Below are positions 1 through 64,000 of a stretch of DNA of 64,000 nt, piece after piece. Location of the stretch: the NCBI RefSeq assembly GCF_020271745.1, contig NZ_CP084296.1, positions 2,170,001 through 2,234,000 of the forward strand, read 5' to 3'. The DNA comes from Providencia alcalifaciens (lineage in GTDB: Bacteria > Pseudomonadota > Gammaproteobacteria > Enterobacterales > Enterobacteriaceae). The notes under the pieces are model-generated. The model was not told where the DNA came from. It did no database searches and worked only from the letters and a program-made list of their open reading frames with translations. The translations under genes and the position numbers were made by a program. How positions within the stretch are numbered: position 1 is the stretch's first letter; every line of letters begins with the position of its first letter.

Positions 1-594
1 GTCAACGAGCTGGGTGTATTTGCCATGACGGAACAAGGTTTAAAAGAAGTCAGCAACCCGTCCGCCATCTTCTTAAGTCGTGGAGATGAAATTACCTCGG
101 GCAGTTCTGTGATGGTGGTATGGGAAGGCACGCGACCATTGCTGGTGGAGATCCAAGCACTTGTCGACCATTCTATGATGTCCAATCCCCGTCGTGTGGC
201 GGTGGGGCTAGAGCAAAACCGTTTAGCGATTTTGCTGGCGGTACTGCATCGCCATGGCGGATTGCAAATGTCTGACCAAGACGTATTTGTGAACGTAGTC
301 GGTGGGGTAAAAGTGACTGAAACCAGTGCTGACCTCGCGCTGCTATTATCGTTAGTTTCAAGTTTTCGTGATCGCCCATTACCTCGTGACCTTGTGGTTT
401 TCGGTGAAGTGGGGCTGGCAGGAGAAATTCGCCCAGTCCCAAGCGGGCAAGAACGTATTTCCGAAGCCGCAAAACATGGATTTAAACGCGCCATCGTCCC
501 TCATGCCAATATGCCGAAAAAATTACCGGCCGATATGAAAGTGTATGGGGTGAAGAAGTTGGCGGATGCATTAAGTATTCTCGATGAGTTCTAA
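1..594 (+). CDS. radA: DNA repair protein RadA, 3' part
   Basis: The reading frame is open from base 1, so the gene begins upstream of the window; the first in-frame ATG at 25 is internal. The visible 197 residues are the C-terminal Lon-protease-like domain of RadA, starting in the conserved NELGVFAM stretch and including the segment VNVVGGVKVTETSADLAL. RadA is a RecA-related DnaB-type branch-migration ATPase that processes recombination intermediates in the cytoplasm. The Zn-finger, the ATPase Walker motifs and the KNRFG motif lie outside the window. It is followed by nadR, the same order as in E. coli (radA-nadR). The identification is firm; full length cannot be seen. Confidence 0.95.
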   Translation, partial: VNELGVFAMTEQGLKEVSNPSAIFLSRGDEITSGSSVMVVWEGTRPLLVEIQALVDHSMMSNPRRVAVGLEQNRLAILLAVLHRHGGLQMSDQDVFVNVVGGVKVTETSADLALLLSLVSSFRDRPLPRDLVVFGEVGLAGEIRPVPSGQERISEAAKHGFKRAIVPHANMPKKLPADMKVYGVKKLADALSILDEF

Positions 595-603
595 ATTATC
601 GTC

Positions 604-712
604 ATGCTCCGCGCTGTCGCGTTGTTGCTTGCGTTTGCTAACCCTAGTCACATACTTTATGTATGCTCCTAGGGATTAGCGCCACTTAGCGCCTAGCGAC
701 AACACGGATCAT
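604..712. repeat. Palindromic intergenic repeat, long copy
   Basis: A 109-bp imperfect palindrome lies between radA and nadR. The outer arms are ATGCTCCGCGCTGTCGC and its near complement at 696-712. Inside is a second hairpin at 642-674 whose arms are CCCTAG and CTAGGG around CATAC/GTATG. This inner core matches, in inverted orientation, the core of the repeat before talB (21815-21845). The region does not code. It is probably a member of the dispersed palindromic elements found between enterobacterial genes. Confidence 0.75.
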
Positions 713-742
713 TTAGATAATTATGGGATAGAAAGAAGGTTC

Positions 743-792
743 ATGCTCTGCACTGTCGCGTTGTTGCTTGCGTTTGCGACAGCACGGAGCAT
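743..792. repeat. Palindromic intergenic repeat, short copy
   Basis: A second copy begins with ATGCTCTGCACTGTCGCG and ends with GCGACAGCACGGAGCAT, a near-perfect inverted repeat. It shares its first 35 bases with the long copy at 604 but lacks the inner CCCTAG hairpin. The flanks after both copies are also similar (TTAGATAATTATGGGATAG and TTAGAGAATGATGAGATAG), suggesting a tandem duplication of the element. Confidence 0.7.
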
Positions 793-864
793 TTAGAGAA
801 TGATGAGATAGCGAGAGAAAAGATTCTCTGTTAAAAAGGGAATAAAAGCGAAAGGACAAATAAT

Positions 865-2109
865 ATGGCTGAATTTGACTATCTAAAGAGTGCCATCAAA
901 GGCGCGGGTTACACATTGCAGCAAGTAGCGGATGCGACCGAGATGACCAAAGGCTATCTCAGCCAGTTAATTAACGACAAAATTAAAAGCCCCAGTGCGC
1001 ACAAAATCGCGGCGCTTCATCGCTTTTTAGGCTTAGAGTACCCGCTTCAGCAGAAAACCATTGGCGTTGTTTTTGGTAAGTTTTATCCGCTCCATACGGG
1101 GCATATCTATTTGATCCAACGAGCTTGTAGCCAAGTGGATGAACTGCACGTGATCCTCTGTCACGATGAGCCTCGTGATAAAGATCTGTTTGTGAATAGC
1201 TCCATGTCACAACAGCCAACCGTCAGTGACCGCCTGCGCTGGTTATTACAAACCTTTAAGTATCAGAAAAATATTCATATTCACTCTTTTGATGAGCAAG
1301 GGATAGAGCCATACCCTCACGGCTGGGAAGTGTGGAGTGATGGGATGAAAGGCTTTATGAAAAAGTACAATATCAACCCGAGCTTTATCTATTCCGGCGA
1401 GCCTCACGATGTGCATCGCTATAAAAAATACCTTGGGATCGAAACTATTCTTATCGATCCTGAACGCACATTTATGAATATTAGCGGCAACCAAATTCGC
1501 CAAGCGCCATTCCGCTATTGGGAATATATTCCAACCGAAGTGAAGCCATTCTTTGTGCGTAAAGTGGCGGTGTTAGGCGGCGAATCAAGCGGTAAATCCA
1601 CTCTTGTCAATAAATTGGCCAATATCTTCAATACCACCAGTGCGTGGGAATATGGGCGCGATTATGTGTTTAGCCACCTTGGTGGGGACGAGATGGCGCT
1701 GCAATATTCTGATTACGATAAAATCGCATTAGGTCATGCTCAATATATTGATTTTGCGATTAAATATGCGAATAAAGTGGCATTTATTGATACAGATTTT
1801 GTCACCACGCAAGCATTTTGTTTGCGTTATGAAGGGAAAGAACACCCTTTTGTGCAGGCGTTGATTGATGAATACCGTTTTGATCTCGTTATTTTGCTGG
1901 AAAATAATACCCCGTGGGTAGCGGATGGTCTGCGCAGCTTAGGCAGTGATAAAGACCGAATGGAGTTTCAAACATTACTGATTGAAATGTTGAAGAAAAA
2001 TAATATTGAATTTGTGCATGTGGAGTCGTCAGACTACGATTCGCGTTTCTTAGAGTGCGTTTCTTTGGTTCAGCAATTATTGATGCTGGATGATTCACTT
2101 TCTGCATAA
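865..2109 (+). CDS. nadR: Trifunctional NAD regulator / NMN adenylyltransferase / ribosylnicotinamide kinase NadR
   Basis: This 414-aa protein has the normal NadR length and domain order. Residues 1-60 are a helix-turn-helix repressor domain (TKGYLSQLINDKIKSPSA). Residues 65-225 are the nicotinamide mononucleotide adenylyltransferase domain with the HTGH nucleotidyl-transferase motif at 77-80 and an ISGNQIR motif near 206. Residues 232-414 are the ribosylnicotinamide kinase domain with Walker A GGESSGKST at 238-246. NadR represses NAD biosynthesis genes and catalyses salvage of nicotinamide riboside in the cytoplasm. The start has an AAAGGA ribosome site and aligns with the E. coli N terminus. 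It ends at a terminator shared with convergent ettA. Confidence 0.97.
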   Translation: MAEFDYLKSAIKGAGYTLQQVADATEMTKGYLSQLINDKIKSPSAHKIAALHRFLGLEYPLQQKTIGVVFGKFYPLHTGHIYLIQRACSQVDELHVILCHDEPRDKDLFVNSSMSQQPTVSDRLRWLLQTFKYQKNIHIHSFDEQGIEPYPHGWEVWSDGMKGFMKKYNINPSFIYSGEPHDVHRYKKYLGIETILIDPERTFMNISGNQIRQAPFRYWEYIPTEVKPFFVRKVAVLGGESSGKSTLVNKLANIFNTTSAWEYGRDYVFSHLGGDEMALQYSDYDKIALGHAQYIDFAIKYANKVAFIDTDFVTTQAFCLRYEGKEHPFVQALIDEYRFDLVILLENNTPWVADGLRSLGSDKDRMEFQTLLIEMLKKNNIEFVHVESSDYDSRFLECVSLVQQLLMLDDSLSA

Positions 2110-2110
2110 A

Positions 2111-2136
2111 AAAACGGCCCCTAAGGGGGCCGTTTT
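2111..2136. terminator. Bidirectional terminator nadR/ettA
   Basis: Perfect 11-bp stem AAAACGGCCCC / GGGGCCGTTTT with a TAAG loop directly after the nadR stop codon. The A and T runs at the stem ends let it serve both nadR (plus) and ettA (minus), which converge here. Confidence 0.9.
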
Positions 2137-2153
2137 CGATCGTAATAAACGAA

Positions 2154-3821
2154 TTATTTGGTCATCTTTTTGTACTTGATGCGGTGTGGTTGCAGCGCAT
2201 CTGCACCTAAAGTACGTTTCTTGTAATCTTCGTACTCAGAGAAGTTACCTTCGAAGAAGGTGATATTGCCTTCATCTTGGTAGTCGATGATGTGGGTTGC
2301 GATACGGTCAAGGAACCAACGGTCATGGGAAATAACCATTGCGCAGCCCGGGAATTCTAACAGGGCGTTTTCCAATGCGCGTAAGGTTTCAACGTCAAGG
2401 TCGTTGGTTGGTTCATCGAGCAGCAATACGTTGCCGCCAACTTGCAGCAGTTTTGCCAGATGTAAACGACCACGCTCACCACCAGACAGCTCACCTACGC
2501 GTTTACCTTGGTCAACGCCTTTAAAGTTAAAGCGCCCGACGTAAGCACGGCTTGGGATTTCAAAGTTACCGATACGCATGATGTCTTGACCGTTGGAAAT
2601 CTCCTCCCACACAGTTTTGCTATCATCCATTGCATCACGGAACTGATCCACAGAGGCAATTTTCACGGTATCACCCAAGGTGATTGAACCAGAATCTGGC
2701 TGCTCTTGACCGGAAATCATACGGAATAGGGTAGATTTACCCGCACCGTTTGGACCGATGATCCCGACAATCGCCCCTTTCGGGATCGAGAAATTCAGGT
2801 TGTCGATCAGAACGCGATCACCATAAGACTTGCTCAGGTTCTCCACTTCGATAACTTTGTCACCTAAACGCGGTCCAGGTGGGATAAACAATTCGCTGGT
2901 TTCGTTACGTTTTTGATATTCCACGCTGTTAAGCTCTTCAAAGCGAGCCAGACGCGCTTTACCTTTGGATTGGCGACCTTTCGGGTTTTGACGGATCCAC
3001 TCAAGTTCTTTTTCAATGGATTTACGACGAGCCGCTTCTGTTGACGCTTCTTGCGCCAGACGCTCATCTTTTTGTTCCAACCAAGAAGAGTAGTTACCTT
3101 CCCATGGAATACCTTCACCACGGTCAAGTTCAAGGATCCAACCGGCAACGTTATCGAGGAAGTAACGGTCATGGGTGATCGCCACAACGGTGCCTTCGTA
3201 GTCGTGCAGGAAGCGCTCTAACCAAGCAACGGATTCAGCATCCAAGTGGTTAGTTGGTTCGTCGAGCAGCAGCATGTCTGGTTTTTCCAGCAGCAGGCGG
3301 CAGATAGCCACACGGCGGCGTTCACCCCCAGATAAGTTTCCGATAACCGCATCCCAAGCTGGCAGGCGCAGTGCATCAGCAGCACGTTCCAGTTGGTTAT
3401 CTAAATTATGACCATCTTGTGCGGCAATAATCGCTTCTAACTCACCTTGGATTTTCGCCAGTTTGTCAAAGTCAGCGTCTGGATCGGCATATTGCGCATA
3501 CACTTCATCTAAGCGAGTTAAAGCGTTTTTTACTTCGCTTACTGCTTCTTCAACCGCTTCACGAACGGTATGTTCTAGATTCAGTTTCGGTTCTTGTGGC
3601 AGATAACCGATTTTAATACCTGGTTGAGGGCGGGCTTCCCCCTCAATCTCAGTATCAATGCCCGCCATAATACGAAGTAACGTTGATTTACCTGCACCGT
3701 TGAGACCTAAAACACCAATTTTCGCCCCAGGGAAGAAGCTCAGAGAGATGTTTTTTAAAATATGACGTTTCGGGGGAACTACTTTTCCCACTCGATACAT
3801 ACTGTAAACGTATTGAGCCAA
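2154..3821 (-). CDS. ettA: Energy-dependent translational throttle protein EttA (ABC-F)
   Basis: The product is 555 aa, the same length as E. coli EttA (YjjK). It has two ABC ATPase domains in tandem: Walker A GLNGAGKST near residue 40 with signature LSGGERRRVA and DEPTNHLD, then Walker A GPNGAGKST near residue 357 with signature LSGGERGRLH and DEPTNDLD. Between them is the charged arm/linker region with KGRQSKGKARLARFEEL. There is no membrane segment. EttA binds the ribosomal E site and gates entry into elongation according to the ATP/ADP ratio. The start (MAQYVYSMYRVGKVVPP) aligns with the family. It converges on nadR; the divergent neighbour is an orphan gene instead of slt directly. Confidence 0.97.
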   Translation of the reverse strand: MAQYVYSMYRVGKVVPPKRHILKNISLSFFPGAKIGVLGLNGAGKSTLLRIMAGIDTEIEGEARPQPGIKIGYLPQEPKLNLEHTVREAVEEAVSEVKNALTRLDEVYAQYADPDADFDKLAKIQGELEAIIAAQDGHNLDNQLERAADALRLPAWDAVIGNLSGGERRRVAICRLLLEKPDMLLLDEPTNHLDAESVAWLERFLHDYEGTVVAITHDRYFLDNVAGWILELDRGEGIPWEGNYSSWLEQKDERLAQEASTEAARRKSIEKELEWIRQNPKGRQSKGKARLARFEELNSVEYQKRNETSELFIPPGPRLGDKVIEVENLSKSYGDRVLIDNLNFSIPKGAIVGIIGPNGAGKSTLFRMISGQEQPDSGSITLGDTVKIASVDQFRDAMDDSKTVWEEISNGQDIMRIGNFEIPSRAYVGRFNFKGVDQGKRVGELSGGERGRLHLAKLLQVGGNVLLLDEPTNDLDVETLRALENALLEFPGCAMVISHDRWFLDRIATHIIDYQDEGNITFFEGNFSEYEDYKKRTLGADALQPHRIKYKKMTK

Positions 3822-4257
3822 TTTGATTTACCTTTTGTTTTATAAGAAAAAACTAAATATTTTTTCATCTATGGGACATGTAAGGGACATTTATCGCTAG
3901 CTGCAGCATTTTAGTGCTTTAACCTGACCACTTGTGTGTTCAGGGGGCAGTTTCCATAGACAGTAAAATCATTTGTGCCTCACTGTAATTGTTCCTGCAC
4001 CTAAGTCAATAATTTCCCATACGAGAGTGCCGTATCGGTCAAATTTTTGTCTAATGTAGCTATGAAGTCATGACGTCATTTGTGAAAAAAGTATGGCGTT
4101 TCATGCAATTTAACAAGGATTAACTGGTTTAAGATGATGAAGAAACTTAATAAATGGTACGTTTTTAAACGTCGTTTATTAGCGTTATATCAATATGGAA
4201 TCACTTATTTATCATTGTATTTTTATATTTAAATAAATATGTATAAAAGGAATTAAT
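3822..4257. other. 436-bp intergenic region upstream of ettA
   Basis: This region holds the promoter side of ettA (minus strand) and the upstream region of the orphan gene at 4258. I see no RNA gene or family-level motif. GGGACATGTAAGGGACAT at 3872-3889 is a short direct repeat of GGGACAT. One small reading frame at 4134-4232 is listed separately. Confidence 0.5.
4134..4232 (+). CDS. Possible small basic/hydrophobic protein (32 aa)
   Basis: ATG at 4134 opens a 32-codon frame beginning MMKKLNKWYVFKRR followed by a hydrophobic, Tyr-rich tail ending YLSLYFYI. The upstream AAGGA at 4114-4118 is farther from the ATG than a normal ribosome site. The layout (positive head, hydrophobic tail) would fit a small membrane peptide, but it may be a chance frame in an AT-rich intergenic region. 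It stops 25 bases before the next gene. No family is recognised. Confidence 0.2.
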   Translation: MMKKLNKWYVFKRRLLALYQYGITYLSLYFYI

Positions 4258-4839
4258 ATGTTTACAGCTAATATTTCTCATCGTCATTCTGATTTAATTG
4301 ATTTTAGCGATATACCCCCACAAGCAAATACAAAAGCAAATGACTTAAATTCTTTAACGACAGTGAATGAATTAAATGCTTACCACTTACTGGATTCATC
4401 ACAACAAAATGAAGTAGATAGCATAATTAATGCTTATTCAATGTCAAATAAGGAACAACGAAATCAATTAAGTAGCAGAGTCGATAAAATGGTTGATAAC
4501 TTATTTGAGACTCGAAATATGACTTACCAGTTTTTTGACGAAGGAACGGATAGTGTACGTGGTGAGTTCAATCCGGGGAAAACCACTAACGATAGAGACC
4601 ACTATATTAGAATGTTAGTGGCTTTTAATGCGATAAAAAATGGAATTGAAAAAGTGAAAGAAGACAAAGGATTTGCAAGATGTGATGTAGATGCAAGTCT
4701 ACACTTACATCATGCTTCTTCAATATATGGAGACCTGCAATCATTGAATAACTTATTGAGCAAAAATGGGGCGAGTGGTAATTCGACGACGCCTCTTCCG
4801 AACCTAACGTATAATAAAGGTGAACTGCAATTCGGCTAA
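4258..4839 (+). CDS. Orphan hypothetical protein, 193 aa
   Basis: No family is recognised. The ATG has a good ribosome site (AAAAGGAATTAAT). The protein is hydrophilic, has no signal peptide or membrane segment, and has an N-terminal ~50 residues rich in Ser, Thr, Asn and Asp followed by helical, charged sequence (residues 55-130) and a low-complexity Gly/Ser/Thr/Pro tail. It has a single Cys and the cluster SLHLHHASS near residue 150. It is AT-rich relative to ettA and slt and sits between genes that are adjacent in E. coli, so it looks like a laterally acquired or lineage-specific insertion. The disordered polar N terminus would be compatible with a secreted effector, but that is speculation. 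Confidence 0.7.
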   Translation: MFTANISHRHSDLIDFSDIPPQANTKANDLNSLTTVNELNAYHLLDSSQQNEVDSIINAYSMSNKEQRNQLSSRVDKMVDNLFETRNMTYQFFDEGTDSVRGEFNPGKTTNDRDHYIRMLVAFNAIKNGIEKVKEDKGFARCDVDASLHLHHASSIYGDLQSLNNLLSKNGASGNSTTPLPNLTYNKGELQFG

Positions 4840-4896
4840 ATAGAAACCTAAATATTATTTTATAGAACGTAAATACAGATAAATATTTCTATTTTT

Positions 4897-4921
4897 CACG
4901 CCAACATAAATCGTTGGCGTG
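4897..4921 (+). terminator. Hairpin after the orphan gene
   Basis: Perfect 9-bp stem CACGCCAAC / GTTGGCGTG with a 7-base loop, 58 bases after the stop of the 193-aa gene. The downstream T run is interrupted (ATAGTGTTTATTTTT), so it is a weak terminator candidate. Confidence 0.5.
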
Positions 4922-5133
4922 ATAGTGTTTATTTTTCTGCCGACTTCAACCGTCACCGCAACCACGTCAATCAATGAGTGTAAAAGTATTGTAAACTCTA
5001 TAATTTCAAGAAATCTCCTCTGTCGCTGGCTGAAAACTTTAGGTAGCATTAACATTATTGATATATCTAATAAATGCTTTGAGTATGTTTGAGGTCAATC
5101 TCTAACAAGATTTAAGCGATGGAGCGAATTAAT

Positions 5134-7050
5134 ATGAAAGGTTGGTTAGCGGCTGTTCCGGTCACTATGCTGTTGGTATCCACAACAGTTTGGGCGGATT
5201 CTTTACAGGCACAACGTGAACGTTATCAAGCAATTAAGCTTGCTTGGGATGCCAATGAAATGGATGAAGTCGAGCGTTTATTGCCAACCTTACGTGATTA
5301 TCCGCTGTATCCGTATTTGGAATACCGCGAGCTGTCACAAGATTTAGATATTATCTCGCCAAGACAAGCGCAAGAATTTATCGATGCATACCCAACGTTG
5401 CCTGTGGCAAAAACCCTCAAAAGCCGGTTTGTGAATGAGCTGGCGCGTCGTCAAGAGTGGACATCGTTATTGGCATTTAGCCCTGAGCCACCACAGCCTG
5501 CGGAAGCGCAGTGTAATTTCTATTTTGCGAATTGGGCGACGGGCAATAAACAGGTTGCGTGGCAGGGCGCTGAAAAAATGTGGCTCAATGGCAATTCCAT
5601 GCCAGCAGCATGCGACAAACTGTTTACTGAATGGGAAAAAGCCGGATACCTTTCAACGGATATGATTTTGGCGCGTATTCACCTTGCTATCAAAGACGGT
5701 AACACGTCAACGGCAACTTACCTCGCGAAACGCTTACCAAGCAGCTACAAAACCATCTCTGATGCGTTGGTCAAACTACAAAATGACCCCGCTTCGGTTG
5801 TCACGTTTGCGAAAACATTGACGCCGACGGATTTTACACGTCAAGCCACATTAGCTGGATTTAGCCGCTACGCGCGTCAATCTCCGGATGCAGCTCGCGC
5901 GGCATTAGCGGGGATCAGCTCTGCCCAGAAAATGAATATGGCAGAAAACCAGCAAATGAAAGACAGCATTGCGTGGCAATATATGGGGGTTGATGTTACC
6001 CCTGAACAGGCAATGTGGCGTGATGAAGTGATCCGCGAAACCAATTCTGCCACTTTAAAAGAGCGCCGGGTACGTTTAGCGCTGGGGGAAGGGGATAAAA
6101 CGGGATTAGCATCATGGTTGCGACAACTACCGAACGATGTCAGAAATAAGGAAGAGTGGCAATATTGGCAGGCGATTACCTTGATTGATCAAGGTAAAAC
6201 CGCTGAAGGTGAAAGCATACTGCGAGAGTTAACTTCGAATCGTGGGTTCTACCCAATGATTGCCGCCCAGCAGCTAAAAATGGATTACCCAGTCATGGTG
6301 AACAAAGCGGTTAAGCCGGATGAAAGCATCCATAATATGCCGCAAATTCAGCGTGTTCGGGAATTAATGTATTGGGAGATGGATAATCTGGCGCGCTCCG
6401 AGTGGATCAATTTAGTCTCTTCGATGTCTCCTAATCAACAAGAGCAACTGGCTCGTTATGCCTTCGATAATAAATGGGCAGATCTGAGCGTTCAAGCGAC
6501 GATCACGGCGAAGCTGTGGGATCATCTTGAGGAACGTTTCCCACTGGCGTGGGAAAAACAGTTTGATAACTACACTCGCAGTAAAATGATCCAAAAAAGC
6601 TATGCGATGGCCATAGCTCGCCAAGAAAGTGCATGGAACCCACAAGCGCAGTCTCCAGTTGGCGCGACAGGCTTAATGCAGTTAATGCCTGCAACCGCAA
6701 AACATACAGCGCAAAAACAAGGTATCACAGGTTATGTGAATGCAGGGCAACTGACGAACCCGGTGATGAATATTGAGTTAGGTACCGCGTATCTTGATGA
6801 TGTTTATCAGCAATTTGGGAATAACCGTATTTTAGCCAGTGCGGCGTATAATGCCGGTCCATCACGAGTGACTCGTTGGTTAGGTAACAGCGCAGGGCGT
6901 ATCGATGCGGTGGCTTTTGTAGAAAGTATTCCGTTTGCAGAAACCCGTGGTTATGTGAAAAATGTGCTTTCTTACGATTTGTTTTATAAACATTTCTTAG
7001 GCGAAAAAGGCAATGTGTTATCCGCGAACGAGTGGAATATGAAGTATTAA
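5134..7050 (+). CDS. slt: Soluble lytic murein transglycosylase Slt
   Basis: This 638-aa protein matches Slt70: an N-terminal signal peptide (MKGWLAAVPVTMLLVSTTVWA, cleavage after AxA), a long alpha-helical U-shaped domain, a linker and a C-terminal lysozyme-like SLT domain. The catalytic segment AIARQESAWNP, with Glu as acid, and the GATGLMQLMPATA motif lie near residues 488-515. It cleaves periplasmic peptidoglycan to 1,6-anhydromuropeptides. An in-frame ATG at 5119 is rejected because it overlaps the GGAG ribosome site that serves 5134, and because the shorter form gives a clean signal peptide. trpR follows, as in E. coli. Confidence 0.95.
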   Translation: MKGWLAAVPVTMLLVSTTVWADSLQAQRERYQAIKLAWDANEMDEVERLLPTLRDYPLYPYLEYRELSQDLDIISPRQAQEFIDAYPTLPVAKTLKSRFVNELARRQEWTSLLAFSPEPPQPAEAQCNFYFANWATGNKQVAWQGAEKMWLNGNSMPAACDKLFTEWEKAGYLSTDMILARIHLAIKDGNTSTATYLAKRLPSSYKTISDALVKLQNDPASVVTFAKTLTPTDFTRQATLAGFSRYARQSPDAARAALAGISSAQKMNMAENQQMKDSIAWQYMGVDVTPEQAMWRDEVIRETNSATLKERRVRLALGEGDKTGLASWLRQLPNDVRNKEEWQYWQAITLIDQGKTAEGESILRELTSNRGFYPMIAAQQLKMDYPVMVNKAVKPDESIHNMPQIQRVRELMYWEMDNLARSEWINLVSSMSPNQQEQLARYAFDNKWADLSVQATITAKLWDHLEERFPLAWEKQFDNYTRSKMIQKSYAMAIARQESAWNPQAQSPVGATGLMQLMPATAKHTAQKQGITGYVNAGQLTNPVMNIELGTAYLDDVYQQFGNNRILASAAYNAGPSRVTRWLGNSAGRIDAVAFVESIPFAETRGYVKNVLSYDLFYKHFLGEKGNVLSANEWNMKY

Positions 7051-7063
7051 TTTGTAGGGAATT

Positions 7064-7103
7064 TCATCTTGTTGGTAGGTTGGGTTTACCTTCAACAAGA
7101 TGA
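7064..7103 (+). terminator. slt terminator
   Basis: Stem TCATCTTGTTG / CAACAAGATGA (11 bp, perfect) starts 13 bases after the slt stop codon and is followed by a short T run (TATTTTT) at 7110-7116. It separates slt from the trpR promoter. Confidence 0.65.
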
Positions 7104-7149
7104 GTACTGTATTTTTAACTATACGAGATAGTGTTCTGTGCTATTATTT

Positions 7150-7167
7150 GTACTAGTTTAATAGTAT
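7150..7167 (+). promoter_or_regulatory. trp operator controlling trpR
   Basis: GTACTAGTTTAATAGTAT matches the Trp repressor operator consensus (GTACTAGTTAACTAGTAC) at 15 of 18 positions, keeping both CTAGT/TAGT half-sites. It lies directly upstream of and touching the first in-frame ATG of trpR (7166). A TATTAT -10 candidate is at 7142-7147. Autorepression of trpR by TrpR with tryptophan is known in E. coli; here the site itself is seen. Confidence 0.8.
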
Positions 7168-7180
7168 GGATGGGTGGATG

Positions 7181-7498
7181 ATGACTGTAGAATATAAACC
7201 AGACCCGGCGTTAACCGCCGATGAAAATGCGGATTGGCGACGTTTTGTGGAACTGCTGCAAATGGCCTTCGAGCAAAATATACAGGATTCGATTCTTCAG
7301 CTATTACTCACACCGGATGAACGGACGGCTTTAGGGACTCGCGTTAGGATTGTTCAAGAATTAATGCGCGGTGAAATGAGCCAGCGTGAATTAAAAAATG
7401 AGCTTGGCGTAGGTATTGCCACCATTACGCGTGGTTCAAACAGTTTGAAGTCAGCCCCTATTCCGGTAAAAGAGTGGCTGGAATCTAAGCTATTGTAG
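7181..7498 (+). CDS. trpR: Trp operon repressor TrpR
   Basis: The product is about 105 aa and has the TrpR core intact: [19 protein letters not shown], then [23 protein letters not shown], the helix-turn-helix. TrpR is a small intertwined dimer that binds tryptophan and represses trp, aroH and its own gene. The start is ambiguous: in-frame ATGs occur at 7166, 7178 and 7181. The first overlaps the operator and has no ribosome site. 7181 is preferred because GGATGGG at 7168-7174 lies 6 bases upstream. The N terminus is poorly conserved in the family, so it does not decide. The terminator at 7549 follows. Confidence 0.93.
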
Positions 7499-7548
7499 TT
7501 TTTTGATTATTTTTTAAAGCAGTCAGTGATTATTCTCAAAAAATAAAA

Positions 7549-7576
7549 GTGGGGCTCTTATTGCTAAGAGCCCCAC
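7549..7576. terminator. Bidirectional terminator trpR/yjjX
   Basis: Perfect 12-bp stem GTGGGGCTCTTA / TAAGAGCCCCAC with TTGC loop. On the minus strand it is followed by TTTTATTTTTT, so it is a strong terminator for yjjX; on the plus strand the T run is weak. Confidence 0.85.
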
Positions 7577-7603
7577 ATGCATTTTAAATCGTTTTGAGTA
7601 TAA

Positions 7604-8140
7604 TTAGTCTTCTATGTGATTTAGCTCTTTATAAATTTCGTGTTTAATAGGAACTAAAGCCAGTATTAGCGCTTGCTGATAAACACTGGTGCGCGTCAAT
7701 ACGCCATTGGTGAAAAAGCCAATCGCACCGCCTTGTTGTTTGATATTATCAATACCAGTAAGGTCAGCCATTTCATCACCCAGCTCACGGCCTTCACGGA
7801 TCCCCGCAAGGACTTTTTCTGGGATCATAATACTGGCAGAACGGGATTCTCCACGGATTTGATGGTGCTCAATCACAATCCATGCAAATGTCATGTCATC
7901 TTCAACACCCGCTTCAATACCCACCCAAAAGTCAGCTTCTGGGCGTACTTGGCGTGATGCCATCACACGTTGTCTTGCTCCTGTACGGGTTTCATTATTA
8001 CCGATAGGTTGCTGTGGAACACTGCTATCGACATTAATATCTTCAATTTGATAACTGCCAGGCCCAAAAACGGCATCGAAAGCAAGATGAATCGCTTTAA
8101 TTTTGGCTGGATTCGTCGTTGCAGCTATAACTTGGTACAT
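7604..8140 (-). CDS. yjjX: Inosine/xanthosine triphosphatase YjjX
   Basis: This 178-aa protein belongs to the YjjX/Maf-like NTPase family (E. coli about 170 aa). Visible signatures are [11 protein letters not shown] at the N terminus (phosphate-binding loop), GIEAGVED in the middle and the C-terminal [13 protein letters not shown]. The enzyme hydrolyses non-canonical ITP and XTP to keep the nucleotide pool clean. It is cytosolic with no signal peptide. It is transcribed divergently from gpmB (52-bp gap), as in E. coli. Confidence 0.93.
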
Positions 8141-8192
8141 TAATTATTTTCCTTTGAACACATACTTTGTACAGTAATAACGGAACACATCT

Positions 8193-8840
8193 ATGTTACA
8201 GGTTTATCTTGTTCGCCATGGCGAAACTGAATGGAACGTTGCACGTCGCATACAGGGACAATCTGATAGCCCTTTGACCGCACTTGGTCGTCAACAGGCC
8301 ATGCAGGTTGCTCAACGGGTTAAATCCGAAGGTATTACCCATATTATCACTAGTGATATGGGACGCACACTTGAAACTGCACAAATTATTGCACAAGTGT
8401 GCGGGTGTGAAATTATCACAGAACCGCGCCTGCGTGAATTAAATATGGGTGTCTTGGAGCAACGAGAAATTGGCTCACTGTCTGAACAGGAAGAACAGTG
8501 GCGTCAAAGCCTGATAAATGGTGCTGAAGGCGGCCGCATTCCTGAAGGGGAATCGATGGAAGAATTGTTTACCCGAATGTTTGCGGCATTGAATCGTTGC
8601 TTGGAATTACCGGAAGGAAGCCGTCCATTATTGGTCAGCCATGGCTTGGCACTCAGTACATTGCTAAGTCGTATCTTAGGCGTGCCTGCAAACTCGCCGC
8701 GTCGCCTGCGTCTACGTAACTGCTCGCTTTCTCGCGTGGATTACCAAAATAGTCCATGGTTGGCGAATGGCTGGATCGTTGAAACGGCAGGTGAAGTCAC
8801 GCATTTGACTCTGCCTGCATTAGATGAGCAGCAAGGCTAA
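8193..8840 (+). CDS. gpmB: Histidine-phosphatase family protein GpmB
   Basis: The product is 215 aa, identical in length to E. coli GpmB/YtjC. The phosphohistidine motif LVRHGETEWN is at residues 6-15 and the second catalytic His lies in PLLVSHGLALS near residue 150. The family includes cofactor-dependent phosphoglycerate mutases, but GpmB itself is better described as a phosphatase of uncertain substrate. Ends at a terminator shared with rob. Confidence 0.93.
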   Translation: MLQVYLVRHGETEWNVARRIQGQSDSPLTALGRQQAMQVAQRVKSEGITHIITSDMGRTLETAQIIAQVCGCEIITEPRLRELNMGVLEQREIGSLSEQEEQWRQSLINGAEGGRIPEGESMEELFTRMFAALNRCLELPEGSRPLLVSHGLALSTLLSRILGVPANSPRRLRLRNCSLSRVDYQNSPWLANGWIVETAGEVTHLTLPALDEQQG

Positions 8841-8851
8841 CGGGATAAAAA

Positions 8852-8874
8852 AGGCGTTTTCTTAGAAAACGCCT
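8852..8874. terminator. Bidirectional terminator gpmB/rob
   Basis: Perfect 10-bp stem AGGCGTTTTC / GAAAACGCCT with a TTA loop. On the minus strand a TTTTTATCC run follows, suited to ending rob; it also lies 12 bases after the gpmB stop. Confidence 0.85.
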
Positions 8875-8895
8875 CAATCACTCGAATAAAATACT

Positions 8896-9807
8896 TTATT
8901 GTGAGTTTTGGGTTTTATCCATTTTGATAGGCACATAATAGCTGAAGGCATCAATGTGCGTTTTAGGGTCGTTATTACTGATATTATCAATTTCAACGTC
9001 TTTGACTTTGTAATGCTCGATATCATAACCAGGGCGACGAGTCAGATTCAGCTTGGGAAGATAAATCCCGTAAACCTGATATAAAAACTCTTGTAACCTT
9101 TCTCTGCTTGCTTCACCACTGAAATTGAATTTCACATATTCCCCCGGGGAAATGGTGATATGGCTGTACTGGGTATTACTAAAGCTTGCATCTTCAGGTT
9201 TGACCGCAGTGGTATAAAACACCGTTTGTTCATCTTCTTTTTCAGCATTGTGGATAGCATGATGTAATCCAAACACTTCAGAAGCTACGCGGGTGGTATG
9301 TTCTAAATAATAACGCCAGAAAGCTTGACGCATTTGCGAGCACGCGGTTGACCACTCTTCTAAGGCATAGGAGCAACTTTGCTCTAAACCAACCAGTGGC
9401 TGCTCTGGCATCTGAACAAACTCATAGTTTAGAGGATGATGGTCTTCTAACATGATCGGTGGACAAATACCGGTTGCGCACCATTCTTCAGTACGGCGAT
9501 AAAATGCAGGCGTCAGATTAAATTGTTTTTTAAAAGCTCGGGTGAAAGTTTGTTGTGAATCAAATCGATACTGTAATGCAATATCAAGAATAGGACGGCT
9601 CGTTAAGCGCAGTGCAACCGCGGCACGAGATAAGCGTCTAGCACGAATATAAGCACCAATTGCTTGGTCGGTCACATCCTTGAACATTCTCTGTAAATGC
9701 CACTTTGAATAACCCGCTCTTGCGGCAACATTATCTAATGACAATGGTTTATCAAGGTTATCATCTATCCAACGAAGAAGGTCGCGAATAATATTTGTTT
9801 GATCCAT
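8896..9807 (-). CDS. rob: MarA/SoxS/Rob family regulator Rob
   Basis: The product is 303 aa; E. coli Rob is 289. Residues 1-110 are the two-helix-turn-helix AraC/XylS DNA-binding domain (ARAGYSKWHLQRMFKDVT and ALQYRFDSQQTFTRAFKKQF). Residues 120-290 are a GyrI-like ligand-binding domain, which distinguishes Rob from MarA and SoxS. It activates stress, solvent and antibiotic-resistance genes (mar/sox/rob regulon) and responds to bile salts and fatty acids. A GGGGAT ribosome site precedes the ATG. It is divergent from creA and convergent with gpmB, as in E. coli. Confidence 0.94.
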   Translation of the reverse strand: MDQTNIIRDLLRWIDDNLDKPLSLDNVAARAGYSKWHLQRMFKDVTDQAIGAYIRARRLSRAAVALRLTSRPILDIALQYRFDSQQTFTRAFKKQFNLTPAFYRRTEEWCATGICPPIMLEDHHPLNYEFVQMPEQPLVGLEQSCSYALEEWSTACSQMRQAFWRYYLEHTTRVASEVFGLHHAIHNAEKEDEQTVFYTTAVKPEDASFSNTQYSHITISPGEYVKFNFSGEASRERLQEFLYQVYGIYLPKLNLTRRPGYDIEHYKVKDVEIDNISNNDPKTHIDAFSYYVPIKMDKTQNSQ

Positions 9808-9990
9808 GGATATCCCCAGGCAATACGACTCACAGAACAGATATGAGTAATCAATGAATGGCTATTCTATAACAAGTTATCTTTTTCGTTTATAGTAAAT
9901 GAGTTGTATCTAAGAATTAGTTAATAAACAGAATTATTGCCGTTTAGGTTATTTAAAATTCAGATGTTAAGCTGAAAAAGGGAATACTGT

Positions 9991-10497
9991 ATGCGTTCTT
10001 CCAAATTTAAAAAAGGTATTGCGAAAGGTAATACACTGAAAAACCTCATTTTGGGATCAATGTTGTCTGCACTATCTTTTATGGCAGTCGCAGAAGAAAT
10101 CGGCTCAGTTGATACTGTATTCAAGGTGTTTGGCCCTGACCATAAGATAGTCGTTGAAGCTTTTGATGACCCGGATGTGGACAATGTGACTTGCTACCTA
10201 AGCCGTTCAAAAACGGGCGGGATTAAAGGTGGGCTTGGATTAGCGGAAGATACCTCGGATGCTGCCATTTCCTGTCAACAAGTAGGTCCTATTGAGCTAA
10301 ATGACCGCGTGAAACGTAACCCGAAAAAAGGGCAGGTGGTTTTCCAAAAGAGAACGTCACTGGTGTTTAAAAAGCTCCAAGTGGTTCGTTTTTATGATCC
10401 AAAACGTAATGCGCTCGTCTATTTGACCTATTCCGATAAGATGATCGACGGCTCGCCTAAAAATGCGCTAAGTGCCGTGCCAATTATGCCGTGGTGA
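9991..10497 (+). CDS. creA: CreA family exported protein
   Basis: The product is 168 aa with a signal-peptide-like N terminus (basic [14 protein letters not shown], hydrophobic [17 protein letters not shown], AxA before EE). The mature part is the CreA domain with [18 protein letters not shown], a pair of cysteines (VTCYLSR and AISCQQV) likely to be disulfide bonded, and a conserved LVYLTYSDK end. Function is unknown; the protein is periplasmic. In E. coli it heads the creABCD operon, but here it stands alone, with a terminator 14 bases after the stop and no creBCD. Confidence 0.93.
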
Positions 10498-10511
10498 TAG
10501 TGCTTTGAGAT

Positions 10512-10553
10512 AAAAATCGCCACTGATTATGTTTAAAATGAGTGGCGATTTTT
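10512..10553 (+). terminator. creA terminator
   Basis: Stem AAAAATCGCCACT / AGTGGCGATTTTT (13 bp, perfect) with a 16-base loop, just after creA. The A and T ends allow it to act in both directions for creA and the convergent GIY-YIG gene. Confidence 0.85.
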
Positions 10554-10579
10554 GAATGATTCTCAGAAAATATAATTCA

Positions 10580-11383
10580 CTAGATTTCTGAATCTGGATT
10601 ATTAAAGCCAACCTTGAAAAATGGTTGAGCGTAATTTCTATCGCGTATTATTTTTTTACCCACATAAAGCGATCGGATTTTATCATTGGCTTTTCTACCA
10701 ATAAATTCCCAACGCCCACTTCCTTTATTGATATTTCGAGTAAAGTATTGCTGAGTACCTGCTTCTACCCAAGAGTGAATTTCATAGACTTCTTTAATTA
10801 TGTTGTTATAGGTAGCATAAGCATATTTTATATCTTCGTTTTTACGAGGAGGGTTATGCCATACTCCACGAGTTGCTTCGAATAATTCAAGTTCACTCAT
10901 ATTAAATCTATAAAGTTTATTTAAAATAAACCCTATACCTTGGTGCTTAATATCTGATACATGCATAACTTCAGGTGAATAAAGTGAGGCTGTTTCTTCT
11001 AATGTTAGCCGCCCTTGTTTGAGAATATCAATATCGTTACTAGTGCCTTGACCATTAATCTTATTAGTTAAGCCCTCTAGTCCGTGCAAATCTATACACG
11101 TTGTTTCTACCATCAAAGCAGTGCCTGAATCTAAGCCATGACAAAGAATATCAATACCCAGTAAGTTTTTCTTATGTAATTCATAGATTCGTTTAAGTTT
11201 TTTGTCTTCTTTTCTTGATGATCTATCACTCGCTAATGCATCTTTTATGTGCGTTAAGCATCGAGAACCAGTACCTTTCCCGATATAAAAAGGAATTCGG
11301 GTATTACCTCTAACTTCACATAGGGCATACACATAAGATTTTAGTTGGCTTAATGTGTCTTTATATTGGCTAAAATTGCTCAT
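10580..11383 (-). CDS. GIY-YIG domain protein (COG3680/LEM-3-like), accessory
   Basis: This 267-aa protein carries a GIY-YIG nuclease-like domain in residues 15-115: YVYALCEV and PFYIGKGTGSRCLTHI supply the two signature strands and the arginine, and VETTCIDLHG supplies the acidic metal residue (Glu). It resembles the LEM-3-like/COG3680 GIY-YIG group. Residues 120-267 form an uncharacterised C-terminal domain with two internal copies of a W.G-type motif (GRWEFIGRKANDKIR). There is no signal peptide. The gene is AT-rich and sits where creBCD would be in E. coli, between creA and arcA, consistent with horizontal insertion. The role is unknown; DNA processing or phage defence is possible, not shown. 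Confidence 0.8.
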   Translation of the reverse strand: MSNFSQYKDTLSQLKSYVYALCEVRGNTRIPFYIGKGTGSRCLTHIKDALASDRSSRKEDKKLKRIYELHKKNLLGIDILCHGLDSGTALMVETTCIDLHGLEGLTNKINGQGTSNDIDILKQGRLTLEETASLYSPEVMHVSDIKHQGIGFILNKLYRFNMSELELFEATRGVWHNPPRKNEDIKYAYATYNNIIKEVYEIHSWVEAGTQQYFTRNINKGSGRWEFIGRKANDKIRSLYVGKKIIRDRNYAQPFFKVGFNNPDSEI

Positions 11384-11479
11384 TAAATTCTACCTATTAA
11401 TCATTTATTTATAGATAGATATCGGCTAATAATTTTAATTTTTTAACGTTGAAATAATGTCTTTGATGTTTAATGTTTA

Positions 11480-11504
11480 AAAAAAAACCGGCTTGCGCCG
11501 GCTT
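11480..11504 (-). terminator. arcA terminator
   Basis: Read on the minus strand, the stem CCGGC / GCCGG (TTGC-type loop) directly after arcA is followed by a run of at least eight T, the standard rho-independent form. Confidence 0.8.
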
Positions 11505-11523
11505 TTCATTAATCAGAATAAAA

Positions 11524-12240
11524 TTACTCGTCTAAATCACCGCAGAAACGGTAGCCTTCACCGTGGATGGTAGCAATGATTTCAGGGGTATCTGGCGTGG
11601 ACTCAAAGTGCTTACGAATGCGACGAATAGTTACATCGACTGTTCTGTCATGAGGTTTTAACTCACGGCCAGTCATTTTCTTCAGTAAGTCTGCACGAGT
11701 TTGGATTTTGCCTGGGTTTTCACAGAAGTGAAGCATTGCACGGAATTCACTACGTGGTAATTTGTAGTGTTCACCAGCAGGGCTCACTAAAGAACGGCTA
11801 TTAATGTCTAATTCCCAGCCATTGAACTTATAGCTCTCAACCAGACGGCGTTCTTCTGTACCACCAGCTAAATTCATAGTACGGGACAGTAAGTTACGTG
11901 CACGGATAGTCAATTCGCGTGGGTTGAATGGTTTGGTGATATAGTCATCAGCACCGATTTCAAGACCAAGAATCTTATCAACTTCGTTATCACGGCCAGT
12001 TAAGAACATTAATGCGATACTTTCTTGCTCACGTAATTCACGAGCCAGTAGTAAGCCGTTTTTGCCTGGTAAGTTAATATCCATGATCACTAAGTTGATG
12101 TCATGTTCAGAAAGAACATTGTTCATTTCTTCACCATCGGTGGCTTCGTGAACAACATAGCCTTCCGCTTCAAAGATACTTTTCAGCGTATTACGTGTGA
12201 CAATCTCGTCTTCAACGATCAAAATGTGTGGGGTCTGCAT
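11524..12240 (-). CDS. arcA: Two-component response regulator ArcA (aerobic respiration control)
   Basis: This 238-aa OmpR-family regulator is the same length as E. coli ArcA. The receiver domain (1-120) has the acidic pair E10-D11, phospho-acceptor D54 in VIMDINLPG, and the switch residues T and K ([13 protein letters not shown]). The winged-helix domain (about 135-235) contains the recognition segment [15 protein letters not shown]. ArcA, phosphorylated by ArcB under low oxygen, represses aerobic respiration and TCA genes. A long untranslated leader with an FNR box lies upstream (see 12499). It is preceded downstream by its own T-rich terminator. Confidence 0.97.
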
Positions 12241-13290
12241 ATTTGCTACCTAAAGTATTAAAATAAAAATACTGAACCCATAGGCCGTTTCCAGTTAGGT
12301 GGTTGTTGGTATGATTATCTGGAAAAACACGTCCATGAGTATAAATTTGTCTTTACATTTTTCAGTGACTTAACGCTGCCTATCCATTAGGCAAAAGGTC
12401 ATAAAACTCACCAAAACTTAAGCACTTTCCCAATATTGGGCTGTTAACAGCAATATAACAGCTAATACTGCATTTACCACCTAAAAAACTAACTTTTGTT
12501 GATACATATCAAAATCAATTGTAGCACGTTAACAATGATTGTTAGGTAGATAATTATACCAAAATTATTTGTTATAGAGATATCGAATTGACGATAAAAA
12601 TAAGAGAAAAAAGGAGAGATAACGCCAATTTTTCATCGTGATACCGCAAAGAAAGGTAGATGTGAATAGGGATGAAGATATTTGGATTTAACTTAAGCGA
12701 AGTCACGTAAGTGATTTTTTCGTATTCAGAACACCTTAAAATTGTCAGAGAGTAAAATTTCGTTTAACACATCAAAATCGCGTAAAAAAAGGATTTTTGG
12801 TTTTTTATAAAAGAAACTAAGTAATTATACGTATATGCTTTGCGTGAATCTATTTTGTTTTACAAAAAAATAACAAGAATCCTCGGAAATATCTGAATTA
12901 ATGTTTGCATGCTTATAATTAACTAGATGGCTATTCAGTTTCTTATGTGCAATTTTGATTTGAAACTAAGTAGGATTTTTTAAGGTTGATGCAAGTATTG
13001 ATCAAGATTAATCAGAGAAAGAAAGATAGGACATTAATGGCAATTTATTTCAAATTTACTGTTGAGAAACACGGTTAAAATTCCGCCATCAAATTTGATA
13101 TTTGATTATTTTTTATGCAGTTGGTGTGGTTATTTTTTAAATAAAATTAAAATCTATTAATTTGAGAGTTAATGAATTTTACAACTGGAATCTCTAGATT
13201 GACTCTCTTTTTATGAAGGTATTTTTGATGAATGCAGTGGATCTCTGAGCTGAATTTCCGCTTCTATAGGGAGCGTAAATGCAAATAAAT
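12241..13290. other. 1.05-kb AT-rich intergenic region arcA-thr
   Basis: E. coli has yjjY and yjtD here; I find no equivalent of either. No frame longer than about 20 codons with a ribosome site is present. The left half is the arcA leader/promoter region on the minus strand, including the FNR box at 12499. The right half leads to the thr promoter at 13291. A TATAAT hexamer at 12914-12919 is a lone -10 candidate. The region is strikingly AT-rich. Confidence 0.6.
12499..12512. promoter_or_regulatory. FNR box upstream of arcA
   Basis: TTGATACATATCAA is a perfect match to the FNR consensus TTGAT-N4-ATCAA. It lies 259 bases upstream of the arcA start. In E. coli arcA is activated by FNR during anaerobiosis from promoters in a similarly long leader, so anaerobic activation of arcA is the likely role. 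Confidence 0.75.
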
Positions 13291-13325
13291 TTGACATTGT
13301 TGTGTGATTACTTTAACCGTATAGG
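13291..13325 (+). promoter_or_regulatory. thrLABC promoter
   Basis: TTGACA at 13291-13296 and CTTTAACC at 13311-13318, followed by TATAGG, reproduce the E. coli thr promoter (TTGACT, 20-base offset to CTTTAACC, then TATAGG) with identical spacing. By analogy transcription should start near 13328. Confidence 0.8.
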
Positions 13326-13363
13326 GAGAAACCGAAATGTTCCCTACGAGACAAACAAATTTT

Positions 13364-13432
13364 ATGCGTAACATCAGCCTGACTACGATTATTACCACCA
13401 CCACCGTGACCACAGGAAACGGGGCGGGCTGA
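13364..13432 (+). CDS. thrL: thr operon leader peptide ThrL (22 aa)
   Basis: The peptide reads MRNISLTTIITTTTVTTGNGAG. It has 8 threonine and 3 isoleucine codons and ends in TTGNGAG exactly like E. coli ThrL. Ribosome stalling at these codons when threonyl- or isoleucyl-tRNA is short would prevent the downstream attenuator from forming. An in-frame ATG at 13337 would add nine residues and has AGGGAG upstream, but the homologous transcription start (about 13328) would cut that ribosome site off, and 13364 fits the E. coli leader geometry. Confidence 0.88.
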   Translation: MRNISLTTIITTTTVTTGNGAG

Positions 13433-13453
13433 CGCATCCAAAAAATAAAAATG

Positions 13454-13491
13454 AAAAAGCCCGCATCCTAGAAAGATGTGGGCTTTTTTTT
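13454..13491 (+). terminator. thr attenuator
   Basis: Stem AGCCCGCATC / GATGTGGGCT (10 bp with one G-T pair, 7-base loop), followed by eight T, between thrL and thrA. This is the rho-independent attenuator of the thr operon. Confidence 0.9.
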
Positions 13492-13516
13492 GGCGCTAAT
13501 TCAGGAGAGAAATACC

Positions 13517-15976
13517 ATGCGTGTGCTTAAATTTGGCGGTACTTCAGTCGCAAATGACGAACGAGTACTTAATGTTGCTGATATCGCGGAAAGTAAATTG
13601 GCAGATGGACAAGTCGCGTTGGTGCTATCTGCACCCGCGAAAATCACTAACCATTTGGTGGCGATGATTGAAAAAACGGCAGCAGGCCAGAGTGTCATCA
13701 CGCATGTGAGTGATGCAGAAATGATTTTTGCTAATCTATTAAAGGGTTTAAAAGAAAAGCAGCCCGGCTTTGAATATGACAAACTGAAAAAGCTGACTGA
13801 ACACGAATTCGCGCAAATTAAACAAGTACTGCATGGTATTACTCTTCTAGGACAATGTCCTGATAGCATCAACGCCTCTATTATTTGCCGTGGCGAGAAG
13901 CTCTCTATTGCCATCATGGAATCTGTATTAAAAGCTCGCGGTCATAAAGTCACTGTGATTGATCCGGTGAAAAGCTTGCTGGCAAAAGGTCACTATCTTG
14001 AATCCACCGTTGATATCAATGAGTCCACTAAACGCATTGTGGAGCTGAACATTCCTAAAGACCATTTTGTATTGATGGCAGGATTTACGGCTGGAAATGA
14101 GAAGGGCGAACTGGTGGTGCTAGGCCGTAATGGTTCCGACTACTCAGCTGCGGTATTAGCGGCATGCTTACGTGCTGATTGCTGTGAAATTTGGACGGAT
14201 GTTGATGGTGTTTATACGTGTGACCCGCGTTTAGTGCCTGATGCCCGTTTACTCAAAGGGATGTCATACCAAGAAGCGATGGAGCTTTCCTATTTTGGTG
14301 CAAAAGTTTTACATCCTCGTACTATCGCCCCAATTGCACAATTCCAAATTCCTTGCCTGATCAAAAACACCACTAACCCAAGTGCTCCGGGTACGTTGAT
14401 TGGTGATGGCCAAACGGATGCTAGCACGCCGGTGAAAGGGATCACTAACCTGAATAATATGGCGATGATCAACGTCTCAGGTCCGGGTATGAAAGGCATG
14501 GTCGGTATGGCTGCGCGTATTTTCTCTGTTATGTCCCGTAAAGGGATCTCCGTGGTGCTTATCACTCAATCATCGTCGGAGTACAGTATCAGCTTCTGCG
14601 TGCCGCAAAATGAGCTACAACGCGCTCGCGGTGCATTAGAAGAAGAGTTTTATTTAGAGCTGAAAGACGGGGTATTAGACCCGTTAGATGTGATGGAGCA
14701 ACTGGCTATCATCTCCGTTGTTGGTGATGGTATGCGGACGTTAAAAGGCATCTCCGCACGTTTCTTTTCAGCATTAACCCGTGGCAATATCAATATCGTT
14801 GCTATTGCACAGGGCTCGTCTGAGCGTTCAATTTCTGCAGTGATCGCCAATGAGTCAGCCACTTCAGCGGTGCGTTTATGCCACCAAATGCTATTCAATG
14901 CAGAACAAGTGATTGAGGCCTTTATTATCGGTGTAGGCGGCGTAGGTAATGCGCTGATCGAACAGATCCACCGCCAACAACAGTGGTTGAAACAAAAACA
15001 TATTGATCTACGTGTCTGTGGAATAGCTAACTCAAGAGCGATGCTGATCAATATGCAGGGGATTGATTTAGATAATTGGAAAGCAGAATTAGCCGAAGCC
15101 AAAGAGACGTTTAGCCTCAGCCGTCTGATCCGTTTAGAGCGTGAATACCATTTTTTAAACCCAGTGATCATCGACTGTACATCCAACCAAGAGATTGCAG
15201 AGCAATATGCTAGCTTCCTAAAAGATGGCTTTAACGTCGTTACGCCGAACAAAAAAGCCAACACATTGTCGATGGATTATTATCATCAACTCCGTGCTGC
15301 CGCTGAAAGTTCAAAACGTAAATTCCTTTATGATACCAACGTAGGGGCGGGTTTACCGGTTATTGAAAACCTACAAAACTTACTGAACGCTGGGGATGAA
15401 TTAGTTCATTTTAGCGGAATTTTATCCGGTTCCTTGTCATTTATTTTCGGTAAATTGGATGAAGGGATGTCCTTATCTGAAGCGACAATGTTAGCGAAGG
15501 AAAAAGGTTTCACAGAGCCAGACCCACGCGACGATTTATCCGGCATGGATGTGGCGCGTAAATTACTGATTTTAGCCCGTGAAGCGGGTTATGAATTAGA
15601 ACTTAGTGACATCAATATTGAATCTGTACTCCCTGCTGATTTCGACAGTTCAGGCAGTGTTGCTGAGTTTATGGCTCGTTTACCACAACTGGATGCCCAG
15701 TTTGCTGCGCGGATAAAAGCCGCAGAAGCAGAAGAAAAAGTGTTACGCTATGTGGGTCTTATCGAAGAAGGTCGCTGTCAGGTGAAAATGGTTGCCGTTG
15801 ACGGGAATGACCCACTGTTTAAAGTAAAAAATGGCGAAAACGCACTGGCATTCTACACGCGCTATTATCAACCAATTCCTTTAGTTCTCAGAGGTTACGG
15901 TGCTGGTAATGATGTAACTGCAGCGGGTGTATTTGCGGATATGCTGCGTACCCTATCATGGAAATTGGGAGTTTAA
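13517..15976 (+). CDS. thrA: Bifunctional aspartokinase I / homoserine dehydrogenase I
   Basis: This 819-aa fusion has the E. coli ThrA layout. Residues 1-295 are aspartokinase (KFGGTSVAN at 5-13, [10 protein letters not shown] near 205). Residues 310-460 are two ACT regulatory domains for threonine feedback. Residues 465-819 are homoserine dehydrogenase (nucleotide-binding [14 protein letters not shown], catalytic region [12 protein letters not shown] and [12 protein letters not shown]). It catalyses the first and third steps from aspartate toward threonine. The start at 13517 has AGGAG; an upstream in-frame start at 13478 would lie inside the attenuator and is rejected. thrB follows after 3 bases. 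Confidence 0.97.
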
Positions 15977-15979
15977 GAA

Positions 15980-16909
15980 GTGATCAAAGTTTATGCACCC
16001 GCTTCAATTGGTAATGTGAGCGTTGGATTTGATGTGCTAGGCGCAGCAGTCTCTCCGGTTGACGGTTCACTGCTCGGTGATTGTGTCAGCATTGAAGCGG
16101 CAGAGACATTTTCATTAGAAAACCAAGGTCGATTTGTTTCTAAGCTACCGAAAAAAATGGAACACAACATTGTTTACCAATGCTGGGAACTGTTTTGCGA
16201 GCGTCTTGGTAAAAAGCTGAACGTGGCAATGACCCTTGAAAAGAATATGCCAATTGGTTCGGGTTTAGGTTCAAGTGCTTGCTCTGTCGTAGCTGCGCTG
16301 ATGGCACTCAATGAGTTTGCAGATAAGCCATTTGACCAAACGGCACTGCTTGGCATGATGGGTGAGCTAGAAGGGCGTATTTCAGGTAGTATTCACTATG
16401 ATAACGTAGCACCTTGTTATCTCGGTGGATTACAGCTGATCATCGAACAAAATGGCATTATTTCCCAGCCTGTACCTGCGTTTGAAAATTGGTATTGGGT
16501 GATGGCCTATCCGGGTATTAAAGTTTCCACTGCGGAAGCGCGAGCCATTTTACCCGATAGCTATTCTCGCCATGATATTGTTAACCATGGACGCTATTTA
16601 TCGGGCTTTATCCATGCATGCCATACTCATCAGCCAACGCTCGCTGTCACGATGATCAAAGATGTCGTCGCAGAGCCATACCGTACTCAGCTGCTGCCGG
16701 GTTTTGCCAAGGCGCGTGAACATGCGAAGCAAATTGGTGCGCTGGCATGTGGAATTTCGGGGTCAGGACCAACAATTTTTACCATTTGTGACGATAAAAA
16801 AATCGCAGAAGAGATGGTGCAGTACCTACAACAACATTACATTCAAAATGATGAAGGCTTTGTGCATATCTGTCGTTTAGATATGGCGGGTGCAAGGACA
16901 ATAGGGTAA
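15980..16909 (+). CDS. thrB: Homoserine kinase
   Basis: The product is 309 aa, a GHMP-family kinase. The start is GTG at 15980, three bases after the thrA stop, with TAAGAAG as ribosome site, indicating translational coupling. Motifs are [20 protein letters not shown] at the N terminus, the ATP-binding [12 protein letters not shown] near residue 92 and the C-terminal [10 protein letters not shown]. It phosphorylates homoserine. The family usually begins with ATG in E. coli, so the GTG is a small local difference. Confidence 0.96.
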
Positions 16910-16912
16910 ACG

Positions 16913-18208
16913 ATGAAACTGTATAATTTAAAAGATAACAACGAACAAGTCAGCTTCGCGCAAGCCGTGAAACAGGGGTTAGGTAAGCAACAAGGGCTAT
17001 TTTTCCCTCAAGACTTACCTGAGTTTAGCCCCAGTGAAATTGATGAATTACTGAAGTTAGATTTTGTCACTCGCAGTAGCCGTATCTTAAGCGCGTTTAT
17101 CGGGGATGAAATTCCAGCTGAGCAGCTCGCTGCAAGAGTTAAAGCGGCTTTTGCGTTCCCTGCGCCCGTTTCTAAAGTTGAAGATGATGTGGCAACGTTA
17201 GAGCTATATCATGGACCAACACTGGCATTTAAAGACTTTGGCGGCCGCTTTATGGCGCAAGCGTTAGGTCAAGTAGCTGGCGGCGCGCCAGTCACTATCT
17301 TAACCGCGACATCTGGTGATACGGGTGCAGCTGTAGCACATGCATTCTATGGTTTAGATAATGTTCAAGTGGTTATCTTATACCCAGAAGGCAAAATCAG
17401 CCCACTGCAAGAAAAGCTATTCTGTACGCTGGGTAAAAATATCCATACTGTGGCTATCAAAGATGATTTTGATGCATGTCAGGCGATGGTCAAACACGCT
17501 TTTGATGATGAAGAGCTGAAAAAAGCGCTGTATTTGAACTCTGCGAACTCCATCAATATTAGCCGTCTATTAGCGCAAATTTGCTATTACTTTGAAGCGG
17601 TTGCTCAGATCCCAGCTGAAAAACGTGATCAACTGGTGATCTCTGTGCCAAGTGGTAACTTTGGGGATTTAACGGCAGGCTTATTGGCGAAATCCGTAGG
17701 GTTACCAGTGAAACGCTTTATCGCTGCCACTAACGTTAATGACACCGTTCCACGCTATTTAGTCGATGGAAAATGGGCGCCGCATCAAACCGTTGCGACA
17801 TTATCTAACGCAATGGATGTCAGCCAGCCAAATAACTGGCCACGCATTGAAGAGCTATTCCGTCGTAAAGGCTGGTCATTAAAAGAGCTAGGTTACGGTG
17901 CGGTAAGTGATGAAGTAACTCAAGAAACCGTGCGTGAGTTAGATAAGAAAGGCTATTTATCCGAGCCTCATGCGGCGGTTGCTTATCGTGTTCTGCGTGA
18001 CCAACTGCAAGATGGCGAATATGGTCTGTTTTTAGGAACTGCCCACCCAGCGAAATTCAAAGAGAGCGTGGAAGCTATCTTAAATAAACAAATTTCGCTG
18101 CCAAAAGAGCTGGCAGAACGTGCTGATTTACCACTACTTTCTCACTTCTTACCATCAGATTTCGCTCAATTACGCGAATTCTTAATGAAGTTAGCACCGA
18201 AGCAGTAA
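16913..18208 (+). CDS. thrC: Threonine synthase
   Basis: The product is 431 aa, near the E. coli length (428). The PLP-binding lysine is K107 in TLAFKDFGG. The phosphate-binding loop SGDTGAAVAHAF follows near residue 140. It converts O-phosphohomoserine to threonine in the cytoplasm. It starts three bases after thrB and is the last gene of the thr operon; a terminator follows 31 bases after its stop. Confidence 0.97.
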   Translation: MKLYNLKDNNEQVSFAQAVKQGLGKQQGLFFPQDLPEFSPSEIDELLKLDFVTRSSRILSAFIGDEIPAEQLAARVKAAFAFPAPVSKVEDDVATLELYHGPTLAFKDFGGRFMAQALGQVAGGAPVTILTATSGDTGAAVAHAFYGLDNVQVVILYPEGKISPLQEKLFCTLGKNIHTVAIKDDFDACQAMVKHAFDDEELKKALYLNSANSINISRLLAQICYYFEAVAQIPAEKRDQLVISVPSGNFGDLTAGLLAKSVGLPVKRFIAATNVNDTVPRYLVDGKWAPHQTVATLSNAMDVSQPNNWPRIEELFRRKGWSLKELGYGAVSDEVTQETVRELDKKGYLSEPHAAVAYRVLRDQLQDGEYGLFLGTAHPAKFKESVEAILNKQISLPKELAERADLPLLSHFLPSDFAQLREFLMKLAPKQ

Positions 18209-18238
18209 TTGAAGTTCGCCGCTAAAGGAAATGTTAAC

Positions 18239-18267
18239 AACGGAAGCTAAATTGGCTTCCGTTTTTT
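18239..18267 (+). terminator. thr operon terminator
   Basis: Stem AACGGAAGC / GCTTCCGTT (9 bp) with a 7-base loop, then a run of six T. It ends the thrLABC transcript and abuts the convergent Gly-rich gene. Confidence 0.88.
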
Positions 18268-18277
18268 GATGAGTGAA

Positions 18278-18940
18278 TTAATAGCTGGCGCCATCCGTGC
18301 CATTTTGCCCGCCATTTGGCCCACCTTTGCCGCCTTTACCTGCTTGTCCTCCAATACCTGCATTCCCGCCATTTCCGCCATTACCACTACCGTCACCGTC
18401 TCCTCCATTACCACCATGACCACCATTGCTTCCTCCGTGTCCGCCATTGCCACCACTACCATTGACGGATCCGTTTCCTCCGTTACCCCCGTTACCTAGG
18501 CCATCCCCGTTGCCACCGTGTCCACCGTCACCACCCTGTACACCACCATTACCGCCATTGCCGCCATTTCCATTACTGCCGGGAGTCGCGTGGCCTCCAT
18601 GGTTGCCGTGACCATGACTGCCGCCGTTGCCACCATTTCCACCATGCTGACCATTGCCTCCTCTGCCGCCATTGCCACCGATTCCGCCATTACCGCCGTT
18701 TCCTCCACTGCCATTTTGTCCATGAGTTCCATTTATGCCATTTTCGGAAAAATGAAAATAATAATTTTGGCAATAAAAAGGAATGCAAAAAAGTGACTGA
18801 GAAATATTATCGATAATAATAGATTTATTTAAATGGAATGAATGGGGTTTATTAATGTGAAGGTTATTGGAATAGCTTAATGTGGGTGTCGCTGTAAAAA
18901 TTAAAATAGAAAAAAATTGAAATAGAGATTGATTAATCAT
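18278..18940 (-). CDS. Secreted Gly/Asn/His-rich repeat protein, 220 aa
   Basis: No named family is recognised. The ATG at 18940 is preferred over 18952 because GGAGG lies five bases upstream and the upstream ATG is part of that site. The first 22 residues (MINQSLFQFFSILIFTATPTLS) look like a signal peptide. Residues about 65-220 are an almost uninterrupted run of GGNGG, GGHGG, GGDGG and related triplets, with scattered His, Ser, Gln and Asp. Codon use in the repeat is mixed, so the repeat is maintained at the protein level. Such G-X-X periodicity suggests a polyglycine-II-type bundle, as in snow-flea antifreeze protein. It may be secreted or surface-located; function unknown. Confidence 0.75.
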   Translation of the reverse strand: MINQSLFQFFSILIFTATPTLSYSNNLHINKPHSFHLNKSIIIDNISQSLFCIPFYCQNYYFHFSENGINGTHGQNGSGGNGGNGGIGGNGGRGGNGQHGGNGGNGGSHGHGNHGGHATPGSNGNGGNGGNGGVQGGDGGHGGNGDGLGNGGNGGNGSVNGSGGNGGHGGSNGGHGGNGGDGDGSGNGGNGGNAGIGGQAGKGGKGGPNGGQNGTDGASY

Positions 18941-18952
18941 TGTTTCCTCCAT

Positions 18953-18974
18953 CCCCCTTCATATGTGAAGGGGG
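18953..18974 (-). other. Intercistronic hairpin between the two Gly-rich genes
   Basis: Perfect 9-bp stem CCCCCTTCA / TGAAGGGGG with a TATG loop. On the minus strand its 3' arm runs straight into the GGAGG ribosome site of the 220-aa gene. It could act as a partial terminator or RNA-stability element; no T run follows it. Confidence 0.6.
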
Positions 18975-18998
18975 AAATAATTAAATAATCGGGTTTAT

Positions 18999-19217
18999 TT
19001 AATTTCCATTACCGCCGTTTCCACCATTGCCTCCATGCCCGCCATTACCACCGCTTCCACCATGACCGCCATTGCCCCCGTGTCCACCGTTACCGCCATG
19101 TCCTCCGTTACTCCACAGATACTCGGTGGTTGTTTGTTGGGAGTCGGTTGGTATGGTCATGGAAAACGCAGATAAAGGGAATAATAGGGTGATTAAGACA
19201 GTAGAGATTTTACGCAT
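18999..19217 (-). CDS. Secreted Gly/His/Asn-rich small protein, 72 aa
   Basis: The first 19 residues (MRKISTVLITLLFPLSAFS) form a classic signal peptide. After a short polar spacer (MTIPTDSQQTTTEYLW) the rest is a tract of GGHGGN units, about 38 residues made of only Gly, His, Asn and one Ser. The ribosome site CGAGGAATT precedes the ATG. It lies 58 bases upstream of the 220-aa gene of the same type and strand and may be co-transcribed with it. The His-Gly-Gly pattern resembles insect Gly/His-rich antimicrobial peptides and could bind metal; both are inference. No database family is recognised. Confidence 0.75.
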   Translation of the reverse strand: MRKISTVLITLLFPLSAFSMTIPTDSQQTTTEYLWSNGGHGGNGGHGGNGGHGGSGGNGGHGGNGGNGGNGN

Positions 19218-19441
19218 ATAAATTCCTCGTTATAAAGTGAATTAATTAAACTGCAAATAAAGCTTAAATGACTCACTTAAATAATTAAAGAATGTTATCG
19301 ATTAATTAATAACTCAAATTTGTTTTGGGTGAATATAAAATAATAAACCAGAATGTTATTCGTTCGTTTGTATTTAAATTAAAGATAATAAATAGAAAGC
19401 TATCCCTTAAATATATTTTAAGGGATAGCGATAGAACGGGT

Positions 19442-20437
19442 TTAAATTGAATCTTCGAGGATCAGCTCAATGGCTTTTAATTCATCTTGGCTAAAATCAC
19501 GATTTTCCATCATGCCGAGTGCATCATCGATTTGGCTGATACGGCTTGCGCCGATAAGTACGGAAGTAATGCGGTCATGGCGCAGCAACCAAGCTAATGA
19601 CATCTGACTCAATTTTTGCCCACGATTTAAGGCTAATTCATTGAGTTTTTTAACTTTTGCTAAAATGGCAGAAGTAAGCCTTTCTGGCGGTAGTGATGGG
19701 TTACCTGCTGCGCGGGAATCAGCGGGAATGCCATTGAGATAGCGATCCGTTAAAATACCTCCGGCAAGTGGTGAGTAGGCAATCGAGCCGACACCTTCCT
19801 CTTCGAGCAAATCGAGGAGACCTTCTTCTGGGGTACGTTCTAACATGGAGTATTTAGGTTGGTGAATAAGGCAAGGGGTACCCAGTTGATCGAGTATACG
19901 GATAGCTTCTTGCGCGGTTTCTGCTGGGTAATTCGAAATTCCCACATAAAGCGCTTTACCTTGCCGAACGATCAAATCAAGGGCTGCCATGGTCTCTTCT
20001 AATGGAGTTTGAGGGTCAGGTCGATGGTGATAGAAAATATCCACATAATCGACCCCAATTCTTTTTAAACTTTGATTGAGGCTGGCAACTAAATATTTTT
20101 TACTGCCCCAATCACCATAAGGCCCTTCCCACATGGTGTAACCTGCTTTGGAGGAGATCACCATTTCATCGCGATAAGGACGAAAATCTTGTTGTAGGAT
20201 GCGGCCAAATTGTTGTTCTGCGGAGCCTGGAGGAGGGCCATAATTGTTGGCGAGATCAAAATGGGTGATCCCATGATCAAAGGCATGTTTTAACATCGCT
20301 CGACAGTTATCAATTGGCTTGTTGTCACCAAAATTATGCCAAAGCCCTAAAGAGACAAGGGGGAGCTTTAATCCACTCCGACCGCACTGACGATATTCCA
20401 TATCTGTGTAACGATGTGACGCAGCAGAATATGGCAT
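19442..20437 (-). CDS. yghZ: Aldo/keto reductase, YghZ (L-glyceraldehyde-3-P reductase) type
   Basis: This 331-aa protein is an aldo/keto reductase with the AKR tetrad region intact: D in HFDLANNYG (with the catalytic Tyr of NYGPPPG), Lys in ISSKAGY and His in IFYHHRPD. The signature LWHNFG near residue 32 and ANNYGPPPGSAE are typical of E. coli YghZ/Gpr (346 aa), which reduces L-glyceraldehyde-3-phosphate and methylglyoxal with NADPH. It is cytosolic. The gene is placed between thrC and yaaA, not its E. coli location, so the locus is an insertion relative to E. coli. The substrate is inferred from similarity. Confidence 0.88.
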   Translation of the reverse strand: MPYSAASHRYTDMEYRQCGRSGLKLPLVSLGLWHNFGDNKPIDNCRAMLKHAFDHGITHFDLANNYGPPPGSAEQQFGRILQQDFRPYRDEMVISSKAGYTMWEGPYGDWGSKKYLVASLNQSLKRIGVDYVDIFYHHRPDPQTPLEETMAALDLIVRQGKALYVGISNYPAETAQEAIRILDQLGTPCLIHQPKYSMLERTPEEGLLDLLEEEGVGSIAYSPLAGGILTDRYLNGIPADSRAAGNPSLPPERLTSAILAKVKKLNELALNRGQKLSQMSLAWLLRHDRITSVLIGASRISQIDDALGMMENRDFSQDELKAIELILEDSI

Positions 20438-20593
20438 GGCTCACCTCCAAAATAAATGGCAAAGATTTACTCGAATTTTGGCATAACGCTGTCGAGCTCA
20501 CTGGTGAAAGAATGCTATACAGCTTAAGAAATGATTATTTTATCGCCAGATTGTGACGGGGATTTGAAATAAGATATCGTATATTGAGTATGA

Positions 20594-20626
20594 GGCTTAT
20601 AGGGTGTGATGCATTCCCTATAAGCC
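20594..20626 (-). terminator. Hairpin between yaaA and the reductase gene
   Basis: Perfect 11-bp stem GGCTTATAGGG / CCCTATAAGCC with an 11-base loop, 18 bases after the yaaA stop on the minus strand. No clear T run follows, so it may be a weak terminator or RNA-stabilising hairpin. Confidence 0.5.
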
Positions 20627-20644
20627 AACAAAGTGAGTCTATGA

Positions 20645-21421
20645 TTAAGCTTGCTCAGGTCGAGTAAAGACTAATTCATTACCTTTCGACTGCGCTTGAT
20701 CAAATTGGTAGCCTTCTAAATTAAAGTCAGATAGCTGTTCGGATTTAGTCAGTTTATTTTGAATAATAAAACGGCTCATTAATCCGCGAGCTTTCTTTGC
20801 ATAAAAACTGATGACTTTATATTTACCGTTTTTCTCATCTAAGAAAACGGGTTTAATAATTTCAGCGTCCAATTTTTTGGTATTCACAGACTTAAAATAT
20901 TCATCAGAAGCTAAATTAACGAGGATATTATCCCCTTGCGCTGCCAGTGCTTTATTTAAATGCTGAGTGATGATATCTCCCCAAAATTCATATAAATCTT
21001 TGCCACGACTGTTTTTAAGGCGAATCCCCATTTCTAAGCGATAAGGCTGCATTAAGTCTAATGGACGCAGCACACCATACAGACCAGACAACATACGTAA
21101 ATGTTGCTGAGCAAATTCAAAATCAGCGGGAGAAAACGTTTCGGCTTGCATGCCGGTATACACGTCCCCTTTGAAGGCGAGGATGGCTTGGCGTGCATTA
21201 TCTGGGGAAAAGTTTGGTTGCCATTCACCAAAACGCGCCGCATTCAGCCCTGCAAGTTTATCGCTAATTTTCATTAAGCTTGCGATATCCGCTGGCGTGA
21301 GTTTTCGGCATGCTTTAATCAGTTTTTCAGACTCAGAGAGTAGCTCGGGTTGAGTAAAAGTGTCGATGGTGAGCGGGCTTTCGTAGTCTAATGTCTTGGC
21401 AGGTGAAATAGTAATCAGCAT
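20645..21421 (-). CDS. yaaA: Peroxide stress protein YaaA
   Basis: The product is 258 aa, as in E. coli, of the YaaA/DUF328 family. It starts [17 protein letters not shown] and has the conserved [12 protein letters not shown] and [15 protein letters not shown] segments. YaaA limits free intracellular iron during hydrogen peroxide stress and has a DNA-binding fold. It is cytosolic. The neighbour yaaJ of E. coli is absent; a repeat-rich 489-bp gap separates it from divergent talB. Confidence 0.94.
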
Positions 21422-21551
21422 AACTTGACCCTTGTGAAAGTAGAATTATTGCCTACTGTAGCAAAAAATTAATTAGAATGGTGAATTGCTGCAATAAGTA
21501 GATTCCATTTTCATTGTTTGCTCTACTGGTTTAATAATTTATAGGAGCTAA

Positions 21552-21638
21552 ATGGATTCAGTTTTAAATTCTGCTGCGAAAACGATTGCTGATCAAATAG
21601 TTGCTTTCCAAGAGATTTCCTCGCTTGCAGCAACGTAG
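21552..21638 (+). CDS. Possible small protein (28 aa) upstream of talB
   Basis: ATG at 21552 is preceded by AGGAG at 21543-21547 and opens a 28-codon frame (MDSVLNSAAKTIADQIVAF continuing to SSLAAT). The sequence would form an amphipathic helix. It lies in the yaaA-talB gap just before the palindromic repeats. It could be a small protein, a talB leader peptide or the remnant of a larger gene. No family is recognised. Confidence 0.3.
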   Translation: MDSVLNSAAKTIADQIVAFQEISSLAAT

Positions 21639-21702
21639 ATGCGTGATATTATCATGGGACGGTGCGGCGCTAGCCTCAATTCCTTAATAATACACAAAGT
21701 AG

Positions 21703-21757
21703 TTTAAGTTGCAGAAGTGTGGCTAATCAGTGTAGCCAACACCCCTACAACTCGAAG
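21703..21757. repeat. Palindromic repeat, short copy upstream of talB
   Basis: An imperfect inverted repeat: TTTAAGTTGCAG-AAGTGTGGCT pairs with AGCCAACACCCCTACAACTCGAA. Its right half is repeated almost exactly at 21857-21880 in the adjacent full copy, and both are followed by a CGGGT(T/A)TA sequence. It lacks the inner CCTAGG core, just as the short copy at 743 does. Confidence 0.65.
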
Positions 21758-21780
21758 CATGGCGGGTTTACCCTAAATAA

Positions 21781-21879
21781 TTCAAGTTGTAGGTAGGCGG
21801 CAAGAGAACGAATTCCTAGGAGCATACATAAGTATGTGACTAGGGTGAGTGAATGTAGCCAACACCCCTACAACTTGAA
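21781..21879. repeat. Palindromic repeat, full copy upstream of talB
   Basis: Outer arms TTCAAGTTGTAGG (21781-21793) and CCTACAACTTGAA (21867-21879) are perfect complements of 13 bp. An inner hairpin at 21815-21845 has CCTAG/CTAGG and CATAC/GTATG arms, the same core found inverted at 642-674. It ends 31 bases before the talB start and so would be part of the talB 5' untranslated region if transcription starts upstream of it. Confidence 0.8.
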
Positions 21880-21910
21880 GTATGACGGGTATAACAACGA
21901 GATTAAAGAA

Positions 21911-22864
21911 ATGACCGACAAACTAACCTCCTTACGTAGTCTGACAACTGTTGTTGCCGACACTGGCGACATCGAAGCGATGAAGCTGTACAAACCACAA
22001 GATGCGACGACTAACCCATCGCTGATTTTAAATGCTGCACAAATTCCTGAGTACCGTAAATTAATTGATGAAGCGGTAGAGTGGGCGCGTAAGCAAAGCG
22101 ATAACCGTGAACAACAAGTTGTTGATGCATGTGACAAACTGGCTGTTAATATCGGTTTAGAAATTCTAAAATTAGTTCCAGGTCGTATTTCAACAGAAGT
22201 TGATGCACGTCTTTCTTATGATGAAGAAGCGTGTATTACTAAAGCTCGCCGTCTGATGAAAATGTACAACGAAGCTGGTATCAGCAACGATCGCATTTTG
22301 ATCAAATTAGCCTCTACTTGGCAGGGTATCCGCGCGGCGGAAAAACTGGAAAAAGAAGGCATTAACTGTAACTTAACTTTATTATTCTCTTTTGCTCAAG
22401 CGCGTGCTTGTGCGGAAGCTGGTGTTTACCTGATCTCTCCATTCGTAGGTCGTATCCTTGACTGGTACAAAGCAAACACAGATAAAAAAGAGTTTGCTGC
22501 ACATGAAGATCCAGGCGTGGTTTCTGTTACTGAAATCTACAACTTCTATAAAGCACATGGTTATAAAACCGTCGTGATGGGCGCAAGCTTCCGTAACGTG
22601 GGTGAAATCATTGAGCTGGCAGGTTGTGACCGTCTGACTATCTCTCCAGCACTGCTGAAAGAGCTGTCTGAATCACAAGGCGAACTGGTTTGTAAACTGA
22701 AAGATGAAGGTAAAACTCAAGAGCCAGGCGCTAAACTGACTGAGGCTGAGTTCTACTGGCAGCATAATCAAGATCCAATGGCGGTTGATAAACTGTCTGA
22801 CGGTATCCGTAAGTTTGCTGTAGACCAAGAAAAACTGGAAAAAATGATTGCAGCGCTGCTGTAA
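21911..22864 (+). CDS. talB: Transaldolase B
   Basis: The product is 317 aa, the E. coli TalB length. The start at 21911 gives [20 protein letters not shown], matching the family; an in-frame upstream start at 21836 lies inside the palindromic repeat and is rejected. Schiff-base lysine K132 lies in [13 protein letters not shown]; the DATTNPS motif is at 31-37. It transfers a dihydroxyacetone unit between sedoheptulose-7-P and glyceraldehyde-3-P in the non-oxidative pentose phosphate pathway. The ribosome site is weak (ACGAG). Confidence 0.96.
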
Positions 22865-22893
22865 TTATCATTTGTCACCATTTTTCGTTAAAG

Positions 22894-22920
22894 GCCCAGT
22901 CAACTGACTGGGCTTTTTTT
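22894..22920 (+). terminator. talB terminator
   Basis: Stem GCCCAGTCA / TGACTGGGC with a tight loop and a run of seven T, 30 bases after the talB stop. Confidence 0.9.
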
Positions 22921-23097
22921 ATGCTGTTTTTTCATTGATTAAACTCTCAATTCCACATTTCGACACAAACACGACGCTGTCAGGCATTCGACTTAATGGT
23001 ATGATGCACCATGTTTATCATTATTGGCTTGGTATTAATTAAGTTAGTATTTCCTCGCCAAATGAACGAATTTAAATGATTAATTTTTGAGGTTTGT

Positions 23098-23682
23098 ATG
23101 AATGAGTTGCGCATAGGTCTGGTGTCGGTTTCTGATCGTGCTTCAGGCGGTATCTATGAAGATAAAGGGATCCCAGCACTGGAGGAGTGGCTAACGAAAA
23201 CCATCACCACCCCTTTTCGTTTAGAAACTCGCTTGATCCCTGATGAGCAAGTCATGATAGAGCAAACGTTGTGTGAGCTGGTGGATGAATTTTCCTGTCA
23301 TTTAGTCCTGACCACAGGTGGTACGGGTCCTGCTCGCCGAGATGTCACTCCAGACGCAACCCTTGCGGTTGCTGATCGTGAAATGCCTGGGTTTGGTGAG
23401 CAGATGCGCCAAATTAGCCTGAAGTTCGTGCCGACAGCGATTTTGTCTCGTCAAGTTGGCGTGATCCGCAATCAGTCACTGATTTTAAACTTACCGGGAC
23501 AGCCAAAGGCGATTGCTGAAACCTTAGAAGGGCTGAAAGATAAAGAAGGAAATGTATTGGTATCCGGCATTTTTGCGAGTGTGCCATACTGCATTCAATT
23601 ACTTGATGGTCCATATATTGAAACAGACGAAAGCATCGTTAAAGCTTTCCGTCCAAAGTCTGCTATTCGCACTACCGAGTAA
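23098..23682 (+). CDS. mog: Molybdopterin adenylyltransferase
   Basis: The 194-aa product matches MogA (195 aa in E. coli). It has the MoCF-fold motif LTTGGTGPARRDVTPDAT near residues 76-95 and the second conserved GQPKAIAETLEGL segment near 133. It activates molybdopterin by adenylation before molybdenum insertion. Start ATG at 23098 with TTGAGG upstream. talB-mog-satP is the E. coli order. Confidence 0.95.
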   Translation: MNELRIGLVSVSDRASGGIYEDKGIPALEEWLTKTITTPFRLETRLIPDEQVMIEQTLCELVDEFSCHLVLTTGGTGPARRDVTPDATLAVADREMPGFGEQMRQISLKFVPTAILSRQVGVIRNQSLILNLPGQPKAIAETLEGLKDKEGNVLVSGIFASVPYCIQLLDGPYIETDESIVKAFRPKSAIRTTE

Positions 23683-23695
23683 TCTCGTCTAAAAA

Positions 23696-23723
23696 ATCAG
23701 GCAGAACGTCACGTCTGCCTGAT
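23696..23723. terminator. Bidirectional terminator mog/satP
   Basis: Stem ATCAGGCAG / CTGCCTGAT (9 bp, perfect) extended by inner ACGT pairing, with A-rich left and T-rich right flanks, between convergent mog and satP. Confidence 0.8.
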
Positions 23724-23756
23724 AATTTTCGTTACAACTTTTATCAATCTTAGAAA

Positions 23757-24323
23757 TTAGCTACGTTGGCCAATTGGCAGGATGGTTTTGCCATATTGCT
23801 CATTTAAGATCTCAGCAACAGCCAAATAGAATGCGCTCGCACCGCAGATAATTCCTTCATAGCCCGCATATTGAAGCAGCGTGGCATTGTTGGTCAAATT
23901 ACCTACTGCTAACATTGCAAACAGTACGGTTAAGCTGCCGAAGATAAATTGCAGCACGAAATTTGCTTTGAAGGTGCCTAAGAACATAAAGAAAGTAAAG
24001 ATCCCCCATAAAAGCAGGAACACCCCTAAAAATGCAGGGTCAGTTGCTTCGGCTAATCCCATGGTCGGTAAAAACAGTAGACCGACTAACGCAAGCCAAA
24101 AGAAGCCGTAAGAGGTAAATGCAGTCGCACCGAACGTATTGCCTTTCTTATATTCAATAAGCCCAGCAATCACTTGCGCGATACCACCATAGAAAATTCC
24201 CATACTTAAAATTACAGATGAGAGAGGGAAAAAGCCTGCATTGTGAATATTCAGCAGGATTGTTGTCATACCAAAGCCCAATAAACCGAGTGGGCCTGGA
24301 TTGGCAAGCGAACTAGATTGCAT
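23757..24323 (-). CDS. satP: Succinate-acetate/proton symporter SatP
   Basis: At 188 aa from ATG 24323 the product has the exact E. coli SatP (YaaH) length. The ribosome site AGAGG is five bases upstream; a start at 24353 would add ten unconserved residues. It has six predicted membrane segments, the family signature NPGPLGLLGFGMTTILLN near residues 7-24 (NPAPLGL in AceTr proteins) and FFWLALVGLLFLP. It is an inner-membrane acetate and succinate transporter of the GPR1/FUN34/YaaH family. Confidence 0.93.
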   Translation of the reverse strand: MQSSSLANPGPLGLLGFGMTTILLNIHNAGFFPLSSVILSMGIFYGGIAQVIAGLIEYKKGNTFGATAFTSYGFFWLALVGLLFLPTMGLAEATDPAFLGVFLLLWGIFTFFMFLGTFKANFVLQFIFGSLTVLFAMLAVGNLTNNATLLQYAGYEGIICGASAFYLAVAEILNEQYGKTILPIGQRS

Positions 24324-24480
24324 ATAACCTCTGGTAAAGTATTTAAAAATCAAATAGATATGGTGAATATTTGTAGCCCCATAGAAGGGGGAGGCGCATA
24401 ATACGCAGTTTTAATTGTCGAAACAATGATCAAGAGACGGGTTTTTTTGCATTAAATGTAAAACTTTTTTAGTTTTCCCC

Positions 24481-24508
24481 CTTGATGAATGAATTTGTGA
24501 CCCCATCT
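24481..24508 (+). promoter_or_regulatory. Sigma-32 heat-shock promoter P1 of dnaK
   Basis: CTTGATG (-35) and CCCCATCT (-10) are separated by 13 bases, matching the sigma-32 consensus and closely resembling E. coli dnaK P1 (CCCCCTTGATG ... CCCCAT). It lies 169 bases before the dnaK ATG. Confidence 0.9.
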
Positions 24509-24546
24509 TTAAGACATCAACAGTTATCAATCTAAATTATTGCGAA

Positions 24547-24583
24547 TTGCAAAAAAAAATTAAGGTTGCAAAAAAAATTAAGG
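24547..24583 (+). repeat. Tandem 18/19-bp repeat in the dnaK leader
   Basis: Two direct copies of TTGC-A(n)-TTAAGG differ by one A (19 and 18 bases) and a third copy starts with TTG. They lie between the two candidate heat-shock promoters. The function is unknown; slippage or a local duplication is likely. Confidence 0.7.
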
Positions 24584-24599
24584 TTGAAGTAAAAACTCC

Positions 24600-24627
24600 C
24601 TTGAAAATGAAATATTGAGCCTTATAT
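24600..24627 (+). promoter_or_regulatory. Candidate second sigma-32 promoter P2 of dnaK
   Basis: CTTGAAA (-35) and CCTTATAT (-10) with a 13-base spacer fit the sigma-32 pattern, with a weaker -10 than P1. Tandem heat-shock promoters are also known before E. coli dnaK. Confidence 0.55.
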
Positions 24628-24676
24628 AGATTGATATCGAAATTAAATGAAAAGAATTCCTTTGGAGGCGTTTTAA

Positions 24677-26590
24677 ATGGGTAAAATTATTGGTATCGAT
24701 TTAGGTACAACTAACTCATGCGTTGCAATTATGGATGGCACTACTGCACGTGTTCTTGAGAACAGCGAGGGTGATAGAACTACTCCTTCCATCATTGCGT
24801 ATACACAAGATGGTGAAATTTTAGTTGGTCAGCCAGCAAAACGTCAGGCTGTAACTAACCCAGAAAATACATTATTTGCGATCAAACGTTTGATCGGTCG
24901 TCGTTTCCAAGACGAAGAAGTTCAGCGCGACGTATCTATCATGCCATACAAAATTGTAGCGGCTGATAACGGTGATGCGTGGTTAGATGTGAAAGGCCAA
25001 AAAATGGCACCACCACAAGTTTCTGCTGAAGTGCTGAAAAAAATGAAGAAAACAGCGGAAGACTATCTGGGTGAACCAGTAACTGAAGCAGTTATCACTG
25101 TTCCAGCTTACTTTAACGATGCTCAGCGTCAAGCAACTAAAGATGCGGGTCGTATCGCTGGTTTAGAAGTAAAACGTATCATCAACGAACCAACAGCAGC
25201 AGCGCTGGCTTACGGTTTAGATAGAGAAGTTGGCAACCGTACTATCGCGGTTTACGACTTAGGTGGTGGTACATTCGACTTATCCATCATCGAAATCGAT
25301 GAAGTTGATGGCGAAAAAACCTATGAAGTTCTGGCAACCAACGGTGACACTCACTTAGGTGGTGAAGACTTCGATACTCGTTTAATCAACTACTTAGTTG
25401 ACGAGTTTAAGAAAGAGCAAGGTGTTGATCTGCGTAACGATCCACTGGCAATGCAACGTCTGAAAGAGTCTGCTGAAAAAGCAAAAATTGAGCTGTCTTC
25501 TGCTCAACAAACTGACGTTAACCTGCCATACATCACTGCGGATGCGACAGGTCCAAAACACATGAACATCAAAGTGACTCGTGCAAAACTGGAGTCACTG
25601 GTAGAAGATTTAGTTAAACGTTCTATGGAGCCAGTTAAAGTTGCTCTGCAAGACGCTGGTTTAAGCGTAGGTGACATCAACGACGTTATCTTAGTTGGTG
25701 GTCAGACTCGTATGCCAATGGTTCAGAAAGTTGTTGCTGATTTCTTTGGTAAAGAGCCACGTAAAGACGTGAACCCAGACGAAGCCGTTGCAATGGGTGC
25801 AGCAGTACAAGGTGGTGTATTAGCGGGTGATGTTAAAGACGTTCTGTTACTTGACGTAACTCCACTGTCTTTAGGTATCGAAACCATGGGTGGCGTGATG
25901 ACTTCGTTAATTTCGAAGAACACCACAATCCCAACTAAACACAGCCAAGTGTTCTCTACTGCGGAAGATAACCAAGCAGCCGTGACCATTCACGTACTGC
26001 AAGGTGAGCGTAAACGTGCGAGTGATAACAAATCACTGGGTCAGTTTAACTTAGATGGTATTCAAGCTGCGCCACGCGGTATGCCACAAATCGAAGTGAC
26101 TTTTGACATCGATGCGGATGGTATCCTGCACGTTTCTGCTAAAGACAAAAACAGCGGCCGTGAGCAAAACATCACCATTAAGGCGTCTTCTGGTCTGAAC
26201 GACGAAGAAATCGAAAAAATGGTACGTGATGCAGAAGCTAACGCTGAAGCAGACCGTAAATTCGAAGAGTTAGTACAGACTCGTAACCAAGCTGACCAGC
26301 TGGTTCACGGTACTCGTAAACAAATCGAAGAAGCCGGTGACAAATTACCCGCTGAAGATAAAGCAAACATCGAAAAAGCGACATCTGAACTAGAAGCCGC
26401 AGCGAAAGGTGAAGATAAAGCAGATATCGAAGCGAAAATCCAAGCGCTGGTAACGGCATCTGCAAAACTTCTGGAAATTGCACAGCAACAAGCTCAAGCG
26501 GGCGCTGCGGGTGCAGGTGCAGAAGCGAAGAAAGATGACGATGTTGTTGACGCTGAATTCGAAGAAGTTAACGACAAAGACAAAAAATAA
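24677..26590 (+). CDS. dnaK: Molecular chaperone DnaK (Hsp70)
   Basis: The product is 637 aa (E. coli 638). The N-terminal ATPase begins [17 protein letters not shown], includes phosphate-loop [10 protein letters not shown] near residue 195 and the [11 protein letters not shown] linker near residue 393. The substrate-binding and lid domains follow, ending with acidic [11 protein letters not shown]. It is the main cytosolic Hsp70, working with DnaJ and GrpE. The ribosome site is TTTGGAGG. Codon use is highly biased, as expected for an abundant protein. Confidence 0.98.
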
Positions 26591-26645
26591 GGCCCTTAGC
26601 GGGCACAGTGACTATCGCAATAATGTTAAATAGTGACTGATACCG

Positions 26646-26679
26646 GACACGGGCGTCGAGGGAACTCTGCGCCCGTGTC
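26646..26679 (+). other. dnaK-dnaJ intercistronic hairpin
   Basis: Stem GACACGGGCG / CGCCCGTGTC (10 bp, perfect) with a 14-base loop, no T run. It probably adjusts the DnaK:DnaJ ratio through RNA processing or partial termination. Confidence 0.65.
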
Positions 26680-26700
26680 TGCATGTTAAGGGAAAAATAA

Positions 26701-27849
26701 ATGGCGAAAAGAGATTTTTATGAGGTTTTAGGCCTCGAAAAAAATGCTTCAGAAAAAGACATCAAGCGAGCGTACAAGCGCTTAGCAATGAAATACCATC
26801 CTGACCGCAATCAGGAAAACAAAGATGAATCTGAAGAGAAATTTAAAGAGATAAAAGAAGCTTACGAAGTCCTGTCCGATGAGCAAAAACGTGCCGCTTA
26901 CGACCAATATGGTCATGCCGCGTTTGAACAAGGTGGTATGGGTGGCGGCGGTGGATTCGGCGGCTTTGGTGGCGGCGATTTCAACAGTGATATTTTTGGT
27001 GACATCTTCGGTGACATTTTTGGTGGCGGTCGTCGTCAACAGCGCCCAAGCCGTGGTTCTGATCTACAATACAACATGGAACTGACTCTTGAAGAAGCAG
27101 TCCGTGGAGTGACCAAAGAGATCCGTATCCCAACGCTCGAAAGCTGTGATGTGTGCCACGGTAGCGGTGCAAAACCAGGGACTAGCGCAGATACGTGCCA
27201 AACTTGTCACGGTATGGGCCAAGTACACATGCGCCAAGGTTTCTTCTCGGTACAACAGCCTTGCCCAACCTGTCATGGCCGTGGGAAAGTCATCAAAGAC
27301 CCATGCAACAAATGTCATGGTCAAGGTCGCGTTGAGAAATACAAAACCTTATCCGTTAAGATCCCAGCAGGGGTTGATACGGGTGACCGCGTTCGTTTAT
27401 CGGGTGAAGGTGAAGCCGGTGCGAATGGTGCACCAGCAGGGGATTTATTCGTTCAGATGCATGTTTTACCGCACGATATTTTTGAGCGTGATGGTAATAA
27501 CTTACATTGCGAAGTGCCAATCAACTTTGCAGCAGCAGCACTGGGTGGCGAAATTGAAGTCCCAACCCTTGATGGTCGCGTTAAACTGAAAATTCCTGCG
27601 GAAACCCAAACGGGTAAAACATTCCGTATGAAAGGTAAGGGCGTGAAGTCAGTACGTGGTGGTATGCAAGGTGACTTAATGTGTCACATTGTTGTCGAAA
27701 CCCCAGTCAAACTAAATGAGAAACAAAAAGAGTTACTCAAAGAGTTTGGTGAGTCATTAGGCGGCACCGGTGGGGAGAAAAATAGCCCACGTTCAAAACG
27801 CTTCTTAGATGGCGTGAAAAAATTCTTTGATGATTTAACCAATAAATAA
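26701..27849 (+). CDS. dnaJ: Co-chaperone DnaJ (Hsp40)
   Basis: The product is 382 aa. The J domain (1-70) has the HPD motif at 33-35. A Gly/Phe-rich region (about 75-110) contains [14 protein letters not shown] and a repeated DIFGDIFG. Four CxxCxGxG zinc motifs follow at about 145-215 ([32 protein letters not shown]). The C-terminal substrate-binding domains complete a class A Hsp40. It stimulates DnaK ATPase and delivers clients. It is transcribed with dnaK. Confidence 0.98.
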
Positions 27850-27873
27850 GGGTTAATCTCTAAGTTAAGAATC

Positions 27874-27912
27874 ATGGCTGATCCAGTGAAACACTGAATC
27901 AGCCATTTTTTT
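27874..27912. terminator. dnaKJ terminator
   Basis: Stem ATGGCTGAT.CAGTG / CACTG.ATCAGCCAT with one internal mismatch and a run of seven T. It overlaps the stop codon of the convergent amidohydrolase by two bases. Confidence 0.85.
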
Positions 27913-29311
27913 ATTTCACTGTTTCACCGCTGGCTACCACGGTTTTACGAACTTGATCAGCAAATTGCAGAGCCTCTTTCACAATCGCATTCTCATCAAC
28001 GGTGAGCACTTTGCGGTCTTCCATTAATAGATTTCCGTCCACAATGGTATGGCGCACATTGGAAGCATTCGCACCATAAACCAGTGCTGCATAAGGGCTA
28101 TACATCGGTACCATATTTGGTGATTTTGTATCGACAACGATGATATCCGCTAATTTCCCCACTTCTAAAGAGCCTAGCTTATCTTCCATGTGAATGGCTT
28201 TCGCGGAGCCTTTGGTTGCTAATTCAACCACGGTAATTGGAGGCATTGCAGCTCTATCTTTATTTTCGAGCTTATGAATTTTACCCACTAAATTTAGCTC
28301 GTTCATGGTCGTTAAGGTATTGCTGGACATCGGGCCATCGGTTCCTAAACCCACACGAACCCCTTTCGCTAACATCGCAGTCACTGGAGCAACACCTTTG
28401 GCTGATTTGGTATTCGCACTGACATTATGTGCCACACCGACATCATACTGTTTGAGTAGGTCGATATCGTTTTCATCAACCATAATGGCATGAGCGGCAA
28501 TCACGTTGTTATTCAGGGCACCGATATCCGCCATATATTGAACTGGGCTTTTTCCGCCAGTACGTTTAGCAATTTCCTCTTGTTCTCTGTCGGTTTCCGC
28601 TAAGTGGATCATCACTGGAACATTAAGTTCTTGAGAAAGCTTAGCGATTTTCTGTAGATGCTCAGTGGTGTTGGTATAAGGTGCGTGAGGAGCAAAAGCT
28701 GGCGTAATGCGAGGGTGGTCTTTGTATTGGTTGATAAAATTCACTGCATAAGCGATACCTTCATCTGCATTTTTAGCATCAGCAACCGGGAATTTGATCA
28801 CAGATTCCCCAAGGATCGCTCGCATACCAATACTATCGACAGTTTTCGCAACCTCATCTTCGAAATAGTACATATCTACATAAGTCGTGACGCCGCCTTT
28901 GACCATCTCGACGTTAGCTAAGTTAGCGCCTACTCGCACCATCTCACGGGAAACCATCTTGCTCTCTAATGGGAAAATATAACGGTGTAAACGGTCGGGT
29001 ACATCATCAGCAAGGGAACGAAATACGGTCATTGACGCGTGAGTATGGGTATTGATTAACCCAGGCATGACAATATCGCCATCAACATTTAGCTGTTTTT
29101 TGGCAGTATATTGCGTAGCAAGTTCAGGGCCACCAACTGCGATAATTTTATTTTTATCAATAACAACGGTCCCATTCTCAATAACTTGATTATTGGCATC
29201 CATGGTTAAAACGGTACCATCAACAATGATTAAATCCGCTGGAGTGGTGGCAAGTGCCGCGATAGGTGCTGCCATCATCGATATGGCAATGAGAGATCGG
29301 AGTAATGTCAT
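27911..29311 (-). CDS. Exported amidohydrolase (TRZ/ATZ, MTA/SAH-deaminase-like)
   Basis: The product is 466 aa from ATG 29311, chosen because GAGG lies five bases upstream; the longer frame would use TTG at 29329. Residues 1-22 are a signal peptide (MTLLRSLIAISMMAAPIAALA). The metal-dependent hydrolase core has HTHAS near residue 89, APHAPYTN near 206, MIHLAETDRE near 235, AHAIMVD and the terminal GTDGPMSSN. This pattern is that of cytosine/adenine-deaminase-type enzymes such as MtaD (5'-methylthioadenosine/S-adenosylhomocysteine deaminase). A periplasmic location is unusual for that group. It lies between dnaJ and nhaA, which are adjacent in E. coli. The substrate is not known. Confidence 0.82.
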   Translation of the reverse strand: MTLLRSLIAISMMAAPIAALATTPADLIIVDGTVLTMDANNQVIENGTVVIDKNKIIAVGGPELATQYTAKKQLNVDGDIVMPGLINTHTHASMTVFRSLADDVPDRLHRYIFPLESKMVSREMVRVGANLANVEMVKGGVTTYVDMYYFEDEVAKTVDSIGMRAILGESVIKFPVADAKNADEGIAYAVNFINQYKDHPRITPAFAPHAPYTNTTEHLQKIAKLSQELNVPVMIHLAETDREQEEIAKRTGGKSPVQYMADIGALNNNVIAAHAIMVDENDIDLLKQYDVGVAHNVSANTKSAKGVAPVTAMLAKGVRVGLGTDGPMSSNTLTTMNELNLVGKIHKLENKDRAAMPPITVVELATKGSAKAIHMEDKLGSLEVGKLADIIVVDTKSPNMVPMYSPYAALVYGANASNVRHTIVDGNLLMEDRKVLTVDENAIVKEALQFADQVRKTVVASGETVK

Positions 29312-29415
29312 TCTTACCTCATGACTCAATGAAAAATAGGGCTAAAAGTTATTGGTATCAAATATTATGGGTATCAAATATAGGATGTAAAACTCATATT
29401 CTAAGCACCACTATC

Positions 29416-30264
29416 TTAACTGGATAGTTTCGCCAGTAACACCCCAAGTAAGATGACAATACAGGCGAGAACTCGCATTCCATTGAATTTCTCTTTAAGG
29501 AATACAATGGAAAGAAACATAGCAAAAAGTACGCTAGTTTCACGAATAGCAGCAACGAGTACGATGGGGGCTTGGCTCATTGCCCAGATTGCGATGCCGT
29601 AACTAATGAGCTGCATTAACCCGCCAAGCAAGCCTGAGCGCCAATATTGCCTAAATCCGTGTAGTAGCGAACTTTTGTATTTCATCACTCCGGGGATAGC
29701 GAGTACTGCGCCATTTAATAAAAATAGCCATAGGGTATAAACAACGGGATCTTGGCTGGCTCTCGCACCATATCCATCCGAGAGGGTATAACAAGCCGTA
29801 AAAAAGGCGGTGCACAGTGCAAAAATAAGGGCTTTACCTTTGATGTTCAAAGAGAATTTTCGGCCAGCAAATGCAATGGCTACTACGCCTGAAATGATGA
29901 AAATAATCCCGACAAAACTCATAAGTGGTAAGGATTCATTGAATAAAACAATGCTTAATAACGCGGTGATTAAAGGGGCTGAGCCGCGAGAAATAGGGTA
30001 AATCTGGCTGAGATCGCCATGGTTATAAGCTTGGCTGAGAAAATAGATATAACCGATGTGAAATAATACTGACAACGCTAGCCATGGGACAGCATCGGGA
30101 GACGGTAGCCCAAACCAAAAGAGAGCTGGAATAGTTAAAATCCCAGAAAAAACGGCAATCATCACCAAACCAAAGAAGCGGTCATTACCAAATTTAACCA
30201 GAGCATTCCAACTTGCATGGCAAAACGCGGCAAATAGCACAGAAAGCAGAACGTAGAGAGACAT
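29416..30264 (-). CDS. EamA/DMT-family transporter
   Basis: From ATG 30264 the protein is 282 aa with ten predicted hydrophobic segments in two EamA halves (SLYVLLSVLFAAFCHASWN and ALIFALCTAFFTACYTLSDG begin them; PISRGSAPLITALLS and AAIRETSVLFAMFLS are the conserved later parts). The longer frame (to 30417) would add 51 polar residues and is rejected because it breaks the usual EamA start. The ribosome site is poor. It is an inner-membrane drug/metabolite exporter of unknown substrate, 104 bases downstream of the amidohydrolase start on the same strand. Confidence 0.85.
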   Translation of the reverse strand: MSLYVLLSVLFAAFCHASWNALVKFGNDRFFGLVMIAVFSGILTIPALFWFGLPSPDAVPWLALSVLFHIGYIYFLSQAYNHGDLSQIYPISRGSAPLITALLSIVLFNESLPLMSFVGIIFIISGVVAIAFAGRKFSLNIKGKALIFALCTAFFTACYTLSDGYGARASQDPVVYTLWLFLLNGAVLAIPGVMKYKSSLLHGFRQYWRSGLLGGLMQLISYGIAIWAMSQAPIVLVAAIRETSVLFAMFLSIVFLKEKFNGMRVLACIVILLGVLLAKLSS

Positions 30265-30656
30265 AATATAGAGACAGTGATTGCCTAAGAGTGGCTCGAG
30301 TATCACATAAAGCGTCTTTTTTATGAAGCGGCACGCAAGAAAGAGAGGGTAGGGACTTTTATTTTTGCGAAGGGCTTCGAAAATAAAAAAATAAACGATT
30401 TTTTTGACTATCTGCAAAGGTCATTTTTCATTAATCTCTAAAAAAGTTGAATATTTAACGTGATTTATCCAGTAAATTTATTTTTGATTTTTAGAATAGT
30501 TGCCTATAGTTAAATTAACGATTTATTATCATTCGTTGTGATCTCAGTTGCTAAATATTCGGAAATTACGATCATTAATGGATAAATAAACGATTTTTTA
30601 CGAATTAATGATTATCATAATATTAACATTCAAAAATATTTTTTGAGGTTATTCAT

Positions 30657-31844
30657 ATGACAGCAATTATTCGTAAATTTTTAAAGTTAGAAGCAGCAGG
30701 AGGGCTACTCCTAATTATTGCTGCCATTGTCGCTTTAATAATGGCTAATACGCCATTACAAGGAGCTTATCAGCAATTTTTAGATATTCCGGTAGCCATT
30801 AAAATCTCAACATTTGAATTAGATAAACCTCTGATTCTATGGATTAATGATTTCTTAATGGCCGTGTTTTTCCTGGTTGTTGGTTTAGAGGTAAAGCGCG
30901 AGTTATTAGAGGGATCTCTTGCGGGACGTGATAAAGCGATATTTCCAGCAATTGCGGCTGTGGGCGGAATGATTGCACCAGCGTTAGTTTACTTAGCGTT
31001 CAATGGTGCTGACGATATTACTCGTCAAGGTTGGGCTATCCCTGCTGCAACAGATATTGCGTTCGCGTTGGGTGTGATGGCGTTATTAGGTAAGCGTGTT
31101 CCTACGGAGCTCAAAGTATTTTTATTGGCATTAGCTATCATTGATGACCTTGGTGTCATTGTGATTATTGCCTTTTTCTACACTAGCTCAGTTTCTGTAA
31201 TCGCATTGAGTTTAGCGGCACTGTGTGTGGCAATACTCTGTCTAATGAACTGGCGACGAGTTGAAAATACCGCAGCTTACTTGGTGATAGGCCTAGTCTT
31301 GTGGGTTTGTATTTTGAAATCAGGTGTTCATGCCACTCTGGCGGGAGTGATTGTTGGTTTCTTAATTCCATTAAGAGGGACTAATAATACAAAACCGTCG
31401 GAAGAATTAGAGCATGTGTTGCATCCTTGGGTTGTTTATCTCATATTGCCTATCTTTGCATTTGCAAATTCAGGCGTGCAGCTCAATGGTATCACCCTTG
31501 ATGGCTTAATGAGCCCATTACCGCTTGGTGTTGCAGCGGGGTTGATACTGGGGAAACCTATCGGTATTTTCTTATTTAGTTGGATTTCGGTAAAAGTAGG
31601 GTTGGCTAAATTGCCAGCATCGATTAACTTGAAGCAAGTGTTTGCTGTTTCTGTGCTTTGTGGGATCGGTTTTACTATGTCTATTTTTATCACAGGCCTT
31701 GCTTTTGAAGGGCTTGATGAAGTGTATAGTACCTACTCGAGACTGGGTATTTTAATTGGTTCAACAACCGCTGCATTGTTAGGGTACTTTATGTTAAGGG
31801 TAGTGTTACCGAAACCAAAAGTTTCACACAGCGATGCAAAATAA
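30657..31844 (+). CDS. nhaA: Na+/H+ antiporter NhaA
   Basis: This 395-aa protein has the functional residues of E. coli NhaA at the same positions: D133 in [10 protein letters not shown]163-D164 in IIDDLGVI and pH-sensor H225 in SGVHATLAG. It has about twelve membrane helices. It exchanges two protons for one sodium across the inner membrane to resist salt and alkaline stress. The ribosome site TTGAGG is seven bases upstream of the ATG. nhaR follows, as in E. coli. Confidence 0.97.
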
Positions 31845-32034
31845 ACATAATAGACGTAATTATTAGTAAGAATTTTCGAGTTAATCTTCTATGATATGCC
31901 CGCGGTATGAGTTGCATACTGCGGGTATTTTAACTTATAACTCCCGATTACGGGGTACGGGTAAAGCGTATGGTCAGTATGTACTGAGGTCATTATGTAC
32001 TGCGGTCATTATTGGCGATACAAAAGGAATCGAT

Positions 32035-32958
32035 ATGCGGGTTTCACATCTTAATTTTAACCACCTTTATTATTTCTGGCATGTTTGCAAAGAAGGCTCT
32101 GTTGTCGGTGCCGCTGAGGCTCTTTACCTGACTCCACAGACAATTACTGGGCAAATTAAAGCGCTTGAAGAACGGTTAGGTGGCAAATTATTTAAACGCC
32201 AAGGTCGAGGGCTAGTGCCTTCTGAACTGGGACAACTGATTTTTCGTTATGCTGACAAAATGTTTATGCTCAGCCAAGAAATGCTGGATATCGTCAACTA
32301 TAGCCGAGAATCTAATCTGCTGTTTGATGTGGGTGTAGCTGACGCATTATCGAAACGTTTAGTCAGTCGTGTACTAGAAACGGCAGTTGTCGAACATGAG
32401 CAAATTCATTTACGTTGCTTTGAATCGACTCATGAGCTGTTACTGGAGCAATTAAGCCAGCACAAGTTGGACATGATTTTATCGGATTGCCCTGTGGACT
32501 CTTCACAGCAAGAGGGGCTGTTCTCTGTTAAATTAGGCGAATGCAGCGTCAGTTTTTTCTGCCGTCAGCCAGTACCGAAGAAACCATTCCCTGAATGTCT
32601 AGAAGAACGCAGGTTATTAATTCCGGGGCGTCGTTCGATGCTTGGCCGCCATTTATTAACATGGATCCGCAATAAAAACCTGCAAGTTGAAGTGCTTGGT
32701 GAATTTGATGATGCAGCATTAATGAAAGCATTCGGGATGTATCACAATGCCATTTTCGTGGCGCCATCTTTATATGCAAAAGATATTTTTTCCGATCATG
32801 AAGTGCAAGAAATTGGCCGCTTAGATAGCGTAAAAGAAGAGTATTACGTGATTTTTGCGGAAAGAATGATCCAGCACCCAGCGGTACAACGTGTCTGCAA
32901 CAAAGATTTTTCTGAGTTATTTTCAGCGCCGTTCGATGGCTTAGAACAGAAAGTTTAG
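32035..32958 (+). CDS. nhaR: LysR-type activator NhaR
   Basis: From ATG 32035 the protein is 307 aa (E. coli 301). AAGGA is seven bases upstream and the N terminus [20 protein letters not shown] aligns with NhaR; the frame extends upstream to 31891 but that part is not conserved. The winged helix-turn-helix ([26 protein letters not shown]) is followed by a LysR substrate domain. NhaR activates nhaA in response to sodium. It probably shares the nhaA transcript and ends at the terminator at 33001. Confidence 0.94.
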
Positions 32959-33000
32959 AGCGGAAAGTGGAAGTGTAAGGTAAGAAATTAGCAGACAAAA

Positions 33001-33023
33001 AAACCGGCCTAAGCCGGTTTTTT
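33001..33023. terminator. Bidirectional terminator nhaR/rpsT
   Basis: Stem AAACCGGC / GCCGGTTT with CTAA loop, with A run on the left and T run on the right, between convergent nhaR and rpsT. Confidence 0.9.
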
Positions 33024-33040
33024 ATAATCAAGAAGCGAAA

Positions 33041-33301
33041 TTACATTGCTTTGATTTGAGCAACTAAGTTAGCTTTATGACGTGCTGCTTTGTTTTTGTG
33101 GATCAGGCCTTTGCTAGCGTGGCGATCAACAAGAGGTTGCATGTCATTGAATGCTTTCTGAGCTGCTTCTTTATCGCCTGCAGCGATAGCAAGGTAAACT
33201 TTCTTAATAAAAGTACGTACCATAGAGCGACGGCTAGCGTTGTGCTGGCGACGTTTCTCTGATTGAACGGCACGTTTCTTAGCTGATTTGATATTAGCCA
33301 A
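33041..33301 (-). CDS. rpsT: 30S ribosomal protein S20
   Basis: The product is 86 aa, highly basic, starting [17 protein letters not shown], and is S20. The start codon is TTG (33299-33301), not ATG, with GGGAG upstream; this UUG start is conserved in E. coli, where it makes translation inefficient and autoregulated. S20 is a primary 16S rRNA-binding protein. The gene is divergent from ribF. Confidence 0.97.
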
Positions 33302-33842
33302 GGTCCAACTCCCAAATGTATTCTATTGAGGACAATTTAAAGGTCAAGGAATATGCCCTTTCGCCCTTCATTTGTCAATGGATTTGTGCAAATAAACATC
33401 GTGTACTTCGATGTCAATGCGTTGTGAATGGTGCAAGATTCTATCAGCAAATATCAGAAGAATACAGATCTTCGCGTGAAAAAAAGCATAATTGATAGAA
33501 GATATTTTAAATCATTTTTCAGAAAAAAATTTTTTAGTGATATCAAACGTTCGTCAAGATGAAATTACATTATAACTAGAGTGTTTTTTGTACACTTAGG
33601 TTGGTTATACAAAATGGATGATAAGAAAACTATAAAAATTAAATATTTTTAGAGATCTCAGCGTCAATTTGTTGTATTGATAATCTATTGGTTATCCAAA
33701 CTTTTTTGATTTACTTATCGACAATGATCAGATTCAGCGGCGCGGTGTCGTGCAGAAAGATGCTTAGCAGTGTAAAATCATCTGATTAAATAGTGTAGTG
33801 ATCAAAAAAATAGGGTTTAATGAAAGCTTTTACGAACTTAGG
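33302..33842. other. 541-bp intergenic region rpsT-ribF
   Basis: The left part holds the rpsT promoter and leader on the minus strand; the right part leads into ribF. I find no further coding frame with a ribosome site. A TATAAC at 33571-33576 is a lone -10 candidate. Confidence 0.5.
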
Positions 33843-33871
33843 TTAACCTTATGCGTCGTACAAGGTATAAT
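33843..33871 (+). promoter_or_regulatory. Candidate promoter of the ribF-ileS operon
   Basis: TTAACC (-35) and TATAAT (-10) with a 17-base spacer, 29 bases before the ribF ATG. Confidence 0.5.
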
Positions 33872-33900
33872 TCTGCAATTTCCTCGGTATTGAGCCAGTT

Positions 33901-34839
33901 ATGGAGCTAATTCGCGGTATACAAAATATCCGGTCGTACCATCATGGTTGCGTACTGACTATTGGTAATTTTGATGGTGTTCATCGTGGGCACCAAGTAT
34001 TACTTCAAAATTTGAAGCTCAAGGGTAAACAGTTAGGTTTACCAACTGTTGTGATGATATTTGAACCACAACCCCTTGAATTTTTTACGGGTGATAAGGC
34101 TCCTGCGCGTTTGACACGCCTAAGAGATAAAGTGAAGTATCTTGCTGATAGCGGGGTCGATTATCTATTATGTGTGGAATTTAACCAGCATTTTGCCTCA
34201 TTAACGCCAGATGCTTTTGTGTCTGACTTATTAGTCGACAAACTCGGTGTGAAATACCTCGCCATTGGTGATGATTTCCGGTTCGGAAAAAATCGGATGG
34301 GGGATTTTTCTTTTTTACAGCAAGCCGGTCAAAAGTTTGGTTTTGAAGTCGCAGACACCGAAAGCTTTTGTGATTTAGGTGTGCGCGTCAGCAGCACGGC
34401 GATCCGTAAAGCGATACAAAACAATGATCTGACATTAGCTGAAAATTTATTAGGTCACACATACCGCATTAGTGGACGTGTAGTTCACGGTAATCAGCTA
34501 GGTCGTACGATAGGTTTTCCGACAGCAAACCTACCATTAAAACGTTTAGTCACACCGGTGACTGGCGTGTATGCTGTAGAAGTTCATGGTCTGGGCGATA
34601 AGCCTGTACCGGGCGTGGCAAACATTGGCACACGCCCAACGGTATCTGGAAAAGGTACCCAGTTAGAAGTCCATCTGATTGATGCACATATGGATTTATA
34701 TGGGCGTCATATTGATGTTGTGTTACGTAAAAAATTACGTGACGAACAGCGGTTTGCTTCGTTGGACGCGCTGAAGGAGCAAATTGCTAATGATGTAGTT
34801 GCAGCCAGAGAATATCTCGCAGCAATTGGAATCAGATAA
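33901..34839 (+). CDS. ribF: Bifunctional riboflavin kinase / FAD synthetase
   Basis: The product is 312 aa (E. coli 313). The N-terminal FMN adenylyltransferase domain has TIGNFDGVHRGHQ near residue 20 and VGDDFRFGKNR-type sequence (AIGDDFRFG near 123). The C-terminal riboflavin kinase domain has GRTIGFPTANL near 203 and PGVANIGTRPTV near 240. It makes FMN and FAD. The ATG lacks a strong ribosome site (TTGAG). It heads the ribF-ileS-lspA-fkpB-ispH run, as in E. coli. Confidence 0.96.
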   Translation: MELIRGIQNIRSYHHGCVLTIGNFDGVHRGHQVLLQNLKLKGKQLGLPTVVMIFEPQPLEFFTGDKAPARLTRLRDKVKYLADSGVDYLLCVEFNQHFASLTPDAFVSDLLVDKLGVKYLAIGDDFRFGKNRMGDFSFLQQAGQKFGFEVADTESFCDLGVRVSSTAIRKAIQNNDLTLAENLLGHTYRISGRVVHGNQLGRTIGFPTANLPLKRLVTPVTGVYAVEVHGLGDKPVPGVANIGTRPTVSGKGTQLEVHLIDAHMDLYGRHIDVVLRKKLRDEQRFASLDALKEQIANDVVAAREYLAAIGIR

Positions 34840-34867
34840 TTTAGCGGAAAATTGGAACTGAGAATCG

Positions 34868-37678
34868 ATGAGTGACTATAAAAATACCCTGAATCTACCA
34901 GAAACAGGGTTCCCAATGCGTGGCGATCTCGCTAAACGCGAACCACAGATGTTAGAGCGCTGGTACAAAGAAGGTTTGTATCAGGCAATCCGTAAAGCAA
35001 AATCGGGCAAGAAAACCTTTATTCTGCACGATGGTCCTCCGTATGCTAACGGTAGTATTCATATTGGTCACTCAGTAAACAAAATTCTCAAAGATATTAT
35101 TATTAAATCCAAAGGGTTGGCGGGCTTTGATTCCCCATACATCCCTGGTTGGGATTGCCATGGCTTACCTATTGAACACAAAGTTGAACAAATCGTAGGT
35201 AAACCAGGGGAAAAAGTTTCCGCCGCTGAATTTCGTGCAAAATGCCGTGAATATGCCAAAGAGCAAATTGAAGGGCAAAAAGCTGATTTTATCCGTTTAG
35301 GCGTGTTGGGTGAGTGGGACAAACCTTACCTGACTATGGATTTTAAAACCGAAGCGAATATCATCCGTGCACTGGCGAAAACCGTTGCAAATGGTCACTT
35401 AGTGAAAGGTGCAAAACCTGTTCACTGGTGTACAGCATGTGGTTCTTCATTAGCTGAAGCGGAAGTTGAGTATTACGACAAAACATCTCCATCTATCTAC
35501 GTTCGCTTCCCTGCGGTAGATAGCAAAGCCGTTTGCGAAAAGTTTGGTGTTGCTAGCGATAAAACACCATCTTTAGTGATCTGGACGACAACACCTTGGA
35601 CTCTACCCGCTAACCGTGCAATCTCTCTGAACCCAGAGTTCAAATACTCTCTGGTGGATGCGAATGGCGATTTAGTCATTCTGGCAACTGACCTAGTTGA
35701 AGAAGTCATGAAGACTGTTGGTGTTGAGTCATGGACAGTATTAGGCGAGTGTGAAGGTAGCGCATTAGAGTTACTTCGTTTCGCTCATCCATTTATGGGC
35801 TTTGATGTCCCTGCAATTTTAGGCGACCACGTCACCTTAGATGCGGGTACTGGTGCGGTACATACAGCGCCAGGTCATGGTCCTGAAGACTATGTTGTTG
35901 GACAAAAATATGGTTTAGAAACGGCGAACCCAGTAGGGCCAGATGGCTGCTTCTTACCAAATACCTACCCAACATTAGACGGTTTATTTATTTTCAAAGC
36001 TAACGATGTGGTGCTGGAAATTTTAAATGAGAAAGGCTTACTGATGTACAAAAAAGCTATCTCTCACAGCTATCCATGTTGCTGGCGCCATAAAACCCCA
36101 GTTATTTTCCGTGCGACACCACAATGGTTTATCGGCATGGATAAAAACGGCCTGCGGAAACAATCTCTGAAAGAGATCGACATTGTTCAGTGGATCCCTG
36201 GCTGGGGTCGTGCACGTATCGAGTCAATGGTTGAAAACCGTCCTGACTGGTGTATTTCACGTCAACGTACTTGGGGTACCCCAATGTCGTTATTCGTGCA
36301 CAAAGAGACTGAAGAACTGCATCCGCGTACTTTAGAGCTGATGGAAGAAGTCGCTAAGCGCGTTGAAGTTGATGGTATCCAAGCATGGTGGGATTTAGAC
36401 CCTGCTGAATTGCTGGGCGCTGATGCTGAAACTTATCGTAAAGTACCAGACACATTAGACGTTTGGTTCGATTCAGGATCCACCCACTTTGCTGTCGTTG
36501 ACGCCCGTCCTGAATTCCATGGTAACTCTGCGGATATGTATCTGGAAGGTTCTGACCAACATCGTGGTTGGTTCATGTCTTCTCTGATGCTGTCTACTGC
36601 GATGAAAGGCAAAGCACCTTACCGCCAAGTTCTGACCCACGGTTTTACCGTTGATGGTCAAGGTCGTAAGATGTCTAAATCGTTAGGTAATACAGTTAGT
36701 CCGCAAGATGTGATGAACAAGCTGGGTGCAGATATCCTGCGTCTATGGGTGGCATCAACCGACTATACGGGCGAAATCGCGGTATCTGATGAAATTTTAA
36801 AACGTGCAGCGGACTCTTATCGTCGTATCCGTAATACCGCGCGTTTCTTACTGGCCAACTTAAATGGTTTCAATCCAGAAACCGATATGGTGAAACCAGA
36901 AGATATGGTGGTGTTAGATCGCTGGGCAGTTGGTCGTGCATTAGAAGCACAAAAAGAGATTGCGAAAGCGTACGATGAGTATGATTTCTTAGGTGTTATC
37001 CAACGCTTAATGCATTTCTGCTCTATCGAAATGGGCTCGTTCTATCTGGATATTATCAAAGACCGCCAGTACACAGCGAAAAGTGATAGCGTTGCGCGTC
37101 GTAGTTGCCAAACTGCACTGTTCCATATCGTGGAAGCGTTGGTTCGTTGGATTGCACCTGTTCTGTCCTTCACCTCGGATGAAATTTGGAACGAATTACC
37201 GGGTAAACGTTCTCAGTTTGTTCTGACTGAAGAGTGGTATAACGGCTTATTTGGTTTAGACGAATCAGAAGCGATGAATGATAGTTTCTGGGCTGATCTG
37301 TTAGCTGTACGTGGCGAAGTGAACAAAGTTCTGGAGCAAGCGCGTACAGATAAGCACATTGGTGGCTCGTTAGAAGCTGCGGTAACTTTATATGCAGATA
37401 GCGCATTAGCCGCTAAGTTAAACAGCTTAGGCGATGAGTTGCGTTTTGCGCTGTTAACCTCTCAAGCGAGTGTGGCTGATATTGCAACGGCTCCAGCGGA
37501 TGCTCAAGACAGTGAACTGAAAGGCCTGAAAATTGCCTTCAGTAAAGCGGCTGGGGAAAAATGCCCTCGTTGCTGGCATTATGCAAGTGATATTGGTGCA
37601 GTGGCAGAACAACCTGAAATCTGTGGTCGCTGTGTGACTAACGTAGCCGGAAACGGTGAATTACGTAAGTTTGCTTAA
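34868..37678 (+). CDS. ileS: Isoleucyl-tRNA synthetase
   Basis: The 936-aa protein is a class I synthetase: HIGH at residues 65-68 (NGSIHIGHS), the CP1 editing domain ([11 protein letters not shown]), KMSKS in GRKMSKSLG near residue 600, the [11 protein letters not shown] signature near residue 94, and C-terminal zinc ligands CPRCWHY and CGRC. It charges tRNA-Ile. Its stop codon overlaps the lspA start by one base. Confidence 0.98.
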
Positions 37679-38181
37679 TGAAGACACCTATTTGCTCTAC
37701 TGGTTTGCGTTGGCTGTGGCTGACGGTTGTGATTATCGTTGCAGATTTAGCAATTAAGCAATTGGTCTTAAAAGAGCTGACTCTGTACGAACCACACCCT
37801 TTAATTCCGTACTTTAACCTTATGTACGCTCAAAACTTTGGTGCGGCATTTAGTTTTCTGGCGGATGAAGGCGGCTGGCAGCGCTGGTTCTTTGCTGGAA
37901 TAGCTATTGCCATCTCCATTACGTTAATGGTGATGATGTATCGCCAAAGCGTGAAAAAACGCCTGAGCAATATTGCTTATGCGTTAATTATTGGTGGTGC
38001 GATCGGTAATTTATTTGACCGTTTAGTGCATGGCTTTGTAGTTGACTACATTGATTTTTATGTTGGAAACTGGCACTGGCCGACCTTCAACTTGGCGGAT
38101 ATGGCCATTTGTATCGGTGCGGCATTGGTGATTTTTGAAGGCTTTTTGCCGGATAAACCCAAACAGCAAGATACTAAATAG
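37678..38181 (+). CDS. lspA: Lipoprotein signal peptidase
   Basis: The 167-aa protein has four membrane segments and the two catalytic aspartates in [19 protein letters not shown]. The NFGAAFSF motif near residue 53 is also conserved. It cleaves prolipoprotein signal peptides in the inner membrane. The TAATG overlap with ileS indicates translational coupling. Confidence 0.97.
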
Positions 38182-38231
38182 AACAGATAGCGCGATAGGT
38201 TGATAAAACCCAATATTGCATATTAATCATC

Positions 38232-38255
38232 TCAGCCCGACGATAGTCGGGCTGA
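38232..38255 (+). other. lspA-fkpB intercistronic hairpin
   Basis: Stem TCAGCCCGA / TCGGGCTGA (9 bp, perfect) with a 6-base loop and no clear T run. It may be a weak terminator or RNA-processing element within the operon. Confidence 0.55.
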
Positions 38256-38283
38256 ACTTTATGATAAAAAACAGGTTTAGATT

Positions 38284-38754
38284 ATGTCTACTCAAATACA
38301 GGCGCAGAGTTCTGTTTTACTGCATTTCACTCTGAAATTAGAAGATGGCTCCACGGCGGATTCTTCTCACGCACAAGGAAAGCCTGCGTTGTTTGCTCTC
38401 GGAAATGATTCACTGTCGCCAGAATTAGAAGCACAACTTATTGGGCTATCTGAAGGTGAAAAGAAAACATTTTCCTTAGCAGGGGATACGGTATTCGGGA
38501 AACATAATCCAGACTTAGTGCAATACTTTTCATTGCGTGATTTTATGGAAACAGGGATCCCTGAAATTGGCACCATCATGCTGTTTACGGGCATGAATGG
38601 GAGCGAAATGCCGGGCGTCGTGAAAGCTATCGAAGGGGAATCAATTACCGTTGATTTTAACCATCCTCTTGCTGAGCAACAAATTACCTTTGAAATTGAA
38701 GTGCTAGAAATAGACCCACAATTGGAGAGTCACCATGCAAATATTAATGGCTAA
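38284..38754 (+). CDS. fkpB: FKBP-type peptidyl-prolyl isomerase FkpB
   Basis: The 156-aa product matches FkpB/SlpA (149 aa in E. coli): [36 protein letters not shown] and a flap insert with an ENLGP-type region typical of SlyD-like FKBPs, but without the His-rich tail of SlyD. It is a cytosolic proline isomerase. The gene overlaps ispH by 20 bases, as in E. coli. Confidence 0.94.
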
Positions 38755-39688
38755 TCCTCGTGGATTTTGTGCGGGTGTTGACCGTGCAATCAGTATTGTT
38801 GAACGCGCTTTAGAAATTTATGGCGCTCCGATTTATGTTCGCCATGAAGTGGTGCACAACCGCTATGTGGTTGATGATTTACGTCAGCGTGGCGCTATCT
38901 TCATTGAAGAAATCTCTGAAGTTCCTGATGGCTCTATTTTAATTTTTTCAGCCCATGGCGTTTCACAAGCCATTCGCCAAGAAGCCCGTTCCCGCGATTT
39001 AACCATGCTATTTGATGCCACCTGCCCATTAGTGACCAAAGTACATATGGAAGTGGCTCGTGCAAGCCGTAAAGGTAAAGAAGCGATTTTAATCGGTCAC
39101 GCAGGGCACCCTGAAGTTGAAGGGACAATGGGGCAATACAACAATCCTGAAGGGGGAATGTATCTTGTTGAAAGCCCAGAAGACGTTTGGAATCTACAGG
39201 TAAAAGATGAAAACAACCTGAGTTTTATGACGCAAACGACGCTTTCAGTGGATGATACCTCCGATGTGATTGATGCACTCACTCGTCGATTCCCAAATAT
39301 TGTGGGACCTCGTAAAGACGATATTTGCTATGCAACGACGAACCGCCAAGAAGCCGCGCGTGAGTTAGCGGAGAAAGCCGATATCGTGTTAGTCGTCGGT
39401 TCGAAAAATTCGTCAAACTCAAACCGTTTAGCTGAATTAGCTTCTCGGATGGGGAAAGCCGCATTTCTGATTGATGGCGCTGAAGATATTCAAACCAATT
39501 GGTTAAAAGATAAGAAAATTATCGGATTAACTGCAGGGGCATCCGCGCCGGATATTTTAGTCCGCCAAGTGATTGATAGGCTTAAAGAGTTGGGCGCAGA
39601 CTCCGTGGTTGAACTACAAGGACGAGAAGAGAATATCGTTTTTGAAGTACCAAAAGAGTTGCGTGTGGACGTTAAAGAGATCAACTAA
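38735..39688 (+). CDS. ispH: 4-hydroxy-3-methylbut-2-enyl diphosphate reductase
   Basis: The 317-aa protein carries the three iron-sulfur cysteines at C12 ([13 protein letters not shown]), C97 ([12 protein letters not shown]) and C198 ([11 protein letters not shown]), plus the EEHG-like HEVVHN and [10 protein letters not shown] motifs. It makes IPP and DMAPP in the last step of the MEP pathway. It overlaps fkpB; GGAGAG within fkpB is its ribosome site. Confidence 0.97.
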
Positions 39689-39707
39689 CACATTGATTTT
39701 ATTATTA

Positions 39708-39740
39708 TAGTAGCGGCTGGTTTAGCCGCTGCTATTTTTT
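39708..39740 (+). terminator. ispH terminator
   Basis: Stem TAGTAGCGGCT / AGCCGCTGCTA (11 bp with one G-T pair) with a 5-base loop and a T run, 19 bases after the ispH stop. rihC, present here in E. coli, is absent. Confidence 0.88.
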
Positions 39741-39813
39741 GTTTTTTCAGCATTCCATTCTATCTCAATACAATTTTTTCTGATAATCATCCCCCTCTCT
39801 ACGGTTTTATTAA

Positions 39814-40734
<921 letters not shown>

Positions 40735-41181
40735 TTTTATTTAAATAATTTCTTGTTTAAAATCAGGTGGCTTCAAATGAAGTCTCTGATTTATTTGTCT
40801 GTTTTTTGAAAATTATATTCAAATTGTTTTTTATTGTCATTTTCTTGGTGTTTTTTCTCTTTTTTATTCAAAAATTGCACTTTGTATCCTGCCTTGTCTG
40901 CGCTATTATCCATTTTGCACTTTTCTTCGCTATTAACCGTTTGCGTTTTTAACTATGAATAGATATTTCATTAGTCTGCTATAGAAAAAATAGGTAAGAA
41001 TGCAAAAAAGTAAGCTAAAAGTGAAAAAAATGCATTTTTTTCTAGACAAGACTCTATCCCATCATTAGAATGCGCGCAATTTGCCAAAAATTTGCTTAAA
41101 AACTCATTTTGGCATTGATTTAGATCGCAAAATCTGAATTAATATGCAAAAAATATGATTGATTATTCTCCGGAGGATGTT
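40735..41181. other. 447-bp carAB upstream region
   Basis: This AT-rich region must hold the carAB promoters. A PurR-like site at 40931 is listed separately. A 61-codon frame at 40767-40952 reads as Phe/Leu-rich sequence from a T-rich strand and is not accepted. Two TGAA-N7-TTCA sequences (near 40807 and 40966) resemble ARG boxes but have one base too many between half-sites. Confidence 0.5.
40931..40946 (-). promoter_or_regulatory. Candidate PurR operator upstream of carA
   Basis: On the minus strand ACGCAAACGGTTAATA matches the PurR consensus ACGCAAACGTTTNCNT in its left half (ACGCAAACG) and TT core. PurR control of carAB is known in E. coli. The right half is weak. Confidence 0.4.
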
Positions 41182-42345
41182 TTGATTAAGTCAGCTATAT
41201 TGGTTCTGGAAGACGGAACCCAATTCCACGGGCGCGCCATTGGTGCTGAAGGGGCCGCTATTGGAGAAGTCGTTTTCAATACTTCAATGACCGGATATCA
41301 AGAAATAATTACTGACCCTTCCTATTCCCGCCAAATTGTTACTCTCACTTATCCCCATATTGGTAATGTCGGCACTAATGCTGATGACGAAGAATCTCCA
41401 AACGTACACGCTCAAGGCCTTATCATTCGCGACTTACCATTAATCTACAGTAACTTTCGTGGTCAGGAAGGCTTGTCTGAATATCTGAAACGTCACAATG
41501 TGGTGGCTATCGCCGATATCGACACACGTAAATTAACCCGCCTGCTAAGAGAAAAAGGCGCACAAAACGGTTGTATCATCGCAGGGGATAACCCAGATGC
41601 AGCGCTGGCTTTAGAAAAGGCACGCAGCTTCTCAGGTTTAAATGGCTTAGATTTAGCAAAAGAAGTTTGTACCAAAGAGATTTACAGCTGGACTCAACGC
41701 TCTTGGAACTTAGAAGAAGGGCAACCAACAGCAAGCAAAGAAGATGAGCTGCCATTACACGTCGTTGCTTACGATTTTGGCGCAAAGCGCAATATTCTGC
41801 GTATGTTAGTTGACCGCGGTTGCCGCTTAACCGTGGTGCCAGCAACAACACCAGCAGAAACGGTATTAGCGATGAACCCAGATGGAATTTTCTTATCAAA
41901 CGGTCCTGGTGACCCAGCCCCTTGTGACTATGCTATCAATGCCATCCAAGAATTCTTAAAAACTGAGATTCCAGTATTTGGTATCTGCTTGGGGCACCAA
42001 TTGCTGGCATTAGCAAGCGGCGCCAATACTGTGAAGATGAAGTTTGGTCACCATGGTGCTAACCACCCAGTTAAAGATTTAGACAAAGACGTGGTGATGA
42101 TCACGGCTCAAAACCACGGTTTTGCGGTTGATGAATCTACACTACCCGACACATTGCGTGTGACACACAAATCGCTGTTTGATGGCACTTTACAAGGTAT
42201 CCATCGCACAGACAAACCTGCATTCAGTTTCCAAGGTCACCCAGAAGCCAGTTCTGGTCCTCATGATGCTGCAGGTCTTTTTGACCACTTTATTGATTTA
42301 ATCAACGAATACCGTCAAAACACACCACGTTCAAACGCAAAATAA
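41182..42345 (+). CDS. carA: Carbamoyl-phosphate synthase small (glutaminase) subunit
   Basis: The product is 387 aa from TTG 41182, the conserved unusual start of E. coli carA; GGAGG is eight bases upstream, and the ATG at 41155 precedes that ribosome site. The class I glutamine amidotransferase triad is visible: C269 in VFGICLGHQ, then HGFAVDE and [10 protein letters not shown] with His and Glu. It supplies ammonia from glutamine to CarB for arginine and pyrimidine synthesis. Confidence 0.96.
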
Positions 42346-42359
42346 TCGGGAGCAAGAAA

Positions 42360-45300
42360 ATGGCAAAACGTACAGATATTAAAAGCATTCTGATCCTCGG
42401 TGCGGGCCCGATTGTTATCGGCCAAGCGTGTGAGTTTGACTATTCAGGTGCGCAAGCATGTAAAGCACTGAGAGAAGAAGGCTACCGCGTTATTCTGGTG
42501 AACTCGAACCCAGCGACTATCATGACTGACCCTGAAATGGCAGATGCAACTTACATTGAACCAATTCACTGGGAAGTGGTACGTAAAATCATTGAAAAAG
42601 AGCGCCCAGATGCAGTATTACCCACCATGGGTGGACAAACCGCGCTGAACTGCGCCCTTGAACTTGAACGTCAAGGTGTACTCGCTGAATTTGGCGTGAC
42701 TATGATTGGTGCGACTGCGGACGCGATTGATAAAGCAGAAGACCGTCAACGCTTTGATAAAGCAATGAAAAAAATCGGTTTAGGCACGGCGCGTTCAGGT
42801 ATCGCACACACCATGGAAGAAGCCAACGCCGTTGCTGATGATGTTGGTTTCCCGTGTATTATTCGTCCATCTTTCACCATGGGTGGTTCCGGTGGCGGTA
42901 TCGCGTATAACCGTGAAGAATTTGAAGAAATCTGTACTCGTGGTTTAGATTTATCCCCAACTAACGAACTGTTAATCGATGAGTCGTTAATTGGTTGGAA
43001 AGAGTACGAAATGGAAGTGGTCCGCGATAAGAAAGATAACTGTATTATCGTCTGCTCCATTGAAAACTTCGACGCAATGGGAATTCATACCGGTGACTCC
43101 ATCACTGTCGCCCCTGCGCAAACGCTGACGGATAAAGAATACCAAATCATGCGTGATGCCTCGATGGCAGTACTGCGTGAAATCGGTGTTGAAACCGGGG
43201 GCTCTAACGTTCAGTTCGCGGTTAACCCGAAAGATGGCCGCTTAATCGTTATCGAGATGAACCCGCGTGTTTCTCGCTCATCCGCACTCGCGTCAAAAGC
43301 AACGGGCTTCCCAATTGCTAAAATCGCTGCCAAATTAGCGGTCGGTTATACTCTCGATGAGCTGATGAATGACATCACAGGCGGTCGTACCCCTGCGTCA
43401 TTTGAGCCGTCAATCGACTATGTTGTGACCAAAATACCTCGCTTTAACTTCGAAAAATTTGCGGGAAGCAATGACCGTCTGACCACCCAAATGAAATCAG
43501 TGGGTGAGGTGATGGCTATCGGTCGCACATTCCAAGAATCTATGCAAAAAGCACTGCGTGGTCTGGAAGTGGGCGCAACGGGCTTCGACCCGAAAGTGAG
43601 CCAGGATGACCCAGAATCGTTAACTCGCATTCGCCGTGAGCTGAAAGATGCTGGCTCTGACCGTATTTGGTACATCGCCGATGCATTCCGCGCAGGCTTA
43701 TCGGTAGACGGTATCTTCAACCTGACTAATATTGACCGCTGGTTCTTAGTGCAAATTGAAGAACTGGTGCGCTTAGAAAACGAAGTGGCAGAGTTAGGTA
43801 TCAACGGTCTGACTAAAGATTTCTTACGCCAACTGAAGCGCAAAGGTTTTGCAGATGCGCGTCTGGCAAGTTTAGTGGGCGTGTCTGAAGCGGAATTACG
43901 TAAATTACGCCAAGGTTATGATTTACATCCAGTTTATAAGCGTGTAGATACTTGTGCGGCAGAGTTTGCGACCGACACGGCATATATGTACTCCACTTAT
44001 GAAGATGAATGCGAATCGAATCCGAACAACGATAAGCCAAAAATTATGGTATTAGGTGGCGGTCCAAACCGTATCGGACAAGGTATCGAATTTGACTACT
44101 GCTGCGTACACGCCTCATTAGCGCTGCGTGAAGATGGTTATGAAACCATCATGGTCAACTGTAACCCAGAAACCGTTTCAACAGACTATGATACCTCTGA
44201 CCGCCTCTATTTCGAGCCAGTGACACTGGAGGATGTATTAGAAATCGTCCGCATCGAACAGCCGAAAGGGGTGATTGTTCAGTACGGCGGTCAAACCCCA
44301 CTGAAATTAGCGCGTGCATTAGAAGCTGCGGGTGTACCGGTTATTGGTACTAGCCCTGATGCGATTGACCGTGCAGAAGACCGTGAGCGTTTCCAGCAAG
44401 CCGTTAACCGCTTAAACCTGAAGCAACCACAAAATGCGACCGTAGCAACTATCGAGCAAGCTGTTGAAAAAGCGGCAGGCATCGGTTACCCGCTGGTGGT
44501 TCGTCCATCTTATGTACTGGGCGGTCGTGCGATGGAAATCGTCTATGACGAAATCGACCTGCGTCGCTACTTCCAAACGGCGGTGAGTGTGTCTAACGAT
44601 GCGCCAGTCTTATTAGACCGCTTCCTTGATGATGCGATTGAAGTTGACGTAGATGCAATCTGCGACGGCGAAATGGTGCTGATTGGCGGTATTATGGAGC
44701 ACATTGAGCAAGCGGGTGTTCACTCTGGTGACTCAGCATGCTCACTGCCAGCTTACACATTAAGCCAAGAAATTCAGGATGTGATGCGTGAACAAGTGCG
44801 CAGCCTGGCATTTGAATTGCGCGTTCGCGGTCTGATGAACGTCCAGTTCGCGGTGAAGAACAATGAAGTGTACTTGATTGAAGTGAACCCGCGTGCAGCA
44901 AGAACGGTGCCGTTTGTTTCTAAAGCAACAGGCGTACCACTAGCGAAAGTTGCCGCGCGTGTTATGGCGGGTCAAACACTGACTCAGCAAGGTGTGACTG
45001 AAGAAATCATTCCGCCTTACTACTCAGTCAAAGAAGTGGTTCTGCCATTCAACAAGTTCCAAGGTGTTGACCCAATCCTCGGGCCAGAAATGCGCTCAAC
45101 GGGTGAAGTGATGGGTGTTGGTCGCACATTTGCTGAAGCATTTGCTAAAGCGATGTTAGGCAGTAACTCAACCATGAAGAAATCCGGTCGCGCACTGTTG
45201 TCTGTTCGTGAAGGTGATAAAACGAAAGTTGTTGATTTAGCAGCGAAACTGCTGAAACACGGTTTTGAGTTAGACGCAACTCACGGAACGGCGATTGTCC

Positions 45301-45581
45301 TGGGTGAAGCGGGTATCAACCCTCGTCTAGTGAACAAGGTTCACGAAGGTCGCCCACACATTCAAGACCGTATTAAGAATGGTGAGTATAACTACATCGT
45401 GAATACCACGGCGGGTCGCCAAGCGATTGAAGATTCAAAACTCATTCGTGGCAGCGCACTGCGTTACAAAGTTCACTATGATACAACCCTCAACGGTGGC
45501 TTTGCGACGGCGTTATCTCTGAGCGCAGACCCAACGGATAAAGTGATTTCTGTACAAGAGATGCACGCATTAATTAAATAA
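42360..45581 (+). CDS. carB: Carbamoyl-phosphate synthase large subunit
   Basis: The product is 1073 aa, the E. coli length. It has two homologous ATP-grasp halves: [19 protein letters not shown] near residue 12 and [19 protein letters not shown] near residue 562. The C-terminal MGS-like domain (about 935-1073) binds allosteric effectors. It makes carbamoyl phosphate from ammonia, bicarbonate and ATP. It lies 14 bases after carA with a GGGAGCA ribosome site. Confidence 0.98.
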
Positions 45582-45601
45582 TCATTAATTCGATGATTAT
45601 T

Positions 45602-45635
45602 AACCCCAGTGGTGTTATTGCCACTGGGGTTTTTT
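45602..45635 (+). terminator. carAB terminator
   Basis: Stem AACCCCAGTGG / CCACTGGGGTT (11 bp, perfect) with an 8-base loop and a T run, 20 bases after the carB stop. It marks the border between the conserved backbone and the catabolic island. Confidence 0.92.
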
Positions 45636-45674
45636 ATGAAAACTAAAAATGATTTTTTATCTTAATAAGGCTGA

Positions 45675-46292
45675 CTAAATGCTTGCTGCTTCAGCGATAA
45701 GCTTACCGAGGTCTTCCCATTGTTCGTTATCGATCAAATTAGTCGGAACCATCCAAGACCCACCACATACAATGACCGAAGATAATGAATTATATTGGTG
45801 GATATTTTCTGTATTAATTCCTCCTGTAGGCATAAAACGAACGGGATAAACAGCCCCTAAAGCTTTGAGCATAGATATACCTCCAGAAGCTTCTGCTGGA
45901 AAGAATTTTAATGTGGTCAGATTAAATTCAAGAGCTTGTTCAACTAAGCTTGGATTATTCACACCAGGGATGATTGGGATATTTTTTTGTTGGCAGTAGC
46001 TGACAATTTTAGGATTAAACCCTGGACTAACAATAAAATTGACACCGGCATCAATAGCAAGATCAACTTGTTGGGGGGTTAAAACAGTACCTGCGGCAAT
46101 CAGTAAATCTGGATAGGCAGCTCGCATATTTTTAATCGCATCAACGGCGGCATCAGTACGAAAGGTGACTTCGGCACAAGGTAAACCATTTTCCACTAAT
46201 GCTTTGGCAATTTGAGCGCCGTGTTTGGCATGATTGATAGTGATCACGGGCACGACGCTGAGTGCGGTTAATTTTTCAATGAGTTGGTTCAT
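45675..46292 (-). CDS. kdgA: 2-dehydro-3-deoxy-6-phosphogluconate (KDPG) aldolase
   Basis: This 205-aa class I aldolase of the Eda family has the catalytic Glu in AEVTFRT (E41), phosphate-binding Arg (R45) and Schiff-base lysine K129 in TTLKFFPAEASGG. It splits KDPG into pyruvate and glyceraldehyde-3-phosphate, the last uronate step. It lies 23 bases after kdgK on the same strand. It is likely dedicated to this island; a housekeeping eda may exist elsewhere. GalNAc-derived products would use kbaYZ instead. Confidence 0.9.
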   Translation of the reverse strand: MNQLIEKLTALSVVPVITINHAKHGAQIAKALVENGLPCAEVTFRTDAAVDAIKNMRAAYPDLLIAAGTVLTPQQVDLAIDAGVNFIVSPGFNPKIVSYCQQKNIPIIPGVNNPSLVEQALEFNLTTLKFFPAEASGGISMLKALGAVYPVRFMPTGGINTENIHQYNSLSSVIVCGGSWMVPTNLIDNEQWEDLGKLIAEAASI

Positions 46293-46315
46293 TGGGTATC
46301 CTTTTTATCTTTTGC

Positions 46316-47248
46316 TCAGTCAATTGTTGGCATTGCATCTAGTGGAATGATAGCGCCCCGGTGTTGGATAACGGTTCCAGCTAATAAATGCCCCATTTTT
46401 GCTGCCTCTTCTGGGGATGCGCCGAGAATTCGACGGGCTAAATATCCTGCACTAAATGAGTCTCCCGCCGCGGTTGTATCTATGATGTGGTCAATTTGAT
46501 TGGCAGCAATACTAATGCAGTAGTTATCAATGATGACGAAACAGTCATCTCCCCCGCGTTTAATCACAATTTCTGGTACCCCGTATTGTTGTGTACGAGC
46601 GATGGTGCCACTTTCATGTTCATCGCCGTATAACAGTTTTTCATCATCGAAGGTGAGAAATGCAATATCTGTGAGATTCAGTATCTGTTGATAAACTTGC
46701 TTGGCAGTCTCTGATGAAGACCAAAGTGTAGGGCGATAATTATTATCAAATACCACTTTAACCCCATGATTTTTGGCTTCTTTGAGTATGGAGAATAAGA
46801 GTTGGCGCGTCTCTTCGGGTAAAATGGCCAAGCTGATACCGCTTAGATAAATATAATTTTGCTGATTAAGCCGCTGCTGAGTTTGTTCTTGGGTTCGATC
46901 ATTGAGCCAAAACTTCGCCGCAGAATTATCTCTCCAATAGAAAAAATGTCGCTCACCATCAGAGGATGTTTCAATCAAATACATCCCTGGTAGAGACTCT
47001 TCAGAAATAAAAACATCATCGGTATTTATCCCCTCTTTTTTCCAACTTTCAATCATCTGCTGACTGAATGGATCTTTACCTAATCCCGTTATATATCGGG
47101 TTGTGACGTCGTGATCTTTTGTTAGGCGGGATAGGTATAATGCTGTGTTGAGGGTATCCCCTCCAAAAGTTTGTTTGTAAAGTTCATCTGATTTTTGTAG
47201 CTCAACCATGCACTCGCCAATAACGGCAACCTGTAGATGTGTATTCAT
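46316..47248 (-). CDS. kdgK: 2-dehydro-3-deoxygluconate (KDG) kinase
   Basis: The PfkB-family kinase is 310 aa from ATG 47248 (GCAGGTGA upstream); the E. coli KdgK is 309 aa. Motifs are AVIGECMVELQ, FGGDTLNTALYLSRL near residue 29, FDNNYRPTLW near 160 and the PfkB signature DTTAAGDSFSAGYLARR near 250. It phosphorylates KDG, the product of KduI/KduD. The sequence favours KdgK over tagatose-6-P kinase. Confidence 0.9.
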   Translation of the reverse strand: MNTHLQVAVIGECMVELQKSDELYKQTFGGDTLNTALYLSRLTKDHDVTTRYITGLGKDPFSQQMIESWKKEGINTDDVFISEESLPGMYLIETSSDGERHFFYWRDNSAAKFWLNDRTQEQTQQRLNQQNYIYLSGISLAILPEETRQLLFSILKEAKNHGVKVVFDNNYRPTLWSSSETAKQVYQQILNLTDIAFLTFDDEKLLYGDEHESGTIARTQQYGVPEIVIKRGGDDCFVIIDNYCISIAANQIDHIIDTTAAGDSFSAGYLARRILGASPEEAAKMGHLLAGTVIQHRGAIIPLDAMPTID

Positions 47249-47346
47249 TTTTATCACCTGCGTGATTACATTTTTTGTTAATTTAAGGCAGATCATTAGG
47301 TAATAAGCAAAGACAACATATTGTCTTCACTTATTTTTTTGCAGGC

Positions 47347-47925
47347 TTAAAGGTAGGTCAGTGGCCAGTGTTTAAAATAAATGTGCTTAGCTTGCCAATC
47401 CACCTTTTCATGATTATCACTGAGTAAATGGTGTGCAACGGTAAATGCGAATTCAAAACTGACGCCTAACCCTTTTGCACTAATAAATTTTCCATCGACC
47501 ACAACATCTTGATCAACATAGACCCCATCATCGAATTTATCTGCAAGTTTATCGCCAGTACTGTATTGGCGACCTTCGAGTAAATGATGTGCAGCAAGCA
47601 CTTTAGCGCCAGAAGAACACAGTGCGCAAATGTATTTATCTTCGTGAATATGTCGACGAATAAAGTCAATAACATCATTATTAGTGCAAAGCCTATCAGT
47701 GCCTTTTGGGCCACCAGGCATCATGATAGCGTCATAAGTGTGAGATAATTTTTCACTTAGCCGGAAATCGGCACTAATTTTTGTTCCAAAATAGGTGTTT
47801 AAAACTAAGCTATTCATACACGAAAGGACATCAACATGGATATCCAATCGACGCATAATATCGATAAAAACAACGGCTTCTCCCTCTTCAAAGCCATCCG
47901 CGAGTAAAACAGCAACTTGTTTCAT
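47347..47925 (-). CDS. DJ-1/PfpI family protein
   Basis: This 192-aa protein has the DJ-1 fold markers: the conserved Glu in LLADGFEEGEAV near residue 14, MMPGGPKGTD, and the nucleophile cysteine in YICALCSSGAKVLA near residue 102. It has a second Cys three residues before it. It resembles YajL/ThiJ-type proteins, which are described as chaperones, deglycases or glyoxalases. It lies between kbaY and kdgK in the island, a context that suggests protection from a reactive keto-uronate or dicarbonyl. No signal peptide is present. The function is not settled. Confidence 0.78.
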   Translation of the reverse strand: MKQVAVLLADGFEEGEAVVFIDIMRRLDIHVDVLSCMNSLVLNTYFGTKISADFRLSEKLSHTYDAIMMPGGPKGTDRLCTNNDVIDFIRRHIHEDKYICALCSSGAKVLAAHHLLEGRQYSTGDKLADKFDDGVYVDQDVVVDGKFISAKGLGVSFEFAFTVAHHLLSDNHEKVDWQAKHIYFKHWPLTYL

Positions 47926-47972
47926 GGTATTCCTTGCATCGTGAGATGTATGTAACTTGATTATTGATGGAG

Positions 47973-48836
<864 letters not shown>

Positions 48837-48840
48837 TTAT

Positions 48841-48855
48841 CTTTCATTTGATTTC
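48841..48855 (+). promoter_or_regulatory. Candidate AgaR operator before kbaY
   Basis: CTTTCATTTGATTTC differs by one base from the complement of 53806-53820 before agaR. It lies 14 bases upstream of the kbaY start. More CTTTC/GAAAG units follow (GAAAGAAATAGAAAG, CTTTCTTTTCGAAAG), as in known AgaR-controlled regions. Confidence 0.6.
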
Positions 48856-48940
48856 GATATATGATAATCGAAAGAAATAGAAAGTTAAAAGATCTAAATC
48901 ACATTTATTCCTTTCTTTTCGAAAGTCAATGAAAGTTAAG

Positions 48941-50416
48941 CTAAAAATAATGCGACATTTTAGAGCTATAACTGGTGATACCTTTACGTAACAGATTGTT
49001 TTTCGGTCTTCTTGATTGACCTATCAAGCTCTCAATGACTTTTTGTGTACAAGATTGCAGTTCTAATCGACGTGTTAGCGGGTTTTGCTGATGGGTATAT
49101 TCCTCACGAAATATCACTGTGACTTCTTGGGTTTCTTGGACACCAATCACTGAGGCTTTGATGGCTGGTATTTCGAAATGAAAGTCAAATTTTTCGATAG
49201 GCAGAGGATTGGCTAAAGCCTCCCAGAGATCGATTCGCTGACCACAATAGAACGCAATAATGACGGCTCTTAATGACCAAAAACTGCTAGCTGGGCCACT
49301 GTAATTATCGACTAACCGAGGGTCATCACTGAATAATCCTTGTGTTGGAGCTCCCGCTTGAAATGCCCCATGGTTAATGAAATAGCGTAGCGTATTTTCT
49401 AAGGCACTTTTTGCTTCTCCCACTGTGACGGATGAACAGCCTAAATCCACGCCAGCGATAAGCGGCGCGGAAACGGCCAGTCGGTAACATGCACTGCGTC
49501 CAAAAAAAGGAATACCAGTCGGCGTCATAAAATGCAGGTAATATTGATTAAATTGATTTAGTGATTGTTGAATAAAATCAGTATCAAAGTCAGGAGAAAT
49601 TTGGTTAAGCCAATAGAGTGAGTAGTAAAAGCCCCAAGCGTTATAGTAATCAAAATTACCTTTTGCACCATCTCGGAACCAGCCATCTCCGACATAAAAT
49701 GCTTTAATTCTATCGTAGCGCCATTTGGCAATATGGTCGATTCCAGTCAAGTCGCGAATAACAAATTGGACCAAGAGAGGGAACAAATGCCAATTATTAT
49801 CGACAATCTCACAATGATTAACTTGCTCAAACCATGAGATGATTTGTTGCTGCAATCCGGCCTCTAGTTTATCCCAAACCCACTCTTTACTGAGCCATAA
49901 TGTCAGTGCTAAATCGGCAGATTCACAAATTTTTTGGTCATAGTTTTCAAGTTTTCCCCAGTAGCCTTTGTGGGTTGGGTCGGTACCGTGAATAAAAGCT
50001 TGGCGGATCATATCGCTGATATGAATAGGCTGTAAATTTAAGCCATTCAGCCTTTCTTGACGGCTATGGATTAACCACGCCGCGAATAAAGGAAGTACTC
50101 GGCTTACTCCCTCTAATGCATCAGTACGGACGGTTTGCTGTCCAGGACGACCGGGATAATAGGCATGGGTATAGTCCCAAATTTGATAATGAGAAAAAGC
50201 TTCCGCAATGTAACGGACAAGAATTTCACAAAGAGATGAAAGTGATTGGTGGCTATCTTGAAAAACTTGCATAACAAACTCATCATGACGCCGATAAGCG
50301 GATTTACGAACGAATTTTCGGATGATGTTTTCTTTAAATAATTTCTTATAGAGATGAAAGTCTGGATGTTCGTAAGGCAGTTTTGGTCGTTCGGTTGGGA
50401 TAAGTGATGTGGTCAT
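48941..50416 (-). CDS. DUF2264 protein in a glycan-degradation operon
   Basis: The 491-aa protein belongs to DUF2264 as judged by NNWHLFPLLVQ near residue 205, FYVGDGWFRDGAKG near 240 and YYNAWGFYYSLYWLNQ near 259. The Trp- and Tyr-rich helical sequence suggests an alpha/alpha toroid like GH88/GH105 enzymes. There is no signal peptide, so it should be cytosolic. It follows the sulfatase by 52 bases. A role in uronyl hydrolysis or as a glycosidase is plausible; I recall that DUF2264 proteins may be a CAZy glycosidase family but cannot confirm it here. Confidence 0.8.
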   Translation of the reverse strand: MTTSLIPTERPKLPYEHPDFHLYKKLFKENIIRKFVRKSAYRRHDEFVMQVFQDSHQSLSSLCEILVRYIAEAFSHYQIWDYTHAYYPGRPGQQTVRTDALEGVSRVLPLFAAWLIHSRQERLNGLNLQPIHISDMIRQAFIHGTDPTHKGYWGKLENYDQKICESADLALTLWLSKEWVWDKLEAGLQQQIISWFEQVNHCEIVDNNWHLFPLLVQFVIRDLTGIDHIAKWRYDRIKAFYVGDGWFRDGAKGNFDYYNAWGFYYSLYWLNQISPDFDTDFIQQSLNQFNQYYLHFMTPTGIPFFGRSACYRLAVSAPLIAGVDLGCSSVTVGEAKSALENTLRYFINHGAFQAGAPTQGLFSDDPRLVDNYSGPASSFWSLRAVIIAFYCGQRIDLWEALANPLPIEKFDFHFEIPAIKASVIGVQETQEVTVIFREEYTHQQNPLTRRLELQSCTQKVIESLIGQSRRPKNNLLRKGITSYSSKMSHYF

Positions 50417-50437
50417 ATAGGTTCTCTACTCTATCAA

Positions 50438-50459
50438 GTACGCACATCCTTGTGCGTAC
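50438..50459 (-). other. Hairpin between sulfatase and DUF2264 genes
   Basis: Stem GTACGCACA / TGTGCGTAC (9 bp, perfect) with a 4-base loop, 10 bases after the sulfatase stop on the minus strand, without a T run. It probably stabilises or partly terminates the sulfatase mRNA. Confidence 0.55.
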
Positions 50460-50468
50460 GTTTTAGTA

Positions 50469-52076
50469 TTATTTTGCTGAATCTACAAGGATTTGATAAC
50501 GATCTTGTCCCCAAACTACAGGTTTAGGTTTATCTTTTACCCATCGGTAATAGGCAGATTTCAGTTGTTTAACTTTTTCAGGATATTTTGATGCTAAATC
50601 AACGGATTCAGATGGATCTTGTTTGTCATTGAATAATTTTGGTTGATTGGTGCCATCATCATAAAAATAGAGTACCCATTCGCCATCACGAACAGCCCAT
50701 GAGCCTTTGGATAATTTTTCTAGATTCGGGTTCTTCGGGGCATCTTTACGTTGGTAGGTGATCCACTCATGGTAACCGTGCCAAAAATCCTGATTTTCTT
50801 CGCTGTAATGTTTGGTTCCCGGTCCTGTCCAATACAGGTATTCATGTGGTGATTTTTGGTTTTTTCCTTGTAGTAGTGGCATGATATTTTTACCTTCTAC
50901 TTTCAGGCTATCAGGAATGGTGATGCCTGCACTTTGTAACGCGGTCGGTAGGATATCGATGGCAGAAATCATTGCATCACTCTGTTTACCTGCTGGAATA
51001 TGTCCCGGCCAGTAAGCTACAAATGGTACTCGAACTCCACCATTAAACATTTGTCCTTTAAAGCCTCTATCCATTGCATTCATTGGCATTGGAGATTCAT
51101 GAACAGCGCCATTATCCGAAATAAAGAAAATCAGGGTATTTTCGAGCTCACCATTTTCTTTCAAGGTGGTAATGATTTTGCCGATCCCTTCATCGGCTGC
51201 ATTTAACGCAGCAAAATACTTATCTGCCTCGACATTGCCGGTATTAAATTTATCCATATATTTCGCAGGGGAAGATTCTTCTAACGGAATATGAGGAACG
51301 CTGTAAGATAAATTAATAAAGAAAGGTTTGTCTTTATGGCTATCGATAAATTTAATGGTTTCATCGGTTAATAAATGGGTGATATAACCCGGAGCCGGGA
51401 CATTTTCACCATTACGCCAGATTGCTGGCGAGTTCCAAAGTGCTGCGCCAGATGCATAATAGCTATAGGCGTAATCGAATCCTCTTTCATGAGGTGCAAA
51501 TCCCGGTTCCGGCGTGGAAATCATATTATCGTGATAATCGCGGGTTTGTTTATCTTCGGCAATTTTGGGTTTTTTCAGGACTTTGGCATTATGCCATTTA
51601 CCTATGCTGGCTGTGGCATAGCCATCCTCTTGGAATAAAGCCGGCAGTAGTTTGATCTCTTCCGGGATCCCCAGCATCGCATCATCATTACTATAAGTGC
51701 CAAAGCTGGCAGGAGAACGCCCAGTGAAAATACCTGCTCGTGATGGACCGCATACAGGGTGAGCTACAAATGCATTGGTCATTTTGATGCCACCAGCCGC
51801 CATCTCTGAGACATTGGGCATCGCAATTCTTGCGGCTTCTATCATTTTATTAATATCGCCCTCATAACGCTGTGGTACAGGGCGTTTTGATAATTCGTTT
51901 ACATCAAGGCTATCGAGCACAAAATCAAGCTGTCCAGTACCTAAGTCATCCATCACAATGAGTAAAACATTTGGCTTTTCAGGTGTTCCACCTGCATTAG
52001 CCGTAATGGGAGGAACGAGACAACTGGTGGCTATCAGCCCAGCAAGTAGGCTTTTTTTTACAGAAGGTAAATTCAC
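50469..52076 (-). CDS. Periplasmic sulfatase (Cys-type, formylglycine)
   Basis: This 535-aa protein has a signal peptide (basic SVKKS, hydrophobic core, AxA cleavage near residue 28) and a family S1 sulfatase domain. The maturation motif CGPSRAGIFTGR is at C109; this Cys must be converted to formylglycine, and the maturase gene lies directly upstream. Metal ligands are VMDDLG (42-44) and FISDNGAVHE near residue 325; IGKWHNA supplies the Lys and His of the GKWH motif. It probably removes sulfate from a GAG oligosaccharide in the periplasm; the exact position (4-, 6- or 2-O) is not predictable. Confidence 0.9.
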   Translation of the reverse strand: MNLPSVKKSLLAGLIATSCLVPPITANAGGTPEKPNVLLIVMDDLGTGQLDFVLDSLDVNELSKRPVPQRYEGDINKMIEAARIAMPNVSEMAAGGIKMTNAFVAHPVCGPSRAGIFTGRSPASFGTYSNDDAMLGIPEEIKLLPALFQEDGYATASIGKWHNAKVLKKPKIAEDKQTRDYHDNMISTPEPGFAPHERGFDYAYSYYASGAALWNSPAIWRNGENVPAPGYITHLLTDETIKFIDSHKDKPFFINLSYSVPHIPLEESSPAKYMDKFNTGNVEADKYFAALNAADEGIGKIITTLKENGELENTLIFFISDNGAVHESPMPMNAMDRGFKGQMFNGGVRVPFVAYWPGHIPAGKQSDAMISAIDILPTALQSAGITIPDSLKVEGKNIMPLLQGKNQKSPHEYLYWTGPGTKHYSEENQDFWHGYHEWITYQRKDAPKNPNLEKLSKGSWAVRDGEWVLYFYDDGTNQPKLFNDKQDPSESVDLASKYPEKVKQLKSAYYRWVKDKPKPVVWGQDRYQILVDSAK

Positions 52077-52100
52077 AGAAGCTTCTCCAGATAGATAAAA

Positions 52101-53345
52101 TTATTGCTTGTAGGCACGTTGCATTGCTGGGAGCGCATCACTCGCGATTGCTCCTTGAGAGATGGCTTGTTGCATGAGCCGCATACCTAAAGCTGTATGA
52201 TTAAAAATCTTTTTATAAGAGCGGCAGAGATAGTTGTGGCGATACTTTTCGCCTTCAATAGAAATAATACGGTGCTTTGGACAGCCTCCATAACATAAGC
52301 TTTGTACTTCACATTTCTTACAAAGGTCAGTGAGTTTGTCGTATTTGTTTTGTCCAAAGCGTAACTGCTGTTTTGAGGTGACAATTTTTTCAAGGGTATT
52401 CTGATGGATATTACCGAGACGATTAGCAGGGTAAACATAGTGGTCACATGAGTAAACATCGCCATTAGATTCAATAATTAACGCCTGACCACAGGTTTTT
52501 GATTGAATACACGTTGAGGCAGGGTAGCCCATCCATGTACCTAATAAGCTATCAAAGAGACGAACGTAGATTTTTCCTATATCACCTTGGCGAATCCACT
52601 CATCAAATACATCCGCCATAAATTGCCCATATCCGTCAGCGGGCACAGAAAATGGTGCCATGGCCGCATTCGGTCCTGGAGCGTAGTGCCCACCTTGGGT
52701 ATGAGGGAAACGTCTATCAACTTCAACAATAGGAATAAATTGGAAAAAAGTAGAGCCTAGTGCTTTTAGGGCCTGATAAGTCTCTTTGCCTTTGCGCCAG
52801 TTTTGGTCATTAACAACTGTCAGCGTATTAAACTCGACGCCATACTCAATGAGGAGTTGGATGGATTTTTTGACGCGTTCAAAAGTTGGATTACCGTTGA
52901 CGGATATACGGTATTTATCGTGAACAGCCTCAAGCCCATCAATAGAAACGCCGAGTAAAAAATGGTTGTCAGCAAAGAATTTAGCCCACTGCCGATTGAT
53001 GGCAATTGCGTTAGTTTGTACGCTGTTGGTGATAGCTTTTCCTTGAGCATATTGTTTTTGATATTCCACGACACGTTCAAAAAAAGGCAAACCCGCAAGT
53101 GTAGGCTCACCACCTTGCCATGAAAAATCCACTTGGTCACCAGAGTGTGACTGAATATAGTCTTTAATATAGCGACGTAATACGTTATCGGGCATCACAT
53201 CGTGCTGACCATCTGGAGTCTCTTCATTGAAAACATTTTCTTTTTCAAGGTAAAAACAATACTCACATTTGATATTGCAGTGATAACTAGTAGGTTTAGC
53301 CATCATATGAAAATAAGCAGGTTGTTTTGAGGACATTGATTTCAT
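52101..53345 (-). CDS. Anaerobic sulfatase-maturating enzyme (radical SAM)
   Basis: The 414-aa protein is an anSME of the AslB/YdeM type. The radical SAM cluster C23-x3-C27-x2-C30 (HCNIKCEYC) is followed by the QGGEPTL motif and a SPASM region with many Cys (CGQALIIESNGDVYSCDHYVYP, split; CKKCEVQSLCYGGCPKHR). It oxidises the active-site Cys or Ser of sulfatases to formylglycine without oxygen, in the cytoplasm. The start is uncertain (53345 or 53336); GGATGA favours the second. It is 24 bases upstream of the sulfatase and likely co-transcribed. Confidence 0.91.
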   Translation of the reverse strand: MKSMSSKQPAYFHMMAKPTSYHCNIKCEYCFYLEKENVFNEETPDGQHDVMPDNVLRRYIKDYIQSHSGDQVDFSWQGGEPTLAGLPFFERVVEYQKQYAQGKAITNSVQTNAIAINRQWAKFFADNHFLLGVSIDGLEAVHDKYRISVNGNPTFERVKKSIQLLIEYGVEFNTLTVVNDQNWRKGKETYQALKALGSTFFQFIPIVEVDRRFPHTQGGHYAPGPNAAMAPFSVPADGYGQFMADVFDEWIRQGDIGKIYVRLFDSLLGTWMGYPASTCIQSKTCGQALIIESNGDVYSCDHYVYPANRLGNIHQNTLEKIVTSKQQLRFGQNKYDKLTDLCKKCEVQSLCYGGCPKHRIISIEGEKYRHNYLCRSYKKIFNHTALGMRLMQQAISQGAIASDALPAMQRAYKQ

Positions 53346-53805
53346 CCGAAAGAGTCAGGTTATTTTTATAGCATTACGCAAATTACGAAAAATCAAAAGA
53401 GATTGAAATCACATATTTTAAAATTGAAAGCATTTGAAATTTATTGGTGTGGAATTTAACGAATGAGAAAGGTGGTTGGATACAATCAACGAAGCGGCGT
53501 CGTGCGGGCTTACGTCAATATTTTTCGAAGTAAAAATCGAAATTAGCACTTTTTACTAAATTTATATAGATTTAGTTCCTAATATTTCATAAATCTTGGC
53601 TTAGTGGCAATATGATTGATAATTGCTTAGTTAAAATACAGTATTTGGCGCTTTATTTATTGGTTACTTTTGTATTCGAAGCTATCATATTGGAAATGTG
53701 AAAATATCCGTAAGCTTACAACTTATAAATCGAAACTTTGTGAAAGAGATCAAAAGTTTTGTTTTTTTACGTTGTTGGTATTTTTTGGCGTAGTAAACTT
53801 AATTT
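53346..53805. other. Divergent promoter region of the catabolic island
   Basis: About 500 bp of AT-rich sequence separates the anSME (minus) and agaR (plus) blocks. Visible are GAAATCA and GAAAG units near 53404-53424 and a CRP-like site at 53739. There is no coding frame with a ribosome site. This must hold both operon promoters. Confidence 0.6.
53739..53754. promoter_or_regulatory. Candidate CRP site upstream of agaR
   Basis: TGTGAAAGAGATCAAA matches TGTGA-N6-TCACA with 9 of 10 conserved bases. It is about 63 bases before a possible start of transcription near 53810, a class I distance. Catabolite control of a sugar island is expected, but the site is inferred. Confidence 0.4.
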
Positions 53806-53836
53806 GAAATCAAACGAAAGCTTTTTGTTTGATTTC
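53806..53836. promoter_or_regulatory. Palindromic operator upstream of agaR
   Basis: GAAATCAAAC and GTTTGATTTC are perfect complements separated by 11 bases. The left part GAAATCAAACGAAAG is the complement of the site before kbaY with one change. It lies 15 bases upstream of the agaR start and suits autoregulation by the DeoR-family repressor. Confidence 0.65.
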
Positions 53837-53850
53837 GTAAGGAGATGAAA

Positions 53851-54627
53851 GTGAAAGCGGCAGTTGAGCGGCGCATGGAAATACTCGACATGATTAACTT
53901 GCAAGGTAAAGCGAGGGTCGAGGATCTAGCCGAAAAATTTAACGTCTCAAGTGTCACCATTCGTAGCGATTTAAGTTTTCTTGAGAAAAATGGTTATGTG
54001 GTTCGCTCTCATGGTGCAGCAATTCCGAATACCGGATTTATTGCTGAACTCAGTATCCACGAGAAACGTGGTCAGAATGCGGGCACAAAAACACTTATTG
54101 GGAAAGCTGCCGCCACGCTAATCAAGAATGGGGACACCGTCATTTTAGATTCGGGGACAACTACGCGGGAGATAGCGACACATTTGAAGTCGCGTGAAAA
54201 CGTAGTGGTCATGACTAACGGTTTAGATGTTGCAATGGAGTTGGCGAATGCTGCTGGCGTAGAAGTATTAATGACTGGCGGCGCATTGCGAAAAAGTGCC
54301 TTATCGTTTTCTGGCTCTCAAGCAGAAAACAGCCTCAGAAATTATCGATTTGATAAAGTTTTTCTTGGGGTTGATGGATTCGATTTACGCGTTGGTATCA
54401 CCACACACAATGAACAGGAAGCCAGTCTTAACCGTTTAATGTGTGAAATCTCGGAGACTGTGATTGCCGTTGCCGATTCTACGAAATTCGGGAAACGCAG
54501 CTGTCATATGATCCGTGAGTTTGGAGGTATAGACATATTGGTCACTGACTCGGGGATCCCTGAAGAGTATATCCAAGAGCTAAAAGACCATAAAATCGAG
54601 GTGATCGTCGTCGATAAGGAACAGTAA
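53851..54627 (+). CDS. agaR: DeoR-family transcriptional repressor, AgaR-like
   Basis: The product is 258 aa from GTG 53851; AAGGAG lies six bases upstream, whereas an ATG at 53845 would touch it. The DeoR helix-turn-helix is at about residues 8-60 (ARVEDLAEKFNVSSVTIRSDLSFLEKNG). The sugar-phosphate sensor domain follows (DSGTTTREIATHL, FLGVDGFDLRVGITTHNE). AgaR-type proteins repress amino-sugar and tagatose pathways and are released by a phosphosugar. It is the first gene of the plus-strand block and probably controls both blocks. Confidence 0.9.
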   Translation: MKAAVERRMEILDMINLQGKARVEDLAEKFNVSSVTIRSDLSFLEKNGYVVRSHGAAIPNTGFIAELSIHEKRGQNAGTKTLIGKAAATLIKNGDTVILDSGTTTREIATHLKSRENVVVMTNGLDVAMELANAAGVEVLMTGGALRKSALSFSGSQAENSLRNYRFDKVFLGVDGFDLRVGITTHNEQEASLNRLMCEISETVIAVADSTKFGKRSCHMIREFGGIDILVTDSGIPEEYIQELKDHKIEVIVVDKEQ

Positions 54628-54629
54628 CG

Positions 54630-54675
54630 CACTAACTCCATTAGCAACATGACCATGTTGATTGTGGAGTTAGTG
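54630..54675 (+). promoter_or_regulatory. Hairpin covering the kbaZ ribosome site
   Basis: CACTAACTCCA (54630-54640) pairs perfectly with TGGAGTTAGTG (54665-54675); inside, CAACATG pairs with CATGTTG. The GGAG ribosome site of kbaZ (54666-54669) lies in the 3' arm. It starts two bases after the agaR stop, so it may couple or limit kbaZ translation. Confidence 0.6.
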
Positions 54676-54678
54676 TTA

Positions 54679-55962
54679 ATGCATCCTTTAGAAAAAATTG
54701 TTCAGCAGAATAAATTAGGAAAACAATACGGTATTTATTCTGTTTGTTCCGCCCATCCCTTTGTGATCGAGGCCTCACTACAACAAGCACTAGTCAATGA
54801 TTCCTTTCTTCTTATAGAAGCCACTTCAAATCAGGTCGACCAATTTGGTGGTTATACAGGAATGACTCCTGCGGACTTTTATCAGTATGTGACTGAAAAA
54901 GCGGAGCAAGCAGGTTTCCCTCTTCATCAATTAATCTTAGGCGGTGACCATTTAGGCCCCAACCGCTGGCAAGATCTCAGCGCTGAAGAAGCGATGAAAA
55001 ATGCGGATGAACTGATAGCTCATTATGTTGCCGCAGGATTTAAAAAAATTCACCTTGATTGCAGCATGTCTTGTGCTGATGATCCCGTACCTCTCACCGA
55101 TGAAATCGTTGCGGCTCGAGCGGCTCGCCTTGCTGTGATTGCCGAAAATACGGCAAAAGAAAAATTTGGTCACAGTGACATTGTGTATGTGATTGGAACT
55201 GAGGTCCCTGTGCCGGGTGGTGCAACCGAAGCCCTTGAAGGGGTTGAAGTGACAGCACCTGAAGCCGCTCGAAAAACATTAGATTGCCATGCAAAAGCAT
55301 TCGAAGATGCAGGTGTGGGTGAGTGTTGGTCTCGGGTGATTGGTTTAGTGGTTCAGCCAGGAGTTGAATTTGACCATACTGGTGTAATTGATTATCAACC
55401 CGAAAAAGCGCAGTCGCTCAGTAAAGTTGTTGATGATTATCCTCACCTTGTTTTTGAAGCACATTCAACAGATTACCAAAATCCAGAAGCTTACAAACAG
55501 TTAGTTCGTGACCATTTTGCTATTTTGAAAGTGGGTCCTGCATTGACGTTTGCAATGCGTGAAGCGTTGTATTCGTTATGTGAAATTGAAAATGAAATGT
55601 TCCCATCAGAACAGTGTTCTCATTTGAAAGAGAAAATGGAACAACTGATGTGTAAAGAGCCGCACTTCTGGCAGAAATATTATCATGGGGATTCACACCA
55701 GCAGGCTTTTGCGCGTGTCTACAGCTTCAGTGACCGTATTCGTTACTATTGGCCAGATGAAGAAATCAGCCAATCCATTGATATGCTGATGAATAATCTA
55801 TCTTCTAAGTCAATTCCATTGCCTCTATTAAGCCAATATTTGCCTCATCAATTCCAACAATACAGAGAAGGTATGTTGGATGGTTCTCCTAAGTCATTTG
55901 TTTTTGCAAAGATCCGCGATGTGTTATCGGTATACGCCGATGCGTGTAAATTAAGTCACTGA
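54679..55962 (+). CDS. kbaZ: Tagatose-bisphosphate aldolase subunit KbaZ/GatZ
   Basis: The product is 427 aa from ATG 54679 (E. coli KbaZ 426). Shared segments include [35 protein letters not shown] and [13 protein letters not shown]. GatZ/KbaZ is a chaperone-like subunit needed for full activity and stability of the class II aldolase KbaY. Its partner kbaY is in the opposite block. The longer frame from 54649 is not conserved at its N terminus. Confidence 0.93.
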
Positions 55963-55970
55963 GGTTTAAC

Positions 55971-57155
55971 ATGGAATATTTAAGTTATCAAACGGCTGAA
56001 CTGGAACAATTGAATGCGTTCTGGACAGCGAAAGAGATTGAGCAACAGCCTGATTGCTGGGAAAAAGTGAGTGCAACAGTAAAAGCTCGTCGAGCTGAAA
56101 TTGATGCATTCTTAGCGAATGTTTTAGCGGCACCAGATGCTCGAATTATTATGACGGGAGCTGGGACATCAGCGTTTGCAGGACGAGCACTAGCACCTAT
56201 CTTAACTGGGCATTTGAAACGACGAGTCGATGCGATTGCAACAACTGATTTAGTTTCTGACCCTAAAGAGTATTTAGCTGAAGATGTTCCGACGTTGCTG
56301 ATTTCGTTTGCACGTTCTGGTAATAGTCCTGAGAGCGTGGCAGCACTGGATATAGCTGAAACATGTTTATCTAAAATCTATCATTTGGTTTTAACCTGTA
56401 ACCGCGATGGTCAGCTGTATCGCTATTGCCAAAATAATATTAACGCGTTGGCATTATTAATGCCGGAAGAGTCGAATGACCGCTCTTTGGCAATGACCTC
56501 AAGTTTTTCATCAATGATGATGGCGGCATTATCTATTTTTCTGCCAGAAAATTTTTATAACAATGAAGTTAAGCCATTTTTCCAAGATTATCATCATACC
56601 TACCAGCAATTTAATCTCACAATTCGTGACGATTATGCAGGGAAATTCAAACGCGTTATTTATCTAGGTAGCGGTGGATTACAGGGGTTAGCACAAGAGG
56701 CGGCACTGAAAATGTTGGAGTTAACCGCAGGTAAAGTCGTGGCTAACTTTGATACACCGTTAGGCTTTCGCCATGGGCCGAAATCGATAGTTAATAAAGA
56801 AACACTGGTCGTGTTATTCCTTTCGAATGATAAATACATAAGGCAATACGAAAGTGATTTATTACGAGAGGTAATTCACGATAATGCATCCGCGATGGTG
56901 ATCGCGGTCACTGCATCTCCATCTAATTCTTTTTCCAAAGAAAATTTTATTTATATTCCAAAAATGGCGCAATGCTCTGACGCAGCATTACTTTTTCCAT
57001 ATCTGATGTTGGCACAGGCATTTGCGTTTCATAGTTCGATTGCACTGGGGAATACACCGGACAACCCATCTCCAACAGGGGAAATTAACCGTGTTGTTCA
57101 AGGAGTTACTATTTACCCGTTCTCATATCAAAAAGATAGTGTCACGGCGTCTTAA
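55971..57155 (+). CDS. agaS: Galactosamine-6-phosphate deaminase/isomerase AgaS
   Basis: The 394-aa protein has two SIS domains: MTGAGTSAFAGRALAPIL with SFARSGNSPESVAA in the first, and YLGSGGLQGLAQEAALKML with TPLGFRHGPKS in the second. It is AgaS (384 aa in E. coli), which converts galactosamine-6-P to tagatose-6-P and ammonia. It starts 9 bases after kbaZ. In E. coli agaS follows the PTS and agaA instead, so gene order is rearranged here. Confidence 0.92.
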   Translation: MEYLSYQTAELEQLNAFWTAKEIEQQPDCWEKVSATVKARRAEIDAFLANVLAAPDARIIMTGAGTSAFAGRALAPILTGHLKRRVDAIATTDLVSDPKEYLAEDVPTLLISFARSGNSPESVAALDIAETCLSKIYHLVLTCNRDGQLYRYCQNNINALALLMPEESNDRSLAMTSSFSSMMMAALSIFLPENFYNNEVKPFFQDYHHTYQQFNLTIRDDYAGKFKRVIYLGSGGLQGLAQEAALKMLELTAGKVVANFDTPLGFRHGPKSIVNKETLVVLFLSNDKYIRQYESDLLREVIHDNASAMVIAVTASPSNSFSKENFIYIPKMAQCSDAALLFPYLMLAQAFAFHSSIALGNTPDNPSPTGEINRVVQGVTIYPFSYQKDSVTAS

Positions 57156-57188
57156 AGATAAACACAATAAATTATAAGAGAGCAAGTT

Positions 57189-57683
57189 ATGCACACACCT
57201 AATATTGTTTGGACCCGAATCGATGAGCGTTTGTTGCATGGGCAAATTCGCATTACTTGGGGTAAACACACTGAAGCAAACCTAATTCTTGTTGCAAACG
57301 ATGACGCGGCTGAAGGTCCCAATGCCGCATTCATGCAAGCAGGAATGAAAGCGTCTGCGGGGGGAGAATATGCTGTTCGATTTTTCTCTATCCAGAAGAC
57401 AATTGATGTCATTAGCAAGGCATCACCACGTCAAAAAATCTTCATTCTTTGTAATAACCCAACCGATGTCGCCCGTCTGGTGGAAGGCGGAGTTCCTATC
57501 ACTCATTGTAATGTTGGCAACATGCATTTTCATGAAGGAAAGCGCCAAATCACCAAAACAGTGTCAGTGGATGAGCGTGACTTAGATGCATTTCGTCGCC
57601 TAGTCGATAAAGGCGTGACTTGCACCATTCAAAATACTCCAGACCAAACACCGGTGAATGTTTTAGCTCTAGCATCCGCATAA
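57189..57683 (+). CDS. agaV: PTS mannose-family IIB component, AgaV-like
   Basis: The 164-aa cytosolic protein has the phosphorylated histidine H17 in RIDERLLHGQI and the VGNMHFHEGKRQITKTVSVD segment typical of AgaV. It passes phosphate from IIA to the incoming sugar. The family (IIB of mannose/sorbose/GalNAc type) also carries the unsaturated GAG disaccharides in streptococci. Substrate is inferred from the locus. Confidence 0.93.
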   Translation: MHTPNIVWTRIDERLLHGQIRITWGKHTEANLILVANDDAAEGPNAAFMQAGMKASAGGEYAVRFFSIQKTIDVISKASPRQKIFILCNNPTDVARLVEGGVPITHCNVGNMHFHEGKRQITKTVSVDERDLDAFRRLVDKGVTCTIQNTPDQTPVNVLALASA

Positions 57684-57732
57684 TGTGGATTAAGACAAAA
57701 ACTTAATTTTTAGGCGTTTAAGGAAAATTATT

Positions 57733-58503
57733 ATGATCTTTGAAGCTTCGTTAGTGGCTTTATGGGCCTTCTTTTGCGGTATTGATAAGTATGACGTTGC
57801 ATTAAATATTCACCGCCCTTTGATTACAGGCCCTGTTGTCGGGCTAATTATGGGGGATATGCAAATCGGGTTAATCGCAGGTGCAACACTTGAACTGGCT
57901 TGGCTGGGATTAGTCCCGAATGCGGGAGCTCAGCCACCAGATGTAACGTTGGGTACGATCGCGGCTGTTGCTTTTGCCGTAATGACTAAACAGCCTCCAG
58001 AAGTCGCTATGGGGATAGGGATGCCAATCGCAGTACTGATGCAGATGCTGATCATTGGTTTCTTCGCGATGACCGCATTTACCATGGGTAAAGCCGACCG
58101 CTACGCAGAAAACGCAGATGCAGGGGGGATTTCAAGGCTCTTAGTTATTACGATAACCATACGTTCCCTGCTTTATGCCATCGTGGCTTTCGTTACTGTC
58201 TATTTTGGTGAGCATGCCGCAGAGTGGATCGATCAAAACACACCAAAAGTACTGCTCGAAGGTTTAGGTATCGGCGCGAAAATGGTACCTGCGATAGGTT
58301 TCGCAATGCTCTTGAAAATTATGTGGTCGAAAGAAGTGGCTGGTGTGTTCTTCGTAGGCTTTGTGATGACAACCTACTTAAAACTGCCAATCATGGCCGT
58401 GGCTATCCTTGGGGCATCAGCCGCAGCGCTTTACTACTTTTTCAGTGGAAATGGTAACAAAAACAATTCACAGCCAAGCGAGGATTTTGAAGATGGTATC
58501 TGA
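57733..58503 (+). CDS. agaW: PTS mannose-family IIC component, AgaW-like
   Basis: The 256-aa integral membrane protein has several hydrophobic segments and the signature DKYDVALNIHRPLITGPVVG and GATLELAWLGLVPNAGA-type region of the IIC-Man superfamily. It forms the membrane channel with IID. It is in the order IIB-IIC-IID-IIA, as agaVWEF in E. coli. Its end overlaps the IID start. Confidence 0.93.
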   Translation: MIFEASLVALWAFFCGIDKYDVALNIHRPLITGPVVGLIMGDMQIGLIAGATLELAWLGLVPNAGAQPPDVTLGTIAAVAFAVMTKQPPEVAMGIGMPIAVLMQMLIIGFFAMTAFTMGKADRYAENADAGGISRLLVITITIRSLLYAIVAFVTVYFGEHAAEWIDQNTPKVLLEGLGIGAKMVPAIGFAMLLKIMWSKEVAGVFFVGFVMTTYLKLPIMAVAILGASAAALYYFFSGNGNKNNSQPSEDFEDGI

Positions 58504-59380
58504 TAATAAAGCAGTGACAGAAACGAAAGACTTACCAACTCAATCTTACGTTGATGGTATCGATGAATATCAAGATACAACAGTACGCAAAGTCATTACG
58601 AAAAAGGATTTATGGCGTTGTGCATTCCGTGGATTATTCATGGAGGGGAACTTTAACTTTGAGCGTATGCAAGGTGGTGGGTTTGCTTTCTCTATCATTC
58701 CAGCACTGAAAAAAATTCACGGCAATAATAAACGTGACTATGCAACAGCATTGAAAAACCATCTGCAATTTTTTAATGCGAGTCCCAAGTTATTTACTTT
58801 CTTACTCGGCACCGCGGTTGCTATGGAAGAGAATAAAGAGAAACCTTCAACTGTGAACGTCATGAAAGTGGCGGGTATGGGGCCTACTGGTGGTATCGGT
58901 GATGCCATTGACCACATGACTTTAATGCCATTAACCCTTGCATTAGGGGCATCGATTGCAATGGAAGGCTCCATTGCCGGACCATTTGTTTTCTTCTTCC
59001 TTTACCAAATTGTTCATTTTTTTGTCTATTTTGGATTGATGTTCATGGGGTATCGCGCAGGTACAGCGGCGATGGTCAACATGAGTGACGCTACTGAAAA
59101 ACTGGCAAAAGCGGCCAACATAATGGGTATTTTTGTTATTGGGGCACTCTCAGCTACCTTCATTAAGATACAAACCACGGCCTCCTTAGAACTTGGCGGA
59201 AAGGTGGTGGAATTACAAACCGCGCTATTCGATAAAATCATGCCTAACTTACTACCACTAGGTTTAGTGTTTCTCATGTTCAAAATGGTGAAAGGTACCG
59301 GTTTTTGGGCTAAACCTCCGGTTCTGATTTTCTCCACCTTAGCCTTCGGCGTGATTGGTCATGTACTGGGTGTACTGTAA
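58493..59380 (+). CDS. agaE: PTS mannose-family IID component, AgaE-like
   Basis: The product is 295 aa from ATG 58493 (E. coli AgaE 292), with GAGGA eight bases upstream and an 11-base overlap with agaW. Motifs are FMEGNFNFERMQGGGFAFS near residue 47 and MGPTGGIGDAIDHMTLMPL near 126. It is the membrane partner of IIC. The longer frame from 58409 lies within agaW and is rejected. Confidence 0.93.
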   Translation: MVSDNKAVTETKDLPTQSYVDGIDEYQDTTVRKVITKKDLWRCAFRGLFMEGNFNFERMQGGGFAFSIIPALKKIHGNNKRDYATALKNHLQFFNASPKLFTFLLGTAVAMEENKEKPSTVNVMKVAGMGPTGGIGDAIDHMTLMPLTLALGASIAMEGSIAGPFVFFFLYQIVHFFVYFGLMFMGYRAGTAAMVNMSDATEKLAKAANIMGIFVIGALSATFIKIQTTASLELGGKVVELQTALFDKIMPNLLPLGLVFLMFKMVKGTGFWAKPPVLIFSTLAFGVIGHVLGVL

Positions 59381-59403
59381 TTATTTGAATTAAATTGAAT
59401 TTC

Positions 59404-59425
59404 AGCGGGTAGTTTCTTACCCGCT
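59404..59425 (+). other. agaE-agaF intercistronic hairpin
   Basis: Stem AGCGGGTA / TACCCGCT (8 bp, perfect) with a 6-base loop, placed directly before the AGGAG of agaF. It may tune IIA expression. Confidence 0.55.
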
Positions 59426-59437
59426 TAGGAGTTAAGA

Positions 59438-59869
59438 ATGATTGGTTTGATTGTGTCTGGACACTTAAATTTCGCAAGTGGAATGGCATCAGCGGTAAAA
59501 GCTATTGCAGGGGAACAAGAGAATATGGTGTTTCTCGACTTTATCGAATCGATATCCCCCGATGAATTGGAACAACAAATGCGCTCTACGATTCAAGCCA
59601 TGCCTTGTGAGCAAATTGTATTTCTAACTGATCTGCCCGGCGGAACGCCTTGTAACCGTGCGATGGTCATCATGATGGAAAATCCCTTGGTTGAAGTTCT
59701 TTCTGGTGTCAGCCTTCCTATGATTGTGAACGCGGCATTTGAACGAGAAGGCGTCACAGCAAAAGAGCTGATAGCCATTTTGCAAGAGATAGGGATAAGC
59801 AGTATCCAAGATGTACGCGAGCAATTGTCGGCAGTATCTGAATCTGAAGATGAAGAAGACGGACTATGA
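59438..59869 (+). CDS. agaF: PTS mannose-family IIA component, AgaF-like
   Basis: The 143-aa cytosolic protein has phospho-histidine H9 in LIVSGHLNFASGM and the LTDLPGGTPCN motif near residue 66. It receives phosphate from HPr. The acidic tail (ESEDEEDGL) is unusual but short. Its stop overlaps the agaA start (ATGA). Confidence 0.92.
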   Translation: MIGLIVSGHLNFASGMASAVKAIAGEQENMVFLDFIESISPDELEQQMRSTIQAMPCEQIVFLTDLPGGTPCNRAMVIMMENPLVEVLSGVSLPMIVNAAFEREGVTAKELIAILQEIGISSIQDVREQLSAVSESEDEEDGL

Positions 59870-61038
59870 ATCGACAATACGCAATTTTAGCTGACCGAAT
59901 TTTTACACCTGACGGAATATTGCAGCAGAAATATGTACGAGTCAGTCATGGACGAGTCCAACAGATAACGGATATCGCCCCTGAAAATTGCTCAATTGTG
60001 CATTTAAAAGGGCGTTCATTGCTCCCAGGATTTGTCGACATTCATATTCATGGTCGAGCAGGCTCTGATGTGATGGATGCAAGCTTAGATGGATTGCAAA
60101 TTATTGCGGATGATTTGGTCAAGACGGGGGTTGCGGCATGGGTAGGAACCACGGTTACGGCACCCATGGACGATATTAAACACGCGTTAATCCAAGTTCG
60201 TCAATTTATGGCTCATCAGCAAACATCAGGTGCACAACTGTTAGGAAGCTTTCTTGAAGGCCCTTATTTCACTGAACGTCATCGAGGTTCTCATCCAGTG
60301 AAATACCTCAAGGCTCCGACCGTCTGCGAACTTAAATCTTTGCAAGAGTGTGCTGGTGGTTCGTTATTACGGGTCGCGGTGGCACCTGAAGCTGATGGCG
60401 CTATTGATGCTATTGATTGGCTAGTTCAACAAAATATCAAAACCAGTGTTGCCCATACCGCAGCGGATTTTGCCCAAACCAGCGAGGCATTTTCTCACGG
60501 TGCTGATTGTGGCGTGCATCTTTATAACGGTATGACGGGATTACATCACCGTGAACCGGGTTGCTGTGGAGCAGTGCTCTATCACGATGTACTAGCCGAA
60601 TTGATAGCGGATGGCATTCATGTTCATCCGGTCATGATGAACTTGGCATATCGCATGAAAGGTTATCAGCAAGTTGCCTTAATTACTGATTGTATGCGTG
60701 CTGGGGGATTACCGGACGGCGAGTATGCCTTGGGCGCTCAAATGGTTCAGGTGACTCAAGGGCAAGCGAGAACCGCAGACGGTTCTTTAGCCGGTAGCAC
60801 CTGTAGCTTGGATGCGGCATTGCGCAATATGGTGAAACTCGCTCAAGTTCCTGAATGGGAAGCGGTACAAATGGCGACGGCGGTGCCTGCGGAGTATCTC
60901 GGCATTGGTCAGCAATATGGCTATATCCGCGAGGGAGCCGTTGCAAGTTTTGCGGTTGTCGATGACAACTTTTATTTAACTGACACATTCATCAGAGGTG
61001 AACACGTTCACTCTGTTAATGGGAAAGCCAACTCATGA
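59866..61038 (+). CDS. agaA: N-acetylgalactosamine-6-phosphate deacetylase
   Basis: The 390-aa protein is a NagA/AgaA amidohydrolase: metal ligands H60 and H62 in VDIHIHGRAG, SFLEGPYF near residue 128, SVAHTAAD near 196, HLYNGMTGLHHREPG near 219 and the catalytic Asp in LITDCMRAGG near 276. In this context it should deacetylate GalNAc-6-P to galactosamine-6-P for AgaS. AgaA is preferred over NagA from synteny with agaVWEF and agaS. Confidence 0.9.
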   Translation: MNRQYAILADRIFTPDGILQQKYVRVSHGRVQQITDIAPENCSIVHLKGRSLLPGFVDIHIHGRAGSDVMDASLDGLQIIADDLVKTGVAAWVGTTVTAPMDDIKHALIQVRQFMAHQQTSGAQLLGSFLEGPYFTERHRGSHPVKYLKAPTVCELKSLQECAGGSLLRVAVAPEADGAIDAIDWLVQQNIKTSVAHTAADFAQTSEAFSHGADCGVHLYNGMTGLHHREPGCCGAVLYHDVLAELIADGIHVHPVMMNLAYRMKGYQQVALITDCMRAGGLPDGEYALGAQMVQVTQGQARTADGSLAGSTCSLDAALRNMVKLAQVPEWEAVQMATAVPAEYLGIGQQYGYIREGAVASFAVVDDNFYLTDTFIRGEHVHSVNGKANS

Positions 61039-61074
61039 GTTTGGTACTCCCCTGTAAATTATGAGGTATTTATA

Positions 61075-61905
61075 ATGGAAATTCGTCAACCAATTCACAG
61101 TGAGCACGCTAAAACACTGGATACTGCTGGATTACGTAAACAATTCTTAATTGAAGGATTGTTTTGCGAAGGGGAAATGAATCTCACTTATAGTCACATT
61201 GACCGCATCATCGTAGGCGGTATTGTTCCAACACATAAGCCATTGGCATTGATGGCGGGAAAAGCGTTAGGTGTTGATTTCTTTCTAGAGCGTCGTGAAT
61301 TGGGCGCTATCAATATTGGTGGTGCTGGTAAAGTGGTTGTTGATGGGGAAATATTTGAAATTGCTCCTCGTGAAGCAATTTACATTGGAATGGGGACACA
61401 TGAAGTAGAATTTAGTAGTGTAGATGCCAATAATCCAGCTCGTTTTTATATGAACTGCGCCCCGGCTCATCATACCTACCCTAGCCGTAAAATTACCATT
61501 GACCAAGCATCTCCAGAGAAGCTGGGTAATGTTGAAAACTGTAACGTCCGCACAATCTATAAATTCTTACATCCATCAATCTTACCAACATGTCAGCTAT
61601 CTATGGGGATGACGGTGTTAGAGCCAGGTAGCCTGTGGAATACCATGCCATGTCACACCCATGAGCGCCGCATGGAAGTTTATCTGTATTTTGATATGAA
61701 AGATGACAACGTAGTTTTCCATTATATGGGTGAACCAACTGAAACTCGTCATATTGTGGTACGTAATGAGCAAGCGGTGATTAGCCCGAGTTGGTCAATT
61801 CATTCAGGTGTCGGTACTGCGGCTTATACATTTATCTGGGGAATGGTGGGTGAAAATCAGGTATTCCACGACATGGATCATGTCGCAATGACAGATTTGA
61901 AATAA
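61075..61905 (+). CDS. kduI: 5-dehydro-4-deoxy-D-glucuronate isomerase
   Basis: The 276-aa cupin (E. coli KduI 278) has zinc-site residues in [17 protein letters not shown] near residue 195 and [17 protein letters not shown] near 240. It converts the 5-keto-4-deoxyuronate released from unsaturated uronate to DKII. It is the first uronate step here. A 78-bp gap with a GT-rich hairpin precedes kduD. Confidence 0.94.
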
Positions 61906-61983
61906 CGCCCAATTAATCCTTTTTATTTTCTTACCTAATAAAGCGGTGTTGCTGAATTGGCGGCACCGTAAGAGAGGCATGCC

Positions 61984-62739
61984 ATGAATTTATTTGATTT
62001 AACAGGAAAAGTAGCCATTGTCACTGGATGTAATACAGGTCTAGGCCAAGGTATGGCGATTGGATTAGCCCAAGCTGGGGCCGATATTGTTGGTGTTGGA
62101 ATACAAGATGCACCAGAAACACGTGCCGAAGTCGAAAAGTTGGGGCGTAAATTCCACTATGTCATCATGAATTTAATGGAGCAAGATAAGTTGCAAGATC
62201 TCGTGGACGATGCAGTATCTGCCATGGGGCATGTTGATATTCTGGTAAATAATGCGGGAATCATTCGTCGTGAAGACTTATTAGAATTTAGTGAAAAAGA
62301 TTGGGATGATGTCATTAACATTAACCAAAAAACACTCTTTTTCTTATCCCAGCGTGTTGCTCGTCAGTTTGTGAAGCAAGGTAATGGCGGAAAAATTATC
62401 AATATTGCTTCAATGTTGTCATTCCAAGGTGGCATCCGAGTGCCTTCTTATACTGCTAGTAAATCTGCGGTTATGGGATTAACTCGCGCATTAGCGACGG
62501 AGCTTTCTCAATATAATATTAATGTGAATGCTCTCGCACCGGGTTATATGGCCACAGATAATACCGCAGCACTAAGAGCCGATGCTGAGCGTAATGCAGC
62601 GATTTTAGAGCGAATTCCTGCGGGGCGTTGGGGACTGCCATCTGACTTAGCGGGACCTGCAATTTTCCTTGCTTCCAGTGCCAGCGATTATATCAATGGA
62701 TATACGATTGCCGTTGATGGTGGTTGGCTCGCTCGCTAG
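61984..62739 (+). CDS. kduD: 2-dehydro-3-deoxy-D-gluconate 5-dehydrogenase
   Basis: The 251-aa short-chain dehydrogenase has the cofactor motif TGCNTGLGQGMA near residue 15, NNAGI near 88, and the YTASK catalytic Tyr-Lys near 157. KduD reduces DKII to KDG with NADH. It follows kduI and precedes the GH105 gene by 18 bases. Confidence 0.94.
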   Translation: MNLFDLTGKVAIVTGCNTGLGQGMAIGLAQAGADIVGVGIQDAPETRAEVEKLGRKFHYVIMNLMEQDKLQDLVDDAVSAMGHVDILVNNAGIIRREDLLEFSEKDWDDVININQKTLFFLSQRVARQFVKQGNGGKIINIASMLSFQGGIRVPSYTASKSAVMGLTRALATELSQYNINVNALAPGYMATDNTAALRADAERNAAILERIPAGRWGLPSDLAGPAIFLASSASDYINGYTIAVDGGWLAR

Positions 62740-62757
62740 TCCCTCAGGAGGATCCAA

Positions 62758-63825
62758 ATGGAACAGGTATTATCATCTCAGTCATTACAGCGTGATGCTG
62801 TTTTGCAGGATATGAAACGTGTTTATCGTTTTCAATCAAAGCATCAGGTTCGTAGTGTGGTTCGTCGCAGTGGTAAAACTCGTTTTATCAAAGATACAGA
62901 TTGGGAACGCGGTGTTCTGTGGTCGTGTGTTGCTGCCGCTTGGCAAGCAACTCAAGACTGTGAGTATCTTGACGGGGTATTAGAATATACGTTACATACC
63001 GGATTTCGTACGGGACCAAATCCCCGTTTTGCAGATGATCATGTGTGTACACAAGCCTATTTAGCTGTCAGTTCACAGTTTTCTCAACCAGAAGTTCTTG
63101 AACCGACAATAAAAGCATTTGATTTGATGTTGGATGAACCGAAATTAGGTCGAGAAGACTGGTGGTGGTGTGATGCTCTTTTTATGGCACCACCGGCTTT
63201 CGCCGCATTGTCAGCAAAAACGGCTAATCCCCGCTATCTCGCTTACATGCATCAGGCTTATTGGGATGCAGTGGCGCATTTACGAGATCCCGAAACTGGC
63301 TTGATTTACCGGGATTATCGTTATATTCCTGATGGAAAGGGGAGTGAATTACGTGAAGCCAATGGGGAAAAAGTTTTTTGGAGCCGAGGCATTGGCTGGG
63401 TGATAGCCTCAGTGCCGCGTATCTTGCAGCATTTACCAGCTGATTTTGCAGGAAGACAACAATATTTAGATTTATTTGTTGAGCTAATCGAGTCTGTTGT
63501 GGAATATCAACAAGAAGATGGTTTCTGGCGGACAAGCCTGTTGGATCCTCAAAACTTCCCAGCACCTGAAAGTAGCGCAACCTCGCTATTTTGTTATGGA
63601 TTAGCTTGGGGGATAAACCAAGGTATATTAGATAAAACACGTTATCTGCCAATACTTGAAAAAGCATGGGGAGCACTTAATACCTGTATTCATGAAGATG
63701 GTATGTTGGGTTGGGTTCAATTGCCTGCATTTAATCCTAGGGATGTTAAATTTGAACATAATATGGATTATGGTGCTGGGGCTTATTTATTAGCGGGTAG
63801 TGAAGTAATTAAGTTATTAGATTAG
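62758..63825 (+). CDS. Unsaturated uronyl hydrolase, GH105 type
   Basis: The 355-aa protein has the GH105/YteR pattern: RFADDHVCTQAY near residue 90 (acidic pair D93-D94), DWWWCDALFMAPP with D139, SRGIGWVIASVPRIL and SSATSLFCYGLAWGIN near 275. It lacks a signal peptide and is cytosolic. It hydrates and cleaves the unsaturated uronic acid from lyase-derived oligosaccharides. In GAG loci of other bacteria this step is done by GH88; the GH105 type is notable. AGGAGG ribosome site precedes the ATG. Substrate is inferred. Confidence 0.88.
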   Translation: MEQVLSSQSLQRDAVLQDMKRVYRFQSKHQVRSVVRRSGKTRFIKDTDWERGVLWSCVAAAWQATQDCEYLDGVLEYTLHTGFRTGPNPRFADDHVCTQAYLAVSSQFSQPEVLEPTIKAFDLMLDEPKLGREDWWWCDALFMAPPAFAALSAKTANPRYLAYMHQAYWDAVAHLRDPETGLIYRDYRYIPDGKGSELREANGEKVFWSRGIGWVIASVPRILQHLPADFAGRQQYLDLFVELIESVVEYQQEDGFWRTSLLDPQNFPAPESSATSLFCYGLAWGINQGILDKTRYLPILEKAWGALNTCIHEDGMLGWVQLPAFNPRDVKFEHNMDYGAGAYLLAGSEVIKLLD

Positions 63826-63876
63826 TAATTATATAGATTAATACGTATCGTTTTTTCATTGCACTTGCTTTATCTT

Positions 63877-63906
63877 ATCGGTCAAAATATTGGCCGATTT
63901 TTTTTT
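63877..63906 (+). terminator. Terminator of the aga-kdu operon
   Basis: Stem ATCGGTCAA / TTGGCCGAT (9 bp with one G-T pair) with an AATA loop and nine T, 51 bases after the GH105 stop. Confidence 0.9.
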
Positions 63907-63925
63907 GGTTAATTTTTAAATAAAA

Positions 63926-63956
63926 AATGAACCCCGTAATTATTACGGGGTTCATT
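63926..63956 (-). terminator. Terminator of a minus-strand gene beyond the window
   Basis: Near-perfect palindrome with arms AATGAACCCCGTAAT / ATTACGGGGTTCATT. On the minus strand a TTTTTTATTT run follows, so it should end a gene entering from the right edge. Confidence 0.75.
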
Positions 63957-63985
63957 CGTATTGTTGGGTTTTATTTTTTCTGATA

Positions 63986-64000
63986 TTACCAAGTATATTG
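63986..64000 (-). CDS. Possible 3' end of a minus-strand gene (…QYTW-stop)
   Basis: Reading from the right edge on the minus strand gives Gln-Tyr-Thr-Trp-TAA, 30 bases before the minus-strand terminator. A terminal aromatic residue after alternating residues is the C-terminal signature of outer-membrane barrels such as KdgM-type oligogalacturonate porins. Only four codons are visible, so this is a weak inference. Confidence 0.2.
   Translation of the reverse strand, partial: QYTW

Follow-up and report, generated by a model that had tools for sequence, protein, structure and literature searches.

A gene island on the Providencia chromosome probably equips its host to scavenge fragments of chondroitin sulfate/dermatan sulfate (CS/DS), as judged from sequence, and includes no recognised lyase of its own. 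Chondroitin sulfate is a cartilage and mucosal sugar chain; as the known chain-cutting enzymes are absent, Providencia probably feeds on fragments that others make.

Gene content and layout of the island

The window was the whole 64,000-nt stretch of Providencia chromosome that was analysed, and island coordinates are given as window positions. After overlapping antisense frames and short frames in the ORF listing were set aside, 18 intact genes were found at 45675-63825 in two divergent blocks, seven on the minus strand (eda/kdgA, kdgK, DJ-1/PfpI, kbaY, DUF2264, sulfatase and maturase) and 11 on the plus strand (agaR, kbaZ, agaS, PTS IIB, IIC, IID and IIA, agaA, kduI, kduD and GH88/105). A Pfam cut-off was reached by the proteins of all 18. 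An earlier sequence-only reading had described the same 18 genes, blocks, positions and families, with the PTS genes in the order agaV-W-E-F, all of which is borne out here, although it named only 17 of them; the unnamed one is the DJ-1/PfpI gene (47347-47925). No NCBIfam cut-off was reached by the in-window sulfatase or GH105, and the DUF2264 protein had no NCBIfam match. The kbaY product passed the broader TIGR01858 and the GatY model but missed the KbaY-specific NF009375 (410.1 versus 542). Beyond the window end, the island continues with a KdgM porin gene (63986-64705) and a second sulfatase gene (64822-66381).

45675..46292, minus: eda/kdgA, KDPG/KHG aldolase (PF01081, 1.5e-69; NF004325, 276.3 bits, cut-off 241)
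46316..47296, minus: kdgK, 2-dehydro-3-deoxygluconokinase (NF052444, 472.4 bits, cut-off 400)
47347..47925, minus: DJ-1/PfpI family protein, conserved island member (PF01965; NCBIfam missed, 112.4 versus cut-off 131.25)
47973..48833, minus: kbaY/gatY-type tagatose-1,6-bisphosphate aldolase (TIGR01858, 512.8 bits, cut-off 443.55)
48941..50416, minus: DUF2264 protein, proposed cytoplasmic beta-D-glucuronate dehydratase of the BcGDH/GH154 kind (PF10022, 9.6e-78)
50469..52076, minus: exported S1 sulfatase, proposed exo-GalNAc-6-O-sulfatase (PF00884)
52101..53345, minus: anaerobic sulfatase maturase, radical SAM/SPASM (TIGR03942, 509.4 bits, cut-off 349.45)
53845..54627, plus: agaR, DeoR-family repressor (NF040755, 421.5 bits, cut-off 260)
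54649..55962, plus: kbaZ, non-catalytic subunit of tagatose-bisphosphate aldolase (NF012002, 772.9 bits, cut-off 707)
55971..57155, plus: agaS, GalN-6-P deaminase/isomerase (TIGR02815 missed by 0.7, 528.5 bits versus cut-off 529.2)
57189..57683, plus: PTS IIB, AgaV (NF008508, 181.8 bits, cut-off 180)
57733..58503, plus: PTS IIC, AgaW (NF040757, 335.2 bits, cut-off 300)
58493..59380, plus: PTS IID, AgaE-like, divergent (PF03613; NF040760, 247.7 bits, below cut-off 500)
59438..59869, plus: PTS IIA, AgaF (NF040761, 147.4 bits, cut-off 130)
59866..61038, plus: agaA/nagA-type amino-sugar-6-P deacetylase (TIGR00221, nagA, 310.3 bits, cut-off 225.65)
61075..61905, plus: kduI, 5-dehydro-4-deoxyglucuronate isomerase (NF002091, 453.3 bits, cut-off 250)
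61984..62739, plus: kduD, 2-dehydro-3-deoxygluconate 5-dehydrogenase (TIGR01832, 429.9 bits, cut-off 338.85)
62758..63825, plus: GH105 (GH88-clan) unsaturated glucuronyl hydrolase (PF07470; PDB 4ce7, 235.9 bits)
63986..64000 (gene to 64705), minus: KdgM-type acidic-oligosaccharide porin, 3′ end in window (PF06178, 118.3 bits, in locus L025)
64822-66381: second sulfatase, wholly beyond the window (PDB 6j66, 773.7 bits)

Sulfatases and the lack of recognised lyases

The second sulfatase matched 6j66, a solved CS/DS 4-O-endosulfatase, over residues 1-505, against 432.7 bits for the next solved match, and keeps the C-X-P-X-R motif (CSPFR at 92). Among the genomes searched, all 21 island carriers had it and none of five non-carrier Providencia did. 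The in-window sulfatase is a protein of 535 aa with a CGPSR motif (Cys109) and an apparent 28-aa leader, the end of which was judged by eye. The published exo-GalNAc-6-O-sulfatase PB_3285 is described as a 1,608-bp gene encoding a 28-residue signal peptide and 507 residues, which sum to the precursor length of the in-window sulfatase; gene length, the catalytic Cys109 and one motif peptide agree between the two, in a comparison made via length, Cys position and primer-implied peptides rather than full sequence. Homologues of the in-window sulfatase (57-71% identity) occur in six other genomes of the order. Among 12 homologues, the peptide PVCGPSRAGM was present in four and the N- and C-terminal peptides of PB_3285 in none, and in seven the catalytic Cys is replaced by Ser. 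Based on length, Cys position and one short peptide, the in-window enzyme is proposed to be an exo-GalNAc-6-O-sulfatase.

A profile search for PL8 lyases found none in 24 Providencia genomes, whereas the identical search found two per genome in all ten Proteus genomes, where they are of the chondroitinase ABC type. In the island's own genome, the Hepar_II_III_C and Chondroitinas_B profiles were likewise unmatched, and three Providencia island stretches gave no lyase match. Thus the evidence does not bear out that the island is ‘complete', as had been claimed, and the search for GAG lyase genes elsewhere in the genome that was then suggested found none with these three profiles. The attribution to chondroitin/dermatan sulfate is supported by the adjacent 4-O-sulfatase, the in-window 6-O-type sulfatase and the Proteus lyases. 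In all ten Proteus, an OmpG-type porin, an autotransporter and the two lyases follow the 4-O-sulfatase; the lyases share a contig with the island in eight (about 10 kb or less from the fetched island locus) and lie on a separate contig in G004 and G012, and they stand directly beside GH105 in all three stretches read (L066, L076 and L077). In Providencia (L025, L078 and L079), a single KdgM porin fills the place between the 4-O-sulfatase and GH105.

Providencia could nevertheless be a self-sufficient chondroitin degrader that carries an unrecognised chain-cutting enzyme of another family (PL29, PL30 or PL37, for instance), as the own-genome search covered PL8, Hepar_II_III_C and Chondroitinas_B. 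This is unlikely, given that the other close carriers all have PL8 (14 of 14: ten Proteus plus G058, G150, G193 and G245) and that only a porin occupies the corresponding place in the three Providencia loci.

Predicted import and cleavage of the disaccharide

From gene content, homologies, conserved active-site residues, gene order and PL8 absence, the catalytic, transport and regulatory steps of a scavenging route can be predicted. The KdgM porin would admit small acidic fragments to the periplasm, where 4-O-sulfate would be taken off by the second sulfatase and 6-O-sulfate by the in-window one; the maturase would activate both enzymes. The AgaVWEF-type PTS would import the desulfated disaccharide and phosphorylate GalNAc at C6, which must therefore be sulfate-free. 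In the cytoplasm, an unsaturated (lyase-made) disaccharide would be cut directly by GH105, while in saturated GlcA-GalNAc the GlcA would be dehydrated by the DUF2264 enzyme prior to GH105 cleavage. The uronate would then pass to KduI, KduD, KdgK and Eda, and GalNAc-6-P to AgaA, AgaS, a kinase encoded elsewhere and KbaYZ.

The hydrolase had been assigned to GH105, and although Pfam PF07470 cannot tell GH88 from GH105, its best solved relatives are all of the GH105 kind (4ce7, an ulvan enzyme and the nearest, 6.7e-69; 5noa, 9.4e-53; 4q88; then YteR), and 4ce7 and 5noa are characterised on unsaturated glucuronyl residues. The DUF2264 protein, to which the sequence-only reading gave no role, most likely functions as a cytoplasmic beta-D-glucuronate dehydratase. 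Its solved relatives in a PDB search were 8oi4 (the best match), BcGDH 9o4u (1.7e-12) and 9nwf (1.2e-11), the similarity to BcGDH being remote (47-50 bits); chains of these three entries also took ranks 1-9 in Foldseek with a predicted model, itself poor (mean pLDDT of 66.3). By a pairing read by hand from the PDB-match alignment, ten of ten BcGDH active-site residues (E74, R78, N176, N177, W178, F181, Y229, R285, Y289 and Y354) are kept as E102, R106, N207, N208, W209, F212, Y258, R307, Y311 and Y372, which are invariant in 12 of 12 alignment rows; residues 405-491 fall outside the Pfam match. Alanine mutants at those ten positions of BcGDH are reported to have no activity, though the authors warn that, chondrosine being a poor substrate, weakly active mutants may have escaped detection (PMC12269599). 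As dehydration of saturated GlcA-GalNAc would yield a GH105 substrate, both saturated, host-made fragments and unsaturated, lyase-made ones could serve, and the protein would be the key to a possible use of the former.

It is improbable that the DUF2264 protein instead splits saturated GlcA-GalNAc directly, as a genuine glycoside hydrolase with beta-glucuronidase or beta-galactosidase activity, which is how GH154 was originally described. Its best solved match, 8oi4, was deposited as a beta-galactosidase; however, the BcGDH report puts hydrolase activity down to inconsistency between preparations, finds dehydration of chondrosine and sees no acid/base pair positioned for hydrolysis (Alvarez 2025, PMC12269599), all ten mutated residues are conserved, and a GH105 gene occurs along with DUF2264 in each fetched island stretch spanning that place.

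That the PTS imports a disaccharide is supported by inference. In Streptococcus agalactiae, an unsaturated GAG disaccharide is reported to be imported by a PTS with C6 phosphorylation (PMC6837340), and growth on chondroitin sulfate C is impaired in a ptsH mutant of Proteus mirabilis (PMC13289894). The authors of the latter explain the defect by the requirement of ptsH for growth on GalNAc and read it as import of free GalNAc, which also fits; a triple mutant including agaV lost no fitness in mouse urinary infection (PMC13289894). The island could be an ordinary GalNAc (aga) operon next to a uronate set, with GalNAc and glucuronate released outside and each taken up separately in free form, and its PTS IIB, IIC and IIA belong to the GalNAc-specific type. 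Yet neither GH105 nor the DUF2264 protein has a leader visible by eye, which would place cleavage of the uronate bond inside the cell, and GH105, DUF2264, maturase and PTS occur together in every core-holding stretch (the island's own, Proteus (three for GH105, ten for the rest), two further Providencia, G193, G058 and G245), so that separate import is quite improbable. With disaccharide import, the Proteus ptsH phenotype would gain a fuller reading. It is highly improbable that the source is pectin, ulvan, carrageenan or a similar polymer of plants or algae, for despite the ulvan-type relative of GH105, the carrageenan sulfatases that are the best PDB matches of the in-window sulfatase and the KdgM-type porin, it would give the amino-sugar genes no use, the adjacent sulfatase scores far higher against the CS/DS enzyme than against any other solved protein, and chondroitinase ABC-type lyases accompany the island in Proteus.

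Related systems, spread and regulation

The closest known system is the CS locus of Proteus vulgaris/P. mirabilis, in which agaA, PTS, agaS, kbaZ, agaR, maturase, 6-O-type sulfatase, DUF2264 and kbaY are orthologous with order kept in ten of ten loci, the 4-O-sulfatase is present in ten of ten, and kduI, kduD and GH105 were seen in the three stretches read. It differs in its OmpG-type porin, autotransporter and two PL8 lyases versus one KdgM porin, and in kdgK and eda, which are 41-45% and 49-52% identical to those of Providencia and placed before DJ-1, not after. All 13 Providencia and Proteus loci compared, which stop inside agaA, keep the order from agaA to DJ-1; the DJ-1/PfpI gene is in each of them and also in L083 and L086, and the L084 stretch, as fetched, showed none.

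The aga/kba locus of Escherichia coli is a GalNAc locus, compared here by its generally known layout. The AgaR, KbaZ, AgaV, AgaW and AgaF models were passed and AgaS fell 0.7 bits short, whereas IID and kbaY miss the AgaE and KbaY-specific models, and Providencia adds the uronate branch, sulfatases, maturase, predicted dehydratase and GH105. Hyaluronan clusters of S. agalactiae and S. pneumoniae share a mannose-family-type EIIA-D PTS for unsaturated GAG disaccharide, a cytoplasmic unsaturated glucuronyl hydrolase, an isomerase-reductase pair, KdgK and KdgA (PMC6837340, PMC12838403, PMC9067506); they are described with PL8 hyaluronidase, GH88 and DhuI/DhuD (PMC12838403, PMC9067506), whereas the Providencia island has GH105 and KduI/KduD, genes for the breakdown of GalNAc instead of GlcNAc, sulfatases and the predicted dehydratase. 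In Bacteroides caccae PUL25, BcGDH, a GH154 glucuronate dehydratase, feeds an unsaturated uronyl hydrolase on chondroitin, alongside PL35, GH88 and GH109 and, as described there, without a chondroitin sulfate-specific sulfatase gene (PMC12269599); Providencia has a PTS, GH105 and two sulfatases without a recognised lyase.

The view that such a system is uncommon in a Gram-negative enteric held only in part, as the island is in the ten Proteus genomes examined and at least three further genera of the family have variants of it. The 6-O-type sulfatase was not found in the G193 island stretch, nor agaS and agaA in that of G058. Across 246 family genomes, DUF2264 (at least 58% identity) and PL8 coincide in five of six. 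A 2022 review already mentions a P. vulgaris lyase operon with a pair of lyases and a delta-GH, one putative sulfatase and putative PTS genes (PMC9067506), so novelty does not lie in the overall plan. The scavenger form lacking lyases and the pairing of a PTS with a dehydratase do appear to make up a new variant of it.

A possible, still tentative history is that island-bearing Providencia are specialised chondroitin scavengers from a Proteus-like ancestor, which lost the lyases, OmpG-type porin and autotransporter. They would have kept or gained the PTS, the two sulfatases, a KdgM porin of narrow type and a dehydratase in the cytoplasm through which GlcA-GalNAc-6-phosphate becomes cleavable, and would live on fragments from Proteus, other lyase makers or the host. 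If true, no PTS pathway before it would have dehydrated a phosphorylated saturated disaccharide ahead of its cleavage. A protein still filed as DUF2264 gains a testable role, as a cytoplasmic glucuronate dehydratase working with GH105 behind a PTS, outside Bacteroides. Cross-feeding is predicted, in which Providencia uses chondroitin fragments beyond its own making, in line with the PL8 contrast between the two genera.

AgaR would be a repressor of at least part of the island, and AgaR-like boxes lie upstream of kbaY and before agaR:

48841..48856, plus: AgaR-like box CTTTCATTTGATTTCG, upstream of kbaY, exact match to CTTTCRTTTGATTTCG
48920..48935, minus: second, weaker AgaR-like box, three mismatches, weak alone
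53805..53820, minus: AgaR-like box, arm 1 of an inverted pair before agaR, one mismatch
53822..53837, plus: AgaR-like box, arm 2 of that pair, two mismatches

The motif derives from agaR promoters, so the exact site at 48841 is only partly independent. With the motif picked after those promoters had been seen, the window held seven boxes against 2.64 expected, a number reached in two of 100 shuffles.

Gene content and site of the island

The island appears to encode an otherwise full chondroitin-fragment pathway without a known chain-cutting enzyme. The window spans 2170001-2234000 of one 4,196,542-base contig, and 18 reading frames (11 on the plus and 7 on the minus strand) lie within 45675-63825, with a divergent region of 499 bases from the maturase end (53345) to the agaR start (53845). 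The family names assigned by the sequence-only reading were borne out by Pfam and NCBIfam, and the one gene it had left unnamed is a DJ-1/PfpI gene (47347-47925). The latter accompanies the island in 13 of 13 Providencia and Proteus loci, and also in two stretches from further genera of the family (L083 and L086).

AgaS scored 0.7 bits short of its NCBIfam cut-off, and the aldolase passed the general tagatose-bisphosphate model without reaching the KbaY-specific one; no tagatose-6-phosphate kinase gene was found within the island. Among the PTS components, IIB, IIC and IIA were above their NCBIfam cut-offs, while IID reached only half of the AgaE cut-off (247.7 vs 500). Disaccharide specificity may be carried by IID (58493-59380).

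Two further genes were found past the window end, on the island stretch of the same genome (L025):

63986-64705, minus strand, KdgM porin (all of the gene but its final 15 bases is outside the window)
64822-66381, minus strand, second sulfatase

The second sulfatase matched 6j66, a chondroitin/dermatan sulfate (CS/DS) 4-O-endosulfatase, at 773.7 bits over residues 1-505, the next solved sequence scoring 432.7. No other single clue to the likely substrate is as strong as this sequence match, which lay outside the view of the sequence-only reading. The leader of the protein is twin-arginine-like by eye (Pfam TAT_signal 22.1, just below the cut-off of 22.7). This 4-O-sulfatase was found in 21 of the 21 island carriers searched vs none of five non-carrier Providencia. 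In the genome holding the window, the gap between porin and GH105 is 160 bases, and two of the eight sulfatase-domain matches (two of the eight being within one frame) belong to the island.

The adjacent CS/DS 4-O-sulfatase and the aga genes uphold the substrate class originally proposed, chondroitin/dermatan sulfate. Pectin, ulvan and carrageenan as source were rejected on the same genes; so was heparin/heparan, there being no Hepar_II_III_C in this genome and the catabolism being that of GalNAc, not GlcN.

The island begins directly after carB. In three closely related genomes of this genus (G103, G216 and G267; carB listed as 100%), carB and a VTT-metC-exbB block are present with no island: homology to them stops at 45635 and restarts at 66835-66841, and about 2.3 kb occupies the island site. 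In another Providencia island stretch (L079, with a 76%-identical DUF2264), VTT, metC and exbB were not found within 2.7 kb past the 4-O-sulfatase, thus the island there seems to sit elsewhere.

Proposed dehydratase, in-window sulfatase and proposed import route

The solved relatives of the DUF2264 protein (48941..50416), a proposed cytoplasmic beta-D-glucuronate dehydratase, are 8oi4 and BcGDH (9o4u, 9nwf), a Bacteroides caccae GH154 enzyme that dehydrates the terminal GlcA of chondrosine and so enables its removal by GH88 (PMC12269599). The GH154 founder BT_3677 also has dehydratase activity, and reclassification of GH154 was proposed by the authors (PMC12269599). In the same work, no activity was seen for ten active-site alanine mutants of BcGDH, a result the authors qualify by noting how poor a substrate chondrosine is (PMC12269599). 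When paired by hand through the alignment, with the letters then checked, all ten residues were identical in DUF2264 (E102, R106, N207, N208, W209, F212, Y258, R307, Y311 and Y372), and none of them varied across the 12 aligned relatives, which include a 33%-identical Vibrio protein. The AlphaFold model of DUF2264 is mediocre (mean pLDDT 66.3), yet its top nine fold matches were all of the same family. No leader was visible by eye on DUF2264 or GH105. In ulvan degradation, another dehydratase supplies GH105 (PMC8511951). The DUF2264 of Vibrio hannami (L016) is 33% identical with all ten active-site residues present, and no other island homologues were found near it by tblastn.

The assignment of the in-window sulfatase (50469..52076), proposed to be of 6-O type, is ambiguous by solved structures, as its best matches are carrageenan sulfatases, with human GALNS lower down. 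The exo-GalNAc-6-O-sulfatase PB_3285, with a gene of 1,608 bp, consists of 507 residues and a leader of another 28, and carries Cys109, Pro111 and Arg113 (PMC8819143); the in-window gene is likewise 1,608 bp (535 aa), with CGPSR at 109. With PB_3285 compared solely through the peptides implied by its printed primers (PMC8819143), YVATPVCGPSRAGML was one residue off in four homologues 62-64% identical to the window protein. Counting against a likeness to PB_3285, the exact N- and C-terminal peptides were found in none of 12 homologues, and Ser replaces Cys in 7 of the 12.

Since the PTS phosphorylates C6, 6-O-sulfated disaccharides are argued to be unsuitable as its substrates (PMC6837340), which makes a 6-O-sulfatase ahead of the PTS coherent: the periplasmic enzyme would act first, and GalNAc C6 would then be phosphorylated, as uronate C6 is a carboxylate and phosphorylation is left to GalNAc. 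A P. mirabilis ptsH mutant has a growth defect on chondroitin sulfate C, which its authors read as GalNAc import (PMC13289894). Given the cytoplasmic GH105-dehydratase pair, which fits disaccharide import, the latter appears the better reading, and the PTS logic of the sequence-only reading stands. The predicted dehydratase would allow the use of saturated, host-type fragments.

Among the literature matches listed (bioRxiv being outside their scope), none described a chondroitin locus in Providencia or an enterobacterial pairing of PTS and dehydratase, and none gave growth data for Providencia on chondroitin. P. mirabilis was tested in PMC8762050, which does not mention Providencia.

The lyase block and possible AgaR-like regulation

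PL8 (PF02278), the chondroitinase-type lyase family, gave two matches in each of 10 Proteus genomes vs none in 24 Providencia genomes; the completeness first claimed for the island is thus not supported, as a known chain-cutting enzyme was not found. A first PF02278 search matched none of 14 control genomes, and its repeat used Proteus as positive control; the lyase search of the genome holding the window covered just three lyase-type profiles.

The Proteus lyases share the contig of the island in 8 of 10 genomes. In all ten, the order is 4-O-sulfatase, then OmpG-type porin, autotransporter and lyases, with no KdgM porin found in that block; in the three stretches read, GH105 comes after the second lyase and faces it. 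In Providencia (L025, L078 and L079), a lone KdgM porin lies between 4-O-sulfatase and GH105. Lyase remnants gave no match up to E 1 in these stretches, where two weak matches were both to the autotransporter query (best E 0.69).

In a phylogeny built from five island proteins (18 rows; root set on G193, G058 and G245; G150 left out), the Providencia carriers formed one group (0.997), beside Proteus. PL8 is present in all three outgroups, and in G245 the 4-O-sulfatase, OmpG-type porin, autotransporter, lyase I and lyase II are on one contig, which is not the island contig. The simplest account is that the lyase block was lost on the Providencia branch; a lyase-less ancestor, with lyases joining later in Proteus, is a less simple and still tenable course of events.

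In each of the 10 Proteus genomes (L076 528-2693; L113-L122) and in G245 (L087 11881-13980), the gene immediately preceding lyase I encodes an autotransporter of about 700 aa, with a possible part in the display or export of a factor that chain cutting needs. No such gene was found in the Providencia island.

The box CTTTCRTTTGATTTCG, derived from agaR promoters, is matched exactly at 48841, upstream of kbaY, and recurs as an inverted pair immediately ahead of agaR. At up to three mismatches, the window holds seven matches vs 2.64 expected (2 of 100 shuffles reach seven), four of which fall in the island, and L025 holds one vs 0.61 expected. The E. coli AgaR consensus yielded many matches at 4-5 mismatches and was set aside. 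GalNAc induces the P. vulgaris lyase, as cited in a review (PMC9067506), which is compatible with AgaR-type control; the motif does not show such control, as CTTTCRTTTGATTTCG is absent at up to three mismatches from three Proteus lyase I promoters, with one match at four.

Distribution across Providencia, Proteus and the family

The stretch from agaA to DJ-1 is common to 13 Providencia and Proteus loci, while the remaining 11 loci of the DUF2264 search have only DUF2264 in common (27-33%). Of 24 Providencia genomes, seven have DUF2264, one of them with the gene in pieces. Identity of the window protein is 91% with its counterpart in Providencia rustigianii, whose strain DSM 4541 carries the island, and 74-76% with those of P. 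rettgeri. In one Providencia genome (G269; L073-L075), the DUF2264 gene is fragmented and the 4-O-sulfatase retained.

Among 246 genomes of the family, PL8 was found in nine, DUF2264 at no less than 58% identity in six and both in five (Fisher p about 1e-7, which is not a true probability as the genomes are related); the sole genome with such a DUF2264 and no PL8 is the one holding the window. Another 59 DUF2264-matching genomes, at 27-34% identity, were set apart. Three further genera of the family (G193, G058 and G245; L083-L087) harbour related islands plus PL8 lyases, on separate contigs in G058 and G245.

Gene order around DJ-1 is not alike in Providencia and Proteus. The Proteus IIB, IIC and IID are 90-93% identical to those of the window, with IIA lower (72-75%), whereas kdgK (46316-47296) and eda (45675-46292) are only 41-45% and 49-52% identical to their Proteus island counterparts and were not found in two P. 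rettgeri loci. Judged from these identities and absences, kdgK and eda were probably recruited separately.
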